Below are positions 1-51,527 of a DNA stretch of 51,527 nt, piece by piece. The translations under genes and the position numbers were made by a program. Source of the DNA: Dokdonella immobilis (GTDB taxonomy: Bacteria; Pseudomonadota; Gammaproteobacteria; Xanthomonadales; Rhodanobacteraceae); contig NZ_FOVF01000034.1 of NCBI RefSeq assembly GCF_900115085.1, forward strand, positions 1-51,527, read 5' to 3'. How positions within the stretch are numbered: the first letter of the stretch is position 1; each line of letters begins with the position of its first letter. The notes below the pieces were generated by a model. It was not told where the DNA came from and ran no database searches. It saw only the letters and a list, made by a program, of their open reading frames with translations.

Positions 1-87
1 AAGATGATTCGAATCGTCTGGGCCGTGCTTGCCGGTGAAGCTTCTTTCGATCAACGCAAAGCATTCCGTCCGCAACCTGCTCGTTAG
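1..87 (+). CDS. Possible C-terminal end of an IS110-type transposase (partial)
   Basis: An open frame enters from the left edge and ends at a TAG at 85-87, leaving 28 residues. They include the stretch RIVWAVLAG followed by SFDQRKAFRP. A tryptophan-containing hydrophobic segment followed by a short basic tail resembles the C terminus of IS110-family (DEDD) transposases. The catalytic part lies outside the window, so this rests on a short, remembered pattern. It could equally be the end of an unrelated gene. Confidence 0.3.
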   Translation, partial: KMIRIVWAVLAGEASFDQRKAFRPQPAR

Positions 88-493
88 ACATCACGCGCAA
101 TCAAACACAGAGGAATTCGTTCAACCGAGTCCGGCCAACCTGATGAATGAAACGGTCACCGTTCCTGAGAAGAGCCCTACCGGGACAAGTGCCATGAGCA
201 CGCGTGGGTGTTTGGGCCACTCAGGATCGAAGCTCATCACGGCGCGAGGCAAATCCAGCCTCAACCACGACGCCGAATATATGTCCGAGCACCGATCCTC
301 TTCATCGCGATGGCTTGACCTGGAGGAGGCGTCCATATATGTCCCGGTTCGTCGTGCTGGGCTTGACGCGAGCTTGTCGCCGCAGCTTCAAGGCACTGCA
401 TGAGCGCAAGCCGAGGTGGGCTGGCATCCACAAAGCATGCGTCTCTTGAGCCAGCGCGTCGCTGGAGGCGGTGTAGGCTGAATTCGGTCCTCC
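88..493. other. 406-base stretch without a recognisable gene
   Basis: Short open frames exist on both strands, but none has a ribosome site, a recognisable motif or an integral protein composition. The stretch separates the partial left-edge frame from the stop codon of the glutathione transferase gene. I saw no clear terminator hairpin or repeat here. Confidence 0.5.
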
Positions 494-1138
494 CTAATTG
501 TCCGCCGCTGCGAAGTGCGCCATCTGGTCCGAATGGGCCTTGAGGAATGCCGGGCGTGCGGTGGCACGAGCCACGTAGTCGCGGCAGGCCGGAAACGACT
601 GGAGGCCCTCGAAGCGGTTGACCAGGCGCAGCACGTCCACCATCAGGATGTCCGCGACGGAGAAGCTACCGGCCAGCCATTCGCGATCGGCCAACACTTT
701 CTCCATGTGGGGAAGGCGGTGTACCTGCAGGAAGTCCTCGAACATCCTGAACATCGGCGTGTCCGGCTGGGCATTGGAAAATTTGAAGAATGACCATGGC
801 TGGCTCGCCGCCTCTACAGATGCGAGTGCGGCGAATAACCACTGCTTCACTTCACTGCGACGCTGGGCTTGTGGAGGCATCAGCTTCTCACTGCGCTCGC
901 CCAGGTGCAGCAGGATGGCGCCGCTTTCGAAGATCGACAGGTCGCCATCGGTCAACCAGGGCACCTGGCCGAAAGGCTGGTGCGCGAAGTGTTCGGCGCC
1001 GCGCGCGCGAAAAGACACGGACTCGACACGATAGGGCAGGCCGGCTTCTTCCAGCGCCCAGCGAACGCGCAGGTCGCGCACGTAACCGCGCGGCGGTTCG
1101 GGGACCCAGTCAAAGGTGTAGAGGACGAGCTGGCTCAT
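494..1138 (-). CDS. Glutathione S-transferase family protein
   Basis: The 214-residue product begins MSQLVLYTFDWVPE and has the two-domain layout of cytosolic glutathione transferases. The N-terminal thioredoxin fold (about residues 1-80) includes the cis-proline/substrate-contact segment FGQVPWLTDGD followed by IFESGAIL, the usual glutathione-binding ES motif. The helical C-terminal domain (about 90-214) contains GSFSVADILMVDVLR, matching the conserved N-capping box [ST]xxD. The start ATG overlaps the stop of the upstream SRPBCC gene by four bases (ATGA), so translation is probably coupled. An in-frame upstream extension is open but antisense-like and was not used. The likely role is cytosolic conjugation or reduction of an electrophile; the substrate is unknown. 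Confidence 0.88.
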   Translation of the reverse strand: MSQLVLYTFDWVPEPPRGYVRDLRVRWALEEAGLPYRVESVSFRARGAEHFAHQPFGQVPWLTDGDLSIFESGAILLHLGERSEKLMPPQAQRRSEVKQWLFAALASVEAASQPWSFFKFSNAQPDTPMFRMFEDFLQVHRLPHMEKVLADREWLAGSFSVADILMVDVLRLVNRFEGLQSFPACRDYVARATARPAFLKAHSDQMAHFAAADN

Positions 1139-1629
1139 GCCGCCGACCCAAAGCGTGCAGCCAGCTTTTCGAGTGCGCTCGTCCAGCCGCCGACATGTGC
1201 CTGCGCCATGTATTCGGGAAGCTGCTCGTGCGTCAGCGACACTTCGGTGGCACCGTCCGATTCGATGAATTCGATGGTGACCAGGGAATCCTTGTGCTGG
1301 GTGGCCGGCGAAGCCCAGGTGAACACCAGGCGACGTGGCGGATCGATCTGCACGTATGTGCCCACGTGCTCGACCAGGGCGCCGTCCGGCTGGACCATGT
1401 CGATGCGGTAGCTGCCTCCCACCACTGGGTCGGCCTGCGCCTCGGTGCGCACCGTGTCGAAGGGGCGCATCCATGCGGCGATCGCCGCCGGGTCGAGCCA
1501 GGCGTCGAACAGCGCCTGCGCGGGTGCGGCGATGCGACGTCGCACATGGACGCTGACGGGCGCGGTGCTGGCGCCGGCCGGTGGCGGGAACTCGACGGAG
1601 CGGGGCGATGGCTTGTGTACGGCATTCAT
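1135..1629 (-). CDS. SRPBCC (AHSA1/START-like) family protein
   Basis: The 164-residue product contains an activator-of-Hsp90-like START fold: VRRRIAAPAQALFDAWLDP, then WMRPFD, VGGSYRIDM, RLVFTWASP and a C-terminal helix GGWTSALEKLAARF. This is the usual pattern of small SRPBCC proteins encoded next to ArsR regulators. The start was set at the ATG at 1629 because an AGGAG lies about ten bases upstream and the codon overlaps the stop of the ArsR gene (ATGA). A longer open frame begins 34 codons earlier but runs inside the regulator. It probably binds a small hydrophobic ligand in the cytosol; the ligand cannot be read from the sequence. Confidence 0.85.
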   Translation of the reverse strand: MNAVHKPSPRSVEFPPPAGASTAPVSVHVRRRIAAPAQALFDAWLDPAAIAAWMRPFDTVRTEAQADPVVGGSYRIDMVQPDGALVEHVGTYVQIDPPRRLVFTWASPATQHKDSLVTIEFIESDGATEVSLTHEQLPEYMAQAHVGGWTSALEKLAARFGSAA

Positions 1630-1985
1630 TGGCGCGAACTCCTTTGGATTTTCTTGCGCGGCTTGCGCGTGACGAATTGTTCGAGGCCGGCCAGGCTCTG
1701 TTCCCAGAACTGGCGGTGGTGTTCGATCCACTCCGCGGCGGCGTTGAGGGGCTCGGCGTTGAGGCTGAGGTGGTGGTCGCGGCCTCGCACGCGGCGCACG
1801 ACCAGGCCGGCGCGTTCGAGCATGCGCAGGTGCTTGGACACCGAATTGAGCGAGATCGGGAAATCCGCCGCGATCTCGGTGACGCGCGCTTCGCCGCTGG
1901 CGAGGCGGTCGAGGATGGCGCGGCGGGTCGGATCGGCAATGGCGCCGAAAAGTTCGTCGAGCTGACTGGATCTATATTCACCCAT
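1626..1985 (-). CDS. ArsR/SmtB-family winged-helix transcriptional regulator
   Basis: The 119-residue product starts MGEYRSSQLDELFGAIADPTR and contains a classic ArsR helix-turn-helix: RRAILDRLASGEARVTEIAA, then SLNSVSKHLRMLERAGLV, then a wing RVRGRDHHLSLN. The C-terminal segment AAEWIEHHRQFWEQSLAGLE is typical of the metal-independent ArsR group paired with SRPBCC genes, and no CxC metal site is present. The frame is open 14 codons further up, but a near-consensus promoter lies inside that extension, so the start at 1985 is preferred. It is the first gene of an operon with the SRPBCC and glutathione transferase genes. The operator over its own start suggests autorepression. Confidence 0.88.
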   Translation of the reverse strand: MGEYRSSQLDELFGAIADPTRRAILDRLASGEARVTEIAADFPISLNSVSKHLRMLERAGLVVRRVRGRDHHLSLNAEPLNAAAEWIEHHRQFWEQSLAGLEQFVTRKPRKKIQRSSRQ

Positions 1986-1999
1986 AGAGGTGAATATAG
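1972..1999. promoter_or_regulatory. Perfect 11-bp inverted repeat, probable ArsR operator
   Basis: The arms CTATATTCACC (1972-1982) and GGTGAATATAG (1989-1999) are exact reverse complements separated by six bases. The palindrome covers both the -10 element and the start codon of the ArsR gene. A dimeric winged-helix repressor bound here would block polymerase, so autoregulation is a straightforward inference. Confidence 0.75.
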
Positions 2000-2021
2000 G
2001 CCCGGTTACTCCGTTCGTCAA
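1986..2021 (-). promoter_or_regulatory. Sigma-70-type promoter of the arsR-SRPBCC-GST operon
   Basis: On the minus strand TTGACG (2016-2021) is followed by exactly 17 bases and then TATATT (1993-1998). Only seven bases separate the -10 box from the ATG at 1985, so transcription should begin at or one base before the start codon, giving a leaderless mRNA. No Shine-Dalgarno sequence fits upstream of that ATG, which agrees. Confidence 0.72.
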
Positions 2022-2349
2022 TATCAATGGGAAAAGCGCTCAGGTCTTGAATTGCTGGATCGGGTCCAATCGCAGTACCCGGGTCAGGTTGCACTTTTCA
2101 GGTCAGTTGCCGTTCTTCTGCGACGCCCGATCGTTGCAGGGCCTGCGCGCCGAGTGGTGGTGCGATTCGGCACGTCCCTGATTCCTGGACGGCCTGAATC
2201 GCGCCTTGCGTTGCCACCTGTCCAGCCTTCCGACCAGAGTGCAATTGAGCTGTCGGGGAGATCGGGAGTCGTCCAACCTGACCCCGGCCATGCTGCGCAC
2301 TGCAGGTTGATGCGGCTTTGCGCGGCAAGAGGCGAACTCTCGCAGCCGT
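2022..2349. other. 328-base stretch without a recognisable gene
   Basis: This lies between the arsR promoter and the 3' end of the GspE-like gene. Short minus-strand frames exist but are rich in Arg, Pro and Ser and match no motif. No convincing terminator or repeat was seen. Confidence 0.5.
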
Positions 2350-4032
2350 TCACTCCGCGCGAACCCGCCAGGCCTCGGTCAACGAGATCGCGCCGCTTCG
2401 CGCCAGGGCCACAGCAGCCTGCGTGATCGGGATCATGCCTTCGGCGATGGCCGCTTCGTGCAGGGCATCGGCATCGGCACCGGGCACGATGAGACGGCGC
2501 AATCGCGGCGTCATCACCATCAGTTCATACACGGCCTGGCGGCGGAATACGCCGAGCCCCTCGCAGTGATGGCAGCCGCGGCCGATCTGGAATTTCTCAT
2601 CGGCAGCGACGCCCAGCGTTTCGCGAACATGCATGTCCACGGCTTCCTCGATTCGGCAATGCTGGCAGGTCAGGCGCACCAGTCGTTGCGAGATCACGGC
2701 GAGCAGTGAGGTGCGCAGCAGATAGGACTCCACGCCAAGGTCGAGCAGGCGGGTGACGGTTGTAGCCGCGGTATTCGTGTGCAGGGTGCTCAGCATGAGG
2801 TGGCCGGTCAGCGCGCTCTCGACGGCGATGTCGGCGGTCTCGCGATCGCGGATTTCCCCGACCATGATCACGTCGGGATCGTGGCGGAGGAAATTGCGCA
2901 TGGCACTGGCGAAGGTGAATCCGGCAGCGCGGTTGACCTGCATCTGCTGGATGTCGGCGATATGGAACTCGACCGGATCCTCGATGGTGAGAATGTTGAT
3001 GCGCTGCTTGCGCAGTTCCATCAGCATGGCGTAGAGCGTTGTCGACTTCCCGCAACCGGTGGGTCCGGTGGCGAGGAACATGCCGTGACTGCGTGCCATG
3101 ACATCCTCGACACGCCCTCGGTCGGATTCGCTGAGGCCGAGTTCGTCGAGGTTCCAGAGGCTCTCGGTCGTGTCGAGGAGGCGGATGACGATGCTCTCTC
3201 CGAACACCGTTGGAAGCAGCGAGATGCGCAGGTCGACGCTGCGTGCCTCATCGATGTGGAATGTGGTGCGACCGTCCTGCGGCCGCCGGTGCTCGGCGAG
3301 ATTCATTCCCGCGAGGACCTTGATCCGGCTGACCACAGCGGGATTCAGGGCGCGTGCCAGACGGCGCACCGGAACGAGCTCGTCGTCGATCCGGAAAAGC
3401 ACGTCGGTTGCAGTCTCTCCGGGGCGCAAGTGGATGTCCGATGCACGTCGGCTGACCGCGTCGGCAATCAGCGTATGGACCATGCTCACGACCGGCATCT
3501 CGAGGGCGAGACGCTGTGCTTCCTGCTCGCTCGGCGACTGCGCATCGATGATGTCCGTGTCGAGGCCGAGTTGCAGGGCCATGGCACGATCTTCCACCTG
3601 GTCGTAATGCCGCGCGATGGCCTCGCGGATCTGCAACGGAGAGGCGACCAATGGCAGGACCCTCTCACGGCTCAGAAAGTCGAGCAGGCGCTGGGCATCC
3701 GGTCCGCTGGGGTCTTCCATGGCCACAGCCAGCAAACCCTTGTGCAGGCGCAGAGGGACCGCGCGCAGGCGGCGGGCGAGATCGGGAGGAATCAGAGCCA
3801 GGGCGTCGGTTTGGGCCGAAATCCGTTCGAGTCGCACAAGCGGCAGACCGAGGCATTGCGCGATTGCGTAGGTCGGTTCGCCAGCATCTTCCCCAAGTGC
3901 CAGCCAGGCCTTCAGGTCGATCGCCGGGTAGGCCCTCTCGGCATAGACGTTCGGAAAGTTGCCCAGATAGTCATCCAGGGCGGTGGCGTCGGCCAGCAAA
4001 GGGGGTTTGATCGTGAGGATGTCGCGGGTCAT
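2350..4032 (-). CDS. GspE/PilB-family secretion or pilus assembly ATPase
   Basis: The 560-residue product has an N-terminal MshEN-like region (about 50-145, GLPLVRLERI and LIPPDLARRLRAVPL) and a C-terminal AAA-type ATPase. Walker A is GPTGCGKST (323-331), the Asp box is around EDPVEF (351-356), Walker B is DVIMVGE (387-393), and the His box is STLHTN (415-420). A four-cysteine zinc module is present (C456, C459, C487, C490). The order and length match type II secretion GspE and type IV pilus PilB motors, which drive pseudopilus or pilus polymerisation at the inner membrane. The start at MTRDILTI fits the normal length; the frame stays open 188 codons further up but that part looks non-coding. 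No other secretion genes adjoin it, so GspE versus PilB cannot be decided. Confidence 0.88.
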   Translation of the reverse strand: MTRDILTIKPPLLADATALDDYLGNFPNVYAERAYPAIDLKAWLALGEDAGEPTYAIAQCLGLPLVRLERISAQTDALALIPPDLARRLRAVPLRLHKGLLAVAMEDPSGPDAQRLLDFLSRERVLPLVASPLQIREAIARHYDQVEDRAMALQLGLDTDIIDAQSPSEQEAQRLALEMPVVSMVHTLIADAVSRRASDIHLRPGETATDVLFRIDDELVPVRRLARALNPAVVSRIKVLAGMNLAEHRRPQDGRTTFHIDEARSVDLRISLLPTVFGESIVIRLLDTTESLWNLDELGLSESDRGRVEDVMARSHGMFLATGPTGCGKSTTLYAMLMELRKQRINILTIEDPVEFHIADIQQMQVNRAAGFTFASAMRNFLRHDPDVIMVGEIRDRETADIAVESALTGHLMLSTLHTNTAATTVTRLLDLGVESYLLRTSLLAVISQRLVRLTCQHCRIEEAVDMHVRETLGVAADEKFQIGRGCHHCEGLGVFRRQAVYELMVMTPRLRRLIVPGADADALHEAAIAEGMIPITQAAVALARSGAISLTEAWRVRAE

Positions 4033-4736
4033 TGAAGGTCCGGTTCGCGTCTGCAGGCTGGCGGTGCTGTTCGTTTCGATGGGGTGATCAGTTCCGGCCG
4101 ATTGCGGACCGAGCGGGTTTTTGACTGTGGGGACTCGAGGCAGTGTGAAGCGATCTCCCGGGCCCCTGCGGGACATAGCAAGAACGGGGCCAGGCCCTCC
4201 TTGTCGCAATGGGCGAAAGCGCAGGCCGGGCGAAAAGCGTTGAGCTGACCCGTCATGCCTGGATCGGTCGATGGCGGCGGCCTTCTCGAGCAGTGACTGG
4301 CCGGTCCTGATGTCTCCCCAAGATCTCCCTCCCGAGTAGTGCATCCGCTGATGCCATTGGGGCTCGGTCAGCCCCGGCTTTCGGAGGTTGCGGAGCTCAG
4401 TGATTTCCGTGACGTCACCCTGGTCGACGTGAGTGAGGCGTGCTGTCCAGTCGATCAGATCGGGATAGTCTTCGACCGCAGAAGACGTCGTGCGACAGCG
4501 GGGCGTCAGTCGAAGAACTTGGCCGCCTGCCCGATCGAGCGTTTGTCCGCGTTGTCGAATCGAACGGGCGGCCCATGCGCCGCCTGGGCTCGTCACTGAT
4601 CGAGGCTGGCGCCGGCAGATCTGGCGGAGTCACCTTGCATGGCCCTTGTCGGGCTATGCGACCGATGATGCGAATTTTTGTGCATTCTTGTCTTGCATGG
4701 CTGCCGTCTATAGACTCCAACCTGTCGAACTTCAGA
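4033..4736. other. 704-base stretch without a confident gene
   Basis: This long gap separates the divergent GspE-like gene and the IPTL-CTERM gene and must hold both promoters. The minus-strand frame of the ATPase stays open to 4596 but lacks motifs and a ribosome site. Near 4709-4714 there is TATAGA on the plus strand, a possible -10 for the IPTL-CTERM gene, with only a weak -35 partner. Confidence 0.45.
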
Positions 4737-4760
4737 ATGATCCAGATGATCAATTGGCGC

Positions 4761-5498
4761 ATGAATTTTCGCTTCTCCTGTTTGACCTTCCTGCTTCTTT
4801 CGGCGGCTGCGCATGCGCAGGTCACGGTTCCTGTCGGCGCAGCAGTGCAATTGAATGGCGGTAGCATCGATTTGGGCGGCAACGACCTGGTCGTGGGAGG
4901 ATCGCTGTCGATCGGGGCAGGGGCGATCGACGCCGGCCATGGCATCGCGATAGCGGCCAGTGGCGTGATTGATGCCGGAACTGGCTCACTCAGCGTTTCG
5001 GGCGATTGGTCAAATGCCGGCGTCTTCGTGCCCGGCAGCAGCCTCGTGACCTTCGAAGACGGTGCGGAAGCGCTCTCGAATTACAGTGGCAATACCCGCT
5101 TCCATGATGCGGCGTTCGTCAGTGCCGCGGGCAAGACGCACGCCTTCGCGGTGGGCAGCACGCAGGAATTCGATGGCCTCCTGCGCATCCTGGGAACGGC
5201 CGCTCTGCCGATACAGATCACGAGTTCCGCCGCAGGGCAGGTGGCGTTCTTCAACCTGTTGCCGGGTGGCTCCCAGGATATCCATTTCGTCGGCGTGTCC
5301 GATGTGCATGCGATCGGCCAGCCTCTGGCTCCGGACGAAACGAATCAGGGCGGTGCAGGCAACGATGTCGGCTGGTTTGGCAATACGCCCCTGGTCGAGG
5401 CCGCGCAAATACCCACGTTGTCCTCCTTCGGCGCACTGTTGCTCGCGTTGGCTCTTGTAGCACTCGTGGCCAGGCGCCGCAGCCAGTTCCTCGACTGA
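4761..5498 (+). CDS. Secreted IPTL-CTERM sorting-domain protein
   Basis: The 245-residue product begins with the signal peptide [20 protein letters not shown]. The middle is low-complexity, beta-rich and full of Gly, Ser, Ala and Asp, like an autotransporter-type or polymorphic surface segment. The C terminus is a tripartite sorting signal: IPTLSSFG, then a hydrophobic helix [13 protein letters not shown], then a basic end RRRSQFLD. This is the IPTL-CTERM arrangement, known to be linked to exosortase H, although the usual IPTLxxW tryptophan is Phe here. Two further in-frame ATGs, at 4737 and 4746, are alternative starts; no clear ribosome site picks between them. The collagen-like gene starts 29 bases downstream and is probably co-transcribed. 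No exosortase is in the window. Confidence 0.8.
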
Positions 5499-5527
5499 TC
5501 ATTCCCTCGTTATTTCCGGAGTCGGCC

Positions 5528-6451
5528 ATGTCCATGTTCTCCGTTCGCCGCTCGTCGTTGGCTTTCACCATCGCAGCAACGCTGGGCATCCAGGCCGTCG
5601 CTGCCCAGGACGTCAATGTGACCCCGGCGGCTGGAGGCGGATTTGCGGTCAATGCGAGCGGCGGTTCGCCCTTGTTTACGGTTGATGCGTCGGGAAATCT
5701 GAGCATTGTCCATATCGGTACGGCGACCGCCTGGACCAGCCCGATGTGCTTCGACGGCGCGAGCGGCGCAGTCGGTCCCTGTTCCAACGGCGGCCTCATC
5801 GGACCTACCGGCCCGGCGGGCCCCACCGGCGCAACCGGGGCCACGGGTCCCGGCGGAGCCGTGGGACCTGTTGGTCCGACCGGCGCGACAGGATCGATCG
5901 GCGCCACCGGTGCTACAGGCGCAACCGGATTAGCTGGCGCGACGGGGGCTACGGGCGCCACGGGACCGGCGGGCGTGGCGGGCGCAACGGGTGCGACGGG
6001 ATCCAGTGGCGCTGCCGGCGCGACCGGACCCGCGGGTGCAACAGGCGCCACCGGTGCGACGGGTTTGGCCGGTCCGGCCGGAGCGACGGGTGCGACAGGT
6101 GCGCCCGGATCGACTGGCCCGGCGGGTGCCACGGGACCGGCGGGGCCAGCCGGCGCACAGGGTCCTGCAGGACCGACAGGTGCCACGGGCGCAACCGGCG
6201 CCACGGGCGCGACCGGATCCATCGCGTCGATATCGCTGACGACCTATAGCAATAGCGGTACCACGGTGGCTGGAGGCAATACGATCGTCGCGACCTGCCT
6301 GACCGGCGTCGCCATCAGCGGTGGCTGCAAATCCGATCCAGCCAACGACCTGATCTCCTCATCGTTCCGCAGCAGCGCTACCACCTGGACCTGTGGCATT
6401 GGCAGCTCAGGTGGCACGCAGATGCAGGCCGAGGTCTATTGCAGCAACTGA
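5528..6451 (+). CDS. Secreted collagen-like Gly-X-Y repeat protein
   Basis: The 307-residue product has a signal peptide ending near GIQAVAAQ, a short N-terminal domain (about 28-88, with a Cys pair), an uninterrupted collagen-like block and a C-terminal domain (about 233-307) with four Cys residues. The block spans residues 89-232, 48 perfect triplets dominated by GAT, GPT and GPA. Bacterial collagen-like proteins form trimeric rods on the surface, with the C- or N-terminal domain acting as trimerisation or attachment unit. A GGAG lies about seven bases before the ATG. The gene sits directly after the IPTL-CTERM gene, suggesting a shared surface structure. Proline in X rather than Y and abundant Thr in Y are normal for bacterial collagens. 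Confidence 0.85.
5792..6223 (+). repeat. Collagen-type triplet repeat (48 Gly-X-Y units)
   Basis: Nine-base units built on GGN-NCN-ACN recur without interruption. The commonest peptide triplet is Gly-Ala-Thr. Such tracts are prone to slipped-strand length change. The opposite strand is also open across this block and would encode a Pro-Val-Ala repeat, which is a composition artefact. Confidence 0.85.
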
Positions 6452-6802
6452 CACTTCGCACGTTCGTGGCGTCGCCGGGAGCTTGCCGGCGCTTGGTGCG
6501 ACCGAGCGCATGATGTTGGAGTGTGATGTGAACACCAGGACCGGGTTCGCCTCGCGCGGCGTATCGATGGTGGCAGCCCTTGCGCCAAGGTTTCGGCTTT
6601 GGCAATCCCGATGGAGACCATGATGGCTGCTCCATTCGATGGGTGATACACAGCATCGGTTGCGTGCCCCAGCTCGGGGTCGAAACGCTTCGAGCTTTTC
6701 AAAAGGCCCGCCCAGTGCTCATCGAGGGATGTGTCGCCGCAGCATCGAGCGCCAGGGCGGAGTCCGTGTGTGGTTCGCAAGCAGCCGCGCCGCAGGGCAG
6801 TC
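6452..6802. other. 351-base stretch without an intact gene
   Basis: This lies between convergent genes. On the minus strand from 6621, an ATG opens MVSIGIAKAE, which resembles the signal-peptide end LSIGIARAE of the paralogue encoded at 7385-7936, but similarity stops there. It may be a trace of a third copy or chance. No clear terminator was seen. Confidence 0.4.
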
Positions 6803-7375
6803 CTACTCGAAGCCGTGGCGAAAGATCAGATCGATACGATAGTCGAAGGGACAGAGCACCGATCCGAAATTGGCCGAGGACAGTCCTCCCGTCTCGCGAG
6901 CGCGGATTTCATAGGCGTATTGGTTACCGAAGGCCGGATCCCCGCCCGCGCCGGGGTACCCGCAGGCAACCTTGAATCCCTCGGCGTGCATGCCAGGGGG
7001 TACGGTCATCGAGGTCTGAAAGAAACCGGCGTAGTAGGCGCGAATGCGTCCATCGATCATGATGGTCATGCGCTCGATGTACTGCGGCGCAGTTGCCGAG
7101 ACTTGCAGGGATCCCCAGTTCACATAACACGCGTCCACTTCGTCCATCGGGCCGTAGCATTGCGCCGTCGGGCTGTCGATGAAGGAAATGGTGGGAACGC
7201 CCGGCGGCTCGCTGCGCTCGCGATGGGGTTCATCCTGGAATCCGGTGTCCCAGAGGCCGGCCGCCGGCGCCACCACCGGCATCAAGCCGCCGCAGGCAAC
7301 GCTCAGCAAGAGCAGCGGCAACGTTCCGCCGAACAGCCTGATCCGCCCGAACCTGATCCCTTCATCTGCTTGCAT
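6803..7375 (-). CDS. Secreted protein, tandem paralogue 1, with C-terminal GFE motif
   Basis: The 190-residue product has a hydrophobic export segment (LPLLLLSVACGG) and a single domain of about 120 residues shared with the next upstream gene. Shared landmarks include VPTISFI-SPTA-CY, CY-NW, YAGFFQTSM, GFKVACG, GAGGDP-FGN-YAY and SAN-G-V-CP. Paired cysteines suggest disulfides outside the cytosol. The protein ends RIDLIFRHGFE, a C-terminal signature also found on four other exported proteins in this window and absent from its paralogue. It begins ten bases after the paralogue's stop, so the two form an operon. I do not recognise the family. Confidence 0.75.
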   Translation of the reverse strand: MQADEGIRFGRIRLFGGTLPLLLLSVACGGLMPVVAPAAGLWDTGFQDEPHRERSEPPGVPTISFIDSPTAQCYGPMDEVDACYVNWGSLQVSATAPQYIERMTIMIDGRIRAYYAGFFQTSMTVPPGMHAEGFKVACGYPGAGGDPAFGNQYAYEIRARETGGLSSANFGSVLCPFDYRIDLIFRHGFE

Positions 7376-7384
7376 CGGGATGCC

Positions 7385-7936
7385 TCACGGCGTGTAGGCG
7401 GGGCAGAACACTGTTCCGTAATTCGCCGACGTCAACGCAGCGCTGTCCTTGGCTCGGATCGTATAGGCGTAGGCGTTGCCGAATTCGGGATCGCCGCCTG
7501 CGCCGAGACCTCCACAGGCAACCTTGAATCCGCGATCATGCATGTTGAACGGGACATACATGGAAGTCTGGAAAAATCCAGAATAGCGGGCGACCTTGCC
7601 GAACACGTTGATCTCGGCCTGCATCGAGACCATGTAATTCGGATCCGCGCTGACGGCGAGGTAATACCAATTGATGTAGCAGGTGTCCTGCGTGTGGTCG
7701 GGCTGGTAGCAGGTGGCCGTTGGCGATTCGATGAAAGATATTGTCGGGACATCCGGCACCGCTGCGCCGGCCGGCGCCTTGATCTCCCTGGTATTGCCGC
7801 CCTCGATTTCACTCTTGAGGGTTTGCTGGGCGGGCGCCTGGGGAGGCCCCTCCGCGCGTGCGATTCCGATTGAAAGAAACATCGGCGCTGCCGTGGCGGC
7901 AGTCAGGAGCAGGGTACGGATAGAAAGAGCGGCCAT
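7385..7936 (-). CDS. Secreted protein, tandem paralogue 2, lacking the GFE motif
   Basis: The 183-residue product begins MAALSIRTLLLTAATAAPMF and has a signal peptide likely cleaved after GIARA. After a linker of about 45 residues it carries the same domain as its downstream neighbour: VPTISFIESPTATCY, TCYINW, YSGFFQTSM, GFKVACGGLGAGGDP and FGNAYAY. It stops at CPAYTP, where paralogue 1 continues into the GFE ending. The start at 7936 follows a GGGGGA stretch. It is the first gene of the two-gene unit, and its promoter should lie in 7937-8280. The function is unknown. Confidence 0.75.
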   Translation of the reverse strand: MAALSIRTLLLTAATAAPMFLSIGIARAEGPPQAPAQQTLKSEIEGGNTREIKAPAGAAVPDVPTISFIESPTATCYQPDHTQDTCYINWYYLAVSADPNYMVSMQAEINVFGKVARYSGFFQTSMYVPFNMHDRGFKVACGGLGAGGDPEFGNAYAYTIRAKDSAALTSANYGTVFCPAYTP

Positions 7937-8280
7937 GCGATTTCCCCCAGGTCGGTACACACGCCTTGGACGGCACCAATACTCGCAAGGGGGCCCGCTT
8001 GCAAGCGGTATAGCGTAGCTGCGACGTTTTGGCCGCCTGGCCAGTATTTCGGGTGGGGTTCGATGGTATGGCCGGGTACCAGCGGGAAGGGGCCAGCCGC
8101 GAACCGTCCATGGCGGACTTCCGCACCCGGCTCGGGTTGGTCGGGCTGGAGGGACAGCACGGGTCATGGATGTTGTGCTTCTTTGCGAATCTCCCGCCCA
8201 TCGCCTGCGGGGCTTGCAGCCGGATGGCGGCGCCAATGGGCCCTTGATATCCACATGCCTTAGGGATTGGCTCCCGGCAT
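7937..8280. other. 344-base stretch, upstream region of the paralogue pair
   Basis: No gene could be supported. The stretch should carry the minus-strand promoter for the paralogue operon, but I could not pick a convincing -35/-10 pair. It borders the degraded plus-strand frame beginning around 8281. Confidence 0.4.
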
Positions 8281-8700
8281 GTGGACACGGTTGACGAGCT
8301 GCTCTCCAGGGGGAGCTCGATCTCATTTCCGATGCCACCTTGCGGGCAGGTCTGGCCGCTTGCCGCGATACGGTGGCCGTCATCCGTGGCGACATCGAGA
8401 TGATGGTGGATGATAGCTCCCAGCACATGCTGGCGGTCGTTCGCCACGTCCGCGTTGATCCCACCAGCGCCGTTCATGATGGCAGGACCGAGGCCGACAT
8501 GATGAATGCCGACCTGTTCGAGGTCCTGGAAAATCCCGCCGACTTGCACGCCGATCCGGAAGTCCTTGGCGCGCTCAGTGCCATTCGACGCAGCCAGGTC
8601 CACGCGCTGGGTAATCAGATCACCGTGCGCGAAGAGGTCGTTCGCCTGCGCGATCTGCTGAAGACGGTGCAAAGAACGACTTTCCCTGATCGGACTGATC
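8281..8700 (+). pseudogene. Degraded helical-protein gene with a frameshift
   Basis: A GTG at 8281 opens VDTVDELLS and then shifts near 8305 into a frame reading LQGELDLISDATLRAG. That frame continues through DIEMMVDDSSQ, ADLFEVLENPADLHADP and TVREEVVRLRDLLKTV. Composition and third-position GC look coding on this strand, while the opposite strand looks like an antisense shadow. No stop follows in a sensible place: the frame runs on into the signal peptide of the next gene. With a broken start and a missing end, a decayed gene is the best reading. I do not recognise the family, and it may be spurious. Confidence 0.35.
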
Positions 8701-8817
8701 CAAGGGCTCCGGGTCATGGGGGAGTTTTCGCGGGTACCGATCCTCGGGCATGCGTTGCAAAAGACAGTGATCAAGTATGCTCAGGCGGGCGACACCTACG
8801 TTCCCAGGGGAAACAAC

Positions 8818-10482
8818 ATGATCCATGTTCCAATGCGCCGTCTTCTTGCCACGTCCATCGTTGTTGCGTTCGGCGCTTCAAGTTCATTGCACGCACAGGT
8901 CTTCTATCAGAATTTCGATATCTCGGATCCGATGAATCCCAGACCCGGGTGCAATACCGGGGACTTCCCCGGTGGTGCGGGTACCTACCCGTTTCCGGTG
9001 GGCTGGGTCAAACGCAACGTCGACAATCGCGTCCCGGATGCTTCGGTCGCCTATGTCAATGAAGCCTGGGAAGTTCGCGAGGACTTCAACTTCGATGTCA
9101 CCGAGTGCGCGGCCTTCAGTACTTCGTGGTACTCGCCAGCCGGTGCGGCGAACGACTGGATGTGGACACCCCTGATTTCCGTTCCGGCCGGGTCTGCCAC
9201 GTTGTCGTGGCGAGCCGTAGCCTACGATCCGGCCTACCCGGATGGCTATGAAGTCCGTGTTATGCAGGCAGCGAATGGCCCGCCGACCGGCGGCACGGGC
9301 ACCATCGGCAACCAGATCACCAACAGCACGACGTTGTTTTCGGTGGCCGCCGAACAGTCCGCCTGGACGCAGCATGCCGTGGGTCTTTCTGGGTTCGGCG
9401 GACAACAGGTCTATTTCGGATTCCGCAACAACTCGAACGACAAATTCCTGTTGATCATCGACGACGTCAAGGTCGTCGATGCCACGCCCAACTTGTCGGC
9501 GAGCGTGGCGGCAGTCAGCTCGCCCTATCCACGCGTTTCCGAGGGCACTCAGGTCGATGCCCGGCTTGGGGTCAGAGCGCTGAACGTCGGTGGCGCGGAT
9601 CTGACCGATGTCGTCGCGACAGCCACGATCAAGCGCGATGGCGTGGCATTCGGGACGCCGATCATCTCCGACGTCATTGCCTCCTTGCCGATCGGTGCCG
9701 CTCAACCGGTCACGTTTCCGATCGGCCATACCTTCGATGGCAATGGTGTCTGGTCGATCGAATACAGCTTGAGCTCGGCCCAATCGTCCTCGGAAATCAG
9801 TCTGCTCGACAACGTGATCGAGTCGGTTCCAACGGCTGTCGGTGGCAACGAATTCGCACGGCACGAGCTGCCGCCGACTTCGGTGCTGGGCATTGGCGCC
9901 GGCAGTGGCGGGGAAATCGGCGTGCAGTTCGATTTGCAGACGACGTCGACATTCGAAGGCATTCGTTTTGCCATGAATGCCGTCGAGCCCGCGGTTCCGC
10001 CCGATCCGGAATGGGCCGGACGCAACCTGGTCGCCAACCTGAGGGAATTCGACACGTCGACCGGCAAGCCGGGCAGCCTGCTGGCCTCGACGACTCCTGT
10101 GCTGAGCACGAACGCTGGTGGCGCTTATGACGCGCCATTTTCCGGAGGAGCCCAGGTTCTGGTGCCGGGGAGATACGTGATCACCGTGTCCGAGCCGATG
10201 AGTGGGCCGGCGATGCCCCTGTTCGTGAGCGCGCAGCGTTACGAGGCAGGTGCTGGATGGATCGACTGGCCAACCAATCCCCTCGGCGGATGGGCGCATC
10301 CCGAGGATTTCGGCAACCAGTATCTAATCACGCCGGACGTTTCGCTGCTCAGCGAATTTTCCCTGTTCAAGGATGGCTTCGAGACGGCCGATTCGCCTGC
10401 GGCAGCGCCGCGCATGGCGGCACCGACGCGGCCAACCCGAAGGGCCGCGCCGACGCAGCTCGTTCCGCGCGTTCCGCGCTGA
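8818..10482 (+). CDS. Secreted choice-of-anchor-J-like protein with internal GFE motif
   Basis: The 554-residue product has a signal peptide (MRRLLATSIVVAFGASSSLH, cut near HAQ). A jelly-roll domain (about 25-220) contains FYQNFDIS, GWVKRNVD, WMWTPLISVPAGSATLSW, YEVRVM and DDVKVVD. This is the pattern of choice-of-anchor J/cleaved-adhesin modules, which bind carbohydrate or mediate adhesion. A CARDB-like region (about 220-320) and a further beta region follow. Near the end it reads LLSEFSLFKDGFE, the GFE-type signature, here followed by about 32 Ala/Pro/Arg-rich residues. The start at 8818 follows AGGGGA. The sulfotransferase gene begins 18 bases after the stop, so the two are probably co-transcribed. 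Confidence 0.8.
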   Translation: MIHVPMRRLLATSIVVAFGASSSLHAQVFYQNFDISDPMNPRPGCNTGDFPGGAGTYPFPVGWVKRNVDNRVPDASVAYVNEAWEVREDFNFDVTECAAFSTSWYSPAGAANDWMWTPLISVPAGSATLSWRAVAYDPAYPDGYEVRVMQAANGPPTGGTGTIGNQITNSTTLFSVAAEQSAWTQHAVGLSGFGGQQVYFGFRNNSNDKFLLIIDDVKVVDATPNLSASVAAVSSPYPRVSEGTQVDARLGVRALNVGGADLTDVVATATIKRDGVAFGTPIISDVIASLPIGAAQPVTFPIGHTFDGNGVWSIEYSLSSAQSSSEISLLDNVIESVPTAVGGNEFARHELPPTSVLGIGAGSGGEIGVQFDLQTTSTFEGIRFAMNAVEPAVPPDPEWAGRNLVANLREFDTSTGKPGSLLASTTPVLSTNAGGAYDAPFSGGAQVLVPGRYVITVSEPMSGPAMPLFVSAQRYEAGAGWIDWPTNPLGGWAHPEDFGNQYLITPDVSLLSEFSLFKDGFETADSPAAAPRMAAPTRPTRRAAPTQLVPRVPR

Positions 10483-10500
10483 CACGGACATCCACGGCGG

Positions 10501-12093
10501 ATGCCGAGCGTCGAGCGCTACCGGAGCCGCCTCGAGCGTCACATGGCCGAGGGGCGGACCGAGCAGGCCCTGGAAGTGCTTGCGTTGTGGCGAGCAGGCC
10601 ATCCAGGCCTGCTCGAGCCGGAATTGGTGCTCGCGCGTATCGAACAGCTCCAGGGTCGCTACTGCCAGGCGCGTGCCCGCGCGCTGAATGCCGTGGCGAC
10701 GCTGGAGTGTCCAGGCGCACTCGCCCTCGATGTCGTCAATTGCCTGCGGGTGTTCATTGCGCACGATGCGCTGGATACATGGATCGCCTCGTTCCCCGCC
10801 CGGGCTGCGGTGCCTGCCGAGGACCAGGCGCGGATCGCGGCCGCGCTCAGTTCGATCGGATTGCATGCCCCGGCCCTCGACTGGGTGGAGGAATCCGTCG
10901 CGAAGTCACCTTCGAGCGGCATCTGTCGGGTCAATCGGGCTTTGATCCGCAGCTACGCTGGTGACTTTGACGGTGCACGCGCCGACCTCGACCAGGTCGT
11001 TGATGGGCCAGAGGATTCGGCTACCGCGCACTGGTTGCTGGCTCGCCTCGACACGCAGGATCCGGAACCTGGGCGTGTCGAACGCCTGCGTCGACGCATC
11101 GCGACGTGCGCGCGCGCGGCGGACAGTGCGCTGCTTCAGTTCGCCTTGTTCCAGGAACTCGACCGTGCCGGCGATGTGGGCGCTGCCTGGCAGGCGTTGA
11201 TGGAAGGCTGTCGTCAGGCCCGCAAGCAAGCGGCGTACGATCCCGTCGCGAGCGAGCGACTCTTTGCCGCGCTCAGGAAACGGTTTCCGTTGGCCCGGTC
11301 GCCCGCGGCGCACGTCAGCCGTGATCCGGTTCCGATCTTCATCGTCGGCATGCACCGATCGGGCACGACACTGCTCGAGCGCATGCTCGCCGCCCATCCG
11401 GGTGTATTCGCCTACGGTGAATCGCAGCGGTTGAGCGGCGCGCTGCGCCAGGCGGCCGATCACGGGTGCCAGCCGCTGCTCGATGAAGTCCTGATCAGTC
11501 GCGCATCGAGCATGGACACGCGGCAGGTTTCGACCTGCTATTTCGCCGAGGGCCGGCGCCGCATCGGCGCCGCGAGTCATGTGACCGACAAGTTGCCCGG
11601 CAACTTCCAGCTGATCGGATTCATCCATGACGCGATGCCGCAGGCACGAGTGATCCACCTTCGCCGTGATCCGATGGATCTTTGCTTTGCCAATCTGCGT
11701 GAACTGTTTTCCGATTCGGTCAGTTACAGCTACACCATCGAGGATCTGGCGCATTTCCACGCGCACTACGTCGAACTGATGCGCCACTGGCAGCGCAGTT
11801 TCCCCGGTTTCGTGCTCGACGTGGATTATGAAGACCTCGTGACCAACCCCGAGCAGGTCAGCCGCAGGGTCTTCGAGTTCTGCGGACTGGACTGGACACC
11901 GGCGGCGCTCGAGCCGTCAGCATCGTCCGATTCACCGGTCAATACCCTCAGTTCGATGCAGGTGCGCCGCCCGATCCATTCGCGCAGTATCGGCCGCTGG
12001 AAGCCCTATGCCAAATGGCTGGGTCCGCTGCAGACGCTGCTGGATTGTCGGTCATCCGGATTCCAGCGGGAGCCTGGACCAGAACCGGGTTGA
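10501..12093 (+). CDS. TPR-repeat sulfotransferase
   Basis: The 530-residue product combines a helical TPR-like N-terminal half (about 1-270) with a PAPS-dependent sulfotransferase domain (about 275-500). The 5'-phosphosulfate loop is GMHRSGTTLLERML (283 on). The 3'-phosphate-binding segment is HLRRDPMDLCFANL (386 on). A conserved DYEDLVTNPE lies further along. This resembles TPR-containing bacterial sulfotransferases and, distantly, tyrosylprotein sulfotransferases. It should transfer sulfate from PAPS to a hydroxyl group on a sugar, peptide or small molecule. No membrane segment is evident. Its place directly behind a secreted adhesin-like gene hints that it may modify that protein or a surface glycan, which is inference. 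The ATG at 10501 follows a weak GGCGG. Confidence 0.85.
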   Translation: MPSVERYRSRLERHMAEGRTEQALEVLALWRAGHPGLLEPELVLARIEQLQGRYCQARARALNAVATLECPGALALDVVNCLRVFIAHDALDTWIASFPARAAVPAEDQARIAAALSSIGLHAPALDWVEESVAKSPSSGICRVNRALIRSYAGDFDGARADLDQVVDGPEDSATAHWLLARLDTQDPEPGRVERLRRRIATCARAADSALLQFALFQELDRAGDVGAAWQALMEGCRQARKQAAYDPVASERLFAALRKRFPLARSPAAHVSRDPVPIFIVGMHRSGTTLLERMLAAHPGVFAYGESQRLSGALRQAADHGCQPLLDEVLISRASSMDTRQVSTCYFAEGRRRIGAASHVTDKLPGNFQLIGFIHDAMPQARVIHLRRDPMDLCFANLRELFSDSVSYSYTIEDLAHFHAHYVELMRHWQRSFPGFVLDVDYEDLVTNPEQVSRRVFEFCGLDWTPAALEPSASSDSPVNTLSSMQVRRPIHSRSIGRWKPYAKWLGPLQTLLDCRSSGFQREPGPEPG

Positions 12094-12148
12094 ACGCTGG
12101 ACGGATCGTCGCCACGTCAGCAAGTCCATTCCTCCCAAGGAGATTGCG

Positions 12149-12820
12149 ATGGCTACCATCCTTGTCACGGGCGCCAACCGCGGCATTGGCCTGGCGTTGG
12201 CGAAGCGATACCGCGAACGCGGCGATGACGTGATTGGCGTGTGCCGCGAAGGCAGCGAAGCACTGGCGGCGAGCGGCGCGCGCGTCGAGGCCGGTGTCGA
12301 CGTCACCGACGGCGCGGTGCTTGCCGCACTGGCCACGCGCCTCGGCGAAACCCGCATCGATGTCTTGATATGTAACGCCGGCATCCTGTCGAAGGAATCC
12401 CTGGGCGAGATCGACGAGGATGGGTTCGAACGCATGCGCCGGCAGTTCGAGGTCAATTCGCTCGGACCCCTGCGTACGGTGCAGGCCTTGTCCGGTCACC
12501 TGGCCAGTGGCGCCAAGGTCGGCATCATCACCAGTCGCATGGGTTCGGTGGCAGACAACGGGTCGGGCGGCTTCTATGGCTACCGGGCGTCCAAGGCGGC
12601 GGTGAATGCGATCGGCAAGTCCCTGGCGCTCGATCTCAAGGACCGAGGTATTGCGGTGATACTGCTGCACCCGGGATACGTCGCGACCGAGATGGTAGGT
12701 GGCGGCGGTGACATCAGTCCGGATGCGGCCGCTGCACAACTGGTCGAACGCCTCGATGCGCTGACACTTGCCGAGACTGGCAGCTTTCGCCATGCAAAGG
12801 GCGCCGCGCTGCCCTGGTAG
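12149..12820 (+). CDS. Short-chain dehydrogenase/reductase
   Basis: The 223-residue product starts MATILVTGANRGIGLALAKR, with the cofactor motif TGxxxGIG at residues 7-14. The structural NAG is in VLICNAGIL, a serine sits in GIITSRMGSV, and the catalytic pair is in YGYRASK. The length and the C-terminal PGYVATEM match classical SDRs of the C-factor/sniffer type, NAD(P)-dependent and cytosolic. AAGGAG eight bases before the ATG fixes the start; an in-frame extension further up overlaps the sulfotransferase and was not used. Its substrate is unknown. It is convergent with the diguanylate cyclase gene. Confidence 0.88.
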   Translation: MATILVTGANRGIGLALAKRYRERGDDVIGVCREGSEALAASGARVEAGVDVTDGAVLAALATRLGETRIDVLICNAGILSKESLGEIDEDGFERMRRQFEVNSLGPLRTVQALSGHLASGAKVGIITSRMGSVADNGSGGFYGYRASKAAVNAIGKSLALDLKDRGIAVILLHPGYVATEMVGGGGDISPDAAAAQLVERLDALTLAETGSFRHAKGAALPW

Positions 12821-12847
12821 CCGAAGCGCAGCTTGCGGGACCCCAGA

Positions 12848-13942
12848 CTAGCAAACCAACCTGTCAGGTCCGAGGCGGGTGGCCAGATCGATCGGGCGTT
12901 CGTTGGCGGACAGTGCGCTCGGTGCGCCTGCCGAGGCGAGGAGATTGTCATTGGCGGGGCGCGACACGCCATCGACTATCGAACGGTTTCGTCCCTCGCG
13001 CTTGGCTCGGTACATGGCGGCGTCGGCGCGTTCGCGCCACTGGCGTTCGCTTTCATTCGCGCGCAGGAGGCTGCCGCCGAACGATGCAGTTATCGGAAAT
13101 TCGCCGCAGCGTACTTCGCGCATCAGGCTCTCGCGGACCTTCTCGGCAATCTCCCACAGTGCCTGCGCGTCGGCATCCGGAATGAGCAACGCGAATTCCT
13201 CGCCACCGAGACGAAACAGTCTGTCGGCCCGGCGTGTGATGCGGCGAACCACGCTGGCGACCTGGACCAGTACGTGGTCACCGGCCTCGTGACCGAAGCG
13301 GTCATTGACCTGCTTGAAATGGTCGAGATCGAACGTGATCAGACCGAGCGGCTTCCGGCTGCGAGCGCTCTCTGCCAAGGCGGCATTGATCTGCGCCCCC
13401 ATGGCGCGGCGGTTTCCGGCGCCGGTCAGGGGGTCCAGCGTCGCCAGGTTTTCGAGTTGCTGGCGCTGGACGTCGGTGCGCCAGGCAAACGCGAACGAAA
13501 ACAGGCTGACGACCACGCTCGATCCGACGAACGCGGCCTTGTGGGCCAACTCGGGCAATGCCAGTGGACTCGCCGCAACGGCAGCGATCGCACATGTGGA
13601 AATCAGGACGGCGCGCAGGCGCTCGATAAGGAGGAAGTTCGAGAGCAGCACGGCGTACATCCACAGTGAACCCGCCGTGCCGGCCACATAGGCGATCGCG
13701 ATGCAGCCGATCGAGTAGGTCACGGCGAGGAACAGCGATGCCCCCTGCGTACGGCCGCTGACATAGGCATGAACCGCGCCGAGCGAGATGCAGGCGACAA
13801 TCAGCAAGTCGATCAGGGCGGCAAGGTTCTGGCCGGAAAGGAAGCGGTATGCCGCAAACGGGAGGATCATCACGTTGGTGATCACACCGAACGTGACGAC
13901 GAGGGCGAGATTGAAGTCCTGGCGAATCCGTTTCATCCACAT
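12848..13942 (-). CDS. Membrane-bound diguanylate cyclase (GGDEF)
   Basis: The 364-residue product has an N-terminal membrane region of about six helices (roughly residues 10-155), a short linker and a GGDEF domain (about 165-325). The active-site motif is GGEEF (246-250), an accepted active variant. An inhibitory I-site RxxD is present at R237-D240, exactly five residues upstream. FDLDHFKQVNDRFGH supplies the metal and nucleotide contacts. It should make cyclic di-GMP from two GTP at the inner membrane, with product feedback. No recognised sensor domain is visible, so the membrane part may itself sense a signal. The start at 13942 (MWMKRI) gives the most natural membrane topology. The C-terminal 40 residues are low-complexity. 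Confidence 0.9.
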   Translation of the reverse strand: MWMKRIRQDFNLALVVTFGVITNVMILPFAAYRFLSGQNLAALIDLLIVACISLGAVHAYVSGRTQGASLFLAVTYSIGCIAIAYVAGTAGSLWMYAVLLSNFLLIERLRAVLISTCAIAAVAASPLALPELAHKAAFVGSSVVVSLFSFAFAWRTDVQRQQLENLATLDPLTGAGNRRAMGAQINAALAESARSRKPLGLITFDLDHFKQVNDRFGHEAGDHVLVQVASVVRRITRRADRLFRLGGEEFALLIPDADAQALWEIAEKVRESLMREVRCGEFPITASFGGSLLRANESERQWRERADAAMYRAKREGRNRSIVDGVSRPANDNLLASAGAPSALSANERPIDLATRLGPDRLVC

Positions 13943-14038
13943 GTGAGTAGCCTGCCTGGAGGGCCCATGATCGATCGGGGCCTGCCTGGCACCTGCATCA
14001 TCCGGGCCATCCGAGCCCGGCAAAACGTGCACTGGTGC

Positions 14039-14576
14039 TCAACTTGCGATGAAACGCCGCGCAGATGGGGCCATCAGGGTTCCCTGTGGTTGGCGGCACG
14101 CCTCCGATGCCTGTTCAGCGCAGGCATGCGAGCGGCGCACCGGGGCCAGCGCCCGGGCATCGACGAGTCTGTCTTCTATCCAGGCGGTGGAATTCGCCGT
14201 CGATGCCGCACGTTCCGGCGGGTCGGGCCGTGCTGGGCGAGGCTGCCGATCGGGCAGCTGTAGCCGCACTCGGTCTGCAAGATCAGATCGCGAACCCTGG
14301 CGCGCAAGGCGAAGACGCGCTCGATAGGGTCCGCGACGTCGTTCCAAGCCGGCGCCAGCAGAATCCGGTCGACGCCGCGGTGGTGGAGATCCAGGACAGC
14401 GAGCAGCACGTCCTGCTTGCCGGAAAGGAAATGTAGGAGGCTGCCGCGAAGCATGTCGCCACGCTTGAGCAGGAAGGCGATCGTGGTCGACTGATGGTCC
14501 CTCTCGCGCAACAGCCCCTTTGCGAAGAGCACGATGCGCTGCCGTGAGGCGGGCCCGAATCGATTTGCTCGCTCAT
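14039..14576 (-). pseudogene. Frameshifted TetR/AcrR-family regulator remnant
   Basis: Pieces of one TetR protein lie in different frames. From 14576 an ATG reads MSEQIDSGP. The next frame gives SRQRIVLFAKGLLRERDHQS, then GDMLRGSLLHFLSGKQDVLL (the DNA-binding region) and later QTECGYSCPIGSLA, a hallmark of the YcdC/AcrR group. Sequence then moves to IDGEFHR in another frame and to WIEDRLVDARALAP in a third. At least two, probably three, frameshifts are needed, so no functional repressor can be made. It faces away from the M23-domain gene, which it may once have adjoined as a regulator. Confidence 0.65.
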
Positions 14577-14796
14577 TCAATTCAGCCTGTCCCGAGGTGA
14601 ATGAGCCATCGACCGGCCTGCAGTCCGTGCGTCGGCGCACGCATCCCTCCTTCCGCAGTCGACATGGGCGAGAGACAGGCTCGATCGAGCCCGATGACCG
14701 CCGCGGGTCTCGAGCGGCCTGCCTGGCCCCTATTGCCGCCGGTTTGCGTGTGAACAGCCAGGAACACCGGGTTCCGTTTCTGGCAAGGGTGCAAGC

Positions 14797-17421
14797 ATGA
14801 ATGTTCGACCGTTGGTATCGATGATCGCCTTGGCTGCCGGCGGGTTCGTGCAGGCGCAAAGCGGCACCGGATCCACCTGGGACACGTTCGGTCCGGACCG
14901 GGCCAGCGGTGTCTTCCTCAACATCACGCGCGAACATCTGAGCAGCCAGAATGCGTATGGCATTGCCGTGGACCATCAGCAGCGCCTGCTCGTGCTCAAC
15001 GAGTGGCGCGAGACCGGAAACAGCAACGTCGACTGTGCGGTGACCCGGCACCTGGTCAATGCACGCCTGCTCGACATGAGCTACACGGGGCCGGACGAAC
15101 TCGAAGGTACCCGGCGCGTGGCGGCCGACATGGGCGGCAACGATGTCGATCTGTGCACGGCGATCGACGTCGACGCGAGCAATCGGGCCGTGATTTCCGG
15201 GTGGGGCGCGTCCAGCAGCGGACTCAGCGGCTTCCTCGTGCGGTTGACGTCGAGCGGCGCCTACGACACGAGCTTTTCGTCGGACGGCAAGCTCGCGCTA
15301 TCCAACGTTTCGCCCTTCCTGGGGCTGCAGACCCGGCTCAACCATGTGCTCGCCGTTGGCAACAACGTGCTGGCCTGCGGTTGGGTGGAGCGCGGTGCGA
15401 GCCGCAACATGCTGATCGTGAGATTCAATGCGAGCGGCCAACTCGATACGGGCTTCCGCGGAACCGGCCATGTCGAGATCGACTTCAATGTCGCCGGCGA
15501 TCGCAGCGACGGCTGCTCACGGTTGGTCGTGCTGCCCAACGGCAACATCGTCGCCGGGGGCATCGTCACCGATTCCGGCGGAGACCAATCCTACGGCCTG
15601 ACCCAACTGACTTCGGCCGGCAATTTCGTGAGCGGATTCGGCAACCAGGGGCGACTGATCGTCGACGACGGCAGTGCGCTGGCGGCGACTCCGACCCTCA
15701 ACGACATCGCCTGGGATGCTGGCCGCAGCCGCCTGATGGTCGCCTGCGGCCTCGATTTCAGTGCGGGCCTCGAACCGTCCGGCTGCGTGCTCGCCATCCG
15801 TGGCAGCAGTGGCACGCTCGATTCCGCCTTCGATGGCGATGGACGCAAGGCGTTCCGCTTCTCGAGTTTCGGCAGCGGGGCGCCACGCGAATCCGGGGGA
15901 ACACGCGTGCGGCGACTGCTGATGCGCGACGATGGCAGCTTCTATCTGCTCGGAACGCACTACAACAGCGAAAACGATGCAACGACTTACGGCAGCAGCG
16001 ATGCGGCGACGATGCGTTTCGAAGCCGACGGCAGCGTCGTCGAATCCGGCAGCGACGCCTATTCGAGTGACGGCATCGCGTTCCATACGCTTGCTGAAGT
16101 GACCCAGGGAGGTGTCAGCGATGCGACCCGCTTTCGCGTTGCCGAAGCGATGGTCGATGCCATCCTCTATCACGGCAACCTGCTGTTCGTGGCGGACCGC
16201 GAGCGCTACCCGAGTTTCGTGTTCGATCACGATGGCGATGGAAACCTGAATGAACCCGGCCCGATCGCGCCAGTGATTGCGGCAATCACCACCGAGCACC
16301 TCTTCGGCGCCGATTTCGACTACGACGGCATACCGCCCTCCGCCTCGGCCACTCCTGCGGTGCAGACGCCGATCGGCCTCGGCAATTATTGCAGCGTGCG
16401 CAACGCGAGCGGCGGGGGATTCGGACTGTTGCCGCAGGGCACCGGTAGCGATCCCTGCCAGGTATTCCTCGACAGCAATCCGACCGCCATCATCGAACGA
16501 TCCGGCATGTATTGGCTGGCCGGACTGAATTGGGTGATCGGCACCTGCAGCGGTAATTTCATCACCCTGCGGGGCGGCAACGGCACGCAGCCCTTCGACC
16601 AGGCGTTTGCCGACGCGGCGGGCCGCAGCAATTGCGTTTTCACGGCGACCGCTGGCAAACTTCCGATCTTTTCGCGACCGTACAGCGGTTCGCACTCCGG
16701 AATCGGCAACACCCAGGCATTCAACCACGATCCGTACAACATACCGGTCGATGTAACCGACTTCGGCCAGCCTGCGGGAACCTACGACGCCTGCGCGATC
16801 GACAATCGCGGTCGCCAGCGCAGCGTCGGCAATCCGAATGCGGTCCCCTCGACCTGCAACTACGACAATTCCGGGGTCAATGAGCCGGCCGTCGATATCG
16901 ATGTGACCAGCTCGCGCTATGTGGTGGCCACCGCTTCGGGGCGGGTCAGCATGGCCGTCCCGAGGCACGTCCCGCCGTACGCGCCGGCAGGCATGGATCC
17001 CTATCAGCGCGAGGTCTTCGTGCGTCACCAGGTCGGTGGGGGACGCTACGCGGAAATCTTCACGACCTATTACGCGCACATGCAGGATACGGCGGTGCGT
17101 CGCGGTGACGTGGTCAGCGCCGGCACGATCCTGGGAAGGGTCGGCACCACGGGTGCCTCGACCGGCGAGCACCTGCACCTGTCGGTGGTTCGCCATCGCA
17201 ACCTGTCCTTCCGCAGCACGTTCGAATTCCGCTTCGAAGGCGGACAGCACGATCGCGATGCCAGCGTCGCAACGGTAGACCCGTGGGGCTGGATGGCGCC
17301 GCAAGGCGTCGATCCCTGGGCCTGGCGTTTCCGCAACCATGCCAGCAACGCCTTGCTCGACGATGCGGGTGGGTTCAGTTCGCGTCTTTGGATTTCCGGG
17401 GAGGCACCGCCGTTGAACTGA
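14797..17421 (+). CDS. Secreted delta-60-repeat protein with degenerate M23 peptidase domain
   Basis: The 874-residue product has a signal peptide (MNVRPLVSMIALAAGGFVQAQ). The first half carries about five delta-60-type repeats, for example FLVRLTSSGAYDTSFSSDGK and IVRFNASGQLDTGFRGTG, as in predicted extracellular beta-propellers. The C-terminal part (about 640-830) is an M23/LytM domain: YYAHMQD (His761), GTILGRVGTTGASTGEHLHL with the HxH pair His792/His794, and NEPAVDID at 695-702. In active M23 enzymes the last segment reads HxxxD; here the histidine is Glu696, with Asp700 kept. Zinc binding may therefore be altered or lost, leaving a peptidoglycan-binding or structural role. The gene is monocistronic with no obvious partner. 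Confidence 0.82.
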   Translation: MNVRPLVSMIALAAGGFVQAQSGTGSTWDTFGPDRASGVFLNITREHLSSQNAYGIAVDHQQRLLVLNEWRETGNSNVDCAVTRHLVNARLLDMSYTGPDELEGTRRVAADMGGNDVDLCTAIDVDASNRAVISGWGASSSGLSGFLVRLTSSGAYDTSFSSDGKLALSNVSPFLGLQTRLNHVLAVGNNVLACGWVERGASRNMLIVRFNASGQLDTGFRGTGHVEIDFNVAGDRSDGCSRLVVLPNGNIVAGGIVTDSGGDQSYGLTQLTSAGNFVSGFGNQGRLIVDDGSALAATPTLNDIAWDAGRSRLMVACGLDFSAGLEPSGCVLAIRGSSGTLDSAFDGDGRKAFRFSSFGSGAPRESGGTRVRRLLMRDDGSFYLLGTHYNSENDATTYGSSDAATMRFEADGSVVESGSDAYSSDGIAFHTLAEVTQGGVSDATRFRVAEAMVDAILYHGNLLFVADRERYPSFVFDHDGDGNLNEPGPIAPVIAAITTEHLFGADFDYDGIPPSASATPAVQTPIGLGNYCSVRNASGGGFGLLPQGTGSDPCQVFLDSNPTAIIERSGMYWLAGLNWVIGTCSGNFITLRGGNGTQPFDQAFADAAGRSNCVFTATAGKLPIFSRPYSGSHSGIGNTQAFNHDPYNIPVDVTDFGQPAGTYDACAIDNRGRQRSVGNPNAVPSTCNYDNSGVNEPAVDIDVTSSRYVVATASGRVSMAVPRHVPPYAPAGMDPYQREVFVRHQVGGGRYAEIFTTYYAHMQDTAVRRGDVVSAGTILGRVGTTGASTGEHLHLSVVRHRNLSFRSTFEFRFEGGQHDRDASVATVDPWGWMAPQGVDPWAWRFRNHASNALLDDAGGFSSRLWISGEAPPLN

Positions 17422-18273
17422 CGGGGTTCTCCTCTGGGCCCGGCGCCATACGCGCCTGCCCGATGCTGAAGCGCAACCGCTGTTTGCGCTGGCCGCAGCG
17501 CACTCGACGCGCCGGATTCGCAGGAAGCCCGGGTGGCCGCCAGAGGGAACGTGTCCGTTGCCGCAACGAAAAGGGGCACCCATCGGGTGCCCCTCGAGCA
17601 GCATCTTGGCGCGGGAATCGGCGGACCGATCGGCCCCTTCGGCAACTTTCATGGGTGCATGCCGAGGCCAGGGCCGAATGCCCACGTCCGCGACGCGACG
17701 ATCGAACCACTGCAACGCAGGGCGCTGGCGCAGCAAGGGAGATACGCGCGGTGGATGCCCATCGCGTGCTTATGATGGCCGACCATGTCACGAACTGCGC
17801 GCCTGCGGAGTGGCGTTCATAGTCGAAAGCTATTCGTTCGATCGGAACAATCGATTTCATCAAAAGCAGCCCCGACAGCATACTTCTGGGCGCTGGCGAG
17901 TCAGCGATGACGTCCGGACGGGATCGGGCGCCCCGAACGAGGGACGCCCGAACTGTCGTTAAAGAGTGACGGAGACGGCTTCGCCCGCACGTGGCGAGTC
18001 CCGGATGGCGATGGCTCACAAGCCCCAATTGGCGTGCGGCACGTCCTCACGGATTGCCGGGCTTGCTTTGGCGCGCAGGAAACTGCGCAACGTCCAGTTT
18101 GCCGCGCCGACGCGTCCGGCACTCCGATCGTGCCGCGCACGCATGATCCTGCGTGCCAGCCACGCATGCATCAAGCCATGTCGAACCGGATCCAGCCCGG
18201 CAAGGGCCGGGTGCATTCGACGATGGCCCATCGATTTCGATCGAGCGACACTTCAATCAGGAGCAGGGTTTCC
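17422..18273. other. 852-base stretch without a confident gene
   Basis: This is the longest gap in the window. It holds a 7-bp hairpin just after the M23 gene (17470-17490, AGCGCAA / TTGCGCT) without a T-run. A strong terminator-like hairpin facing the minus strand lies at 17572-17594. An AT-richer patch lies around 17815-17865. Open frames on both strands are Arg/Ser/Pro-rich and unconvincing. Confidence 0.45.
17572..17594 (-). terminator. Rho-independent terminator-like hairpin read on the minus strand
   Basis: AGGGGCACCC and GGGTGCCCCT are perfect 10-bp arms around a three-base loop. On the minus strand the stem is followed by TTTCGTT, a short U-rich tail. On the plus strand there is no T-run. 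No minus-strand gene upstream of it could be identified. Confidence 0.55.
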
Positions 18274-18870
18274 ATGTCGAATCTGCAACGCCTCGTCTAT
18301 TCGAGCCGCGCAACCTTTGCCCAGGTCCAGGACGACAGCGGTATCAACCGCGAGGTCGCCCGGATCCTCATGCAGTCGCGCAGGAACAATCCGCGCCAGG
18401 GCCTGGTCGGTGCGCTCTATTTCGGTGACGGCAACTTCTTTCAATGCCTGGAAGGCGAGGCCGAGGCGCTCGACGAGGTCTGCGAACGCATCCGTCAGGA
18501 CTCGCGGCACACGGGCATGAAGGTGCTCGGACGCCATCCGATCAAGTCCAGGTCCTTTTCGGTCTGGGCCATGAAATTCGTGCCAAACGCGATGCAGGTG
18601 CAGATCCTCCTGGTCAGCCGCGGCCTGACCCGCTTCGAGCCCGAGAAATTCGATGAGTCGACCATTTCGGCCATGCTCACCTTGCTGCGCCAGGGGGCCG
18701 ATGCCGACCTGCTGCAGGTCGATGCGTCGGGCAATCGCCGTTCGGGAAACCGTCTGCCGGAGCCCGTCGCTGCAACGGCGAGCGGCCATTCCGGACGCAC
18801 TGCCATGCTGTTCGGTGCGGCGGCCCTGGTCGTGATTGCCTGCATCGCGTGGCTCGTCCTTGGCGGATAG
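18274..18870 (+). CDS. BLUF-domain blue-light sensor with C-terminal membrane anchor
   Basis: The 198-residue product begins MSNLQRLVYSSRATF and has a BLUF flavin-binding domain over residues 3-100. Key photocycle residues are visible: Tyr9, an Asn at 38 in SRRNNPRQG, Gln57 in NFFQCLEG, and Trp98/Met100 in FSVWAMKF. These match the Tyr/Asn/Gln and Trp/Met sets of AppA and PixD. The domain binds FAD non-covalently and changes its hydrogen bonding in blue light. After a linker, the last 23 residues (TAMLFGAAALVVIACIAWLV) form one transmembrane helix, so the sensor is probably tail-anchored in the inner membrane. No output domain is present. AGGAG precedes the ATG. The gene stands alone. Confidence 0.88.
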   Translation: MSNLQRLVYSSRATFAQVQDDSGINREVARILMQSRRNNPRQGLVGALYFGDGNFFQCLEGEAEALDEVCERIRQDSRHTGMKVLGRHPIKSRSFSVWAMKFVPNAMQVQILLVSRGLTRFEPEKFDESTISAMLTLLRQGADADLLQVDASGNRRSGNRLPEPVAATASGHSGRTAMLFGAAALVVIACIAWLVLGG

Positions 18871-19260
18871 TCCCGGACCGGGCGAACGTATAAAGGGGAG
18901 GTTCTGAAAGGCAAGTGCGGACGGCCAGACGGGGCGGATTTCGCTGGACGCATTGCAGCGACGGCTCGATGGCTTTCCTCCCTGGCTGCGCCGGAATACA
19001 CGCCACTCGACGATGGCGTTGGTGCGCGCAAGCGTCCTTGGTCGATCGGTAGCCCAGCGACTGCTCTGCTGCATTCGCTCCCTTCCGATCATGCGCCTTC
19101 TCCGATGGGTCTTCCCATCCTCCTTCCAGTTGATGCAGGTCAATGTGCGGGCATCGGCTCCGGTTCATCGTGATGCCCACGTTGCCACGGCTACGGCCAT
19201 TGGCGAACACCGCTGGTTGGTGTGGCGGCCTGTTTCCTTCGCACTCTCGAGGACCATCCG
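18871..19260. other. 390-base stretch without a recognisable gene
   Basis: It contains a plus-strand open frame from 18953 that overlaps the following signal peptide in another frame and has no coding signature. The promoter of the downstream secreted-protein gene should lie here, but no pair of boxes stands out. Confidence 0.45.
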
Positions 19261-20961
19261 ATGTCTGCCTTCAATCGTTCGACCTTCAGCGCAGCGGTGG
19301 CACTAGCCCTGTGCATGAACCATGCGTCCGCCCAGCAATTCTCATGGGAGACCGGTGTCAACAACGGGACCATCGCCCCTGGTGGAGACCCGGCTGCGAC
19401 CTTTCGAAGCTACAACCAGCCTGCGATCGACAATGCCGGCTTGATCGTGTTCCGCGCCCGCAGCAGTGCCGGAAGCGGTGCCCAGATCAGCGGTGTCTAC
19501 CAGCGCGACCTGAGCGGTCCGAATCCCGTGGTGAAACTCGTGGCACGCGATGACGTCGTGCCGGATCCGAACAACACATCGTATAACGGCGTACCTTCGT
19601 CGTTCACCGAATTTCCGTCGACGCCGCGAATCGACCAGGATACCGGCCTGGTGGCAACGCGCGGCCAGCACAAGCCGGTGTGGACCTATCTGCTCGGCGC
19701 AACCGAGACGCGCGTCGGCACGTCGGGAATCTATGCCTTTCCGCAAGGTGTGGGCGTGACCGGAGCGAGTCTTCTCGGCAGTGCGCTCGAAGCGGACCAG
19801 GTCACTTTGAGCTTTCCCTGGTACTCGGTGCCGGGCGCGATTCTCGGCACGCGTTTCGATCAATTTCCCGGTTCCCCGGCTGTCACCAATGGTCGTTACA
19901 TCGTATTCAAGGGGAACTACACCGACCCGCTCGACGGCCTGGGTCGTACCGGCGTCTATTTCCGCGATGTCCTGGGCGGGACGCCAACGCCGTATACCGG
20001 GTTGATTGCAGACTCGAACACGCTCGTGCCGAACCAGCCGAAGGGAGGCAGTGTGAAGTTCGGTTCCACTGCGCCACCCAGTGCCGCGAACGGCCTCGTC
20101 TACTTCACCGGCCTCGACATCGAGGAAGCACCGACCCTGGGCGGCATCTATCGTGCGCAGATCCCGGCATCACCACCTCCGCTTGCGCCGCTGGCCTTGC
20201 CGCTGAGCGTGATGGTCGGAATCGGCGACCCGGTCCCCGGCGAACCACCCGGTGCGGTCTTCAATGGACTCGGCGAAGGACTCTCGGTCAGCAGTGACGG
20301 CAATCTCGTTGCATTCTGGGCGCGATGGGGAACCGAAACATTCGAAAAGACCCTGTTGTGTCCGACCGATGGCAACGCCGACCTCATTGCCTTCTGCAAC
20401 GAAACCTATCCCGATGGCCTGGTGGTGAACATTCCGGTCCATCAGGGCATCTTCATCCACGATGCCACCAGCGGCATCACCTCAGCCGTGGCGCGCACCC
20501 AGAATGACGGCGTGGAAGATCTCCTGTTCTGGGTCTTCTCGGGTCGCCCGCCGGGTGTCGGCGGCACCGAGGACACCGACATCGAGCCGGCGCGCTGGCG
20601 TTCTTCGGGCTTTGCGGCCCTGTCCTTCGAAGTGGATCAACCGACCCAGGTGGTCTTCAAGGCGCAGCGCAACGGCCTGGTCGGCCTCTACCTGCGCGAG
20701 AGTTCCGTCCTCGAACTGCCACTGAGGACCGTTGCCGAGGTCGGCACAACGCCGGGAACAGAACTGGATCCACTTGCGCCAGCCGGTTCCCTGATCAGTT
20801 CCGTCGGTGTCGAACGCGAGGGATTCCGCAACGGCCGCCTGGCGATCACCGCGACGATGCTGTACGTCGATCCGATCGATCCGACGATTACCGAGAGTTG
20901 GGGCGGAATCTATATGTCGACAGGCGTGATCGATCTCATCTTCCGCGACGGGTTCGATTGA
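19261..20961 (+). CDS. Secreted beta-repeat protein ending in the GFD motif
   Basis: The 566-residue product has a signal peptide (MSAFNRSTFSAAVALALCMN, cut near ASAQ). The body contains repeated segments in which asparagine-glycine turns precede a hydrophobic strand and an aromatic: DNAGLIVFRAR, NGRYIVFKGNY, ANGLVYFTGLD and SDGNLVAFWAR, each followed by GIY or GVY. This looks like a propeller or beta-solenoid built from units of about 60-100 residues, in the style of uncharacterised choice-of-anchor tandem-repeat proteins. The protein ends GVIDLIFRDGFD, the cleanest copy of the C-terminal signature discussed in the findings. GAGG about a dozen bases before the ATG sets the start. The function is unknown. 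Confidence 0.78.
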   Translation: MSAFNRSTFSAAVALALCMNHASAQQFSWETGVNNGTIAPGGDPAATFRSYNQPAIDNAGLIVFRARSSAGSGAQISGVYQRDLSGPNPVVKLVARDDVVPDPNNTSYNGVPSSFTEFPSTPRIDQDTGLVATRGQHKPVWTYLLGATETRVGTSGIYAFPQGVGVTGASLLGSALEADQVTLSFPWYSVPGAILGTRFDQFPGSPAVTNGRYIVFKGNYTDPLDGLGRTGVYFRDVLGGTPTPYTGLIADSNTLVPNQPKGGSVKFGSTAPPSAANGLVYFTGLDIEEAPTLGGIYRAQIPASPPPLAPLALPLSVMVGIGDPVPGEPPGAVFNGLGEGLSVSSDGNLVAFWARWGTETFEKTLLCPTDGNADLIAFCNETYPDGLVVNIPVHQGIFIHDATSGITSAVARTQNDGVEDLLFWVFSGRPPGVGGTEDTDIEPARWRSSGFAALSFEVDQPTQVVFKAQRNGLVGLYLRESSVLELPLRTVAEVGTTPGTELDPLAPAGSLISSVGVEREGFRNGRLAITATMLYVDPIDPTITESWGGIYMSTGVIDLIFRDGFD

Positions 20962-21363
20962 TTCGAGGATGGCCGGCAGGGGGCAGTGGGTGATCCGGGG
21001 CGTTTATCGTCACTCAAGCGCGCCGGGGCCTTGGCCCATTGGGCCAAGGCTGCTGCCAGAAGCGACTCTTCCGCGATCAACCGGAACAGTCCATCGGCTG
21101 AAGCGCTTGCCGTCATCGAGCGTGATGACGGTTGCCGCTCGCTTCATGCCCTGGCCACGCCCGAACCCCCGATGCCGCGCTCGATTGCGGAATGGGTCGG
21201 TGACCCCGCGATGGTGCAATCCGTGGGGTCTTGGGTATAGGGTGTAGAAGCGATGCGTATCCATGTTGGCAAAGCCGGCTACGCGTCCCTCCCAAACTCC
21301 GACCGCCGGGTCCGCGGACCCGACCGACCCAATCGTTCACCCCTCGTGCAAGGAGCCAGACCC
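20962..21363. other. 402-base stretch with two hairpins and no gene
   Basis: Besides the terminator-like hairpin at 21028-21050, an 8-bp hairpin lies at 21110-21131 (CCGTCATC / GATGACGG, six-base loop). Open frames here have no coding signature. The promoter for the DksA-like gene must lie near the right end. Confidence 0.45.
21028..21050 (+). terminator. Terminator-like hairpin after the repeat-protein gene
   Basis: GCCTTGGCCC and GGGCCAAGGC pair around a three-base loop, 66 bases after the stop codon of the repeat-protein gene. There is no T-run, so it could act as an mRNA 3'-end stabiliser rather than an intrinsic terminator. Confidence 0.45.
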
Positions 21364-21759
21364 ATGTCGAATCCATCCGGAGGATCGTCCCATCCGCAGC
21401 TGGACCGCTCGTTCATCGAACTGCAACGCAAGAGACTGGAGGCGCTGCGCGAAGAATTGCTCGGTGGTGAGCAACGTGAGATCGCGGACGAGCGCGCAGA
21501 GCGCGAATTGCATGGAAACGAAGCCCGGGAGTTCGAGGACGATGCGCAGAGCATGGCCCAGCGTGAAGTCGGTCAGGCGACGCGCAACCTGAACGATCGA
21601 CGCATCGCCGACATCGAGCGTGCGTTGCGGAAGATCGAGCAAGGCAGTTATGGCCTCTCCGAGGCGAGCGGCAAGCCGATTCCGCTGTCCCGGCTTGAAT
21701 CGACGCCAGAGGCGATCTACACCGTCGAGGAAGAACGCAGTCGCGAAGTGCGCCGCTGA
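21364..21759 (+). CDS. TraR/DksA-family protein lacking the zinc-finger cysteines
   Basis: The 131-residue product has the family layout: a charged N-terminal coiled coil (about 15-95, rich in Glu and Arg, for example LEALREELLGGEQREIADE), then RRIADIERALRKIEQGSYG, then a zinc-finger-like region. Where DksA has YGxCxxCG and a second Cys pair, this protein reads YGLSEASGKPIPLSRLESTP and IYTVEEE, so all four cysteines are replaced. Cys-less DksA variants are known; some fold without zinc and still reach the RNA polymerase secondary channel. AAGGAG eight bases upstream sets the start at 21364. It may tune transcription under oxidising or zinc-poor conditions, which is inference from the family. 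Confidence 0.82.
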   Translation: MSNPSGGSSHPQLDRSFIELQRKRLEALREELLGGEQREIADERAERELHGNEAREFEDDAQSMAQREVGQATRNLNDRRIADIERALRKIEQGSYGLSEASGKPIPLSRLESTPEAIYTVEEERSREVRR

Positions 21760-21894
21760 TAGGTCCCGCGGCCAATTGTGGCGGGGATCGGTAGGTGCAA
21801 CACGCCGCATCGACTTGCGGTGCCTTTCGACGCATAGGCGCAGACCGTGTGTTCAGGCAGACTTGGCCGCTGCAGCCACTTCCGGAACCCACCC

Positions 21895-24351
21895 ATGAAG
21901 GAGCTTTTTCAGACGCTTGGTGCCTTGCTGGCCCTTTCGCTCTCGACAGCGACGTTGGCAGCGAAACCCGACAACGGCAAGACGCCAGCGCCGACCGACA
22001 TCGCCAGCGCGACGCGAGGCACGGTGCATGTCGCGGGGTTCTTCGATGTCTATCGCGATGAGGCCCGGGGCCGCGTGCTGCTGGGACTGCGGGAGTTCGA
22101 CCAGCCGTTCCTGTTGATCAGTTCGCTGCCGTGGGCGATCGGGTCGAACGACATTGGTCTCGACCGCGGTCAGAGCAGCGGTTCCCATCTTGTTGAATTC
22201 CGACGTGCCGGCCAGCGCGTATTGCTGGTCGAGGACAATGCGCGTTTTCGAGCCGTGTCGAGTAATCCGGACGAGGCGCTGAGCGTGCGCCAGGCGTTTG
22301 CCGAATCGGTGCTCTGGGCGGGCGACATCGTCGGCGAGGATTCCAAGGGTTCGCTGGTCGTCGTCGACGTCGGCTCCCTGCTGGTTTCCGACCGGCATGG
22401 GATCGCGCGCCAGCTCAACCAGGCCGGCCAGGGCAAGTACGAACTCGATGACAAGCGCAGCGCGGTCTCCGCCGCGGATGCGAAGAGTTTTCCGGACAAT
22501 ACCGAACTCGAGGCACTGCTGACCTTCAAGGGTCCAGGCGAAGCCGAATACGTGCGCGACGTGGCCCCGGACCCGGAAAGCCTGACTGTGCGCCAGCACC
22601 TGAGCCTGGTGCGACTGCCACCGCGGGGCTATGTGCCGCGCGCCTATCACCCGGCGTCCGGCGGCATGAGTGTCGGCTACTACGACTTTGCAAAGCCGCT
22701 CGCGTCGAGCATCGAGGTCCGCGTGCAGCCGCGTTTCCGTCTCGAGAAGACCGATCCGGCCGCCACGCTGAGTACGGTGCGCAAGCCGATCGTGTTCTAC
22801 GTCGACCGCGGTGCGCCGGAACCGGTTCGCTCGGCGCTACTGGAAGGCGCCAACTGGTGGCAGAGCGCGTTCGAGAAGGCCGGATTCAAGGACGCGTACC
22901 GGGTCGAACTGTTGCCCGAAGGCGTCGATCCGATGGATGTGCGTTACAACCTGATTACCTGGGCGCATCGGATGACGCGCGGCTGGTCCTACGGCCAGCC
23001 GATCGTCGACCCGCGCACCGGCGAGATCATCAAGGGATCGGTGACGCTTGGCTCGCAACGCATTCGGCAGGACATCATGATCGCGGAGAGCCTGCTCGCG
23101 CCTTACGACAAAGCCGATGCCGGCGCACTCGCACGCGAGGCCGAACAGATGGCGCTCGCGCGCCTGCGCCAGCTGGCCGCGCATGAAGTGGGTCATGCGC
23201 TTGGCTTCAACCACAATTTCGCGGCGAGCCGGCTGGGCAATGGTTCGGTCATGGACTACCCGCATCCATTGCTGAAGATCGGCGAGGACGGCGACATCCA
23301 TCTCGACAAGGTCTATGGAATCGGTGTCGGACCGTGGGACGATTTCCTCGTCGCCCACGCCTACGCGCAGTTCGCCCCGGGCACCGAGGCGGCGTCGCTG
23401 GCGGCCTTGCGCTCAAATATCGCCAAGGCCGGCTTTCGCTACATGAGCGATCCGGATGCACGTTCACCGGGCGATGCCGAAGTCGACGGTCTGCTCTGGG
23501 ACTACGGCGCGGACTCACTGGCGACCTACGATTCGCTGATGGCCGTCCGACGCAAGGCCCTCGACGACTTCTCGATCGGCGTGCTGCCGCCCGAGCGGCA
23601 GGTCGGTGAACTCGAGGCGCGTCTCGTTCCGGTTTATCTGTTGCATCGCTACCAGCTCGAGGCCGTTGCGCGCCTGCTTGGCGGGGTGACCTATGCGTAC
23701 TCCGAGGCGGCCGACCGTCAGGCCGGAACGCACACCGTTGCCGCCGAGCGTCAACGCGCCGCGCTGAATCGACTGGTCGCTTCGCTGGGTGCCGAACAGC
23801 TCGCGTTGCCGGCCAACGTGCTCGATCTCGTCACCCCTCCCGGCATTGAATACTCGCGCTCGCGCGAGTACTTCGCGACCGCCAGCGGACCGATGTTCGA
23901 TCCATTTGCCGTCGTTGGCGCCGCTGCGGCGCAAACGACGACCTTCCTGTTCGCGCCCGAGCGCCTCAACCGGGTGGCCTGGCAGCACGCGCGCGACGCA
24001 ACGTCGCCCGGCATCGACGAGCTGCTCGAGGCGATTTTCCGCGGTACCTGGCAGCGCAAGCCGATCGATGCCAGCGTGCCTGCCGGCGAGGCCGTGCAGG
24101 CTGCCGCGAATTGGGTCGTCCTCGATGCACTGCTGGCCACGCTCGAGGCCGGCAAGCTGCATGCACAGGTCGCCGCGGACCTTCGCGATTCGCTGCAGGG
24201 CTGGCAGGTCTGGTTGGCGGACAATGCCGGACGCGGCAGCCAGGCCGCCAATCGCAAACAGGCAGCGGCGCTGATCGGCAAGTACCTGGCCGATCCGAAA
24301 TCGGTCACCCTGCGCAAGCTGCCGCAGATTCCACCCGGAGCGCCGATCTGA
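21895..24351 (+). CDS. Secreted zinc-dependent metalloprotease (DUF5117/DUF4953 type)
   Basis: The 818-residue product has a signal peptide (LGALLALSLSTATLA). It follows the order of large uncharacterised bacterial metalloproteases: an N-terminal beta region (about 40-330, with FFDVYRDEARGRVLLGL and VGYYDFAKPL), then a catalytic domain with HEVGHALGFNHN at 430-441, and a long helical C-terminal part. The HExxHxxGxxH motif marks a metzincin-like active site, with His430, His434 and His440 binding zinc and Glu431 as catalytic base. MDYPHP shortly after could be the Met-turn. It probably degrades proteins or peptides in the periplasm or outside the cell. The start at 21895 has only a weak GGA upstream. 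The gene is likely monocistronic. Confidence 0.85.
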   Translation: MKELFQTLGALLALSLSTATLAAKPDNGKTPAPTDIASATRGTVHVAGFFDVYRDEARGRVLLGLREFDQPFLLISSLPWAIGSNDIGLDRGQSSGSHLVEFRRAGQRVLLVEDNARFRAVSSNPDEALSVRQAFAESVLWAGDIVGEDSKGSLVVVDVGSLLVSDRHGIARQLNQAGQGKYELDDKRSAVSAADAKSFPDNTELEALLTFKGPGEAEYVRDVAPDPESLTVRQHLSLVRLPPRGYVPRAYHPASGGMSVGYYDFAKPLASSIEVRVQPRFRLEKTDPAATLSTVRKPIVFYVDRGAPEPVRSALLEGANWWQSAFEKAGFKDAYRVELLPEGVDPMDVRYNLITWAHRMTRGWSYGQPIVDPRTGEIIKGSVTLGSQRIRQDIMIAESLLAPYDKADAGALAREAEQMALARLRQLAAHEVGHALGFNHNFAASRLGNGSVMDYPHPLLKIGEDGDIHLDKVYGIGVGPWDDFLVAHAYAQFAPGTEAASLAALRSNIAKAGFRYMSDPDARSPGDAEVDGLLWDYGADSLATYDSLMAVRRKALDDFSIGVLPPERQVGELEARLVPVYLLHRYQLEAVARLLGGVTYAYSEAADRQAGTHTVAAERQRAALNRLVASLGAEQLALPANVLDLVTPPGIEYSRSREYFATASGPMFDPFAVVGAAAAQTTTFLFAPERLNRVAWQHARDATSPGIDELLEAIFRGTWQRKPIDASVPAGEAVQAAANWVVLDALLATLEAGKLHAQVAADLRDSLQGWQVWLADNAGRGSQAANRKQAAALIGKYLADPKSVTLRKLPQIPPGAPI

Positions 24352-24369
24352 GGGCGTATTCGACGCCCT
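24351..24369 (+). terminator. Short hairpin directly after the metalloprotease stop
   Basis: AGGGCGT and ACGCCCT pair around the loop ATTCG, beginning at the last base of the stop codon. Only two T residues follow, so intrinsic termination would be weak. Confidence 0.35.
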
Positions 24370-24546
24370 TAGATCCGAAGAACGAGTGGCCTGCCCGTGA
24401 GGATTGGGAATACAGGGCAGGGCGCGCCCGTCTGAAAGCTGAAACCAATGGAGATCTGCGATGGGTGGCCCGTGCCGGCACGCTCTTCCGTTTGATGAGA
24501 GCAGGCCGCACTGGCGCGGTCACCCGACAAACGCGAGGTCGATTGA

Positions 24547-25089
24547 ATGAGAATGTTGCCCTGGTTGCTCCTGCCTGGCCTGATCCAGCTGGCTCATGCG
24601 ACTCCCGTCGAGGGTTATTGCGAGCGCGATGGCAAGCGCCTTACCTTTTCCGATGGCATCGCGTTCGTCGATGCCCGCGATGCCGAGGGTGTCGTCACCA
24701 CCACGATATACCTGACCAGCAAACCGCTCGATCGCAAGGCCCTTGCGGCTTGCAGCGAGTGCGCCGTGGCTCCGGGTGAGAACACGTTCGTGAGCCCGCG
24801 TGGGGATCGCATCGAGGCCCAGCGTGCGGCGACCGCGGACGGTTGGATCGAAATCCAGCATGTCGGCGGCGAACTCGACATGTCCACCATCGTCAACCTG
24901 ATGTACATCGATCGCGACGGGGTGATGACCGGGCTCGACGGTGGCAATGGGCGGGTCAGCCTGCAGACCAACTCGCCCACTCGCATCGCCGGCAAGGTCA
25001 CCAGCGAAGCCCATGAGCCGCCCTATGACGACACCGACATGGACTGCGCGATCAGCTTCGATGTGGCCGTCGGCTGGCCGAAGCCCTGA
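24547..25089 (+). CDS. Small exported protein of unknown function
   Basis: The 180-residue product has a signal peptide (MRMLPWLLLPGLIQLAHA) and a mature domain starting TPVEGYCERDGKRLTF. It has Cys residues at the start, a CSEC pair in the middle (AACSECAVAP) and one near the end (MDCAISF), suggesting disulfides in the periplasm. No family is recognised. GAGG lies about ten bases before the ATG. It follows the metalloprotease gene on the same strand after about 195 bases, so a separate promoter is likely. Confidence 0.65.
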   Translation: MRMLPWLLLPGLIQLAHATPVEGYCERDGKRLTFSDGIAFVDARDAEGVVTTTIYLTSKPLDRKALAACSECAVAPGENTFVSPRGDRIEAQRAATADGWIEIQHVGGELDMSTIVNLMYIDRDGVMTGLDGGNGRVSLQTNSPTRIAGKVTSEAHEPPYDDTDMDCAISFDVAVGWPKP

Positions 25090-25428
25090 TGCGGAAACCG
25101 GAACAGGCCTGATCCAGGATTGCGGGCTCGGTCGGACGTTGTCGAGAGCCGCAGCGCCGCGCGGCGGTCGTTCCAGCGACGCGTTGCCAGGGGAATCTCG
25201 CGAATCTGCCGGGAAGGGGCGCGGAGGTCTGACTTGAGCTGCGGTGCCGAGGGTGGCGTTCGTACTTGTTCAGACCTTGCGCTGATTTGCCGGGCATCCA
25301 TCGGCCCGATCATGAGGCGCGACGGCGCGCTTGCCTCGATTGAGGCTTGAACGCAAGATGTTGCGCCCTTCAACGTGGCGACACCGCTGCCACCGCGAAA
25401 GACCACAAGCGCATATCCGGAGTGCTAC
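25090..25428. other. 339-base stretch without a recognisable gene
   Basis: Open frames on both strands are Arg/Ser-rich and lack ribosome sites. The stretch should contain the promoter of the next exported protein; nothing diagnostic was seen. Confidence 0.45.
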
Positions 25429-26037
25429 ATGTCAAAAGCGTTCGCCGTTGTCGTCTGCCTGCTGCTCGGCTCGAGCGTGATGGCCACCGAGATCCCGTTG
25501 AAGAATGCCGATTTCGAGTTGCCGATGGCCGGCCTTCGCATTCCGGGCTGGTCGCGTACCCAGCATGCCGGCGTCCGAGCCTACGTGGTCGAGCGCGATG
25601 CCGAACGCTTCGCCCATGGCAAGCACAGCATTCGTATGCGGCGCACCACCGAGCAGGCCTACGGCATGATCTCCCAGGTCATCGAGGCTGCGGACCTGGC
25701 CGGCAAGCCCGTCGAGTTGGCGGCGAAACTGAAGACCGCCGAGGTCGGCAAGAAGGGCTGGGTGATGAAGATGACCTTTCTTCGCTACAGCGCCATCATC
25801 GATCAGGTGCGCGCGACACCGGTCACTGGTGATACGGAGTGGACCGAGGTAGCGATCAGGAAGGACGTGCCAGCCGGGACGACGGCCATCGAGATTGGTT
25901 TCCTGCTGCTGGATGGCGGTACCGGCTGGGCCGATGACGTGCATCTGCGCACGCGCGCCGTAGAGAACGACAAGACCGATGCGAGCGCACCCGGGACATC
26001 GGCGGCGGCGGACAACAGGGCAGGCAAGTCGCGCTGA
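25429..26037 (+). CDS. Exported jelly-roll (carbohydrate-binding-module-like) protein
   Basis: The 202-residue product has a signal peptide (MSKAFAVVVCLLLGSSVMA). A single beta-sandwich domain follows: LKNADFELP, RIPGWSR, GKHSIRMRRT, YGMISQVIEAADLAGKPV, TEWTEVAIRKDVPAGTTAIEIGF and GGTGWADDVHLR. This order, N-x-DFE near the start and W-x-DDV at the end, is typical of galactose-binding-like or family-22-type carbohydrate-binding domains. No catalytic module is attached. The last 25 residues are a charged, disordered tail. GGAG seven bases before the ATG sets the start. It may bind glycans in the periplasm or on the surface. Confidence 0.68.
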   Translation: MSKAFAVVVCLLLGSSVMATEIPLKNADFELPMAGLRIPGWSRTQHAGVRAYVVERDAERFAHGKHSIRMRRTTEQAYGMISQVIEAADLAGKPVELAAKLKTAEVGKKGWVMKMTFLRYSAIIDQVRATPVTGDTEWTEVAIRKDVPAGTTAIEIGFLLLDGGTGWADDVHLRTRAVENDKTDASAPGTSAAADNRAGKSR

Positions 26038-26107
26038 GCGATGCGAACGCGGCGTGCTTCGACGCCTCGGCAGCCGCCGGGCCGGGTTGCGCCGGCAGCC
26101 GACGGTG

Positions 26108-26415
26108 TCAGTCGAGGGCCGCTTCGCGCTCGAGTATCTCGACCGTTTCACCGAACATCGCCTGGGCCTCGGCGACGGTCTCGGCGATGCACACGACCCC
26201 GAGCATTCCGTATTCGGAGAGTGGGCCCAGCAGATGGAAGACGATGCCCGCTGGCGCGTGTCTTCGCGTTGCCGCTCGTGGTCGACGACGGTGTCGATCA
26301 GCTGTTCCGGGATGAAGCGCCGAAAGTACGGGGGCAGCAGGCTGTCGATGACGTGGTGGTTCCGGTGCGTGCCCAGCAGCGTGACGGAACAGCCCGAGCC
26401 GCGGAGCCCTTCCAC
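26108..26415 (-). pseudogene. Truncated, frameshifted remnant (possibly PGM1-type peptide ligase C terminus)
   Basis: On the minus strand, one frame reads LLGTHRNHHVIDSLLPPYF, RRFIPEQLIDTVVDHERQRE. Near 26255-26265 it must shift by one base to continue as AGIVFHLLGPLSEYG, MLGVVCIAETVAEAQAMFGE and EREAALD, ending at a stop at 26108. The two halves form one coherent protein segment of about 105 residues. GVxFHLxGALSEYGKLG-like sequence recalls the C-terminal domain of PGM1-related ATP-grasp peptide ligases, but I could not confirm this. A GTG at 26415 is the only plausible start; the rest of such a ligase is missing. It lies head-to-head with the N-formylglutamate amidohydrolase gene. Confidence 0.5.
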
Positions 26416-26478
26416 ATCGTGCTCGCGGCATCGCAGTGCAAACTTTTCGATCAAAGGCGCGTGCGGCACACTGCCGGC

Positions 26479-27231
26479 ATGAATGTCGATGCCTACACCG
26501 CGCCTGTCCACTTTCACCCAGGTCCGAACGCGGCGTTCCTCGTGGTCTGCGACCACGCATCCAACGCGGTGCCAGAGGAATACCAGGCGCTCGGGCTGCC
26601 CGCGCATGCGCTCGAGCAGCATATCGCCTGGGATCCCGGAGCGCGGGGCGTCAGCTTCGCCCTCGCCGATCGACTCGAATGCCCCGTGATCCTCGGCGGA
26701 AGCTCACGATTGCTGATCGATTTGAATCGCGACATCGACGACGCCAGCTCGATCACCGCCGAAATCGACAGCACCTTCGTGCCGGCAAATCTGGCCATCA
26801 GCGACGACGAGCGAGCCCAGCGCGTGCGCCGATTCTTCGCGCCTTACCATGCCCGCATCGATGCCTGGCTCGACGAGCAGCTGGCCCGGCGTATCAAGCC
26901 GGTACTGATTTCCGTGCACAGCTTCACCCCACGATTCGGCAGCATCGAGCGGCCGTGGCCGATTGCCGTGCTGTGGAAGAAGTCGCGCGATCCGGTCGCG
27001 CCGCTGATCGACTGGTTCGCCGCACAGGGTTATCAGGTCGGCGACAACCAGCCCTACGATGCGCGGGTGCTCGGTGGGCATACCCTCGAATGCCACGCCC
27101 TACGGCGCAATCTTGCGCACGTCCTGTTCGAGATCCGCAACAACGAGATCGGAACCGTGCAGCAACAGCAGCAGTGGGGCGAGCGCCTGCATCGCGCGAT
27201 AGTCGAGACGCGCTTCGGAATGCACGGCTGA
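26479..27231 (+). CDS. N-formylglutamate amidohydrolase family protein
   Basis: The 250-residue product matches the family of N-formylglutamate amidohydrolases: FLVVCDHASNAVPEEYQALG near the start, HIAWDPGARGVSFALADRL, then SSRLLIDLNRDIDD, SVHSFTP and a C-terminal LFEIRNNEI. The DHAS, DxNR and VHSF motifs are the expected zinc and substrate contacts. These hydrolases release formate and glutamate from N-formylglutamate; several members outside histidine degradation act on other N-formyl or N-acyl amino acids. No hut genes are nearby, so the substrate is open. The start at 26479 (MNVDAYTAPVHF) fits the family length of about 250. Confidence 0.85.
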   Translation: MNVDAYTAPVHFHPGPNAAFLVVCDHASNAVPEEYQALGLPAHALEQHIAWDPGARGVSFALADRLECPVILGGSSRLLIDLNRDIDDASSITAEIDSTFVPANLAISDDERAQRVRRFFAPYHARIDAWLDEQLARRIKPVLISVHSFTPRFGSIERPWPIAVLWKKSRDPVAPLIDWFAAQGYQVGDNQPYDARVLGGHTLECHALRRNLAHVLFEIRNNEIGTVQQQQQWGERLHRAIVETRFGMHG

Positions 27232-27304
27232 AAGTCGGTCGGCCACTTGATTCGGCGCGCGCAAGTCGGCCGTGCGAAATGACTGCCTCACGGTGATTCG
27301 CGGC

Positions 27305-28090
27305 TCAGGCCTCGGGCCAGGTCGAGGCGTCGATGGTTTCGCGATAGGCGTGGTAGGTCGCATAGGCCAGCCAGGGCATGACCACGCCGAGACCGACCAG
27401 GGCGCTGGCGAAACCGATCGCGGTGAGCACGCAGATGACCAGCGCCCACTCGAGCATGACGAGCTTGTTGCGCAGCACGGCGTTGATGCTCGACAGGCAG
27501 GCCGTGACCATGTCCACCTCGTGGTCGGCGATCATCGGCAGCGAAAACGCCGAGGTCGCGAAGGTCAGCGCGGCGAACACCGAGCCGATCGCCGAACCGA
27601 TCAGCAGGAACTCCATGAGCGCGTGCGTGTCGCCCTCGGGTGCCGGGAAGAACGCGGTGAGCATCATTCCCGAGCGCGACCAGACCAGCACGATGACGAA
27701 CTGGATCAGGGCAAAGATGCCGGCGCTGCCGAGCACCCGCCGCGCCATTGCAAACGAATCGGAGAGCCGTGGCTGGCGACCGCGTAGCAGAGCGCGACTG
27801 ACCGAGTAGAGGCCGACGCCGATCAGCGGCGCGATGTAGACGAAGCCCGACAGCAGGGCCGCGAGCAGGGCAAAACGACCCAGGGACCAGGCGAACCCGG
27901 AAACAAGGGCACTGAGCAGTACGATGACGCTACCAAACAGGGCGCTCAGGGCCGGAGTCTGGCGCAGGTCGGACCAGCCGAGGCGAAGCCAGTGCCACGG
28001 CGCATCGGCGGTCAGGATCCGGCAGGGGACCACGAAGGGCCGTGGAATATCTCCGCGCCCATGGTCATCGTTTGCGGACGGATCGTTCAC
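27305..28090 (-). CDS. DUF2189 integral membrane protein
   Basis: The 261-residue product has a hydrophilic N terminus followed by about six transmembrane segments: ALFGSVIVLLSALVSGFAW, LLAALLSGFVYIAPLIGVGL, IFALIQFVIVLVW, LIGSAIGSVFAALTF and LVICVLTAIGFASALVGLG. The motif APWHWLRLGWSDLRQTP and the PLIGVGLYSVSR helix are typical of DUF2189 proteins, a family of unknown function sometimes found near cytochrome oxidase genes. I placed the start at the GTG at 28090 because a G-rich stretch precedes it and upstream sequence looks non-coding. It converges with the amidohydrolase gene. Confidence 0.82.
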   Translation of the reverse strand: MNDPSANDDHGRGDIPRPFVVPCRILTADAPWHWLRLGWSDLRQTPALSALFGSVIVLLSALVSGFAWSLGRFALLAALLSGFVYIAPLIGVGLYSVSRALLRGRQPRLSDSFAMARRVLGSAGIFALIQFVIVLVWSRSGMMLTAFFPAPEGDTHALMEFLLIGSAIGSVFAALTFATSAFSLPMIADHEVDMVTACLSSINAVLRNKLVMLEWALVICVLTAIGFASALVGLGVVMPWLAYATYHAYRETIDASTWPEA

Positions 28091-28505
28091 CGGTGGCCCC
28101 CCCGAAGTCTGCGATAACCCGTTCGAACGATGCGAACCGTACAACCGGGGTCCGGGCGATACAACCGGAGCTGCACCCTGGGCCCTGGGCCTGCGTCCCC
28201 GCCGAACTGTCTGCAAACCGGTTGCATGGCTCAAGCATGACTGCAATGGGTCGCGACAGGCATGGGCAGATGAGTCCGGAAGGGGCCCGAGCGGCATTGG
28301 CTCTTCGATTCAGCCTGCCTGCAGAGCGTGCGGGGAACGCCCAGACGGCCAGGTGAGGGGGCGCGGGCAATCCTCCCTGCAAAGGATGTCGCGGGGGCGA
28401 GCAGGCGGGACGCCATTACGTCCAGGGACCTAGTCAGGCACCCTCAAAGTCGGTTAACGTTGGCGCCGGCTTGTCTCCATGCCGGAGACGTCAGGGGATA
28501 CAGTT
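28091..28505. other. 415-base divergent intergenic region
   Basis: It separates the DUF2189 gene and the sialidase-fold gene and should hold both promoters. No convincing boxes or small genes were seen. A short direct repeat (TACAACCGG near 28140 and 28160) is the only local structure. Confidence 0.45.
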
Positions 28506-31313
28506 TTGAACCGATATCCATTCTTGCGGGGTGGATTCGTCCGCGTGCATGCGGCGATCCTGATCAGTGTCCTGGCCTTCGGCGCACACGCCGACGAGTC
28601 GGCCGGAAATATTGCGGATGCGGCCTACAAGGCGCAATTGCGCGCATCTCCCTATGTCACGGCCGAATCCTGCGCCGTGCTCGACGATCCCAAACAGGCC
28701 AATCTGATGGACGGCCTGCTGTTCTTCCTGGCCAAGGCGTGCGGGCGCCAGGGGGAATTCATCGGACAGGTCGAAAGCGTCGATGCCGGCTTCCTGCCGC
28801 CGTACCTCGAGCCGAATACGGATCTCAATGTAAGCAATCCGGCCGGCGATACCGGCACCACGCGCACCCAGAGCGAAACCTCGATCGAGCGCAATCCGGT
28901 CACCGGCACGCTCTGCGCGGCCTACAACGATTCCTTCCATGGCGTCACCCAGAACGTCGGCTTCTCCGGTTACTCGCGTTCGACCGACGGCGGCAATACC
29001 TGGGTCGACCGTGGCGCGGTGAGCGCCGACGACAGTGGTGACCCGAGCCTGGTCTGGCGCCGACAGGACGGCAAGTTCTATTACGCCGCGTTGCGCAACG
29101 GCGGACTCGCGCTGTTCCGTTCGGATGATGATTGCCAGAGCTTCGTGTTGGTCAGCCAGTTCGCGACCAACAACGACGATAAGGAAATCATGGCGATCGA
29201 CAACGAGCCGACCAGCCCGTTCTACGGCCGCATCTACATTGTCTGGACCGACTTCGGCAGCGGCTCGCGGATCTACAGCATCTTCTCCAGCGACGCCGGT
29301 GCGACCTGGTCGGCCCAGCTCGCAATCAGTCCGTCCGGCGAGAGCAACCAGGGTGCCTGGCCGACCATCGCCCCGAACGGCGACGTCTATGTCACCTGGC
29401 TGAAGTGGTTGCCGCCGAACGGCTACCCGACCGGCAACATCGAGATTCCGATCTACCGGTCCACCAACGGCGGCGTGAGCTACTCCGTGCTGACCCCAGC
29501 CATGACCAACAAGGTCAATCCGCGCGAAGCCGCTGCGACCAGCAGCTGCGGGCGCCCGGCGATCAAGGGCAACGTACGCCTGCTGCCCTCGCCGCAGATC
29601 GTATTCCGCAACGGCTACCTGCATACGGTCTACGCCTACGATCCGGACGGCGTGAACACCGGCGACGTCATCGACGTGTTCTATCGTCGCTACAACCCGG
29701 CCACCTCGACTTGGGATGCGGAAGTCCGCATCAATGACGATGCGACCACGACCGATCAGTACCAGCCGACCATTTCGGTAGGTTCTGCCGGGCAGGTCAC
29801 GGTGGGTTACTACAGCCGCCAGCTCGATCCGAACAATCTCCAGATCGACTATTACTCGCGCACGTCCTTCAACAATGGCGCGAGCTGGTCGCAGCCGAGC
29901 GTGCGCCTGTCCGACGCCTCCAGCGCGATCGTGCTCGATAGCTCGCTGGCGACCTGCTACCACGGCGACTACGACCAGCAGTTGCAGGACGACAATGGAC
30001 GCGCCCACTACCTGTGGTCGGATGATCGCGGCAGCACGCCCGACGTGTACACCGATCGGACCCTGGTCGGCACCAACTACCTGCTCGTACCGGTAACCAG
30101 CAGCGTCGCCGTATGTTCGCCCGCGAACGCCGACTACACGCTCAACGTCAACCAGTTCCTCGGCTTCAGCGAGCCGGTGACCTTGTCGGCATCGGGCAAC
30201 CCGGCCAACTCGACGGTCACCTTCGGCACCAATCCGGTGGCACCGGGGGGTTCGAGCTCGGTGACCATCACAACGGCGGGCGTTGCTGCCGGAAGCTCGG
30301 TGATCGACATTTCCGGTCTCTCCAGTCCCGGCGCGGTCGTTCAGACCACCGCGCTTGGCCTCAGCGTCTCGACTGCCGCGCCGGTTGCGCCGGTACTCAA
30401 TACACCGGCGAACAACGCGACCGTCGTTCCGGTCCGCCCGACCTTCGCCTGGGCCGCGGCGCCGCAGGGTGTCAACTACGTGCTCGAAGTCGACAACGAG
30501 CCGTCGTTTGCCCCGCCGCTGACCTACACCGCGACGGTCACGGGCACCAGCCATGTACCGAACTCGGATCTTCCTTCCAATACGACGCTTTACTGGCGCG
30601 TACGTTCGGACAACGTCTGTGGCACCGGGCCGGATGCAGCAGCCTTCACCTTCACGACGGTACCGCTGCCGGGCGATTGCCCGATCGGCGCCGTGGCCAA
30701 CAACGTCTATTCGACGGATTTCGAGGGCGACAATTCGGCCTGGACGCTTGGGGCGGGCAGCGTCGGTTCGAGCAACTGGGCGATTTCGACGGCACGTCCG
30801 CATGGCGGCACCAATGCGTTCCTGGCCCAGGATCTGGCGGCCGCCTCCGACCAGCGCCTGATCTCGCCGGCGATCGCCTTGCCGACCGGACAGGATCCGC
30901 TGGCGCTTATCTTCTGGAACGACCAGACCCTCGAGAAGAACGGAACGACGGGTTGCTATGACGGCGCGATCCTGGAGATTTCGACGGACGGTGGCGCCAA
31001 CTTCACCCAGGTGCCGGGCGTTTCGGCCCTGACCGACCCGTACGACGGTCCGATCAGCGGATCGTTCCAGAATCCGCTCGCGGGCCTGAGCGCGTGGTGT
31101 GGCGATCCGCAGGCTTACCTGCGCTCCGTGATCGACCTGACTGCGTTCGCAGGACAGACCGTGCAGTTCCGATTCCGGGTCGGCAGCGACAGTTCGGTCG
31201 GGCGCACGCCGCATGGCTGGTACATCGACGACGTCGCCGTGCAGTCATGCCAGTCCTCCGTTTCCGATGTCATCTTCGCCGACGGTTTCGATCCGGTCGT
31301 CGTCGTTCCGTAA
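28506..31313 (+). CDS. Secreted sialidase-fold/BNR-repeat protein ending in the GFD motif
   Basis: The product of about 935 residues has a signal peptide (VHAAILISVLAFGAHA). A six-bladed-propeller region (about 100-540) carries Asp-box-like turns: SRSTDGGNTWVD, SSDAGATWS, RSTNGGVSYS and NNGASWSQ. Asp boxes mark sialidase/BNR folds, but I see no clear arginine triad, so catalysis is unproven. An Ig-like or FN3-like part follows (about 640-730, TPANNATVVPVRPTFAWAA), then a MAM-like jelly roll ending GWYIDDVAV. The C terminus is DVIFADGFDPVVVVP, the GFD signature plus six residues. I chose the TTG at 28506 because AGGGG sits eight bases upstream; an in-frame ATG at 28479 lacks a ribosome site. 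It probably acts outside the cell or on its surface. Confidence 0.82.
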   Translation: MNRYPFLRGGFVRVHAAILISVLAFGAHADESAGNIADAAYKAQLRASPYVTAESCAVLDDPKQANLMDGLLFFLAKACGRQGEFIGQVESVDAGFLPPYLEPNTDLNVSNPAGDTGTTRTQSETSIERNPVTGTLCAAYNDSFHGVTQNVGFSGYSRSTDGGNTWVDRGAVSADDSGDPSLVWRRQDGKFYYAALRNGGLALFRSDDDCQSFVLVSQFATNNDDKEIMAIDNEPTSPFYGRIYIVWTDFGSGSRIYSIFSSDAGATWSAQLAISPSGESNQGAWPTIAPNGDVYVTWLKWLPPNGYPTGNIEIPIYRSTNGGVSYSVLTPAMTNKVNPREAAATSSCGRPAIKGNVRLLPSPQIVFRNGYLHTVYAYDPDGVNTGDVIDVFYRRYNPATSTWDAEVRINDDATTTDQYQPTISVGSAGQVTVGYYSRQLDPNNLQIDYYSRTSFNNGASWSQPSVRLSDASSAIVLDSSLATCYHGDYDQQLQDDNGRAHYLWSDDRGSTPDVYTDRTLVGTNYLLVPVTSSVAVCSPANADYTLNVNQFLGFSEPVTLSASGNPANSTVTFGTNPVAPGGSSSVTITTAGVAAGSSVIDISGLSSPGAVVQTTALGLSVSTAAPVAPVLNTPANNATVVPVRPTFAWAAAPQGVNYVLEVDNEPSFAPPLTYTATVTGTSHVPNSDLPSNTTLYWRVRSDNVCGTGPDAAAFTFTTVPLPGDCPIGAVANNVYSTDFEGDNSAWTLGAGSVGSSNWAISTARPHGGTNAFLAQDLAAASDQRLISPAIALPTGQDPLALIFWNDQTLEKNGTTGCYDGAILEISTDGGANFTQVPGVSALTDPYDGPISGSFQNPLAGLSAWCGDPQAYLRSVIDLTAFAGQTVQFRFRVGSDSSVGRTPHGWYIDDVAVQSCQSSVSDVIFADGFDPVVVVP

Positions 31314-31321
31314 GGCCAACT

Positions 31322-31355
31322 GGCCCGGGGCAGGGTGCGAACCCTGTCCCGGGCC
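31322..31355. terminator. Strong 15-bp hairpin with a GCGA tetraloop between convergent genes
   Basis: GGCCCGGGGCAGGGT pairs with ACCCTGTCCCGGGCC (one G-U) around GCGA, a GNRA-type loop. It begins eight bases after the sialidase-fold gene's stop. TGCTTT follows on the plus strand. It probably ends transcription from the left and may work in both directions. Confidence 0.65.
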
Positions 31356-31466
31356 TGCTTTCGGGTTGCCCGGTTGGGGGTGGAACTTGAGCACACCCAC
31401 CTGTCGGCAGGTCGTCAGGTAGCCGCGATCAGGCGCCCGCGATGGGGCAGGCGCATGCCGATGGTT

Positions 31467-32375
31467 TCAAGTGTCCGCAATGAATCGCGCCAGTACGCGC
31501 GCCAGTTCCTCGCCGACATCTTCCTGCAGAAAGTGGCCACCTCCGGCCAAGGTCCGGTGGGCCTGCTTGCGGGCGCCCGGAATCAGCTTCTGCAACACGG
31601 CGTCCGCACCCCGCGTGATCGGATCTTGGTCGCTGAATGCGGTCAGGAACGGTTTTTCCCATTGCATGAGCGACTTCCAGGCTTGCCGGTTCGGTTCGGC
31701 AGCCGGGTCATCCGGCGTGGTCGGTACCAGCAGAGGGAACGCGCGCGCACCCGCCTTGAAGGATTCGTCGGGAAATGGCGCGTCGTAGGCGGCGATCTCG
31801 CTTTCCGTGAGACGCTTGGCGCAGCCGCGCGAAACGATTTGACCGACCGGAAAGACCGGTGTGCTGCGCGCATATTCGCGCCATTCGCGGAAGGCCGTGC
31901 CCGGATCGTGGTCGCCCGTCGGAAGAAAGGTGTTGGCGGCCAGCACGCGGGCAAACCGACCGCCATGCTCGGCGACCAGACGCAGTCCGATCAGGCCGCC
32001 CCAGTCCTGGCAGCACAACGTGATGCCCCGCAGATCGACCGCTTCGAGGAAGGCCGACATCCAGTCGACGTGGCCCTGGTAGCTGTAGTCCGCGATCGAT
32101 GCCGGCTTGTCCGAACGGCCGAAACCGATCAGATCCGGGGCGACGACGCGGTGTCCGGCATCGAGCAGCACGGGGATCATCTTCCGGTACAGATACGACC
32201 AGGAGGGCTCGCCATGCAGGAGCAGGACCGGCGCAGCAGCGCGCGGGCCTTCGTCGAGATAGTGCAGGCGTAACGGCTGCAGGCTGCCCCTGTCGCCCAA
32301 CTCGACATAGTGGGGTGCGAAATCAAAACCGGGTAGCGTGTCGAATCGATCCTCGGGCGTGCGCAAAACCTGCAT
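31467..32375 (-). CDS. Haloalkane dehalogenase, subfamily I
   Basis: The 302-residue alpha/beta-hydrolase shows the features of DhlA-type haloalkane dehalogenases: oxyanion segment HGEPSWSYLYRKM with Glu56, GFGRSDKP, and nucleophile elbow CCQDWGG with Asp124 and halide-binding Trp125. Trp165 in AFREW sits in the cap domain, the acid Asp251 is in SDQDP and the base His281 is in GGGHFLQED. Residues 56, 124 and 125 carry the same numbers as in DhlA. The enzyme hydrolyses carbon-halogen bonds of haloalkanes to alcohol and halide; natural substrates of most such chromosomal enzymes are unknown. The start at 32375 gives the usual length of about 300. An SDR gene lies upstream on the same strand, 166 bases away. 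Confidence 0.9.
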   Translation of the reverse strand: MQVLRTPEDRFDTLPGFDFAPHYVELGDRGSLQPLRLHYLDEGPRAAAPVLLLHGEPSWSYLYRKMIPVLLDAGHRVVAPDLIGFGRSDKPASIADYSYQGHVDWMSAFLEAVDLRGITLCCQDWGGLIGLRLVAEHGGRFARVLAANTFLPTGDHDPGTAFREWREYARSTPVFPVGQIVSRGCAKRLTESEIAAYDAPFPDESFKAGARAFPLLVPTTPDDPAAEPNRQAWKSLMQWEKPFLTAFSDQDPITRGADAVLQKLIPGARKQAHRTLAGGGHFLQEDVGEELARVLARFIADT

Positions 32376-32541
32376 TGCGATGTTCCTTCGTGAACGTGGG
32401 AGCGACGGTAGCAGACGCATGGCAACCGGTCAGGATTCGAGCACGCCTGTTGCGGGACCGACGGCCGCGGTCGGAAATTGTCCCATCCCGAGCCACCAGT
32501 GCTTACACGATCCTCGCACCGTGTCGACCGCGCAGATCGGG

Positions 32542-33240
32542 CTAGAACACGACCGGCTGGCTGAGTGGATGGACCAGCAGTTCATCGATTCGAAGGTGCG
32601 GCTCGGCGCCCAGCACGTGCAGCACCGAACGGGCGACGTCGAGCGGCCGCAGGTCGTTCCGGCGTTCCACGCGGCCCGGGATATTGCCGTTGAAGAAGGT
32701 GTCGGTAAGGCCCGGCCTGATCTCGGTCACGCGCATCCCGTAGTCCTGGCCTTCGAAGGCCAGGGCCTGGGTCAGGGCGCGCTGTGCATACTTGCTGGCC
32801 GAATAGAGCCCGCCGCCTGCAAACGTGCGGTTGCTGACATCGCTGGTGACGTTGACCATCTGGCTGTGCTTGCCGGTTTCGTGACGTTTGCGGAAGTGCG
32901 GCACGAAATGCCGGCTGGTCAGGATCAGGCCGAGGACATTGGTGTCCATGACGCGCCGATACTCCTCGACCGTCACGTCTTCCATCGCCTTGAACACGCC
33001 GATGCCGGCATTGTTGACGAGAGTGTCCACGTCCGCCGCGACGGCGATGCGGGCGAATTCGGCGACGCTCGACTCATCGATGACGTCCAGCGCTGCGAAC
33101 TGCACGCCATCGATCGGAGGATCGGGCGGGCGCCGCGAGCCGGCGATGACGCGCGCGCCGTTTGCGGCAAGCAATCCGGCAATGGCAATTCCGATGCCGC
33201 GGCTGGCGCCGGTAACGGCTACGACACGATCCTTCAACAT
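32542..33240 (-). CDS. Short-chain dehydrogenase/reductase
   Basis: The 232-residue product starts [20 protein letters not shown], with the TGxxxGIG cofactor motif at 10-17. It continues with [17 protein letters not shown] (NNAG), [20 protein letters not shown] (catalytic Ser and Tyr) and [12 protein letters not shown]. The adenine-pocket Asp is visible in [10 protein letters not shown] basic SRR after the second strand favours NADP. It is a classical cytosolic SDR; the substrate is unknown. The neighbouring dehalogenase gene suggests, weakly, that it could oxidise an alcohol product, but the gap between the two genes is large enough for separate promoters. Confidence 0.88.
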
Positions 33241-33485
33241 TCAGCTTGTCCGATCAAGGTCAGTCCGGCAGGAACCTGCATGGCGGCAATCCCGTTAGAT
33301 GGCCAGCAACGAAGGCAGATGCTAGTGCATACGCGGAAGAGCGGATACCTGCGCTGAGGCGCCGGCCTCCCATGCGCGTCGGCCTGCGGCCGGGTCGACG
33401 CGATCGCCTGCCGAATCCGCGTCGAGCACGAGACGAGTTTGCTGGTGCGTGCCTGCACGCGCGTGCCTCCTCGAAGCCGGGCCGA

Positions 33486-35558
33486 TCATCGTGACGCCGG
33501 TCCGGCAATCATGAGGTCCATGCTCAGTGAGGTCAGGGTGACGGTCGCCAGTGCCCCGTTGGCCGAGACCGCGATGCTCGGGCCTGCGCCATCGGGAACA
33601 TGTTCGCTGGCAACGGCTTGCGGCTTGCCATCGGGAAGTCTCATCGACCACAGCAGGTTCTTGTCGCGATAGGTGAGGACGCTGCCGTTCAGGGCGAAGG
33701 CCTCGGGCATGGAATCGTCGGAAAGTACCAGCGCGTCGACGGTTTGGGGTTCGGCGAGAGGTGCGAACCTGAGCTCGCCGGAACCCGGGGTCCGCCACGC
33801 AAGCCATTCGTTCGAGGCGCGGTAGGCAGCGACCGGACCCAGTCCCAGGTTCTCGGCAGTAGCCTGGCCTGCGCGCAGTTGCATCAACGTACTCTGCGCG
33901 GTGCCATGGCCGACCAGATAGAGCAGGCGATCGGGGAGCTCGATGCCCTGGAACGCCCCCGGCTCGACTTCGCTCATGACTGAGAGCACGTCGCCATCGA
34001 GCTGATATCGGTACAAGCGGGTCTGCCGATTTTCGTAGGCCGTGAGGACCAGCGAGTTGTCGCGTGCCGACCAGGTCGGTCTGACCCAGCGCAATGAGGG
34101 ATCGAGTGCCAGTTGCCGGGTCTTGCCAGTGAGCGCGTCGTGGACGAGGACCGATTCGGCGCCGTTGCGGTTGCTGCCCAGGGCAATCAGGCGCCCGTCG
34201 GCGGAAAACTCGGGTTGGGCTTCGTAACGCAGTGAGCGCGCGATGGCGGTCCATGTTCCGCCGATCGCGTCGCGCAGCCAGATGTCGGCGTCGTAGCGGG
34301 CCTCCGACCAGACCGCGGCACCATTCGCGGCGATGTCGATGGATCGCGCGCCGCGGCCACCGATCAGTTCCGGCTGGCCACCCGGGCGTAACCGGTGCAA
34401 TGCGCGATAGAGGATCAGGTCACCGGCAATCCAGAGGTTGCGGCTGTCCGGTTCGAAAGCATGGCCGTAGACCGGTTCCGGACGCTTCAACAGCGCCACC
34501 GGCGGCGCCATCCGTGGCCATGGGGCGCGCCATAGCTGCCGGTCGTCGCCGTTGACACTCGCGTAGACGATTTCCGTGCCATCGGTCGAGAGCCGTGGAT
34601 CGACGTGAGCCCCTTCGTGCAGCAGGGGCATCGTCAGGCGCCGTAGTTCGCCGCTGCGCCGGTCGAGTTGGATCAGTCCCGGTGCATGATTCGCGTCGAC
34701 TGGTTTGCCGGTAAGGATCAACGCGAGGCCGCCATCGGCCCACTCGATGCCGCCGCTTGCCGAATCCGCGCATTCACCGACGCGCACGTGATGACCGTCG
34801 ACCACATCCACGCTCCACACTTCGCAGCCTGATTCGCCGTGGCGCGTCAGCGCGATTTCGCGACCATCGGGGGATGGTGCGGGGTGGCGCAGTGCCTTTG
34901 CATCCTGCCAGAGGACGCGCTCGGCCCGATTGCCCGGGTCGACCATGACCAGCTCGCTGGCTTCGCTGCCTGGCGCCGAACGGATATAGACCACGCGTCC
35001 CAGGACGTCGAATCGTGCGTCGTATTCGAGGCGGGGGTCGGCAGCCAGCGGTTGGGCCGAGAGGAGATCGACGGCGAGTTCGGCCCGATGCACGGACCCA
35101 GCCTCGGGATCGACGATATGCCGCCAGGTGAGCGCCAGCAGCGCCATGGCGGCGAGCGCCGACAAGGAAAGGCGCAAACCCCGAATGCGTGCGCGCGATG
35201 GCAGGGAGGTGGCGGGCCCGGCCGCGTCGGCACGGCCGGTTGGATCGTTCCGGGCTGTCTCAGCGATCCATCGATAGCCTCCCTTTGACAGGGTTTCGAT
35301 GAATCGCGGCTCGCGGGCGTCGTCGCCAAGGATCGCGCGAAGTTCGGCGATGGCGCGGGAGAGAACCTCATCGTTGACTTCGCGTCGGGTCCAGACCTGC
35401 TCGATCAGGCCTTCGCGGGTGAGTACCGTTCCGGGTTCGTCGAGGAACCGGCGCAGCAGTCGATCCAGCAGGGGCTTCAGGCGGACTTCGCGCCCGGGCT
35501 GGACCAGGAGGCGTCGCCCGGGCGTGTAGCGCCAATGCAGGAAGGTGTAGTCAGCCAT
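33486..35558 (-). CDS. CadC-like transmembrane regulator with TolB-type beta-propeller
   Basis: The 690-residue product joins three parts. An OmpR-type winged helix (about 1-100: VRLKPLLDRLLRRFLDEPG, TREGLIEQVWTRREVNDEVL, FIETLSKGGYRWIAE) is followed by one transmembrane helix (about 126-145, LRLSLSALAAMALLALTW) and a long periplasmic beta-propeller (about 160-690, TolB/WD40-like strands such as SPDGREIALTR, STDGTEIVYAS and SADGRLIALGS). CadC-family proteins bind DNA from the membrane while sensing a periplasmic signal. In-frame ATGs at 35579 and 35567 are alternative starts. The nearest divergent gene encodes a secreted propeller protein with a start 275 bases away, a possible target. Confidence 0.85.
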   Translation of the reverse strand: MADYTFLHWRYTPGRRLLVQPGREVRLKPLLDRLLRRFLDEPGTVLTREGLIEQVWTRREVNDEVLSRAIAELRAILGDDAREPRFIETLSKGGYRWIAETARNDPTGRADAAGPATSLPSRARIRGLRLSLSALAAMALLALTWRHIVDPEAGSVHRAELAVDLLSAQPLAADPRLEYDARFDVLGRVVYIRSAPGSEASELVMVDPGNRAERVLWQDAKALRHPAPSPDGREIALTRHGESGCEVWSVDVVDGHHVRVGECADSASGGIEWADGGLALILTGKPVDANHAPGLIQLDRRSGELRRLTMPLLHEGAHVDPRLSTDGTEIVYASVNGDDRQLWRAPWPRMAPPVALLKRPEPVYGHAFEPDSRNLWIAGDLILYRALHRLRPGGQPELIGGRGARSIDIAANGAAVWSEARYDADIWLRDAIGGTWTAIARSLRYEAQPEFSADGRLIALGSNRNGAESVLVHDALTGKTRQLALDPSLRWVRPTWSARDNSLVLTAYENRQTRLYRYQLDGDVLSVMSEVEPGAFQGIELPDRLLYLVGHGTAQSTLMQLRAGQATAENLGLGPVAAYRASNEWLAWRTPGSGELRFAPLAEPQTVDALVLSDDSMPEAFALNGSVLTYRDKNLLWSMRLPDGKPQAVASEHVPDGAGPSIAVSANGALATVTLTSLSMDLMIAGPASR

Positions 35559-35832
35559 CGGATCCATCGGTCTGCCCATTCCGGAATGCTAGCAAGTCCC
35601 CGGCGCCTTGCCGCGGCCTGGATCTCCGATTCGGTAGACGCCTGCAAGGACGCACATGTCCCGGCTGCCCGTCACATCCGTTGACTGCGCGACCTTGCGA
35701 GGCTGGCGGATGAGGCGCAGGACTCGGAGGATTCTGCAAAGGAGGAAAAACGGAGGTCTTCGGAACGTTTTGCGAAGGACGTCGGGGGCCCTTGCTTCCA
35801 TGCTGCGACCTCCCGAACCGCGGAGTCCAGCC

Positions 35833-36756
35833 ATGCCAACCCGAATCGCCATTGCAGCCCTGATCCTGATTTCGATCAGTACCGCGGCATGCGCGCAGCC
35901 GTGCAGCCATCACCTCCTGGTCAGCGGATATTTCTCCAACAATGTCGCCATCTACGACGCCTGCAACGGCACCTACCTGCGCCAGCTCGAGCAAGCCGGC
36001 CGGATCCAGGGGGCGCAGGCGGTGCGGTGGAACCCGATCGACGACCTGATCTACGTCGTCAGTGAGGGCAACGACCAGATCCAGCGCTACCGCCGCAACA
36101 GCAGCTACGAGTTCGTCGACGTGTTCGCGCAACTGGCCAGCAATTTCGATCCGACCGGGATCGATTTTGGTCTCGACGACGAGGTCTACGTGGCCAGCTA
36201 TGGCCTGAGCCAGGTGGTCGAACTGGACCCGGTCAGTGGCCTGCAGACGTCCGTGCTGCTGCCGTCGAACAGCGGCCTGCAGGGCGCTGACAACGGCCTG
36301 ATGGCCAGCGTCATCGGGCTTGTCTATGTGCCGGGCTACGACTCGAACAGCGTGGCCCGGGTCGACCCGGAAAGTGGCCAGATCCAGGCGTCGTTCGTAC
36401 CTCCCGGCACGGCCGGACTCCTGGAAACGAGAGGGATCGTCGACGAAGGCGCAACGATCCTGGTCGGCGGCGAGGGCAGTGGCGCGATCTACCGCTTCAA
36501 TGCCATGACGGGCGCGTTCGTCGCGACGCTGGTCAGCGGGCTCAGCCGGCCGACCGGAATGGCGCTCGGCGTCGACGGTTCGTTGCTCGTGTTGACGGGA
36601 AATCGCGTGCGCCGTTACGACCGCAGCACGGGCGCCGATCTCGGTGTACTCGCAAATGGCGTCACTGGTGGCATCTCTGGTGGCACCTTCGTGGCCTTGG
36701 TGCCAAATCCGGATTCCGATCTGATCTACCGGAACGGTTTCGATCCGGCCGACTGA
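35833..36756 (+). CDS. Secreted NHL-like propeller protein ending in the GFD motif
   Basis: The 307-residue product has a signal peptide (MPTRIAIAALILISISTAACA). A six-bladed propeller of NHL/SMP-30 type follows, with strands such as HHLLVSGYFSNNVAIYDACN, DDLIYVVSEGNDQIQRYRR and DDEVYVASYGLSQVVELDP. Similar segments continue through DGSLLVLTGNRVRRYDR. The ending is DSDLIYRNGFDPAD, a Tyr variant of the GFD signature with three extra residues. A Cys pair near the N terminus (QPCSHH and YDACNG) may form a disulfide. GGAG about nine bases before the ATG sets the start. It diverges from the CadC-like regulator gene. The ligand or enzymatic role is unknown. Confidence 0.8.
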   Translation: MPTRIAIAALILISISTAACAQPCSHHLLVSGYFSNNVAIYDACNGTYLRQLEQAGRIQGAQAVRWNPIDDLIYVVSEGNDQIQRYRRNSSYEFVDVFAQLASNFDPTGIDFGLDDEVYVASYGLSQVVELDPVSGLQTSVLLPSNSGLQGADNGLMASVIGLVYVPGYDSNSVARVDPESGQIQASFVPPGTAGLLETRGIVDEGATILVGGEGSGAIYRFNAMTGAFVATLVSGLSRPTGMALGVDGSLLVLTGNRVRRYDRSTGADLGVLANGVTGGISGGTFVALVPNPDSDLIYRNGFDPAD

Positions 36757-36820
36757 ATGCCTGCCGCAGGGGTCGGTTCGTCCATCGTGCTGCATCCGCC
36801 TGCACGTCGGCTGCAGCCCC

Positions 36821-36837
36821 GCGCCCGGGCCGGGCGC
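36821..36837. terminator. Short GC hairpin between convergent genes
   Basis: GCGCCCG and CGGGCGC pair around a three-base loop, between the stops of the propeller gene and the UBP zinc-finger gene. There is no T-run, so it is a weak candidate. Confidence 0.35.
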
Positions 36838-36842
36838 AGCGA

Positions 36843-37151
36843 TCAAACGTAGCGCGGAATCGGTCCGTCCTGCGGTGTGGTGTCGCCATCGAGATCGAAG
36901 AAGCATTCGTCGAGGTAGCACCAGGCCCAGCCCTCGGGCGGATCGTAACCTTCGATGATGGGATGGCGGGTGGCATGGAAGTGGGCGGTCGCATGGCGTC
37001 CGGGCGACTGGTCGCAACAGCCGACATGGCCGCAGGTCCGGCAGATGCGCAAATGCACCCAGCGCATGCCGGATTTCAGGCAATCCTCGCAACCACGGGC
37101 GCTCGGCTTCACGGGGCGGATCGTGTCGAGGTGCGAACAGTCGTCGGCCAT
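36843..37151 (-). CDS. UBP-type zinc-finger protein
   Basis: The 102-residue product is almost entirely one ubiquitin-hydrolase-type zinc finger. Ligands are visible in order: CSHLD (C5, H7), CEDC, WVHLRICRTCGHVGCCDQS, then HATAHFHATRHP, followed by EGWAWCYLDECFFDLDG. Bacteria lack ubiquitin, and stand-alone UBP-finger proteins of about 90-110 residues are widespread but uncharacterised; they may bind a free C-terminal carboxylate or act in redox or zinc handling. GGAGA eight bases upstream supports the ATG at 37151. It is divergent from the NTF2-like gene with a 174-base gap that must hold both promoters. Confidence 0.85.
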   Translation of the reverse strand: MADDCSHLDTIRPVKPSARGCEDCLKSGMRWVHLRICRTCGHVGCCDQSPGRHATAHFHATRHPIIEGYDPPEGWAWCYLDECFFDLDGDTTPQDGPIPRYV

Positions 37152-37325
37152 GCATCGTCTCCGGGTTGTCCGGTCATTGGACAACCGTGGCGTGTCCCGT
37201 GCAAGCCTGCGCATCGATGGCCTGCAATTTCCATTCGAGTGCCGGGATCGGTACTTTCGGCCGTTTCCGGCGTCCGTGCCGTTCTGCGACGCTGCCCTAT
37301 CCCGTCCATTGCCGTCAGGTACCTC

Positions 37326-37772
37326 ATGAGCCCCTCGTTCGATCCCAGTCGTCTTTCCGATGTCGTCGATGCCATGTACGCCATGGTCTCCGGGCCGGCC
37401 GGTCCCCGCGACTGGACCCTGCAGGAGAAGGTTTTCCATCCCGAGGCGCGGCAGATGCGCACCGGCGTCGACGCCGATGGCAAGCCCTGGATCAGGATCA
37501 TGACCCTCGACGACTACGCGGCCGACACGACGCCATTCTTCGCCGTCAACGATTTCTTCGAGGTCGAGGTCGGCCGGCGCGTGCAGCAGTTCGGCAACAT
37601 GGCGCATGTCTGGAGCGTCTACGAAGCGCGCAAGGCGCCCGACGACGACGTGCCGGAGCGTCGCGGCATCAACTCGATCCAGTTGTTCCGCAATGCCGTC
37701 GGCCACTGGCAGATCACCTCGATGATCTGGGACAACGAACGCCCCGGTGTCGCGGTGGACTGGTCGCTGTAG
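37326..37772 (+). CDS. NTF2-like (SnoaL-type) protein
   Basis: The 148-residue product begins MSPSFDPSRLSDVVDAMYAM and has the cone-shaped alpha/beta pattern of the NTF2-like superfamily. Helices at the start are followed by FHPEARQMRTGVDADGKPWI, MTLDDYAADTTPFFAV, DFFEVEVGRRVQQFGNMAHV, and the final strands INSIQLFRNAVGHWQITSMI and WDNE. Proteins of this shape can be isomerases, dehydratases, or small ligand-binders; no catalytic pair can be assigned with confidence. No neighbour suggests a pathway. No strong ribosome site is visible. Confidence 0.75.
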   Translation: MSPSFDPSRLSDVVDAMYAMVSGPAGPRDWTLQEKVFHPEARQMRTGVDADGKPWIRIMTLDDYAADTTPFFAVNDFFEVEVGRRVQQFGNMAHVWSVYEARKAPDDDVPERRGINSIQLFRNAVGHWQITSMIWDNERPGVAVDWSL

Positions 37773-37900
37773 GGAAGGTCTGATCGCCAATCGAGCCTCG
37801 CTGACCAGCATTCCGCGCCCTTCCAGGGGCCTGGTGCGCATAAGCGATGTGTGATGCCAGCCGCGAATTCACCGGCCGCTGAGCGCACGGCGGCGCCCAT

Positions 37901-37931
37901 CGCGCACCGCTCCGTGAGGGAGCGGTGCGCG
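37901..37931. terminator. 13-bp perfect hairpin between convergent genes
   Basis: CGCGCACCGCTCC and GGAGCGGTGCGCG pair perfectly around GTGAG. It sits between the NTF2-like gene and the convergent secreted-protein gene. No T-run follows on either strand, but its strength and place suggest a shared 3'-end structure. Confidence 0.5.
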
Positions 37932-37969
37932 CTGTCGGAAGCGGTCGGCGCAGGGGCCGCCTGCCGGTC

Positions 37970-38776
37970 TCAGTCGCCGTAGAAGCGAACACCATAGAAG
38001 ATGTTGGCGCTGTCCACGTAGGTCATCGATCCGCTCAGGTTGAGGCGGATCGTGATCGGCTTCTTGAAGAACTTGTCGACGATGTTCGGCGGCAGCCCAT
38101 ACGACTCGGCGAGGGAGCGTTTGCTGACCAGACCGCCGATGCAGGTGCGCGAGGTGATCGTGCGCTTGAGGTCGGACTCACCGGGCTGCAGGGTGACGAA
38201 CTCGAGGACGGGACTGCCAAGCGGCAGCTCGATCGCTCCGTTGAACGGCAGACCGGTCGTCGGGTCGATCAGCGCCGGATCGTCGAGCAGTTCGTTCTCG
38301 ATCGTGAACCCGTTGAGGAAACGGAATCGACCCGTGACTGGCGACGGATCCGGATTGAAGTAGTTCCACAACGGAAATGAAGTGACACCGAAGCAGATCA
38401 GCGATTTCGTCGCATTCTTCGGCAGGGAGATGCGGCCGATATCACGCTCGTCGAAGTTTGTCGGCGTGCCGGCGGCGCCGAGCGTGATGCAGCGATCGTC
38501 CGGCCCTGGCGGCGGATCGCCCGGCAGCGGCGTGCAGTCGCTCTGCAAGTTCACGTTGCCGGTCTGGGCAAGGCCGATGTAGGTCACGTTGCGACCGAAC
38601 GAGTCGGCATCGCCGACGTCGTCGACGCTGACCGATTTGGCCAGCGCGGCCTGTTCGGCCCGGGCCTGCTGCATGGCCTCGCTGGTCGAGGCCCCCTCGT
38701 TCGCAGCGATGGCGAACGGCGAGACAACGATCGCGATCGCCAGGGCGATGCGTTTGCCAACCACAATCATGTTCAT
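37970..38776 (-). CDS. Secreted protein of unknown function
   Basis: The 268-residue product has a signal peptide (KRIALAIAIVVSPFAIA, cut near ANE) and a short Gln/Ala-rich helix (AMQQARAEQAALAKS). A beta-rich domain of about 200 residues follows, with FGRNVTYIGLAQTGNV, CTPLPGDPPPGPDDRCITL, FDERDIGRISLPKNATKSLI, CFGVTSFPLWNYF and a closing YVDSANIFYGVRFYGD. Four cysteines suggest disulfides. No family is recognised. GGAGAG eight bases upstream fixes the ATG at 38776; the longer frame upstream is not supported. It lacks the GFD ending seen on other secreted proteins here. Confidence 0.72.
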   Translation of the reverse strand: MNMIVVGKRIALAIAIVVSPFAIAANEGASTSEAMQQARAEQAALAKSVSVDDVGDADSFGRNVTYIGLAQTGNVNLQSDCTPLPGDPPPGPDDRCITLGAAGTPTNFDERDIGRISLPKNATKSLICFGVTSFPLWNYFNPDPSPVTGRFRFLNGFTIENELLDDPALIDPTTGLPFNGAIELPLGSPVLEFVTLQPGESDLKRTITSRTCIGGLVSKRSLAESYGLPPNIVDKFFKKPITIRLNLSGSMTYVDSANIFYGVRFYGD

Positions 38777-39029
38777 CTTGACTCTCCAGGGGACCAGGAG
38801 AAAACTCCGCATCCGGAACGGGTTCCGTTTCTCCTGGCTGTTTGGCAGGGCCTGCGGAGCGCTTGCATCGTTGCGCCGGGAGGACGTCCGGGTCAAGTGT
38901 GGAGAAGGCAAGGGCGAAACTTGTAGTCATGCGCGGCAGCGGCGCCGCGCGGCGATTGGCAGGATCCGGGCCTGATCCGGGATTCCACGCCGGGCGACCC
39001 TGCAGCCCCGGGTGTCGCCACGAGGATCG

Positions 39030-39683
39030 CTAGTCCGCTACCGAGCGCGAAGGATCGGCGATCTCCAGAGATCGCAAGAGGACGCTGGCCTGGGTGCGGT
39101 TGCGCACGTCGAGGCGTTCGAACACGGCGCTCATGTGCGCCTTGACCGTGCGTTCCTGGATGTCGAGACGGTCAGCGATCTGCTTGTTGAGCAATCCCTC
39201 GGCGACCAGGCCCAGCACGCGCAATTGCTGCGGACTCAGCGAAGCGAGGCGGGCGGCCAGTTGCTGGTCCTGTTCGGCGGCGGAGTCGTCACCAAGCGGC
39301 AAGGGCAGTGGCGCCTCGCAATCGATCACGGCGCGCAGCATGGCCTGGATGTCCGAGAAACTGCTGCGCTTGGGGATGAATCCGGCGGCGCCATAGGTCA
39401 GGGCGCGGCGCATGACCTGGGGGTCGTCGTTGGCCGAGATCATGACCACGGCGACCGAAGGGAACTCGCTGCGCAGGGCGACCAGGCCCATCAGTCCGTG
39501 ACAGCCCGGCATGTGCAGGTCGAGCAGGACCAGATCGATGCCCGGTTGTGCGGCCAGCGCCGAACGGGCCGAATCGAGCCCGTCCGCCTCGATGATTTCG
39601 ATGTCGTTGCCGAGATGGCCGACGGCCTGGACCAGGGCCAGGCGGAACAGCGGGTGATCGTCGGCTATCAGGATCCGGGTCAT
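39030..39683 (-). CDS. NarL/LuxR-family response regulator
   Basis: The 217-residue product has a receiver domain (1-120) and a LuxR helix-turn-helix (about 148-205). Receiver landmarks are the acidic pair in IADDHP, the phosphoacceptor Asp55 in LVLLDLHMPG, Ser83 in MISAN, and Lys105 in FIPKRS. The output domain reads LSPQQLRVLGLVAEGLLNKQ then RTVKAHMSAVFERL. It should bind DNA as a dimer when phosphorylated. No sensor kinase is in the window. It lies only 29 bases downstream of gltD on the same strand, so it may be co-transcribed with gltBD and coupled to glutamate synthesis, or simply be read through. Confidence 0.9.
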   Translation of the reverse strand: MTRILIADDHPLFRLALVQAVGHLGNDIEIIEADGLDSARSALAAQPGIDLVLLDLHMPGCHGLMGLVALRSEFPSVAVVMISANDDPQVMRRALTYGAAGFIPKRSSFSDIQAMLRAVIDCEAPLPLPLGDDSAAEQDQQLAARLASLSPQQLRVLGLVAEGLLNKQIADRLDIQERTVKAHMSAVFERLDVRNRTQASVLLRSLEIADPSRSVAD

Positions 39684-39712
39684 TGCCCAACTTTAACCGT
39701 TCGCGGTCGCGA

Positions 39713-41122
39713 TCAGGCAACCACGTTGAGCTGGCTCAGGATCGAGCGCGCCGCTTCGCGACCGTCGAGTACCGCGCGCACGACCAGATCGGCGCCGCGC
39801 ACCGTGTCGCCACCGGCGAATACCTTCGGGTGCGCGGTCTGCAGCGGCAGGCGGCCGTCACCACCCACCCTGAGCCGGCCATTGCGTTCGGTCTCGATCG
39901 CCGAACGGGCGCACCACTCGGGCGGGCTGGCCAGGAAACCGAAGGACAGGATCACGATGTCGGCCGGAATCGTGTGCCGGCTTTCGGCCACGGCCTCGAT
40001 CCGGGCGCGGTCGTCGTCGCTGTCGAGCAGACGGGTCTCCTCGATCTCGACGCCGTCGACCATGCCATCGCCGACGATGGCCAGCGGTTGCGCGAGAAAT
40101 CGGAAGATCACGCCTTCGTCGCGTGCGTTCTTCACTTCCTTGCGCGAACCCGGCATGTTGGCCTCGTCGCGTCGGTAGACGCAGGTGACCCGCGCCGCGC
40201 CGAGGCGCACCGAGGTGCGCACGCAATCCATCGCGGTATCGCCGCCACCGAGCACGACCACGCGCTTGCCTTCGAGGTCAGGCAGGACGTCGGCAGCGGT
40301 CGCCGTGCCGAGCTGGCGCCGGGCGTTGGCGATCAGGAAAGGCAGGGCGACAATCACGCCATCGAGATCCTGCCCGGGCAGTCGCGCGTCGACCGCGGTG
40401 TAGGCGCCGGTCGCCATGAACACCGCATCGTAGTCGTCGACCAGAGTCTCGAAGGCGACGTCGCGACCCACCTCGACGCCGAGGCGGAAGCGCACGCCCT
40501 GGTCCTCGAGCACACGTCGTCGGGTGCGCACGATGTCCTTTTCGAGCTTGAAGGCCGGGATGCCGAAGGTCAGCAAGCCGCCGATCTCCTCGTAGCGATC
40601 ATAGACATCGGCGCCAACGCCGGCGCGCACGAGGCGATCGGCAGCGGCCAGGCCGGCCGGACCGGCACCGATGATGGCGACGCACTTGTCGGTGGTCGTG
40701 GTTGCTTCGGGCGGGCGCCAGCCGAGGCGGATCGCCTCGTCGGTGATCGAGCGCTCGATGGCGCCGATGGTGACCGCGCCGAAACCTTCCTCGAGCGTGC
40801 AGATGCCTTCGCACAAGCGATCGTGTGGGCAGACCCGCCCGCAGATTTCCGGCAAGGGATTGGTTTCGTGCATGAGGGTGGCCGCATCCATGACGCGGCC
40901 CTCCTTGACCAGCTTCAGCCATTGCGGAATGCGATTGCCGAGTGGACAGCTCCATGAACAATACGGGTTGCCGCAATCGATGCAGCGCGAGGCCTGGTCG
41001 GCCGCTTCGCTGCCGACGAAGTCGGCGTTGATCTCGTGGAAGTCGAGCACGCGGATCGGTATCGACACCTCCGCCGGCAGCGCGCGCGGAAACTTGAGGA
41101 ACGGGAACGGCCGCTCGCTCAT
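39713..41122 (-). CDS. gltD: Glutamate synthase (NADPH) small subunit
   Basis: The 469-residue product carries two four-cysteine sets for the [4Fe-4S] clusters (C47, C50, C55, C59 and C93, C97, C103, C107), an FAD-binding GAGPAGLAAADRL (from 151) and an NADPH-binding GGGDTAMD. It passes electrons from NADPH through FAD and the iron-sulfur clusters to the FMN of the large subunit, which makes two glutamates from glutamine and 2-oxoglutarate. Length and motif order are standard. Its ATG overlaps the gltB stop by four bases (ATGA), a sign of coupled translation and equal subunit supply. All catalytic features are intact. Confidence 0.95.
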   Translation of the reverse strand: MSERPFPFLKFPRALPAEVSIPIRVLDFHEINADFVGSEAADQASRCIDCGNPYCSWSCPLGNRIPQWLKLVKEGRVMDAATLMHETNPLPEICGRVCPHDRLCEGICTLEEGFGAVTIGAIERSITDEAIRLGWRPPEATTTTDKCVAIIGAGPAGLAAADRLVRAGVGADVYDRYEEIGGLLTFGIPAFKLEKDIVRTRRRVLEDQGVRFRLGVEVGRDVAFETLVDDYDAVFMATGAYTAVDARLPGQDLDGVIVALPFLIANARRQLGTATAADVLPDLEGKRVVVLGGGDTAMDCVRTSVRLGAARVTCVYRRDEANMPGSRKEVKNARDEGVIFRFLAQPLAIVGDGMVDGVEIEETRLLDSDDDRARIEAVAESRHTIPADIVILSFGFLASPPEWCARSAIETERNGRLRVGGDGRLPLQTAHPKVFAGGDTVRGADLVVRAVLDGREAARSILSQLNVVA

Positions 41123-44100
41123 GCCGCTTCCCTCAGCTCGCTGTTCAGCGCGGCCAGGCTGGCCGCCTTCGGCTTGACCAGCCAGACCTTGTGCAGGACA
41201 TCGCGGAAATCGCCGAACAGTTGCTTCGCCCAGGCGCTGTCGGTCGCATCGATATGGAACTGCATCAGCGCGCGCAGGTGCTGCAGGTGATTTTCCATGC
41301 CCTCGAGCGAGATGCGGTTGATGTCGACCAGCTCGTGGTTGTAGCGGTCGAAGAAGTTGCGCTCGAGATCGAGCACATAGGCGAAGCCGCCGGTCATGCC
41401 GGCGCCGAAATTGAGTCCGCTGCGGCCGAGCACGACCACGGTGCCGCCGGTCATGTATTCGCAGCCGTGGTCGCCGACGCCTTCGACGACGGCGATCGCA
41501 CCGGAATTGCGCACCGCGAAACGCTCGCCCGCCCGGCCCGCCGCATACAGCTCGCCCCCGGTCGCGCCATACAGGCAGGTGTTGCCGATGATGCTGGCCT
41601 CCTGCGAGGCGTAGCGGACGCCACCGGGTGGGCGCACCACGATACGGCCACCGGCCATGCCCTTGCCGACACCGTCGTTCGCTTCACCGGTCAGTACGAG
41701 TTCGAGGCCATCGACATTCCAGGCACCGAAACTCTGCCCCGCCGAACCTTCGAACTCGAGCGTGATCGGCCCATCGGCCATGCCGTGGTCGCCCCAGGTG
41801 CGGGCAATCTCGCCGGACAGCCGGCCACCAATCGCACGGTCCACGTTGCGGATCGGATAGCGGAAGCGGCCACCCGTTTTTCCGGCAACCGCTTCGCGGG
41901 TGTCGCGAACCGTGGCCAGGGCGAGGTCGGTCGGACCCGGCGCCAGCGGACCGGCGCCGCAGAGGTCGAGTGTCGAGGTCCGCGCCTCGGCCCGAGCCAG
42001 GATCAGCGAGAGATCGACCTTGCCCTGCTTGGCCGTGATGCCGGCCAGCGGTTGCAACAGGTCGGTGCGACCGACCAGGTCGTGCAGGCTCGGCACGCCG
42101 AGTCGGGCGAGCAGGGAGCGCACGTCGTCGGCGATGAACTGGAAGAAGTGCTGGACCATCTCCGGAGCGCCGACGAAATGCTGGCGACGCAGGATGTCGT
42201 TCTGCGTGGCGACACCGGTCGCGCAGGAGTTGAGGTGGCAGATGCGCAGGTACTTGCAGCCCAGCGCGACCATCGGTCCGGTGCCGAAGCCGAACGAGTC
42301 GGCACCGAGGATCGCCGCCTTGACCACGTCCAGACCGGTCTTCAGGCCGCCGTCGGTCTGCACGATCACGCGGTCGCGCAGGCCGTTGCGGACCAGGGTC
42401 TGGTGGGTTTCGGCGAGGCCGAGTTCCCACGGCGTTCCTGCATAGCGGATCGAGGTGATCGGACTCGCCCCGGTGCCGCCGTCGTGGCCGGAGATCGTGA
42501 CCAGGTCGGCGCCGGCCTTGACCACGCCGGCGGCGATCGTGCCGACCCCGGCATGCGAGACGAGCTTGACCGAGATCAGGGCCTGCGGATTGACCTCGCG
42601 CAGATCGTGGATCAGTTCGGTCAGGTCCTCGATCGAATAGATGTCGTGATGCGGTGGCGGTGAAATCAGGCCGATGCCGGGCTTGGCATAGCGCAGGCGG
42701 GCGATCAGGGCATTGACCTTGTCGCCGGGCAGCTGGCCGCCCTCGCCGGGCTTGGCGCCCTGGGCGATCTTGATCTGCAGCACCTCGGCATTGACCAGGT
42801 ATTCGGCGGTGACGCCGAAACGGCCCGAGGCGACCTGCTTGATCTTCGAGCTGCGCTCGGTGCCGTAGCGGGCCGGGTCCTCGCCGCCTTCGCCCGAGTT
42901 GGAGCGTCCGCCGAGCCGATTCATGCCGATCGCGAGCGCCTCATGGGCTTCGGGCGACAGCGCACCGAGCGACATGCCGGCCGAGTCGAAGCGCTTGAGG
43001 ATGCGCTCGCGCGCTTCGACCGCGTCGAGCGCGGTCGCGGTAGTGTCCTCGCGCAGGGCGGTCAGGTCGCGCAACGTAGAAGGCGGGCGCGAATTCACCG
43101 CATCGGCGTACTTTCGGTAGTGGCGGAATTCGCCGGTACGCACCGCGGTCTGCAGGTGGCCGACCACGGCGGGGTTGTACATGTGGTATTCGCCCTCCGG
43201 AATGGCCTTGAGCAGGCCGCCGGCGGGCAAGGTGTAGTTCGGGTTGCGCGAACGCGCGAGCTGGGCGCGGTACTCGTTCTCGATGTCGACGAAGCCGGCG
43301 CCGCCGATGCGCGAGGGTGTGCCCGGAAAGCACATGTCGACGATTTCGCGGTCGAGGCCGATGATCTCGAACAGCTGCGCGCCGCGGTAACCGGCAATCG
43401 TCGAGATGCCCATCTTCGAGAGGATCTTGAGCAGGCCCTTGCGAATGCCGTGCCGGTAGGTGCGACCGATTTCGTGCACGGTCTCGTCCTCGCGGCCGCG
43501 GATCTCGCCGCGCTGGTTCATGTCGAACAGGGTCTGGTAGGACAGGAACGGATAGACCGCGGTGGCGCCGAAGCCGATCAGGCAGGCGAAGTGATGGGCG
43601 TCGCGTGCGGTCCCGGTCTCGACCAGCAGGTTGCAGTCGCAACGCAGCTGCTTGCGGGTCAGGTGGGCGTGGATCGCGCCGGTCGCGAGCAGGGCGTGGA
43701 TCTGGGTCAGCCCCGGCTGCGGGAAGCGATCCGAGAGCAGGACGATGGCGGCGCCGCTGGCGACCGCGGATTCGGCCTCGGCGCAGATCGCTTCGAGGGC
43801 GGCCTTGAGGCCGATGTCCTCGTCGTAGTAGAGATCGATGCGGACCTGGCGGTCGACCAGGTGCGGCGATGCAAGCAACTGGCGCAGCTTGCGCTGCGAC
43901 AGCACCGGCGAGCTCAGCAGCACCTGGCGCGCGCCATCGGCGGAGAGGTCGAACAGGTTGCCTTCGAGGCCGATCTGCGAAACCAGCGACATCACCAGGC
44001 GCTCGCGCAGCGGGTCGATCGGCGGATTGGTGACCTGGGCGAAGGCCTGGCGGAAATAATCGTAGAGCGAACGCGACTGCTGCGAGAGCACGGCAATCGG

Positions 44101-45582
44101 GGTGTCGTCGCCCATCGAGCCGGTCGCCTCGGCGCCAGTTTCGGCCAGGGTCTTGAGCACGATGTCGCGCTCCTCGCGGGTCAGGGCGAACTGCTTCTGG
44201 AAGCGTGCGAGCACATCGGCCGACATCGGTTCGGCGGCCAGGGCCGGATCGATCAGGTGCGATTCGAGATAGATCACGCCTTCGCGCAACCATTCGCGGT
44301 ACGGTGCGCGCGCCGCATTGATGCGATCGATGGCGGCACTGTCGAGCAGGCGATGCTCGACCAGATCGACCGCGAGCATCTGCCCGGGTCCGAGCCGGCC
44401 CTTGGCCAGGATGCGTTGCTCCGGCACGTCCCAGAGACCGGTTTCCGAGGCGACGATCAGGTGGCCGTCGTCGCTGCGCGACCAGCGCGCCGGGCGCAGG
44501 CCGTTGCGATCGAGCGCGCAGACCGCGTAGCGGGCGTCGCACATGACCAGTCCGGCCGGACCGTCCCAGGGTTCGGTATGCAGGGCGTAGTACTGGTAAA
44601 AGGCCTCGAGGTCCTGATCGAGGTTTTCATCGGCACTCCAGGCTGGCGGCACGAGGATGCGCGTGGTCGCCAGCAGGTCGATGCCGCCTTCGACGAGCAG
44701 TTCGAACATGTTGTCGAGGCTTTGCGAATCGGAGCCGGTGCGGCTGACGTGGTCGCCGATGTCGGAGAGGTCGAGCAGGGGCGAATGCAGTTTCGGCTGG
44801 CGTGCCAGGGCCCAGTTGCGGTTGGCCCGGATCGTGTTGATCTCGCCGTTGTGGGCAAGCATGCGGAACGGCTGGGCGAGGCGCCAGTTCGGCAGGGTGT
44901 TGGTCGAGAAGCGCTGATGGAAGGTAACCGCGCTGCTGGCCAGTTGCGCATGCTGCAGATCGGGATAGACCTCGCGCAGGCGGCCCGGAGCGGCCATGGC
45001 CTTGTAACCGATGGTCGCGGTCGAGAGGCTGACCACATAGAACGACGGGTCATCGGCGAGCGGGACCTCGGCACGGCGACGGGCACGGAACAGGGTGCGC
45101 TCGAACGCGGGTTCGTCGAGTCCATCCGGCGCATTGACGAACAACTGGCGGATTGTCGGTCGGCTCGAGAGGCCGAGCGGCCCGCAGGGCGAATCGTTGA
45201 CCGGCACGTCGCGCCAGCCGGCTGCGCAAACGCCTTCCTCGACCAGCCTCTCTTCGAGTACCCGTTGCGCCGCGGCTGCCTTCGCGGGATCACGATCGAG
45301 GAATACCAGGCCGGCTGCGAATCGCGTGTCGAGTTGGATTCCGGCTTCGCCGGCCAGCGCGCGCAGCCAGTCCCCGGCGCGATAGATCAGGACACCGCAG
45401 CCGTCGCCGGTGACGCCATCGGCGTTGACGCCGCCGCGGTGGGACATCCTGGCCAGGGCGGAAAATGCCTGATCGACCAGCCAGGTGCTGGCCTTGCCAT
45501 CGATATTTGCGATCAACCCGAAGCCGCAGCTGTCGTGTTCGAATTCGGGATCGTAAAGTCCGCGGGTCAGGTCTGGCGTCAT
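41119..45582 (-). CDS. gltB: Glutamate synthase (NADPH) large subunit
   Basis: The 1487-residue product has the full GltB order. A short propeptide precedes the catalytic Cys19 (HDSCGFGLIANI), which becomes the N terminus of the class II glutaminase domain (to about 430). A central domain, the FMN-binding synthase domain (about 820-1230, with GEGGQLPGDKVN and the cysteine segment CHLNSCATGVATQ near 1114 for the [3Fe-4S] cluster) and a C-terminal GXGXG beta-helix (GGTVVVLGRSGLNFGAGMTG) follow. Ammonia from glutamine is channelled to 2-oxoglutarate at the FMN site. I chose the ATG at 45582 (MTPDLTRGLYDPEF) to give a normal propeptide; the frame is open 41 codons further up. A 16-bp palindrome lies upstream. 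Confidence 0.95.
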   Translation of the reverse strand: MTPDLTRGLYDPEFEHDSCGFGLIANIDGKASTWLVDQAFSALARMSHRGGVNADGVTGDGCGVLIYRAGDWLRALAGEAGIQLDTRFAAGLVFLDRDPAKAAAAQRVLEERLVEEGVCAAGWRDVPVNDSPCGPLGLSSRPTIRQLFVNAPDGLDEPAFERTLFRARRRAEVPLADDPSFYVVSLSTATIGYKAMAAPGRLREVYPDLQHAQLASSAVTFHQRFSTNTLPNWRLAQPFRMLAHNGEINTIRANRNWALARQPKLHSPLLDLSDIGDHVSRTGSDSQSLDNMFELLVEGGIDLLATTRILVPPAWSADENLDQDLEAFYQYYALHTEPWDGPAGLVMCDARYAVCALDRNGLRPARWSRSDDGHLIVASETGLWDVPEQRILAKGRLGPGQMLAVDLVEHRLLDSAAIDRINAARAPYREWLREGVIYLESHLIDPALAAEPMSADVLARFQKQFALTREERDIVLKTLAETGAEATGSMGDDTPIAVLSQQSRSLYDYFRQAFAQVTNPPIDPLRERLVMSLVSQIGLEGNLFDLSADGARQVLLSSPVLSQRKLRQLLASPHLVDRQVRIDLYYDEDIGLKAALEAICAEAESAVASGAAIVLLSDRFPQPGLTQIHALLATGAIHAHLTRKQLRCDCNLLVETGTARDAHHFACLIGFGATAVYPFLSYQTLFDMNQRGEIRGREDETVHEIGRTYRHGIRKGLLKILSKMGISTIAGYRGAQLFEIIGLDREIVDMCFPGTPSRIGGAGFVDIENEYRAQLARSRNPNYTLPAGGLLKAIPEGEYHMYNPAVVGHLQTAVRTGEFRHYRKYADAVNSRPPSTLRDLTALREDTTATALDAVEARERILKRFDSAGMSLGALSPEAHEALAIGMNRLGGRSNSGEGGEDPARYGTERSSKIKQVASGRFGVTAEYLVNAEVLQIKIAQGAKPGEGGQLPGDKVNALIARLRYAKPGIGLISPPPHHDIYSIEDLTELIHDLREVNPQALISVKLVSHAGVGTIAAGVVKAGADLVTISGHDGGTGASPITSIRYAGTPWELGLAETHQTLVRNGLRDRVIVQTDGGLKTGLDVVKAAILGADSFGFGTGPMVALGCKYLRICHLNSCATGVATQNDILRRQHFVGAPEMVQHFFQFIADDVRSLLARLGVPSLHDLVGRTDLLQPLAGITAKQGKVDLSLILARAEARTSTLDLCGAGPLAPGPTDLALATVRDTREAVAGKTGGRFRYPIRNVDRAIGGRLSGEIARTWGDHGMADGPITLEFEGSAGQSFGAWNVDGLELVLTGEANDGVGKGMAGGRIVVRPPGGVRYASQEASIIGNTCLYGATGGELYAAGRAGERFAVRNSGAIAVVEGVGDHGCEYMTGGTVVVLGRSGLNFGAGMTGGFAYVLDLERNFFDRYNHELVDINRISLEGMENHLQHLRALMQFHIDATDSAWAKQLFGDFRDVLHKVWLVKPKAASLAALNSELREAA

Positions 45583-45728
45583 CTTGCGTCCTGCGCAATC
45601 GGGCCGAGCGCACTCATCCCTGGCGGATGCGCTCGCGGAGGTCATCAATGCGGGTCCGTCTCGCAGAGCCAACGATCGGCGATCGTTGCGCCTCCAATCA
45701 ATCACAAATGTTGCTATGCGTCAAACTA

Positions 45729-45744
45729 ATTTGGACGTCCAAAT
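45729..45744. promoter_or_regulatory. Perfect 16-bp palindrome upstream of gltB
   Basis: ATTTGGACGTCCAAAT is a perfect palindrome 147 bases before the gltB start, in an AT-richer patch. TTGACG lies just downstream of it on the minus strand and could be a -35 box, although no good -10 follows at the right distance. A dimeric regulator of gltBD is the natural reading; its identity is unknown. Confidence 0.5.
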
Positions 45745-45779
45745 GGTTCCAAAGGAAACCATCGGAATGCGCGGGCTGG

Positions 45780-48461
45780 CTAGCCGAGCGTGTCGAGCGC
45801 GGCGTGCAACGCACGCTTGAAGCGGGTTTCGAGTGGTGCGTCCTCGACGCCGACGGGGCCGAGTTGCAGCCATTCGGCGAGCAGGTTCTGCAGGGCGGTG
45901 TCGGGCGCCGGGGCATTCACCCCGCGCATGCGTGCCGAGAGCTTCTCGAGTTGCAGGTCCATGCGCCGCTGGCGATCCTCGGCGGGCGGTTCGAGGCCTG
46001 CCAGTTGCTCGATTTCGAGCACGCAGTCGCGCAACAGGTCGGGGTCGCCGGGCTCGAGTTCCTGGCCTTCGAGGGCGTCGCCGATGCGCGCCCGCAATGC
46101 GTCGCCGCCCAAGGTCAGCGGCGGCAATCCGGCCTCGGCCGCGCGGTATCCATCGGCGGCGAGTTCCGAGCGTTCGAGCTGACGGCACAACTCGTAGTGG
46201 GACAGCCAGATGTCGAACTGGGCGCGATGGCGCTGCTTCTCGATGCGCCGGCCGAGCTCGGCCAGCCTCGATTGAGCGGACTGGAATCTTTGCCGCAGTG
46301 CGGCATCCGCAGGGGAGAGCTCGCGCCAGGCACTTTCGATGCGCTGGACGGCCGCGCGCTCCGGCTGCGCGTCGCCGATGGCGAGCGCTTCGAGTTCGGC
46401 GCAGAGCCCGGCGGCCGATTCGAGCGCCTTGCGCTCCTGCGCCGAACGTTCGACGCGTTCGTTGTCGGCGCGCGCGAATACGGCGTCGATGGCGGAACGA
46501 AATGTCTTCCATTGGGCCTGGTCGCGCGAACGCTTGCCGTTGCCGGCTTTTTGCCAGAGTTTTTGCAGGTCGCGCGCCTGGCTGATCGCGGTTCGCGTAT
46601 CGGCCACTTCGCCAAGCGCCGTGGCGCGATCGGTCAGCGCGGCCTTGGCTGCTTCGACCGTTGCGTTCCGTGCGGAGACGCGTTCGTCGACAAGTGCCAG
46701 CGCAGCCTTGATCTCGGCAGCGAGGTTCTTGCGCTCGCGCGGATCGACGCGATCGAGGCCGCGCAGTGCATCGGCCAGCTGCCGGCGCAGATTCGGCAGT
46801 GCGCGCAGATCCGGCTCTTCGGCCGCCGCATCGGTCCTGGCCTGGGCGATCAGCTCGCTGGTTTCCTTCGTTCCCTGCTTGCGCAACTCGTCGCGCTTCT
46901 CGAAATAGGGTTTGGCCGGTTCGATGGCCTTTCGGCACAGCGCGCGAAAATGGCGCGCCATGCCTTCGGTGGCATGCACCGAGCGCGCCTCGATCTGGTC
47001 CAGATGCGTCCATTCGGCCTGGATCTCGCGCACGCGCGTCGCCAGCGCGTCCGGATGCAGGCCGGCCTGGGGCAGCAGCTCGAGTTCGTCGCAAAGTTGG
47101 CGACGGCGCTCGTTGTCGCTCCAGCGCTGCCACTCGGCGATCTTGGCGTACTCGCTTTCGACATCGGCGAGACGCTCGCGCAGCGAGGCCGGGACCGAGC
47201 CGATCTGGCGGCGCAGGCGGCCGATGCTGGCGTGATGGGTATGCGCCTCGGCGGTTTTGCCGGTCTGCATGGCGCTTGCGGTCGCTTCGATGGCGGCTTG
47301 CAGTTCGTCGGACCATGCCTGGATCTTCTGCTCGCGGGCGGCCGCCTTGGCCGCTTTCGCCTGGGCGGCACGCTCGGTCTGTTCGGCGAGACGGGCGCTG
47401 TCTTCCGTTTCCGTCGTCGACGTGACAGCCAGCTCGTTGCGCGGCAGCGGCTCGAGTGCAGCGATCTGCGCGCCGAGGCGGGCAAACCGGACCGAAACGC
47501 CGGCGCTCGAATCGTCGACGTCCTGTGCATAGGCCGCATGCTGTTCGGCCAGTTCGTCGTAGCGTTGCATCAGTTCGTCGCGCTGCTGGCTGCCCCGGTG
47601 TTCGGCCAGCAGGCGCTCCAGCGTGCCGATCTGCTCCTCGATGCGGACACGGTCTTCGGCCCGCTGGCGCAGCCTGGCCACGGCGTCGGGGTTGCGGCTC
47701 AGTTCGTAGAGTTCGCGCGCATTGCGGTAGCGGGCGATGAACGTCGGCGGGGCCTTGTCCGCGATGCCCGTCCATGCCGAGGCGATGTCCGCGGCTTCTT
47801 CGCTGCCGTCGCCTTCGCGCAGGACGCGCTCGAGGCGCTCGCAGAGCTGGCGTGCGCGCAGGGCAATGGCGTCGACATCGCCACGTTCGACGCGCAGGTT
47901 CTCGAGCCGCTCGGCGGCCAGCCGGTTGATGGTCTTGTCGGTCCTGCGCGTGCGCTCGACGATGCGTGCGAGCTGGCCCTCATCGTCGATGCGGGCCAGT
48001 GCAGCCAGACGTACTTCGGGGTCGGCATCGGTCGTTGCGCGGTCGAGGATCAGGGTCTGGCGATCGATGCGCTGCAGGGCGGCCAGGCGAAGCGGGGCCT
48101 CTGGTGCGCTGGTTGCGATCTGCTCGATCAGGCGCGGGTCGTCCTGGGCGCGCAGCAGGCGCAGGCGATCGGCCAGCGAAGGCGCCGCGGCATGGGTGCC
48201 GGAAAGCAGTTCCGCCCAGAGGCTGCGCGCGGCGACGCGCACGCCTTCGTCGCGGTCGTCGCTGGCCATGGCCTGGGTCAGGCCCGGATCGGCCAGGCGC
48301 TTCATCGCTGCGATGCGCACGCCGGCGTCGGAGTCCTCGCGGGCCAGCCGCGGCAATGCCTCGATCAGTTCCGGCTCCTGGTCGGACGCTACGGCGGCTC
48401 GCCGTGCAGATTCGTCCTTCGATTGCCAGCGCGGCTTGGAAAAGAATCGGGCAAGGCTCAT
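45780..48461 (-). CDS. DUF349-repeat protein with N-terminal HEAT-like region
   Basis: The 893-residue product is almost wholly alpha-helical. The first 220 residues hold HEAT-like repeats (LIEALPRLAREDSDAGVRIA, VRLAALARIDDEGQLARIV). The remainder consists of coiled-coil DUF349 repeats recognisable by LCRKAIEPAKPYFEKRDELR, QARDLQKLWQKAGNGKRSRD and WKTFRSAIDAVFARADNERV. DUF349 proteins are common in gammaproteobacteria and of unknown biochemical function. There is no signal peptide and no membrane segment, so it is cytosolic. It is the last gene of the aguB / TraB / DUF349 unit, 33 bases behind the TraB-family gene. Confidence 0.88.
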   Translation of the reverse strand: MSLARFFSKPRWQSKDESARRAAVASDQEPELIEALPRLAREDSDAGVRIAAMKRLADPGLTQAMASDDRDEGVRVAARSLWAELLSGTHAAAPSLADRLRLLRAQDDPRLIEQIATSAPEAPLRLAALQRIDRQTLILDRATTDADPEVRLAALARIDDEGQLARIVERTRRTDKTINRLAAERLENLRVERGDVDAIALRARQLCERLERVLREGDGSEEAADIASAWTGIADKAPPTFIARYRNARELYELSRNPDAVARLRQRAEDRVRIEEQIGTLERLLAEHRGSQQRDELMQRYDELAEQHAAYAQDVDDSSAGVSVRFARLGAQIAALEPLPRNELAVTSTTETEDSARLAEQTERAAQAKAAKAAAREQKIQAWSDELQAAIEATASAMQTGKTAEAHTHHASIGRLRRQIGSVPASLRERLADVESEYAKIAEWQRWSDNERRRQLCDELELLPQAGLHPDALATRVREIQAEWTHLDQIEARSVHATEGMARHFRALCRKAIEPAKPYFEKRDELRKQGTKETSELIAQARTDAAAEEPDLRALPNLRRQLADALRGLDRVDPRERKNLAAEIKAALALVDERVSARNATVEAAKAALTDRATALGEVADTRTAISQARDLQKLWQKAGNGKRSRDQAQWKTFRSAIDAVFARADNERVERSAQERKALESAAGLCAELEALAIGDAQPERAAVQRIESAWRELSPADAALRQRFQSAQSRLAELGRRIEKQRHRAQFDIWLSHYELCRQLERSELAADGYRAAEAGLPPLTLGGDALRARIGDALEGQELEPGDPDLLRDCVLEIEQLAGLEPPAEDRQRRMDLQLEKLSARMRGVNAPAPDTALQNLLAEWLQLGPVGVEDAPLETRFKRALHAALDTLG

Positions 48462-48494
48462 GGCGTGATCTTCAGAAGGAGTCGGGAATGGAGT

Positions 48495-49745
48495 TCAGAG
48501 CAGCGACTTGACGATGCGGAAGCCGGCGATCCACTCGCCGAGGATCATGCCGAAGTTGGCGAAGACAAAGACCATCAGGGTGCGCGAGATGCGATTCTTC
48601 CACCAACCGGTCCAGTGGATGACGTCGTCGCGCAGACTGTCGAAGTCGGCTACGCGCGGGCGATGGATCCAGACCTCGACGCCGGCGGCGGCCGCACCGA
48701 CCGGAACGCCGGGGCGGAACGGCTTGAGCGGGCCGACCACGAGGGCGGCCAGGGTGCTGAGCGGATGACCCCCGGCGGCCAGCGTACCGATGGCCGAACC
48801 GATGCCGGTGCACAGGGCCCAGGTCCACAGCGCCTCGGTGCCGGAGTCGGTGCCGCGATAGAACAGGATCGCGATGGCGACGGCGATGACCACGAACAGG
48901 GCGAGGCCGATGCGTTTCGGCCACGGCGAGCCGGGTGGCAGTTCAGACAGTGCCTTTTGCATCGGGCCCGGATCATCCTGCTGCGCCTCGAGGGCCTTTT
49001 CGATGCCGGCGAGGTGGCCGGCACCGATCACCGCGAGGACGCGACGGACCGGCTTGTCGGCGCGCAGGGAATCGGTCGACTCCTCGCGCAGGCGAGCGGT
49101 CATGTAGCGGTCGCGCTCGGCGATCAGGGCCTCGAACAGCGGCGGCGACTCCTTGGCGAATTCGTTGAACATGCTGCCGAGCATGTCGCCTTCCTTGAGC
49201 TTTTCGATCTCGCTTTCCTCGACGTCCTCGCGCGTGATCAGGCTCGCGGCGAGACCGCCCATGATGCCGACCCGGTCCATGAAGCCGACGCTGCGGATCG
49301 CACGCTTGAGGGTGACGCCGACCTCGCGGTCGATCAGCCAGATCGGCAAGTCGCGCGCCTCGGCACCGTCGATCGCCGCCTTCATCTCGGCGCCCGGCTC
49401 GATGCCGAACTGCTCGGCCAGGCGGCGCTGGAAGGCGGACAGGGCCAGGTTGGCCGCGACCAGGCCGGCCTTGCCCTGGCGGATGATCTGGAACAGGTCG
49501 AGATTGCGGAACGATTCGGGATCGCGCATCGACTTGTAGCGTGGATCGCACAGTTCCACGGCCACCGCATCGAAGGATTCGCGTTCGAGGATTTCGCGCA
49601 CGGCCTCGACGCTGGCGCGCGAAACGTGCGCGGTGCCGAGGAGGACGTACTCGACCCCATCGCGGGTGATCCGCGCGATCGGTTGTGCGGCAAGGCTGGC
49701 GCTCATTTCGCCCGCGCTGGCGGGAAGTTCGTTTTCGCTGGACAT
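48495..49745 (-). CDS. TraB/PrgY-family membrane protein
   Basis: The 416-residue product has a TraB domain (about 20-255) with the conserved pieces EYVLLGTAHVSRASVEAVRE, AVAVELCDPRY, LPIWLIDREVGVTLKRA and VIGAGHLAGIEKAL. The GxxH and E-x-C segments resemble metal-dependent hydrolases of the Tiki/TraB fold, which is why proteolysis is suspected for the family. In PrgY it inhibits a pheromone peptide. Three to four transmembrane helices follow (IGLALFVVIAVAIAILFY and later). The start at 49745 (MSSENELPAS) lies 11 bases after the aguB stop, so the genes are co-transcribed. The role here is unknown. Confidence 0.87.
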   Translation of the reverse strand: MSSENELPASAGEMSASLAAQPIARITRDGVEYVLLGTAHVSRASVEAVREILERESFDAVAVELCDPRYKSMRDPESFRNLDLFQIIRQGKAGLVAANLALSAFQRRLAEQFGIEPGAEMKAAIDGAEARDLPIWLIDREVGVTLKRAIRSVGFMDRVGIMGGLAASLITREDVEESEIEKLKEGDMLGSMFNEFAKESPPLFEALIAERDRYMTARLREESTDSLRADKPVRRVLAVIGAGHLAGIEKALEAQQDDPGPMQKALSELPPGSPWPKRIGLALFVVIAVAIAILFYRGTDSGTEALWTWALCTGIGSAIGTLAAGGHPLSTLAALVVGPLKPFRPGVPVGAAAAGVEVWIHRPRVADFDSLRDDVIHWTGWWKNRISRTLMVFVFANFGMILGEWIAGFRIVKSLL

Positions 49746-49756
49746 GGGTTCCGGAA

Positions 49757-50644
49757 TCAGTCGCGGTAGCGCTTGAGCAGGTCGGCGTAGGCGTCGATGC
49801 GGCGGTCGCGCAGGAACGGCCAGATCCGGCGCACCGACTCGCTGCGCGCAAGATCGATGTCGGCCAGCAACAGCTCGCGCTGGTCGGTCGAGGCCTGGGC
49901 GAGGAATTCGCCCTGCGGGCCGGCAACGAAGCTCGACCCCCAGAACTGGATGCCGCGGCCGCCATCGGGCGAGGCCTCGAAGCCGGTGCGGTTTACCGAA
50001 AGCAGGGGCAGGCCGTTGGCCACCGAATGGGCGCGCTGGCTGATGATCCAGGCCTCGCGCTGGCGATCCTTTTCGTCCTGCGCATCGGCGGGATCCCAGC
50101 CGATCGCGGTCGGGTAGAGCAGCAGGTCGGCGCCGGCCAGGGCCATCAGGCGCGCGCCTTCGGGATACCACTGGTCCCAGCAGACCAGCACGCCGAGCTT
50201 GCCGACCGAGGTCTGGATCGGCTCGAAGCCGAGGTCGCCCGGGGTGAAGTAGAACTTCTCGTAGAAGGCCGGGTCATCCGGGATGTGCATCTTGCGATAG
50301 ACGCCGGCGATCTCGCGCGAGCGGTCGAAGACGACGGCGGTGTTGTGGTAGAGCCCGGCCGCGCGGCGCTCGAACAGCGAGCAGACCACGACCAGGCGCA
50401 GTTCCCCGGCCAGCGCGCCGATACGTTCGGTCGACGGACCCGGGATGGATTCGGCCCGATCGAACTCGTCGACGCTTTCGTGCTGGCAGAAATACGGTCC
50501 GTTGTGCAGTTCCTGCAGCAGGACCAATTGCGCACCAGCGGCCGCGGCTTCGCGCAGGCCGGCTTCGATGGCGTCGAGATTGGCCGCGGTACTGCCGCGG
50601 TCGATCTCCTGGAGCAGGGCAACCTTGAGGGATCCGGGGTTCAT
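49757..50644 (-). CDS. aguB: N-carbamoylputrescine amidase
   Basis: The 295-residue nitrilase-superfamily enzyme has the catalytic triad Glu45 (LVLLQELHNG), Lys118 (YRKMHIPDD) and Cys155 (VLVCWDQWYPEG). The segments HNGPYFCQ, FYEKFYFTPGD and GWDPADAQDEKDRQREAW are typical of AguB. It hydrolyses N-carbamoylputrescine to putrescine, carbon dioxide and ammonia, the last step of the agmatine deiminase route to polyamines. AguA usually adjoins it but is not on the visible side; the window's right edge holds a RAYT element instead. It is the first gene of a unit with the TraB-family and DUF349 genes. The start ATG at 50644 gives the normal length. Confidence 0.92.
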   Translation of the reverse strand: MNPGSLKVALLQEIDRGSTAANLDAIEAGLREAAAAGAQLVLLQELHNGPYFCQHESVDEFDRAESIPGPSTERIGALAGELRLVVVCSLFERRAAGLYHNTAVVFDRSREIAGVYRKMHIPDDPAFYEKFYFTPGDLGFEPIQTSVGKLGVLVCWDQWYPEGARLMALAGADLLLYPTAIGWDPADAQDEKDRQREAWIISQRAHSVANGLPLLSVNRTGFEASPDGGRGIQFWGSSFVAGPQGEFLAQASTDQRELLLADIDLARSESVRRIWPFLRDRRIDAYADLLKRYRD

Positions 50645-50719
50645 GGGAATCGCAAACAGGCAAAGGCGGAATGGTAACGCGGAATGCGAGTTGCGGGTTC
50701 AATCCGCCGATCTCAAGGT

Positions 50720-50802
50720 AACAACGAAGCAGCAACGCATCGCCGGTCATCGGAACCGTGTGCCGGCATTCCGGCTTTTCGTAGGAGCGCCTTCAGGCGC
50801 GA
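50720..50802 (+). repeat. Left direct repeat ending in a REP, flanking the RAYT gene
   Basis: AACAACGAAGC at 50720 begins a 33-base block matching 51425-51457 with few differences. A variable stretch follows, then a REP (50781-50802) containing TAGGAGCGCCTTCAGGCG, whose GCGCC/GGCGC arms form a hairpin. The block lies between aguB and the RAYT start. Confidence 0.72.
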
Positions 50803-50923
50803 AGCCCTTGCCCAGAGTTGTCGCACCGGTCAATGCCCTGAACAGCACCAATGCGGCATTTTCCTACAAGAAACTCCGAATACGTCTATCGTGCATGAGC
50901 CGGGTCTGGCGAATCATGGCCCC

Positions 50924-51415
50924 ATGAACCAGCCAATCCCTCCTGTTCGAGGCCACGCCCGCTTGCGCATGGGGCGCGCCAGTGAACCCGGCAGAATATA
51001 TCTCGTTACTTTCTGCACGGCAGGTCGCGCGGCGTTATTCGCCGACCAGACGAGCGCACGGGCATTCGTACGTGCCCTGAATGCGCGTGCGCTTTTTCGG
51101 CAATCAACGCTACTCTGCTGGGTGCTCATGCCCGACCACTGGCATGGACTGGTCGAACTCGGTGGCGCCGATTCGCTTTCGACCCTTGTCGGACGCATCA
51201 AGGGGTCGACATCCCGGGCGGTGAATGTGTCGCGTGCCGCCAGCGGACAGGTCTGGGCCCGCGGATTCCACGATCATGCCGTGCGCAGCGACGAAGACGT
51301 GGTTTGGCTTGCACGCTACGTGGTTCGCAATCCGGTACGTGCCGGTCTGGCAAGGCGCGTCGGCGAGTATCCATTCTGGGATGCGGTGTGGCTAAGCGAA
51401 GGGCATCGCGGCTGA
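50924..51415 (+). mobile_element. REP-associated tyrosine transposase (RAYT, Y1/HUH family)
   Basis: The 163-residue product is a TnpA_REP-like HUH endonuclease. The metal-binding HUH motif is MPDHWHGLVEL (His72 and His74). The catalytic tyrosine is Tyr132 in ARYVVRNPVRAG, the diagnostic RAYT block. Other landmarks are IYLVTFCTAGR, LVGRIKGSTSRAVN and GQVWARGFHDHAV. RAYTs cut and rejoin single-stranded REP hairpins and are thought to spread them, while being vertically inherited and non-autonomous as elements. The stop codon lies inside an inverted REP at 51405-51424. The ATG at 50924 fits the family length; the frame is open upstream through the left repeat. Confidence 0.9.
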
Positions 51416-51424
51416 AGCCGCTCC
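51405..51424 (-). repeat. Inverted REP overlapping the RAYT stop codon
   Basis: Read on the minus strand, the 20 bases contain GGAGCGGCTTCAGCCGCG, the classical xanthomonad REP head with GGC/GCC arms. It is opposite in orientation to the REPs at 50781 and 51485 and differs in the stem bases, as expected for a REP/iREP pair. Confidence 0.75.
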
Positions 51425-51506
51425 AACAACGAAGCGGCATCGCATCGCCGTTCATCGACCCCCGCGCCGCCCGACCGGCACCTCGTAGGAGCGCCTTCAG
51501 GCGCGA
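51425..51506 (+). repeat. Right direct repeat ending in a REP
   Basis: This is a second copy of the block at 50720-50802, offset by about 705 bases. The opening 33 bases and the closing 22-base REP (51485-51506) are conserved, and the middle of about 27 bases is not. Together with the inverted REP just before it, it gives a BIME-like cluster at the window's right edge. Confidence 0.72.
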
Positions 51507-51527
51507 TGCTCTCCGGCACAATTCTGG

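Follow-up and report, generated by a model that had tools for sequence, protein, structure and literature searches.

A short tag at the ends of unrelated exported proteins of Dokdonella immobilis and its relatives is co-distributed with a second type II secretion system

Why do unrelated exported proteins encoded close to one another end in the same few residues? The question is raised by a 51,527-nucleotide stretch of the Dokdonella immobilis genome (hereafter the window), in which five exported proteins carry the consensus D-x-I-F-x-[DN]-G-F-[DE], or a near match to it, at or near the C terminus (Table 1). A sequence-only reading of the window had quoted these five tails and taken them for a signal for sorting, secretion or processing, or for a lid strand to which an export machine such as type II secretion would bind. 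All five are indeed present in the sequence, the one correction being that gene 6803-7375 lies on the minus strand. The FSLFKDGFE of protein 8818-10482 is a weaker match to the consensus and is followed by 32 more residues.

Table 1. Tags and tag-bearing genes in the window
Feature	Position	Strand	Location or basis
Tag DLIFRHGFE	6806..6832	-	extreme C terminus of exported protein 6803-7375; translation
Tagged exported protein, 190 aa, no family match	6803..7375	-	translation and family searches
Untagged paralogue adjoining 6803-7375	7385..7936	-	gene call and alignment
Tag-like FSLFKDGFE	10357..10383	+	32 residues upstream of the 8818-10482 stop; translation
Tagged exported protein, choice-of-anchor J domain	8818..10482	+	NF038128, E 1.1e-15, above cut-off
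Tag DLIFRDGFD	20932..20958	+	extreme C terminus of 19261-20961; translation
Tagged exported protein, weak NxxGxxAF choice-of-anchor repeat	19261..20961	+	match below cut-off
Tag DVIFADGFD	31266..31292	+	6 residues ahead of the 28506-31313 stop; translation
Tagged exported protein, BNR-like repeats and M36-type C-terminal / choice-of-anchor J-like domain	28506..31313	+	all below cut-offs
Tag DLIYRNGFD	36718..36744	+	3 residues ahead of the 35833-36756 stop; translation
Tagged exported protein, weak ScyF/ScyE-like (propeller-type) match	35833..36756	+	below cut-offs

A portable tag on exported proteins

In the window, no listed family match spans the tag in any of the five proteins, and one M36 match ends at the second residue of the tag. 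The untagged paralogue at 7385-7936, 52% identical to protein 6803-7375 over 151 aligned positions, stops at ...VFCPAYTP, where the tagged protein runs on ...VLCPFDYRIDLIFRHGFE. When the C-terminal 222 residues of protein 28506-31313 were modelled with five homologous fragments, the mean pLDDT was 56, and in this low-confidence model the tail (residues 204-222, pLDDT mostly below 50) is unstructured; an exposed tail is thus not contradicted by the prediction. A single-sequence model of the 35833-36756 protein was set aside (mean pLDDT 37).

The phenomenon turned out to be much larger than the window. The strict DNA pattern ATHTTYNNNRAYGGNTTYGA has 44 matches in the genome, and the same pattern reversed has none, which rules out a chance origin, as the sequence-only reading had supposed. 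Across 36 stretches of this genome (the window and 35 around pattern matches), 49 of 368 predicted genes encode the tag no more than 45 residues from the C terminus, and 43 of the 49 proteins have only 0-8 residues beyond it. By our own crude score, 44 of these 49 start like signal-peptide proteins, as against 114 of the 293 other closed genes. With the tail removed, the 49 fall into 35 similarity groups; the homologous clusters among them have 6, 6, 3, 2 and 2 members. Of the 21-mers of DNA that encode the tag, 47 of 49 are distinct, and low-GC genomes encode the tag with other codons, so a copied DNA repeat can be dismissed and the tag is evidently conserved as protein, over a stretch of about nine residues. 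These results bear out the idea of a signal on unrelated exported proteins. The families represented include ExeM, rhombosortase- and myxosortase-type M36 and choice-of-anchor proteins. As had been noted, the tails read differ from known C-terminal modules: they contain neither a transmembrane helix nor a basic tail, and the longer tails printed for this genome show no hydrophobic helix. None of the other 44 tagged proteins matched a CTERM model by name among the best 25 of 38 and best 25 of 62 families. A search for a gene conserved beside the tagged genes found none; the recurring neighbours resemble, by eye, ECF sigma factors, kinases and housekeeping genes (DUF1800-, Rhs-, ECF-, kinase- and IPTL-like, and 'xcs-type', are labels assigned by eye).

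Distribution across genomes and a second type II secretion system

The enrichment of signal peptides extends to relatives. In eight genomes, 116 of 131 tagged genes have a signal-peptide-like start by the same crude score, compared with 432 of 1078 other genes; in the named loci, where some genes are cut at locus ends, the counts are 61 of 84 and 133 of 347. Among the matches listed, the tag is common to Dokdonella, Tahibacter, Marinicella and relatives. Its distribution is patchy, and Xanthomonadales as a whole, the range in which a search had been proposed, is too broad: 145 of the 249 genomes examined from the order lack any match to the strict pattern. When 276 genomes were sampled across the class, every one but G000 had 0-3 matches. 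Nor is the location strictly C-terminal, as had been assumed. A few copies in related genomes stand directly behind the signal peptide, hence at the N terminus of the mature protein, and two others lie inside Rhs-like proteins. A relaxed pattern, applied to 15 genomes, raised the counts in G280, G290 and G437; it also matched 10-11 times in G311, G291 and G307, which lack the secretion system described below, and is therefore hardly discriminating.

What does follow the tag across the order is a second type II secretion system, here called T2SS-B, for which we found GspC, GspD, GspE, GspF and GspL. Its gspC-D-E-F genes lie at the rho-trxA-rhlB...ftsE-ftsX locus, and gspL lies elsewhere. The matches are to T2SSC, TIGR02533 (GspE) and TIGR02120 (GspF), all above cut-off, and to secretin, TIGR02517 (GspD) and TIGR01709 (GspL); GspC-specific NCBIfam models match T2SS-B GspC below their cut-offs. 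With T2SS-B classified by hand and 19 weaker GspD rows set aside, 62 of the 249 genomes have both T2SS-B and at least six tag matches, 6 the tag only, 42 T2SS-B only and 139 neither. The corresponding counts are 6, 0, 1 and 51 within one family (f1), and 2, 0, 0 and 58 within another (f2). The association has a Fisher p of 2e-23, weakened to 4e-17 if the 19 weaker rows are counted as T2SS-B, values that overstate independence because genomes within a family are related. GspL was found in 21 of 21 T2SS-B-positive genomes tested, G515 included, and in 0 of 18 negative ones, two xcs-type genomes being set aside. In untagged G311 (f1), G147 (f2) and G291 (f164), one genome from each of three families, gspC-D-E-F are absent between rhlB and ftsE, and the rho-trxA-rhlB-ftsE-ftsX flanks keep their order; on a tree of the xps-type secretin, the absences fall on separate branches. 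The earlier guess of type II secretion thus fits the genomic co-distribution. The xps-type system itself offers no explanation for the tag, since it is present in tagged and untagged genomes alike and GspD scores above cut-off in 77 of 79 genomes, tagged or untagged.

There are exceptions in both directions. At least six tags occur without a T2SS-B match in G320, G335, G388, G393, G447 and G448, and variant-pattern tags do so in G321, G438 and G458; these are mostly drafts of 81-96% completeness, with G335 and G321 at 97%. Conversely, T2SS-B is accompanied by fewer than six tags of either kind tested, and no other sign of the tag, in G352, G397, G426, G446, G359, G465, G471 and G515. In T2SS-B genome G336 neither pattern matches, and one protein ends in IYKDDFDH; ten further T2SS-B genomes have just 3-5 tag matches. 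With tags of both kinds combined, the 67 genomes selected for searching with the variant pattern divide into 29 with both, 4 with the tag only, 14 with T2SS-B only and 20 with neither.

A seeming exception, genus g245, mostly uses a dialect of the tag, F-x-[DS]-R-F-[ED]: the pattern F-x-x-[RS]-F-[DE] has at least six matches in 23 of its 26 genomes. Among choice-of-anchor Q homologues with readable ends, the tag is present in 4 of 4 from T2SS-B-positive f2 genomes, 13 of the 14 from g245 have it or the dialect, and none of the 6 from T2SS-B-negative genomes has either. Two of these six have a classical hydrophobic-plus-basic end in place of the tag, and so does one untagged g245 homologue. Judging from these ends, the tag appears to go with the genome rather than with the protein family. 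A search for compensating residues in GspC and GspD of the dialect genus found acidic residues gained all over both proteins, and hence nothing readable.

A candidate reader and its alternatives

In our view the signature is probably a short linear tag by which Sec-exported proteins in the periplasm are sorted to T2SS-B, although the case for T2SS-B as the reader is correlational. In such a scheme, Sec would export the protein, which would then fold and leave the tail D-x-I-F-x-[DN]-G-F-[DE] exposed; NG and DG favour turns, and the N-G or D-G within the tag would suit a tight beta turn. T2SS-B would bind the tail, most plausibly as an added strand on the PDZ domain of GspC, and the protein would leave via GspD, either for the cell surface or for the exterior. 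PDZ domains bind by beta-augmentation, and a PDZ-bearing GspC would set T2SS-B apart from the xps-type system, which appears to lack that domain. Indeed, each of the 7 T2SS-B GspCs scanned has a match to T2SSC and a weaker one to PDZ (above the curated cut-off in 4 of 7, with the GspC of the window's own genome below it), and 2 of 2 XpsN-like proteins match neither. The tag may contact the PDZ domain of GspC. Only tentatively do we propose the full version, in which T2SS-B would read a portable nine-residue tag at either substrate end through that domain and the GF and RF dialects would co-evolve with the reader. In Vibrio, the GspC PDZ domain is reported to be required for secretion of one substrate, VesB (PMC12369372). 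Expert opinion is that type II signals are structural and that a universal linear one does not exist (PMC12369372, PMC7949064).

An unlikely alternative is that the tag serves for retention or anchoring: tagged proteins would leave by either type II system or another route and then dock to a surface receptor lost alongside T2SS-B. Tagged proteins do include families that are surface-anchored in other bacteria, an end resembling a membrane anchor takes the place of the tag in two untagged homologues, and a position at either end is what one would expect of a docking peptide. Wenzhouxiangella AB-CW3, probably a tag-bearing relative, is reported to keep its lytic proteases on its outer membrane (PMC7691419). 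This explanation requires a second co-lost factor besides T2SS-B, however, and no candidate receptor was found, the recurring neighbours being those described above. It is much less probable still that the co-distribution is a by-product of lineage history, with many losses at once and another protein as the real reader. Profiles cannot separate co-lost genes, the same lineages may have lost other genes too, and the exceptions run both ways; yet T2SS-B and the tag are absent together in three families, and a type II system is the type of machine expected for folded Sec substrates.

Many unrelated exported proteins per genome with a C-terminal signal, patchy among genomes, would also fit a cleaved processing signal of the PEP-CTERM or GlyGly-CTERM type, for which the reader would be a sortase-like or rhomboid-like enzyme. 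We regard this as quite improbable, given the copies at the mature N terminus and inside Rhs-like proteins and the fact that the tags read contain neither a hydrophobic helix nor a basic tail. GlyGly-CTERM likewise serves unrelated exported proteins, including ExeM and M36-type ones, and is tied to type II secretion; it has a Gly-rich motif, a hydrophobic region and positive residues, none of which the tag has, and is cleaved by a rhomboid-type protease. Its cognate rhombosortase (TIGR03902) exceeds its 84-bit cut-off in three untagged genomes out of 79, and was rejected as the reader, being above cut-off in 0 of 38 tagged genomes, although tagged G300, G383 and G420 come near (80-83 bits). 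PEP-CTERM/exosortase and MYXO-CTERM/myxosortase share the many-to-one sorting logic, the choice-of-anchor families and the patchy distribution; unlike theirs, our tag has no transmembrane segment, Cys or PEP signature and may be N-terminal. The signature, hydrophobic helix and basic end that together characterise all three CTERM types are not combined in the tag. Hardly credible, finally, is a structural part (the last strand or a lid) or a C-terminal domain of common descent with no signal function. Some tagged proteins are homologous, as the clusters indicate; against this stand the 35 groups, the untagged paralogue that keeps the rest of the fold, the apparent dependence on genome rather than family and the tail left unstructured in the low-confidence model. 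The lid strand of the sequence-only reading accordingly found no support.

Comparison with other secretion signals and significance

The sorting of Sec-exported proteins by a terminal region has a precedent in type IX secretion, where the C-terminal region directs outer membrane passage; that signal is reported to be a folded Ig-like domain (PMC11285876), in contrast to nine residues here. The proposed role of GspC resembles that in OutC-PelI and EpsC-VesB, where the GspC PDZ domain helps choose some substrates (PMC12369372). Each of those signals has been described as a loop or folded domain belonging to one substrate, whereas the tag is linear and found on dozens of proteins per genome. Like type II substrates in general, most tagged proteins have a Sec signal peptide, by our crude score.

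Substrate choice in type II secretion is a long-standing question, and a tag tied to one such system by gene loss makes it directly testable. From species to species the tag comes and goes with T2SS-B, much as an address label for that machine would. If it is read by a PDZ domain, it would be a linear type II signal of the kind that the field held not to exist. Even with another reader, it would be a sorting code common to Dokdonella, Tahibacter, Marinicella and relatives, of which we found no earlier report among the best-ranked papers of the literature searched. With such a tag, some of what many environmental bacteria secrete could be predicted from their sequences, and the tag might also find use in the laboratory for directing proteins to secretion.

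The tag and the proteins that carry it

The sequence-only reading had quoted the tails of five exported proteins that end, or nearly end, in one signature; all five were found where it had placed them, the first gene, however, lying on the minus strand. The signature, D-x-I-F-x-[DN]-G-F-[DE], is called the tag here. Its strict form, I-F-x-[DN]-G-F-[DE] (the GF pattern), has 44 matches in the window's own genome (G000; 4.64 Mb, 78 contigs), in which the reversed strict pattern has none. Among 368 genes predicted in the window and in 35 stretches taken around tag matches, 49 are tagged, with the consensus D(38, E 5)-x-I(44)/L(5)-F(47)/Y(2)-x-D(31)/N(15)-G(49)-F(49)-[DE](25/24), whose invariant positions reflect a gene filter that demanded G-F-[DE]. 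The protein stops exactly at the tag in 11 of the 49 and no more than eight residues past it in 43. With the tail removed, these proteins fall into 35 similarity groups (BLAST, E<1e-3), and different codons spell the tag in low-GC genomes. One tagged gene of the window adjoins an untagged paralogue (52% identity over 151 aligned positions; Table), which is a ready-made natural control: after a shared CP, the untagged protein stops four residues later and the tagged one continues into FDYRIDLIFRHGFE. Judged by sequence, the tag is an add-on to the protein.

The 49 proteins match 38 NCBIfam families; a protein may match more than one of them, and several of the matches are to part of a domain. 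The 25 families listed include choice-of-anchor Q (5 proteins), rhombosortase-dependent M36 (5), myxosortase-dependent M36 (3), choice-of-anchor J (3) and the NxxGxxAF repeat (2), together with single matches to choice-of-anchor B, the ExeM/NucH nuclease, the MXAN_5453 MYXO-CTERM-anchored family and others. The families carrying the tag bear one or another anchor tail elsewhere, and no listed family match covers the tag in any of the five window proteins.

To survey its position, stretches of eight genomes were picked around tag matches irrespective of their place in the gene; they comprise 1270 predicted genes. A slightly relaxed motif has 145 occurrences there: 133 lie no more than 45 residues from the C terminus and 6 no more than 70 from the N terminus, and the other 6 lie elsewhere. 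Its reversed form has one. Of the six N-terminal copies, five immediately follow a signal-peptide-like stretch, as in a DUF1800-like protein of G279; such mature N-terminal tags were seen in loci L104, L110 and L112 of G279, L118 of G308 and L084 of G420. Two of the six copies found elsewhere sit in large Rhs-like proteins, and at least one, in an epimerase-like protein (G420 L089), looks like a chance match. Two proteins of G308 carry tandem double C-terminal tags, and two adjacent ORFs of G277 with near-identical ends, each closing ...LIFLDGFEN, look like a recent duplication. By a crude score devised here, a signal-peptide-like start is found in 116/131 tagged versus 432/1078 untagged genes of the eight genomes, and in 61/84 versus 133/347 in loci from named records.

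Features discussed in the text, with their coordinates
Feature	Location	Strand	Position of tag
Tagged gene	window 6803-7375	minus	C-terminal
Untagged paralogue	window 7385-7936	minus	
Rhs-like protein, internal tag	own genome L017:2477-9697	minus	roughly 330-510 residues ahead of C terminus
Rhs-like protein, internal tag	G420 L080:6022-10803	plus	roughly 330-510 residues ahead of C terminus
Tandem double tag	G308 L116:7428-9725		C-terminal
Tandem double tag	G308 L119:15743-17029		C-terminal
Two adjacent ORFs	G277 L099:8965-10365		C-terminal
IPTL-like C terminus near T2SS-B	G387 L149:8676-9227	minus	

Within a sample of 276 genomes drawn from across the class, only G000 has more than three strict matches. 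The strict pattern was also run on 249 genomes of the order: counts range from 0 to 80, and 104 genomes have one or more; six genomes of family f1 have 16-64 and 52 have 0-1, and two of family f2 have 18 and 27 and 58 have 0-1. Among the matches listed from named records, most belong to Marinicella, Dokdonella, Tahibacter, Rudaea, Pseudofulvimonas and Lysobacterales, and some to metagenome bins labelled otherwise (e.g. Alcanivoracaceae, Pseudomonadales, Xanthomonas, Bacillota).

Co-occurrence with a second type II secretion system

Two type II secretion systems (T2SS) matter here: an xps-type system, found also in untagged genomes, and a second one, T2SS-B, with the order rho-trxA-rhlB-gspC-gspD-gspE-gspF-ftsE-ftsX, exact in G433 and G330 and variably broken up elsewhere. 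By the strict pattern, 38 of the 79 genomes searched for GspD count as tag-positive and 41 as tag-negative; 77 of the 79 have a GspD above cut-off. A protein search with the T2SS-B secretin, GspD-B, places T2SS-B in 36 of the 38 tag-positive ones, the exceptions being G320 and G393. A longer GspD of 18 genomes is only 22-31% identical to GspD-B; in the three genomes whose gene order around it was examined, G000, G311 and G333, that order is xps-like. All seven T2SS-B GspC proteins scanned match both T2SSC and PDZ, the latter above cut-off in four; neither model is matched by the two XpsN-like proteins scanned from the xps-type system. GspL was found in 21/21 genomes with T2SS-B tested and 0/18 without it, and once each in the xcs-type genomes G488 and G333. 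Further T2SS occur in G333, G488 and G515 (in their own operon in the first two), with no tag accompaniment.

The GspD-B search matched 123 of the 249 genomes. Assigned by hand, 104 were counted as having T2SS-B, a few short contig-end matches being retained, and 19 were set aside (G488 and 18 f2 genomes, which match at 37-46% identity and in several cases along just half the length). Six or more tags and T2SS-B occur together in 62 genomes, tags only in 6, T2SS-B only in 42 and neither in 139 (Fisher p 2e-23, or 4e-17 if the 19 count as T2SS-B, relatedness being ignored in both). Family f164 alone gives 2/1/4/26 (p 0.08).

The same domain can be followed in C termini of 30 choice-of-anchor Q loci. 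The f2 genomes with T2SS-B, G361 and G495, have the tag at the end in 4/4 (LVFRDGFEG, DVVFGDGFE, AVFANGFE, QIFLDGFE). In genus g245, 13 of 14 readable ends carry the tag or its dialect, F-x-[DS]-R-F-[ED] (IFNDRFEQP, VFQDRFEQP, IFRDRFEEP, IFGSRFD and IFSDRFDSAR among them, with single ends IFADRLESQP, IFRDRFGP and VFADGFEHIQ); the remaining one is hydrophobic-plus-basic, and two loci run off. The four genomes without T2SS-B (G325, G371, G307, G291) have the tag in 0/6 readable ends, one locus running off, and two of the six, one from G325 and the other from G291, are hydrophobic-plus-basic ends of the IPTL-like kind. The last three loci are one of G336, ending IYKDDFDH, and two running off in f164 genomes with T2SS-B. 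Therefore, in these loci, the same domain is tagged where T2SS-B exists and otherwise ended where it is absent. By its sequence the IPTL-like end, a hydrophobic helix with a basic end, would be an alternative anchor within the same order; it was seen in choice-of-anchor Q homologues, at L221 (G325), L227 (G291) and L211 (G374), and near T2SS-B in G387 (Table).

Tagged genes lie within 4/20 stretches (~9-20 kb) around T2SS-B (loci G308 L146, G329 L147, G380 L136, G288 L142, and L134 of the own genome, tagged under the loosened motif only, ...IFANGFQ) versus 0/20 around other GspD copies. Two families, named by eye, stand no more than two genes from tagged genes: a kinase-like one (12/16 members, 6 genomes) and a sigma-factor-like one (9/11 members, 4 genomes), for example, within L009-L133, at G308 L119, G420 L084/L088, G329 L123/L124 and own L026. 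These neighbours may control the tagged secretome.

Exceptions, dialect and absence of T2SS-B

Of the 42 genomes with T2SS-B and fewer than six GF tags, 28 belong to family f166, mostly to g245. A variant pattern, with R or S in place of G and a looser first residue, matches 6-61 times in 23 of 26 g245/g283 genomes (controls 0-1) and 0-5 times in 22 genomes outside them without T2SS-B, except G321 (7) and G335 (10); it also matches GF genomes, e.g. G420 17 and G277 12 times. R, not S, replaces G in the g245 tails read and in the listed matches of G409 (g283). The variant accounts for 21 of the 42, and ten have 3-5 GF matches; in the variant-search sample of 67 genomes, the combined table is only 29/4/14/20. 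In family f163, two G280 loci end LFSNGFE and LFSDGFESP, and the match in the single G290 locus read is not near the stop. G336 has T2SS-B and no GF or RF match; the DRIYKDDFDH end of its L219 protein, with D for G, is possibly a third dialect. The G515 system is probably a different, acquired one, because its GspD lies ~133 kb from rhlB and <6 kb from GspL. Other exceptions have T2SS-B with few or no tags (G352, G397, G426, G446, G359, G465, G471) or tags without a T2SS-B match (G335, G321; drafts G320, G388, G393, G438, G447, G448, G458).

Four genomes were examined at the T2SS-B site: G311 (f1), G147 (f2) and G291 (f164) have rho-trxA-rhlB-ftsE-ftsX with an empty rhlB-ftsE gap, and in G325 (f1) rho-trxA-rhlB lies in a stretch without any gsp gene. 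On a tree of xps-type secretins (15 rows out of 20, with weak forks in places), f1 genomes lacking T2SS-B are interspersed with those having it, and the f2 and f164 absences fall on other branches. Near-complete G292, of an otherwise tag-rich family, has neither a GspD match nor a GF match, and 5 variant versus 2 control matches.

A proposed route and its reader

Most likely, tagged proteins would be exported by Sec and fold, whereupon T2SS-B would recognise the exposed tail and the protein would pass through GspD. The GspC PDZ domain is the best candidate reader of the tag: among the genomes scanned it sets T2SS-B apart from the xps-type system, and PMC12369372 describes one particular substrate being selected by a GspC PDZ in another system. 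Since the tag may be followed by further residues and may also be N-terminal, the predicted binding would be internal, of the beta-hairpin kind. The main rival to secretion through T2SS-B is that a putative receptor would anchor the tagged proteins after export.

Sorting tags at the C terminus are a known kind. The kinds found in the literature do not include a soluble tag of nine residues that has no membrane segment, occurs at either terminus and is linked to a T2SS. PMC12369372 and PMC7949064 present T2SS signals as not linear; because the field holds this view, recognition of the tag by T2SS-B, if proved, would be categorically new.
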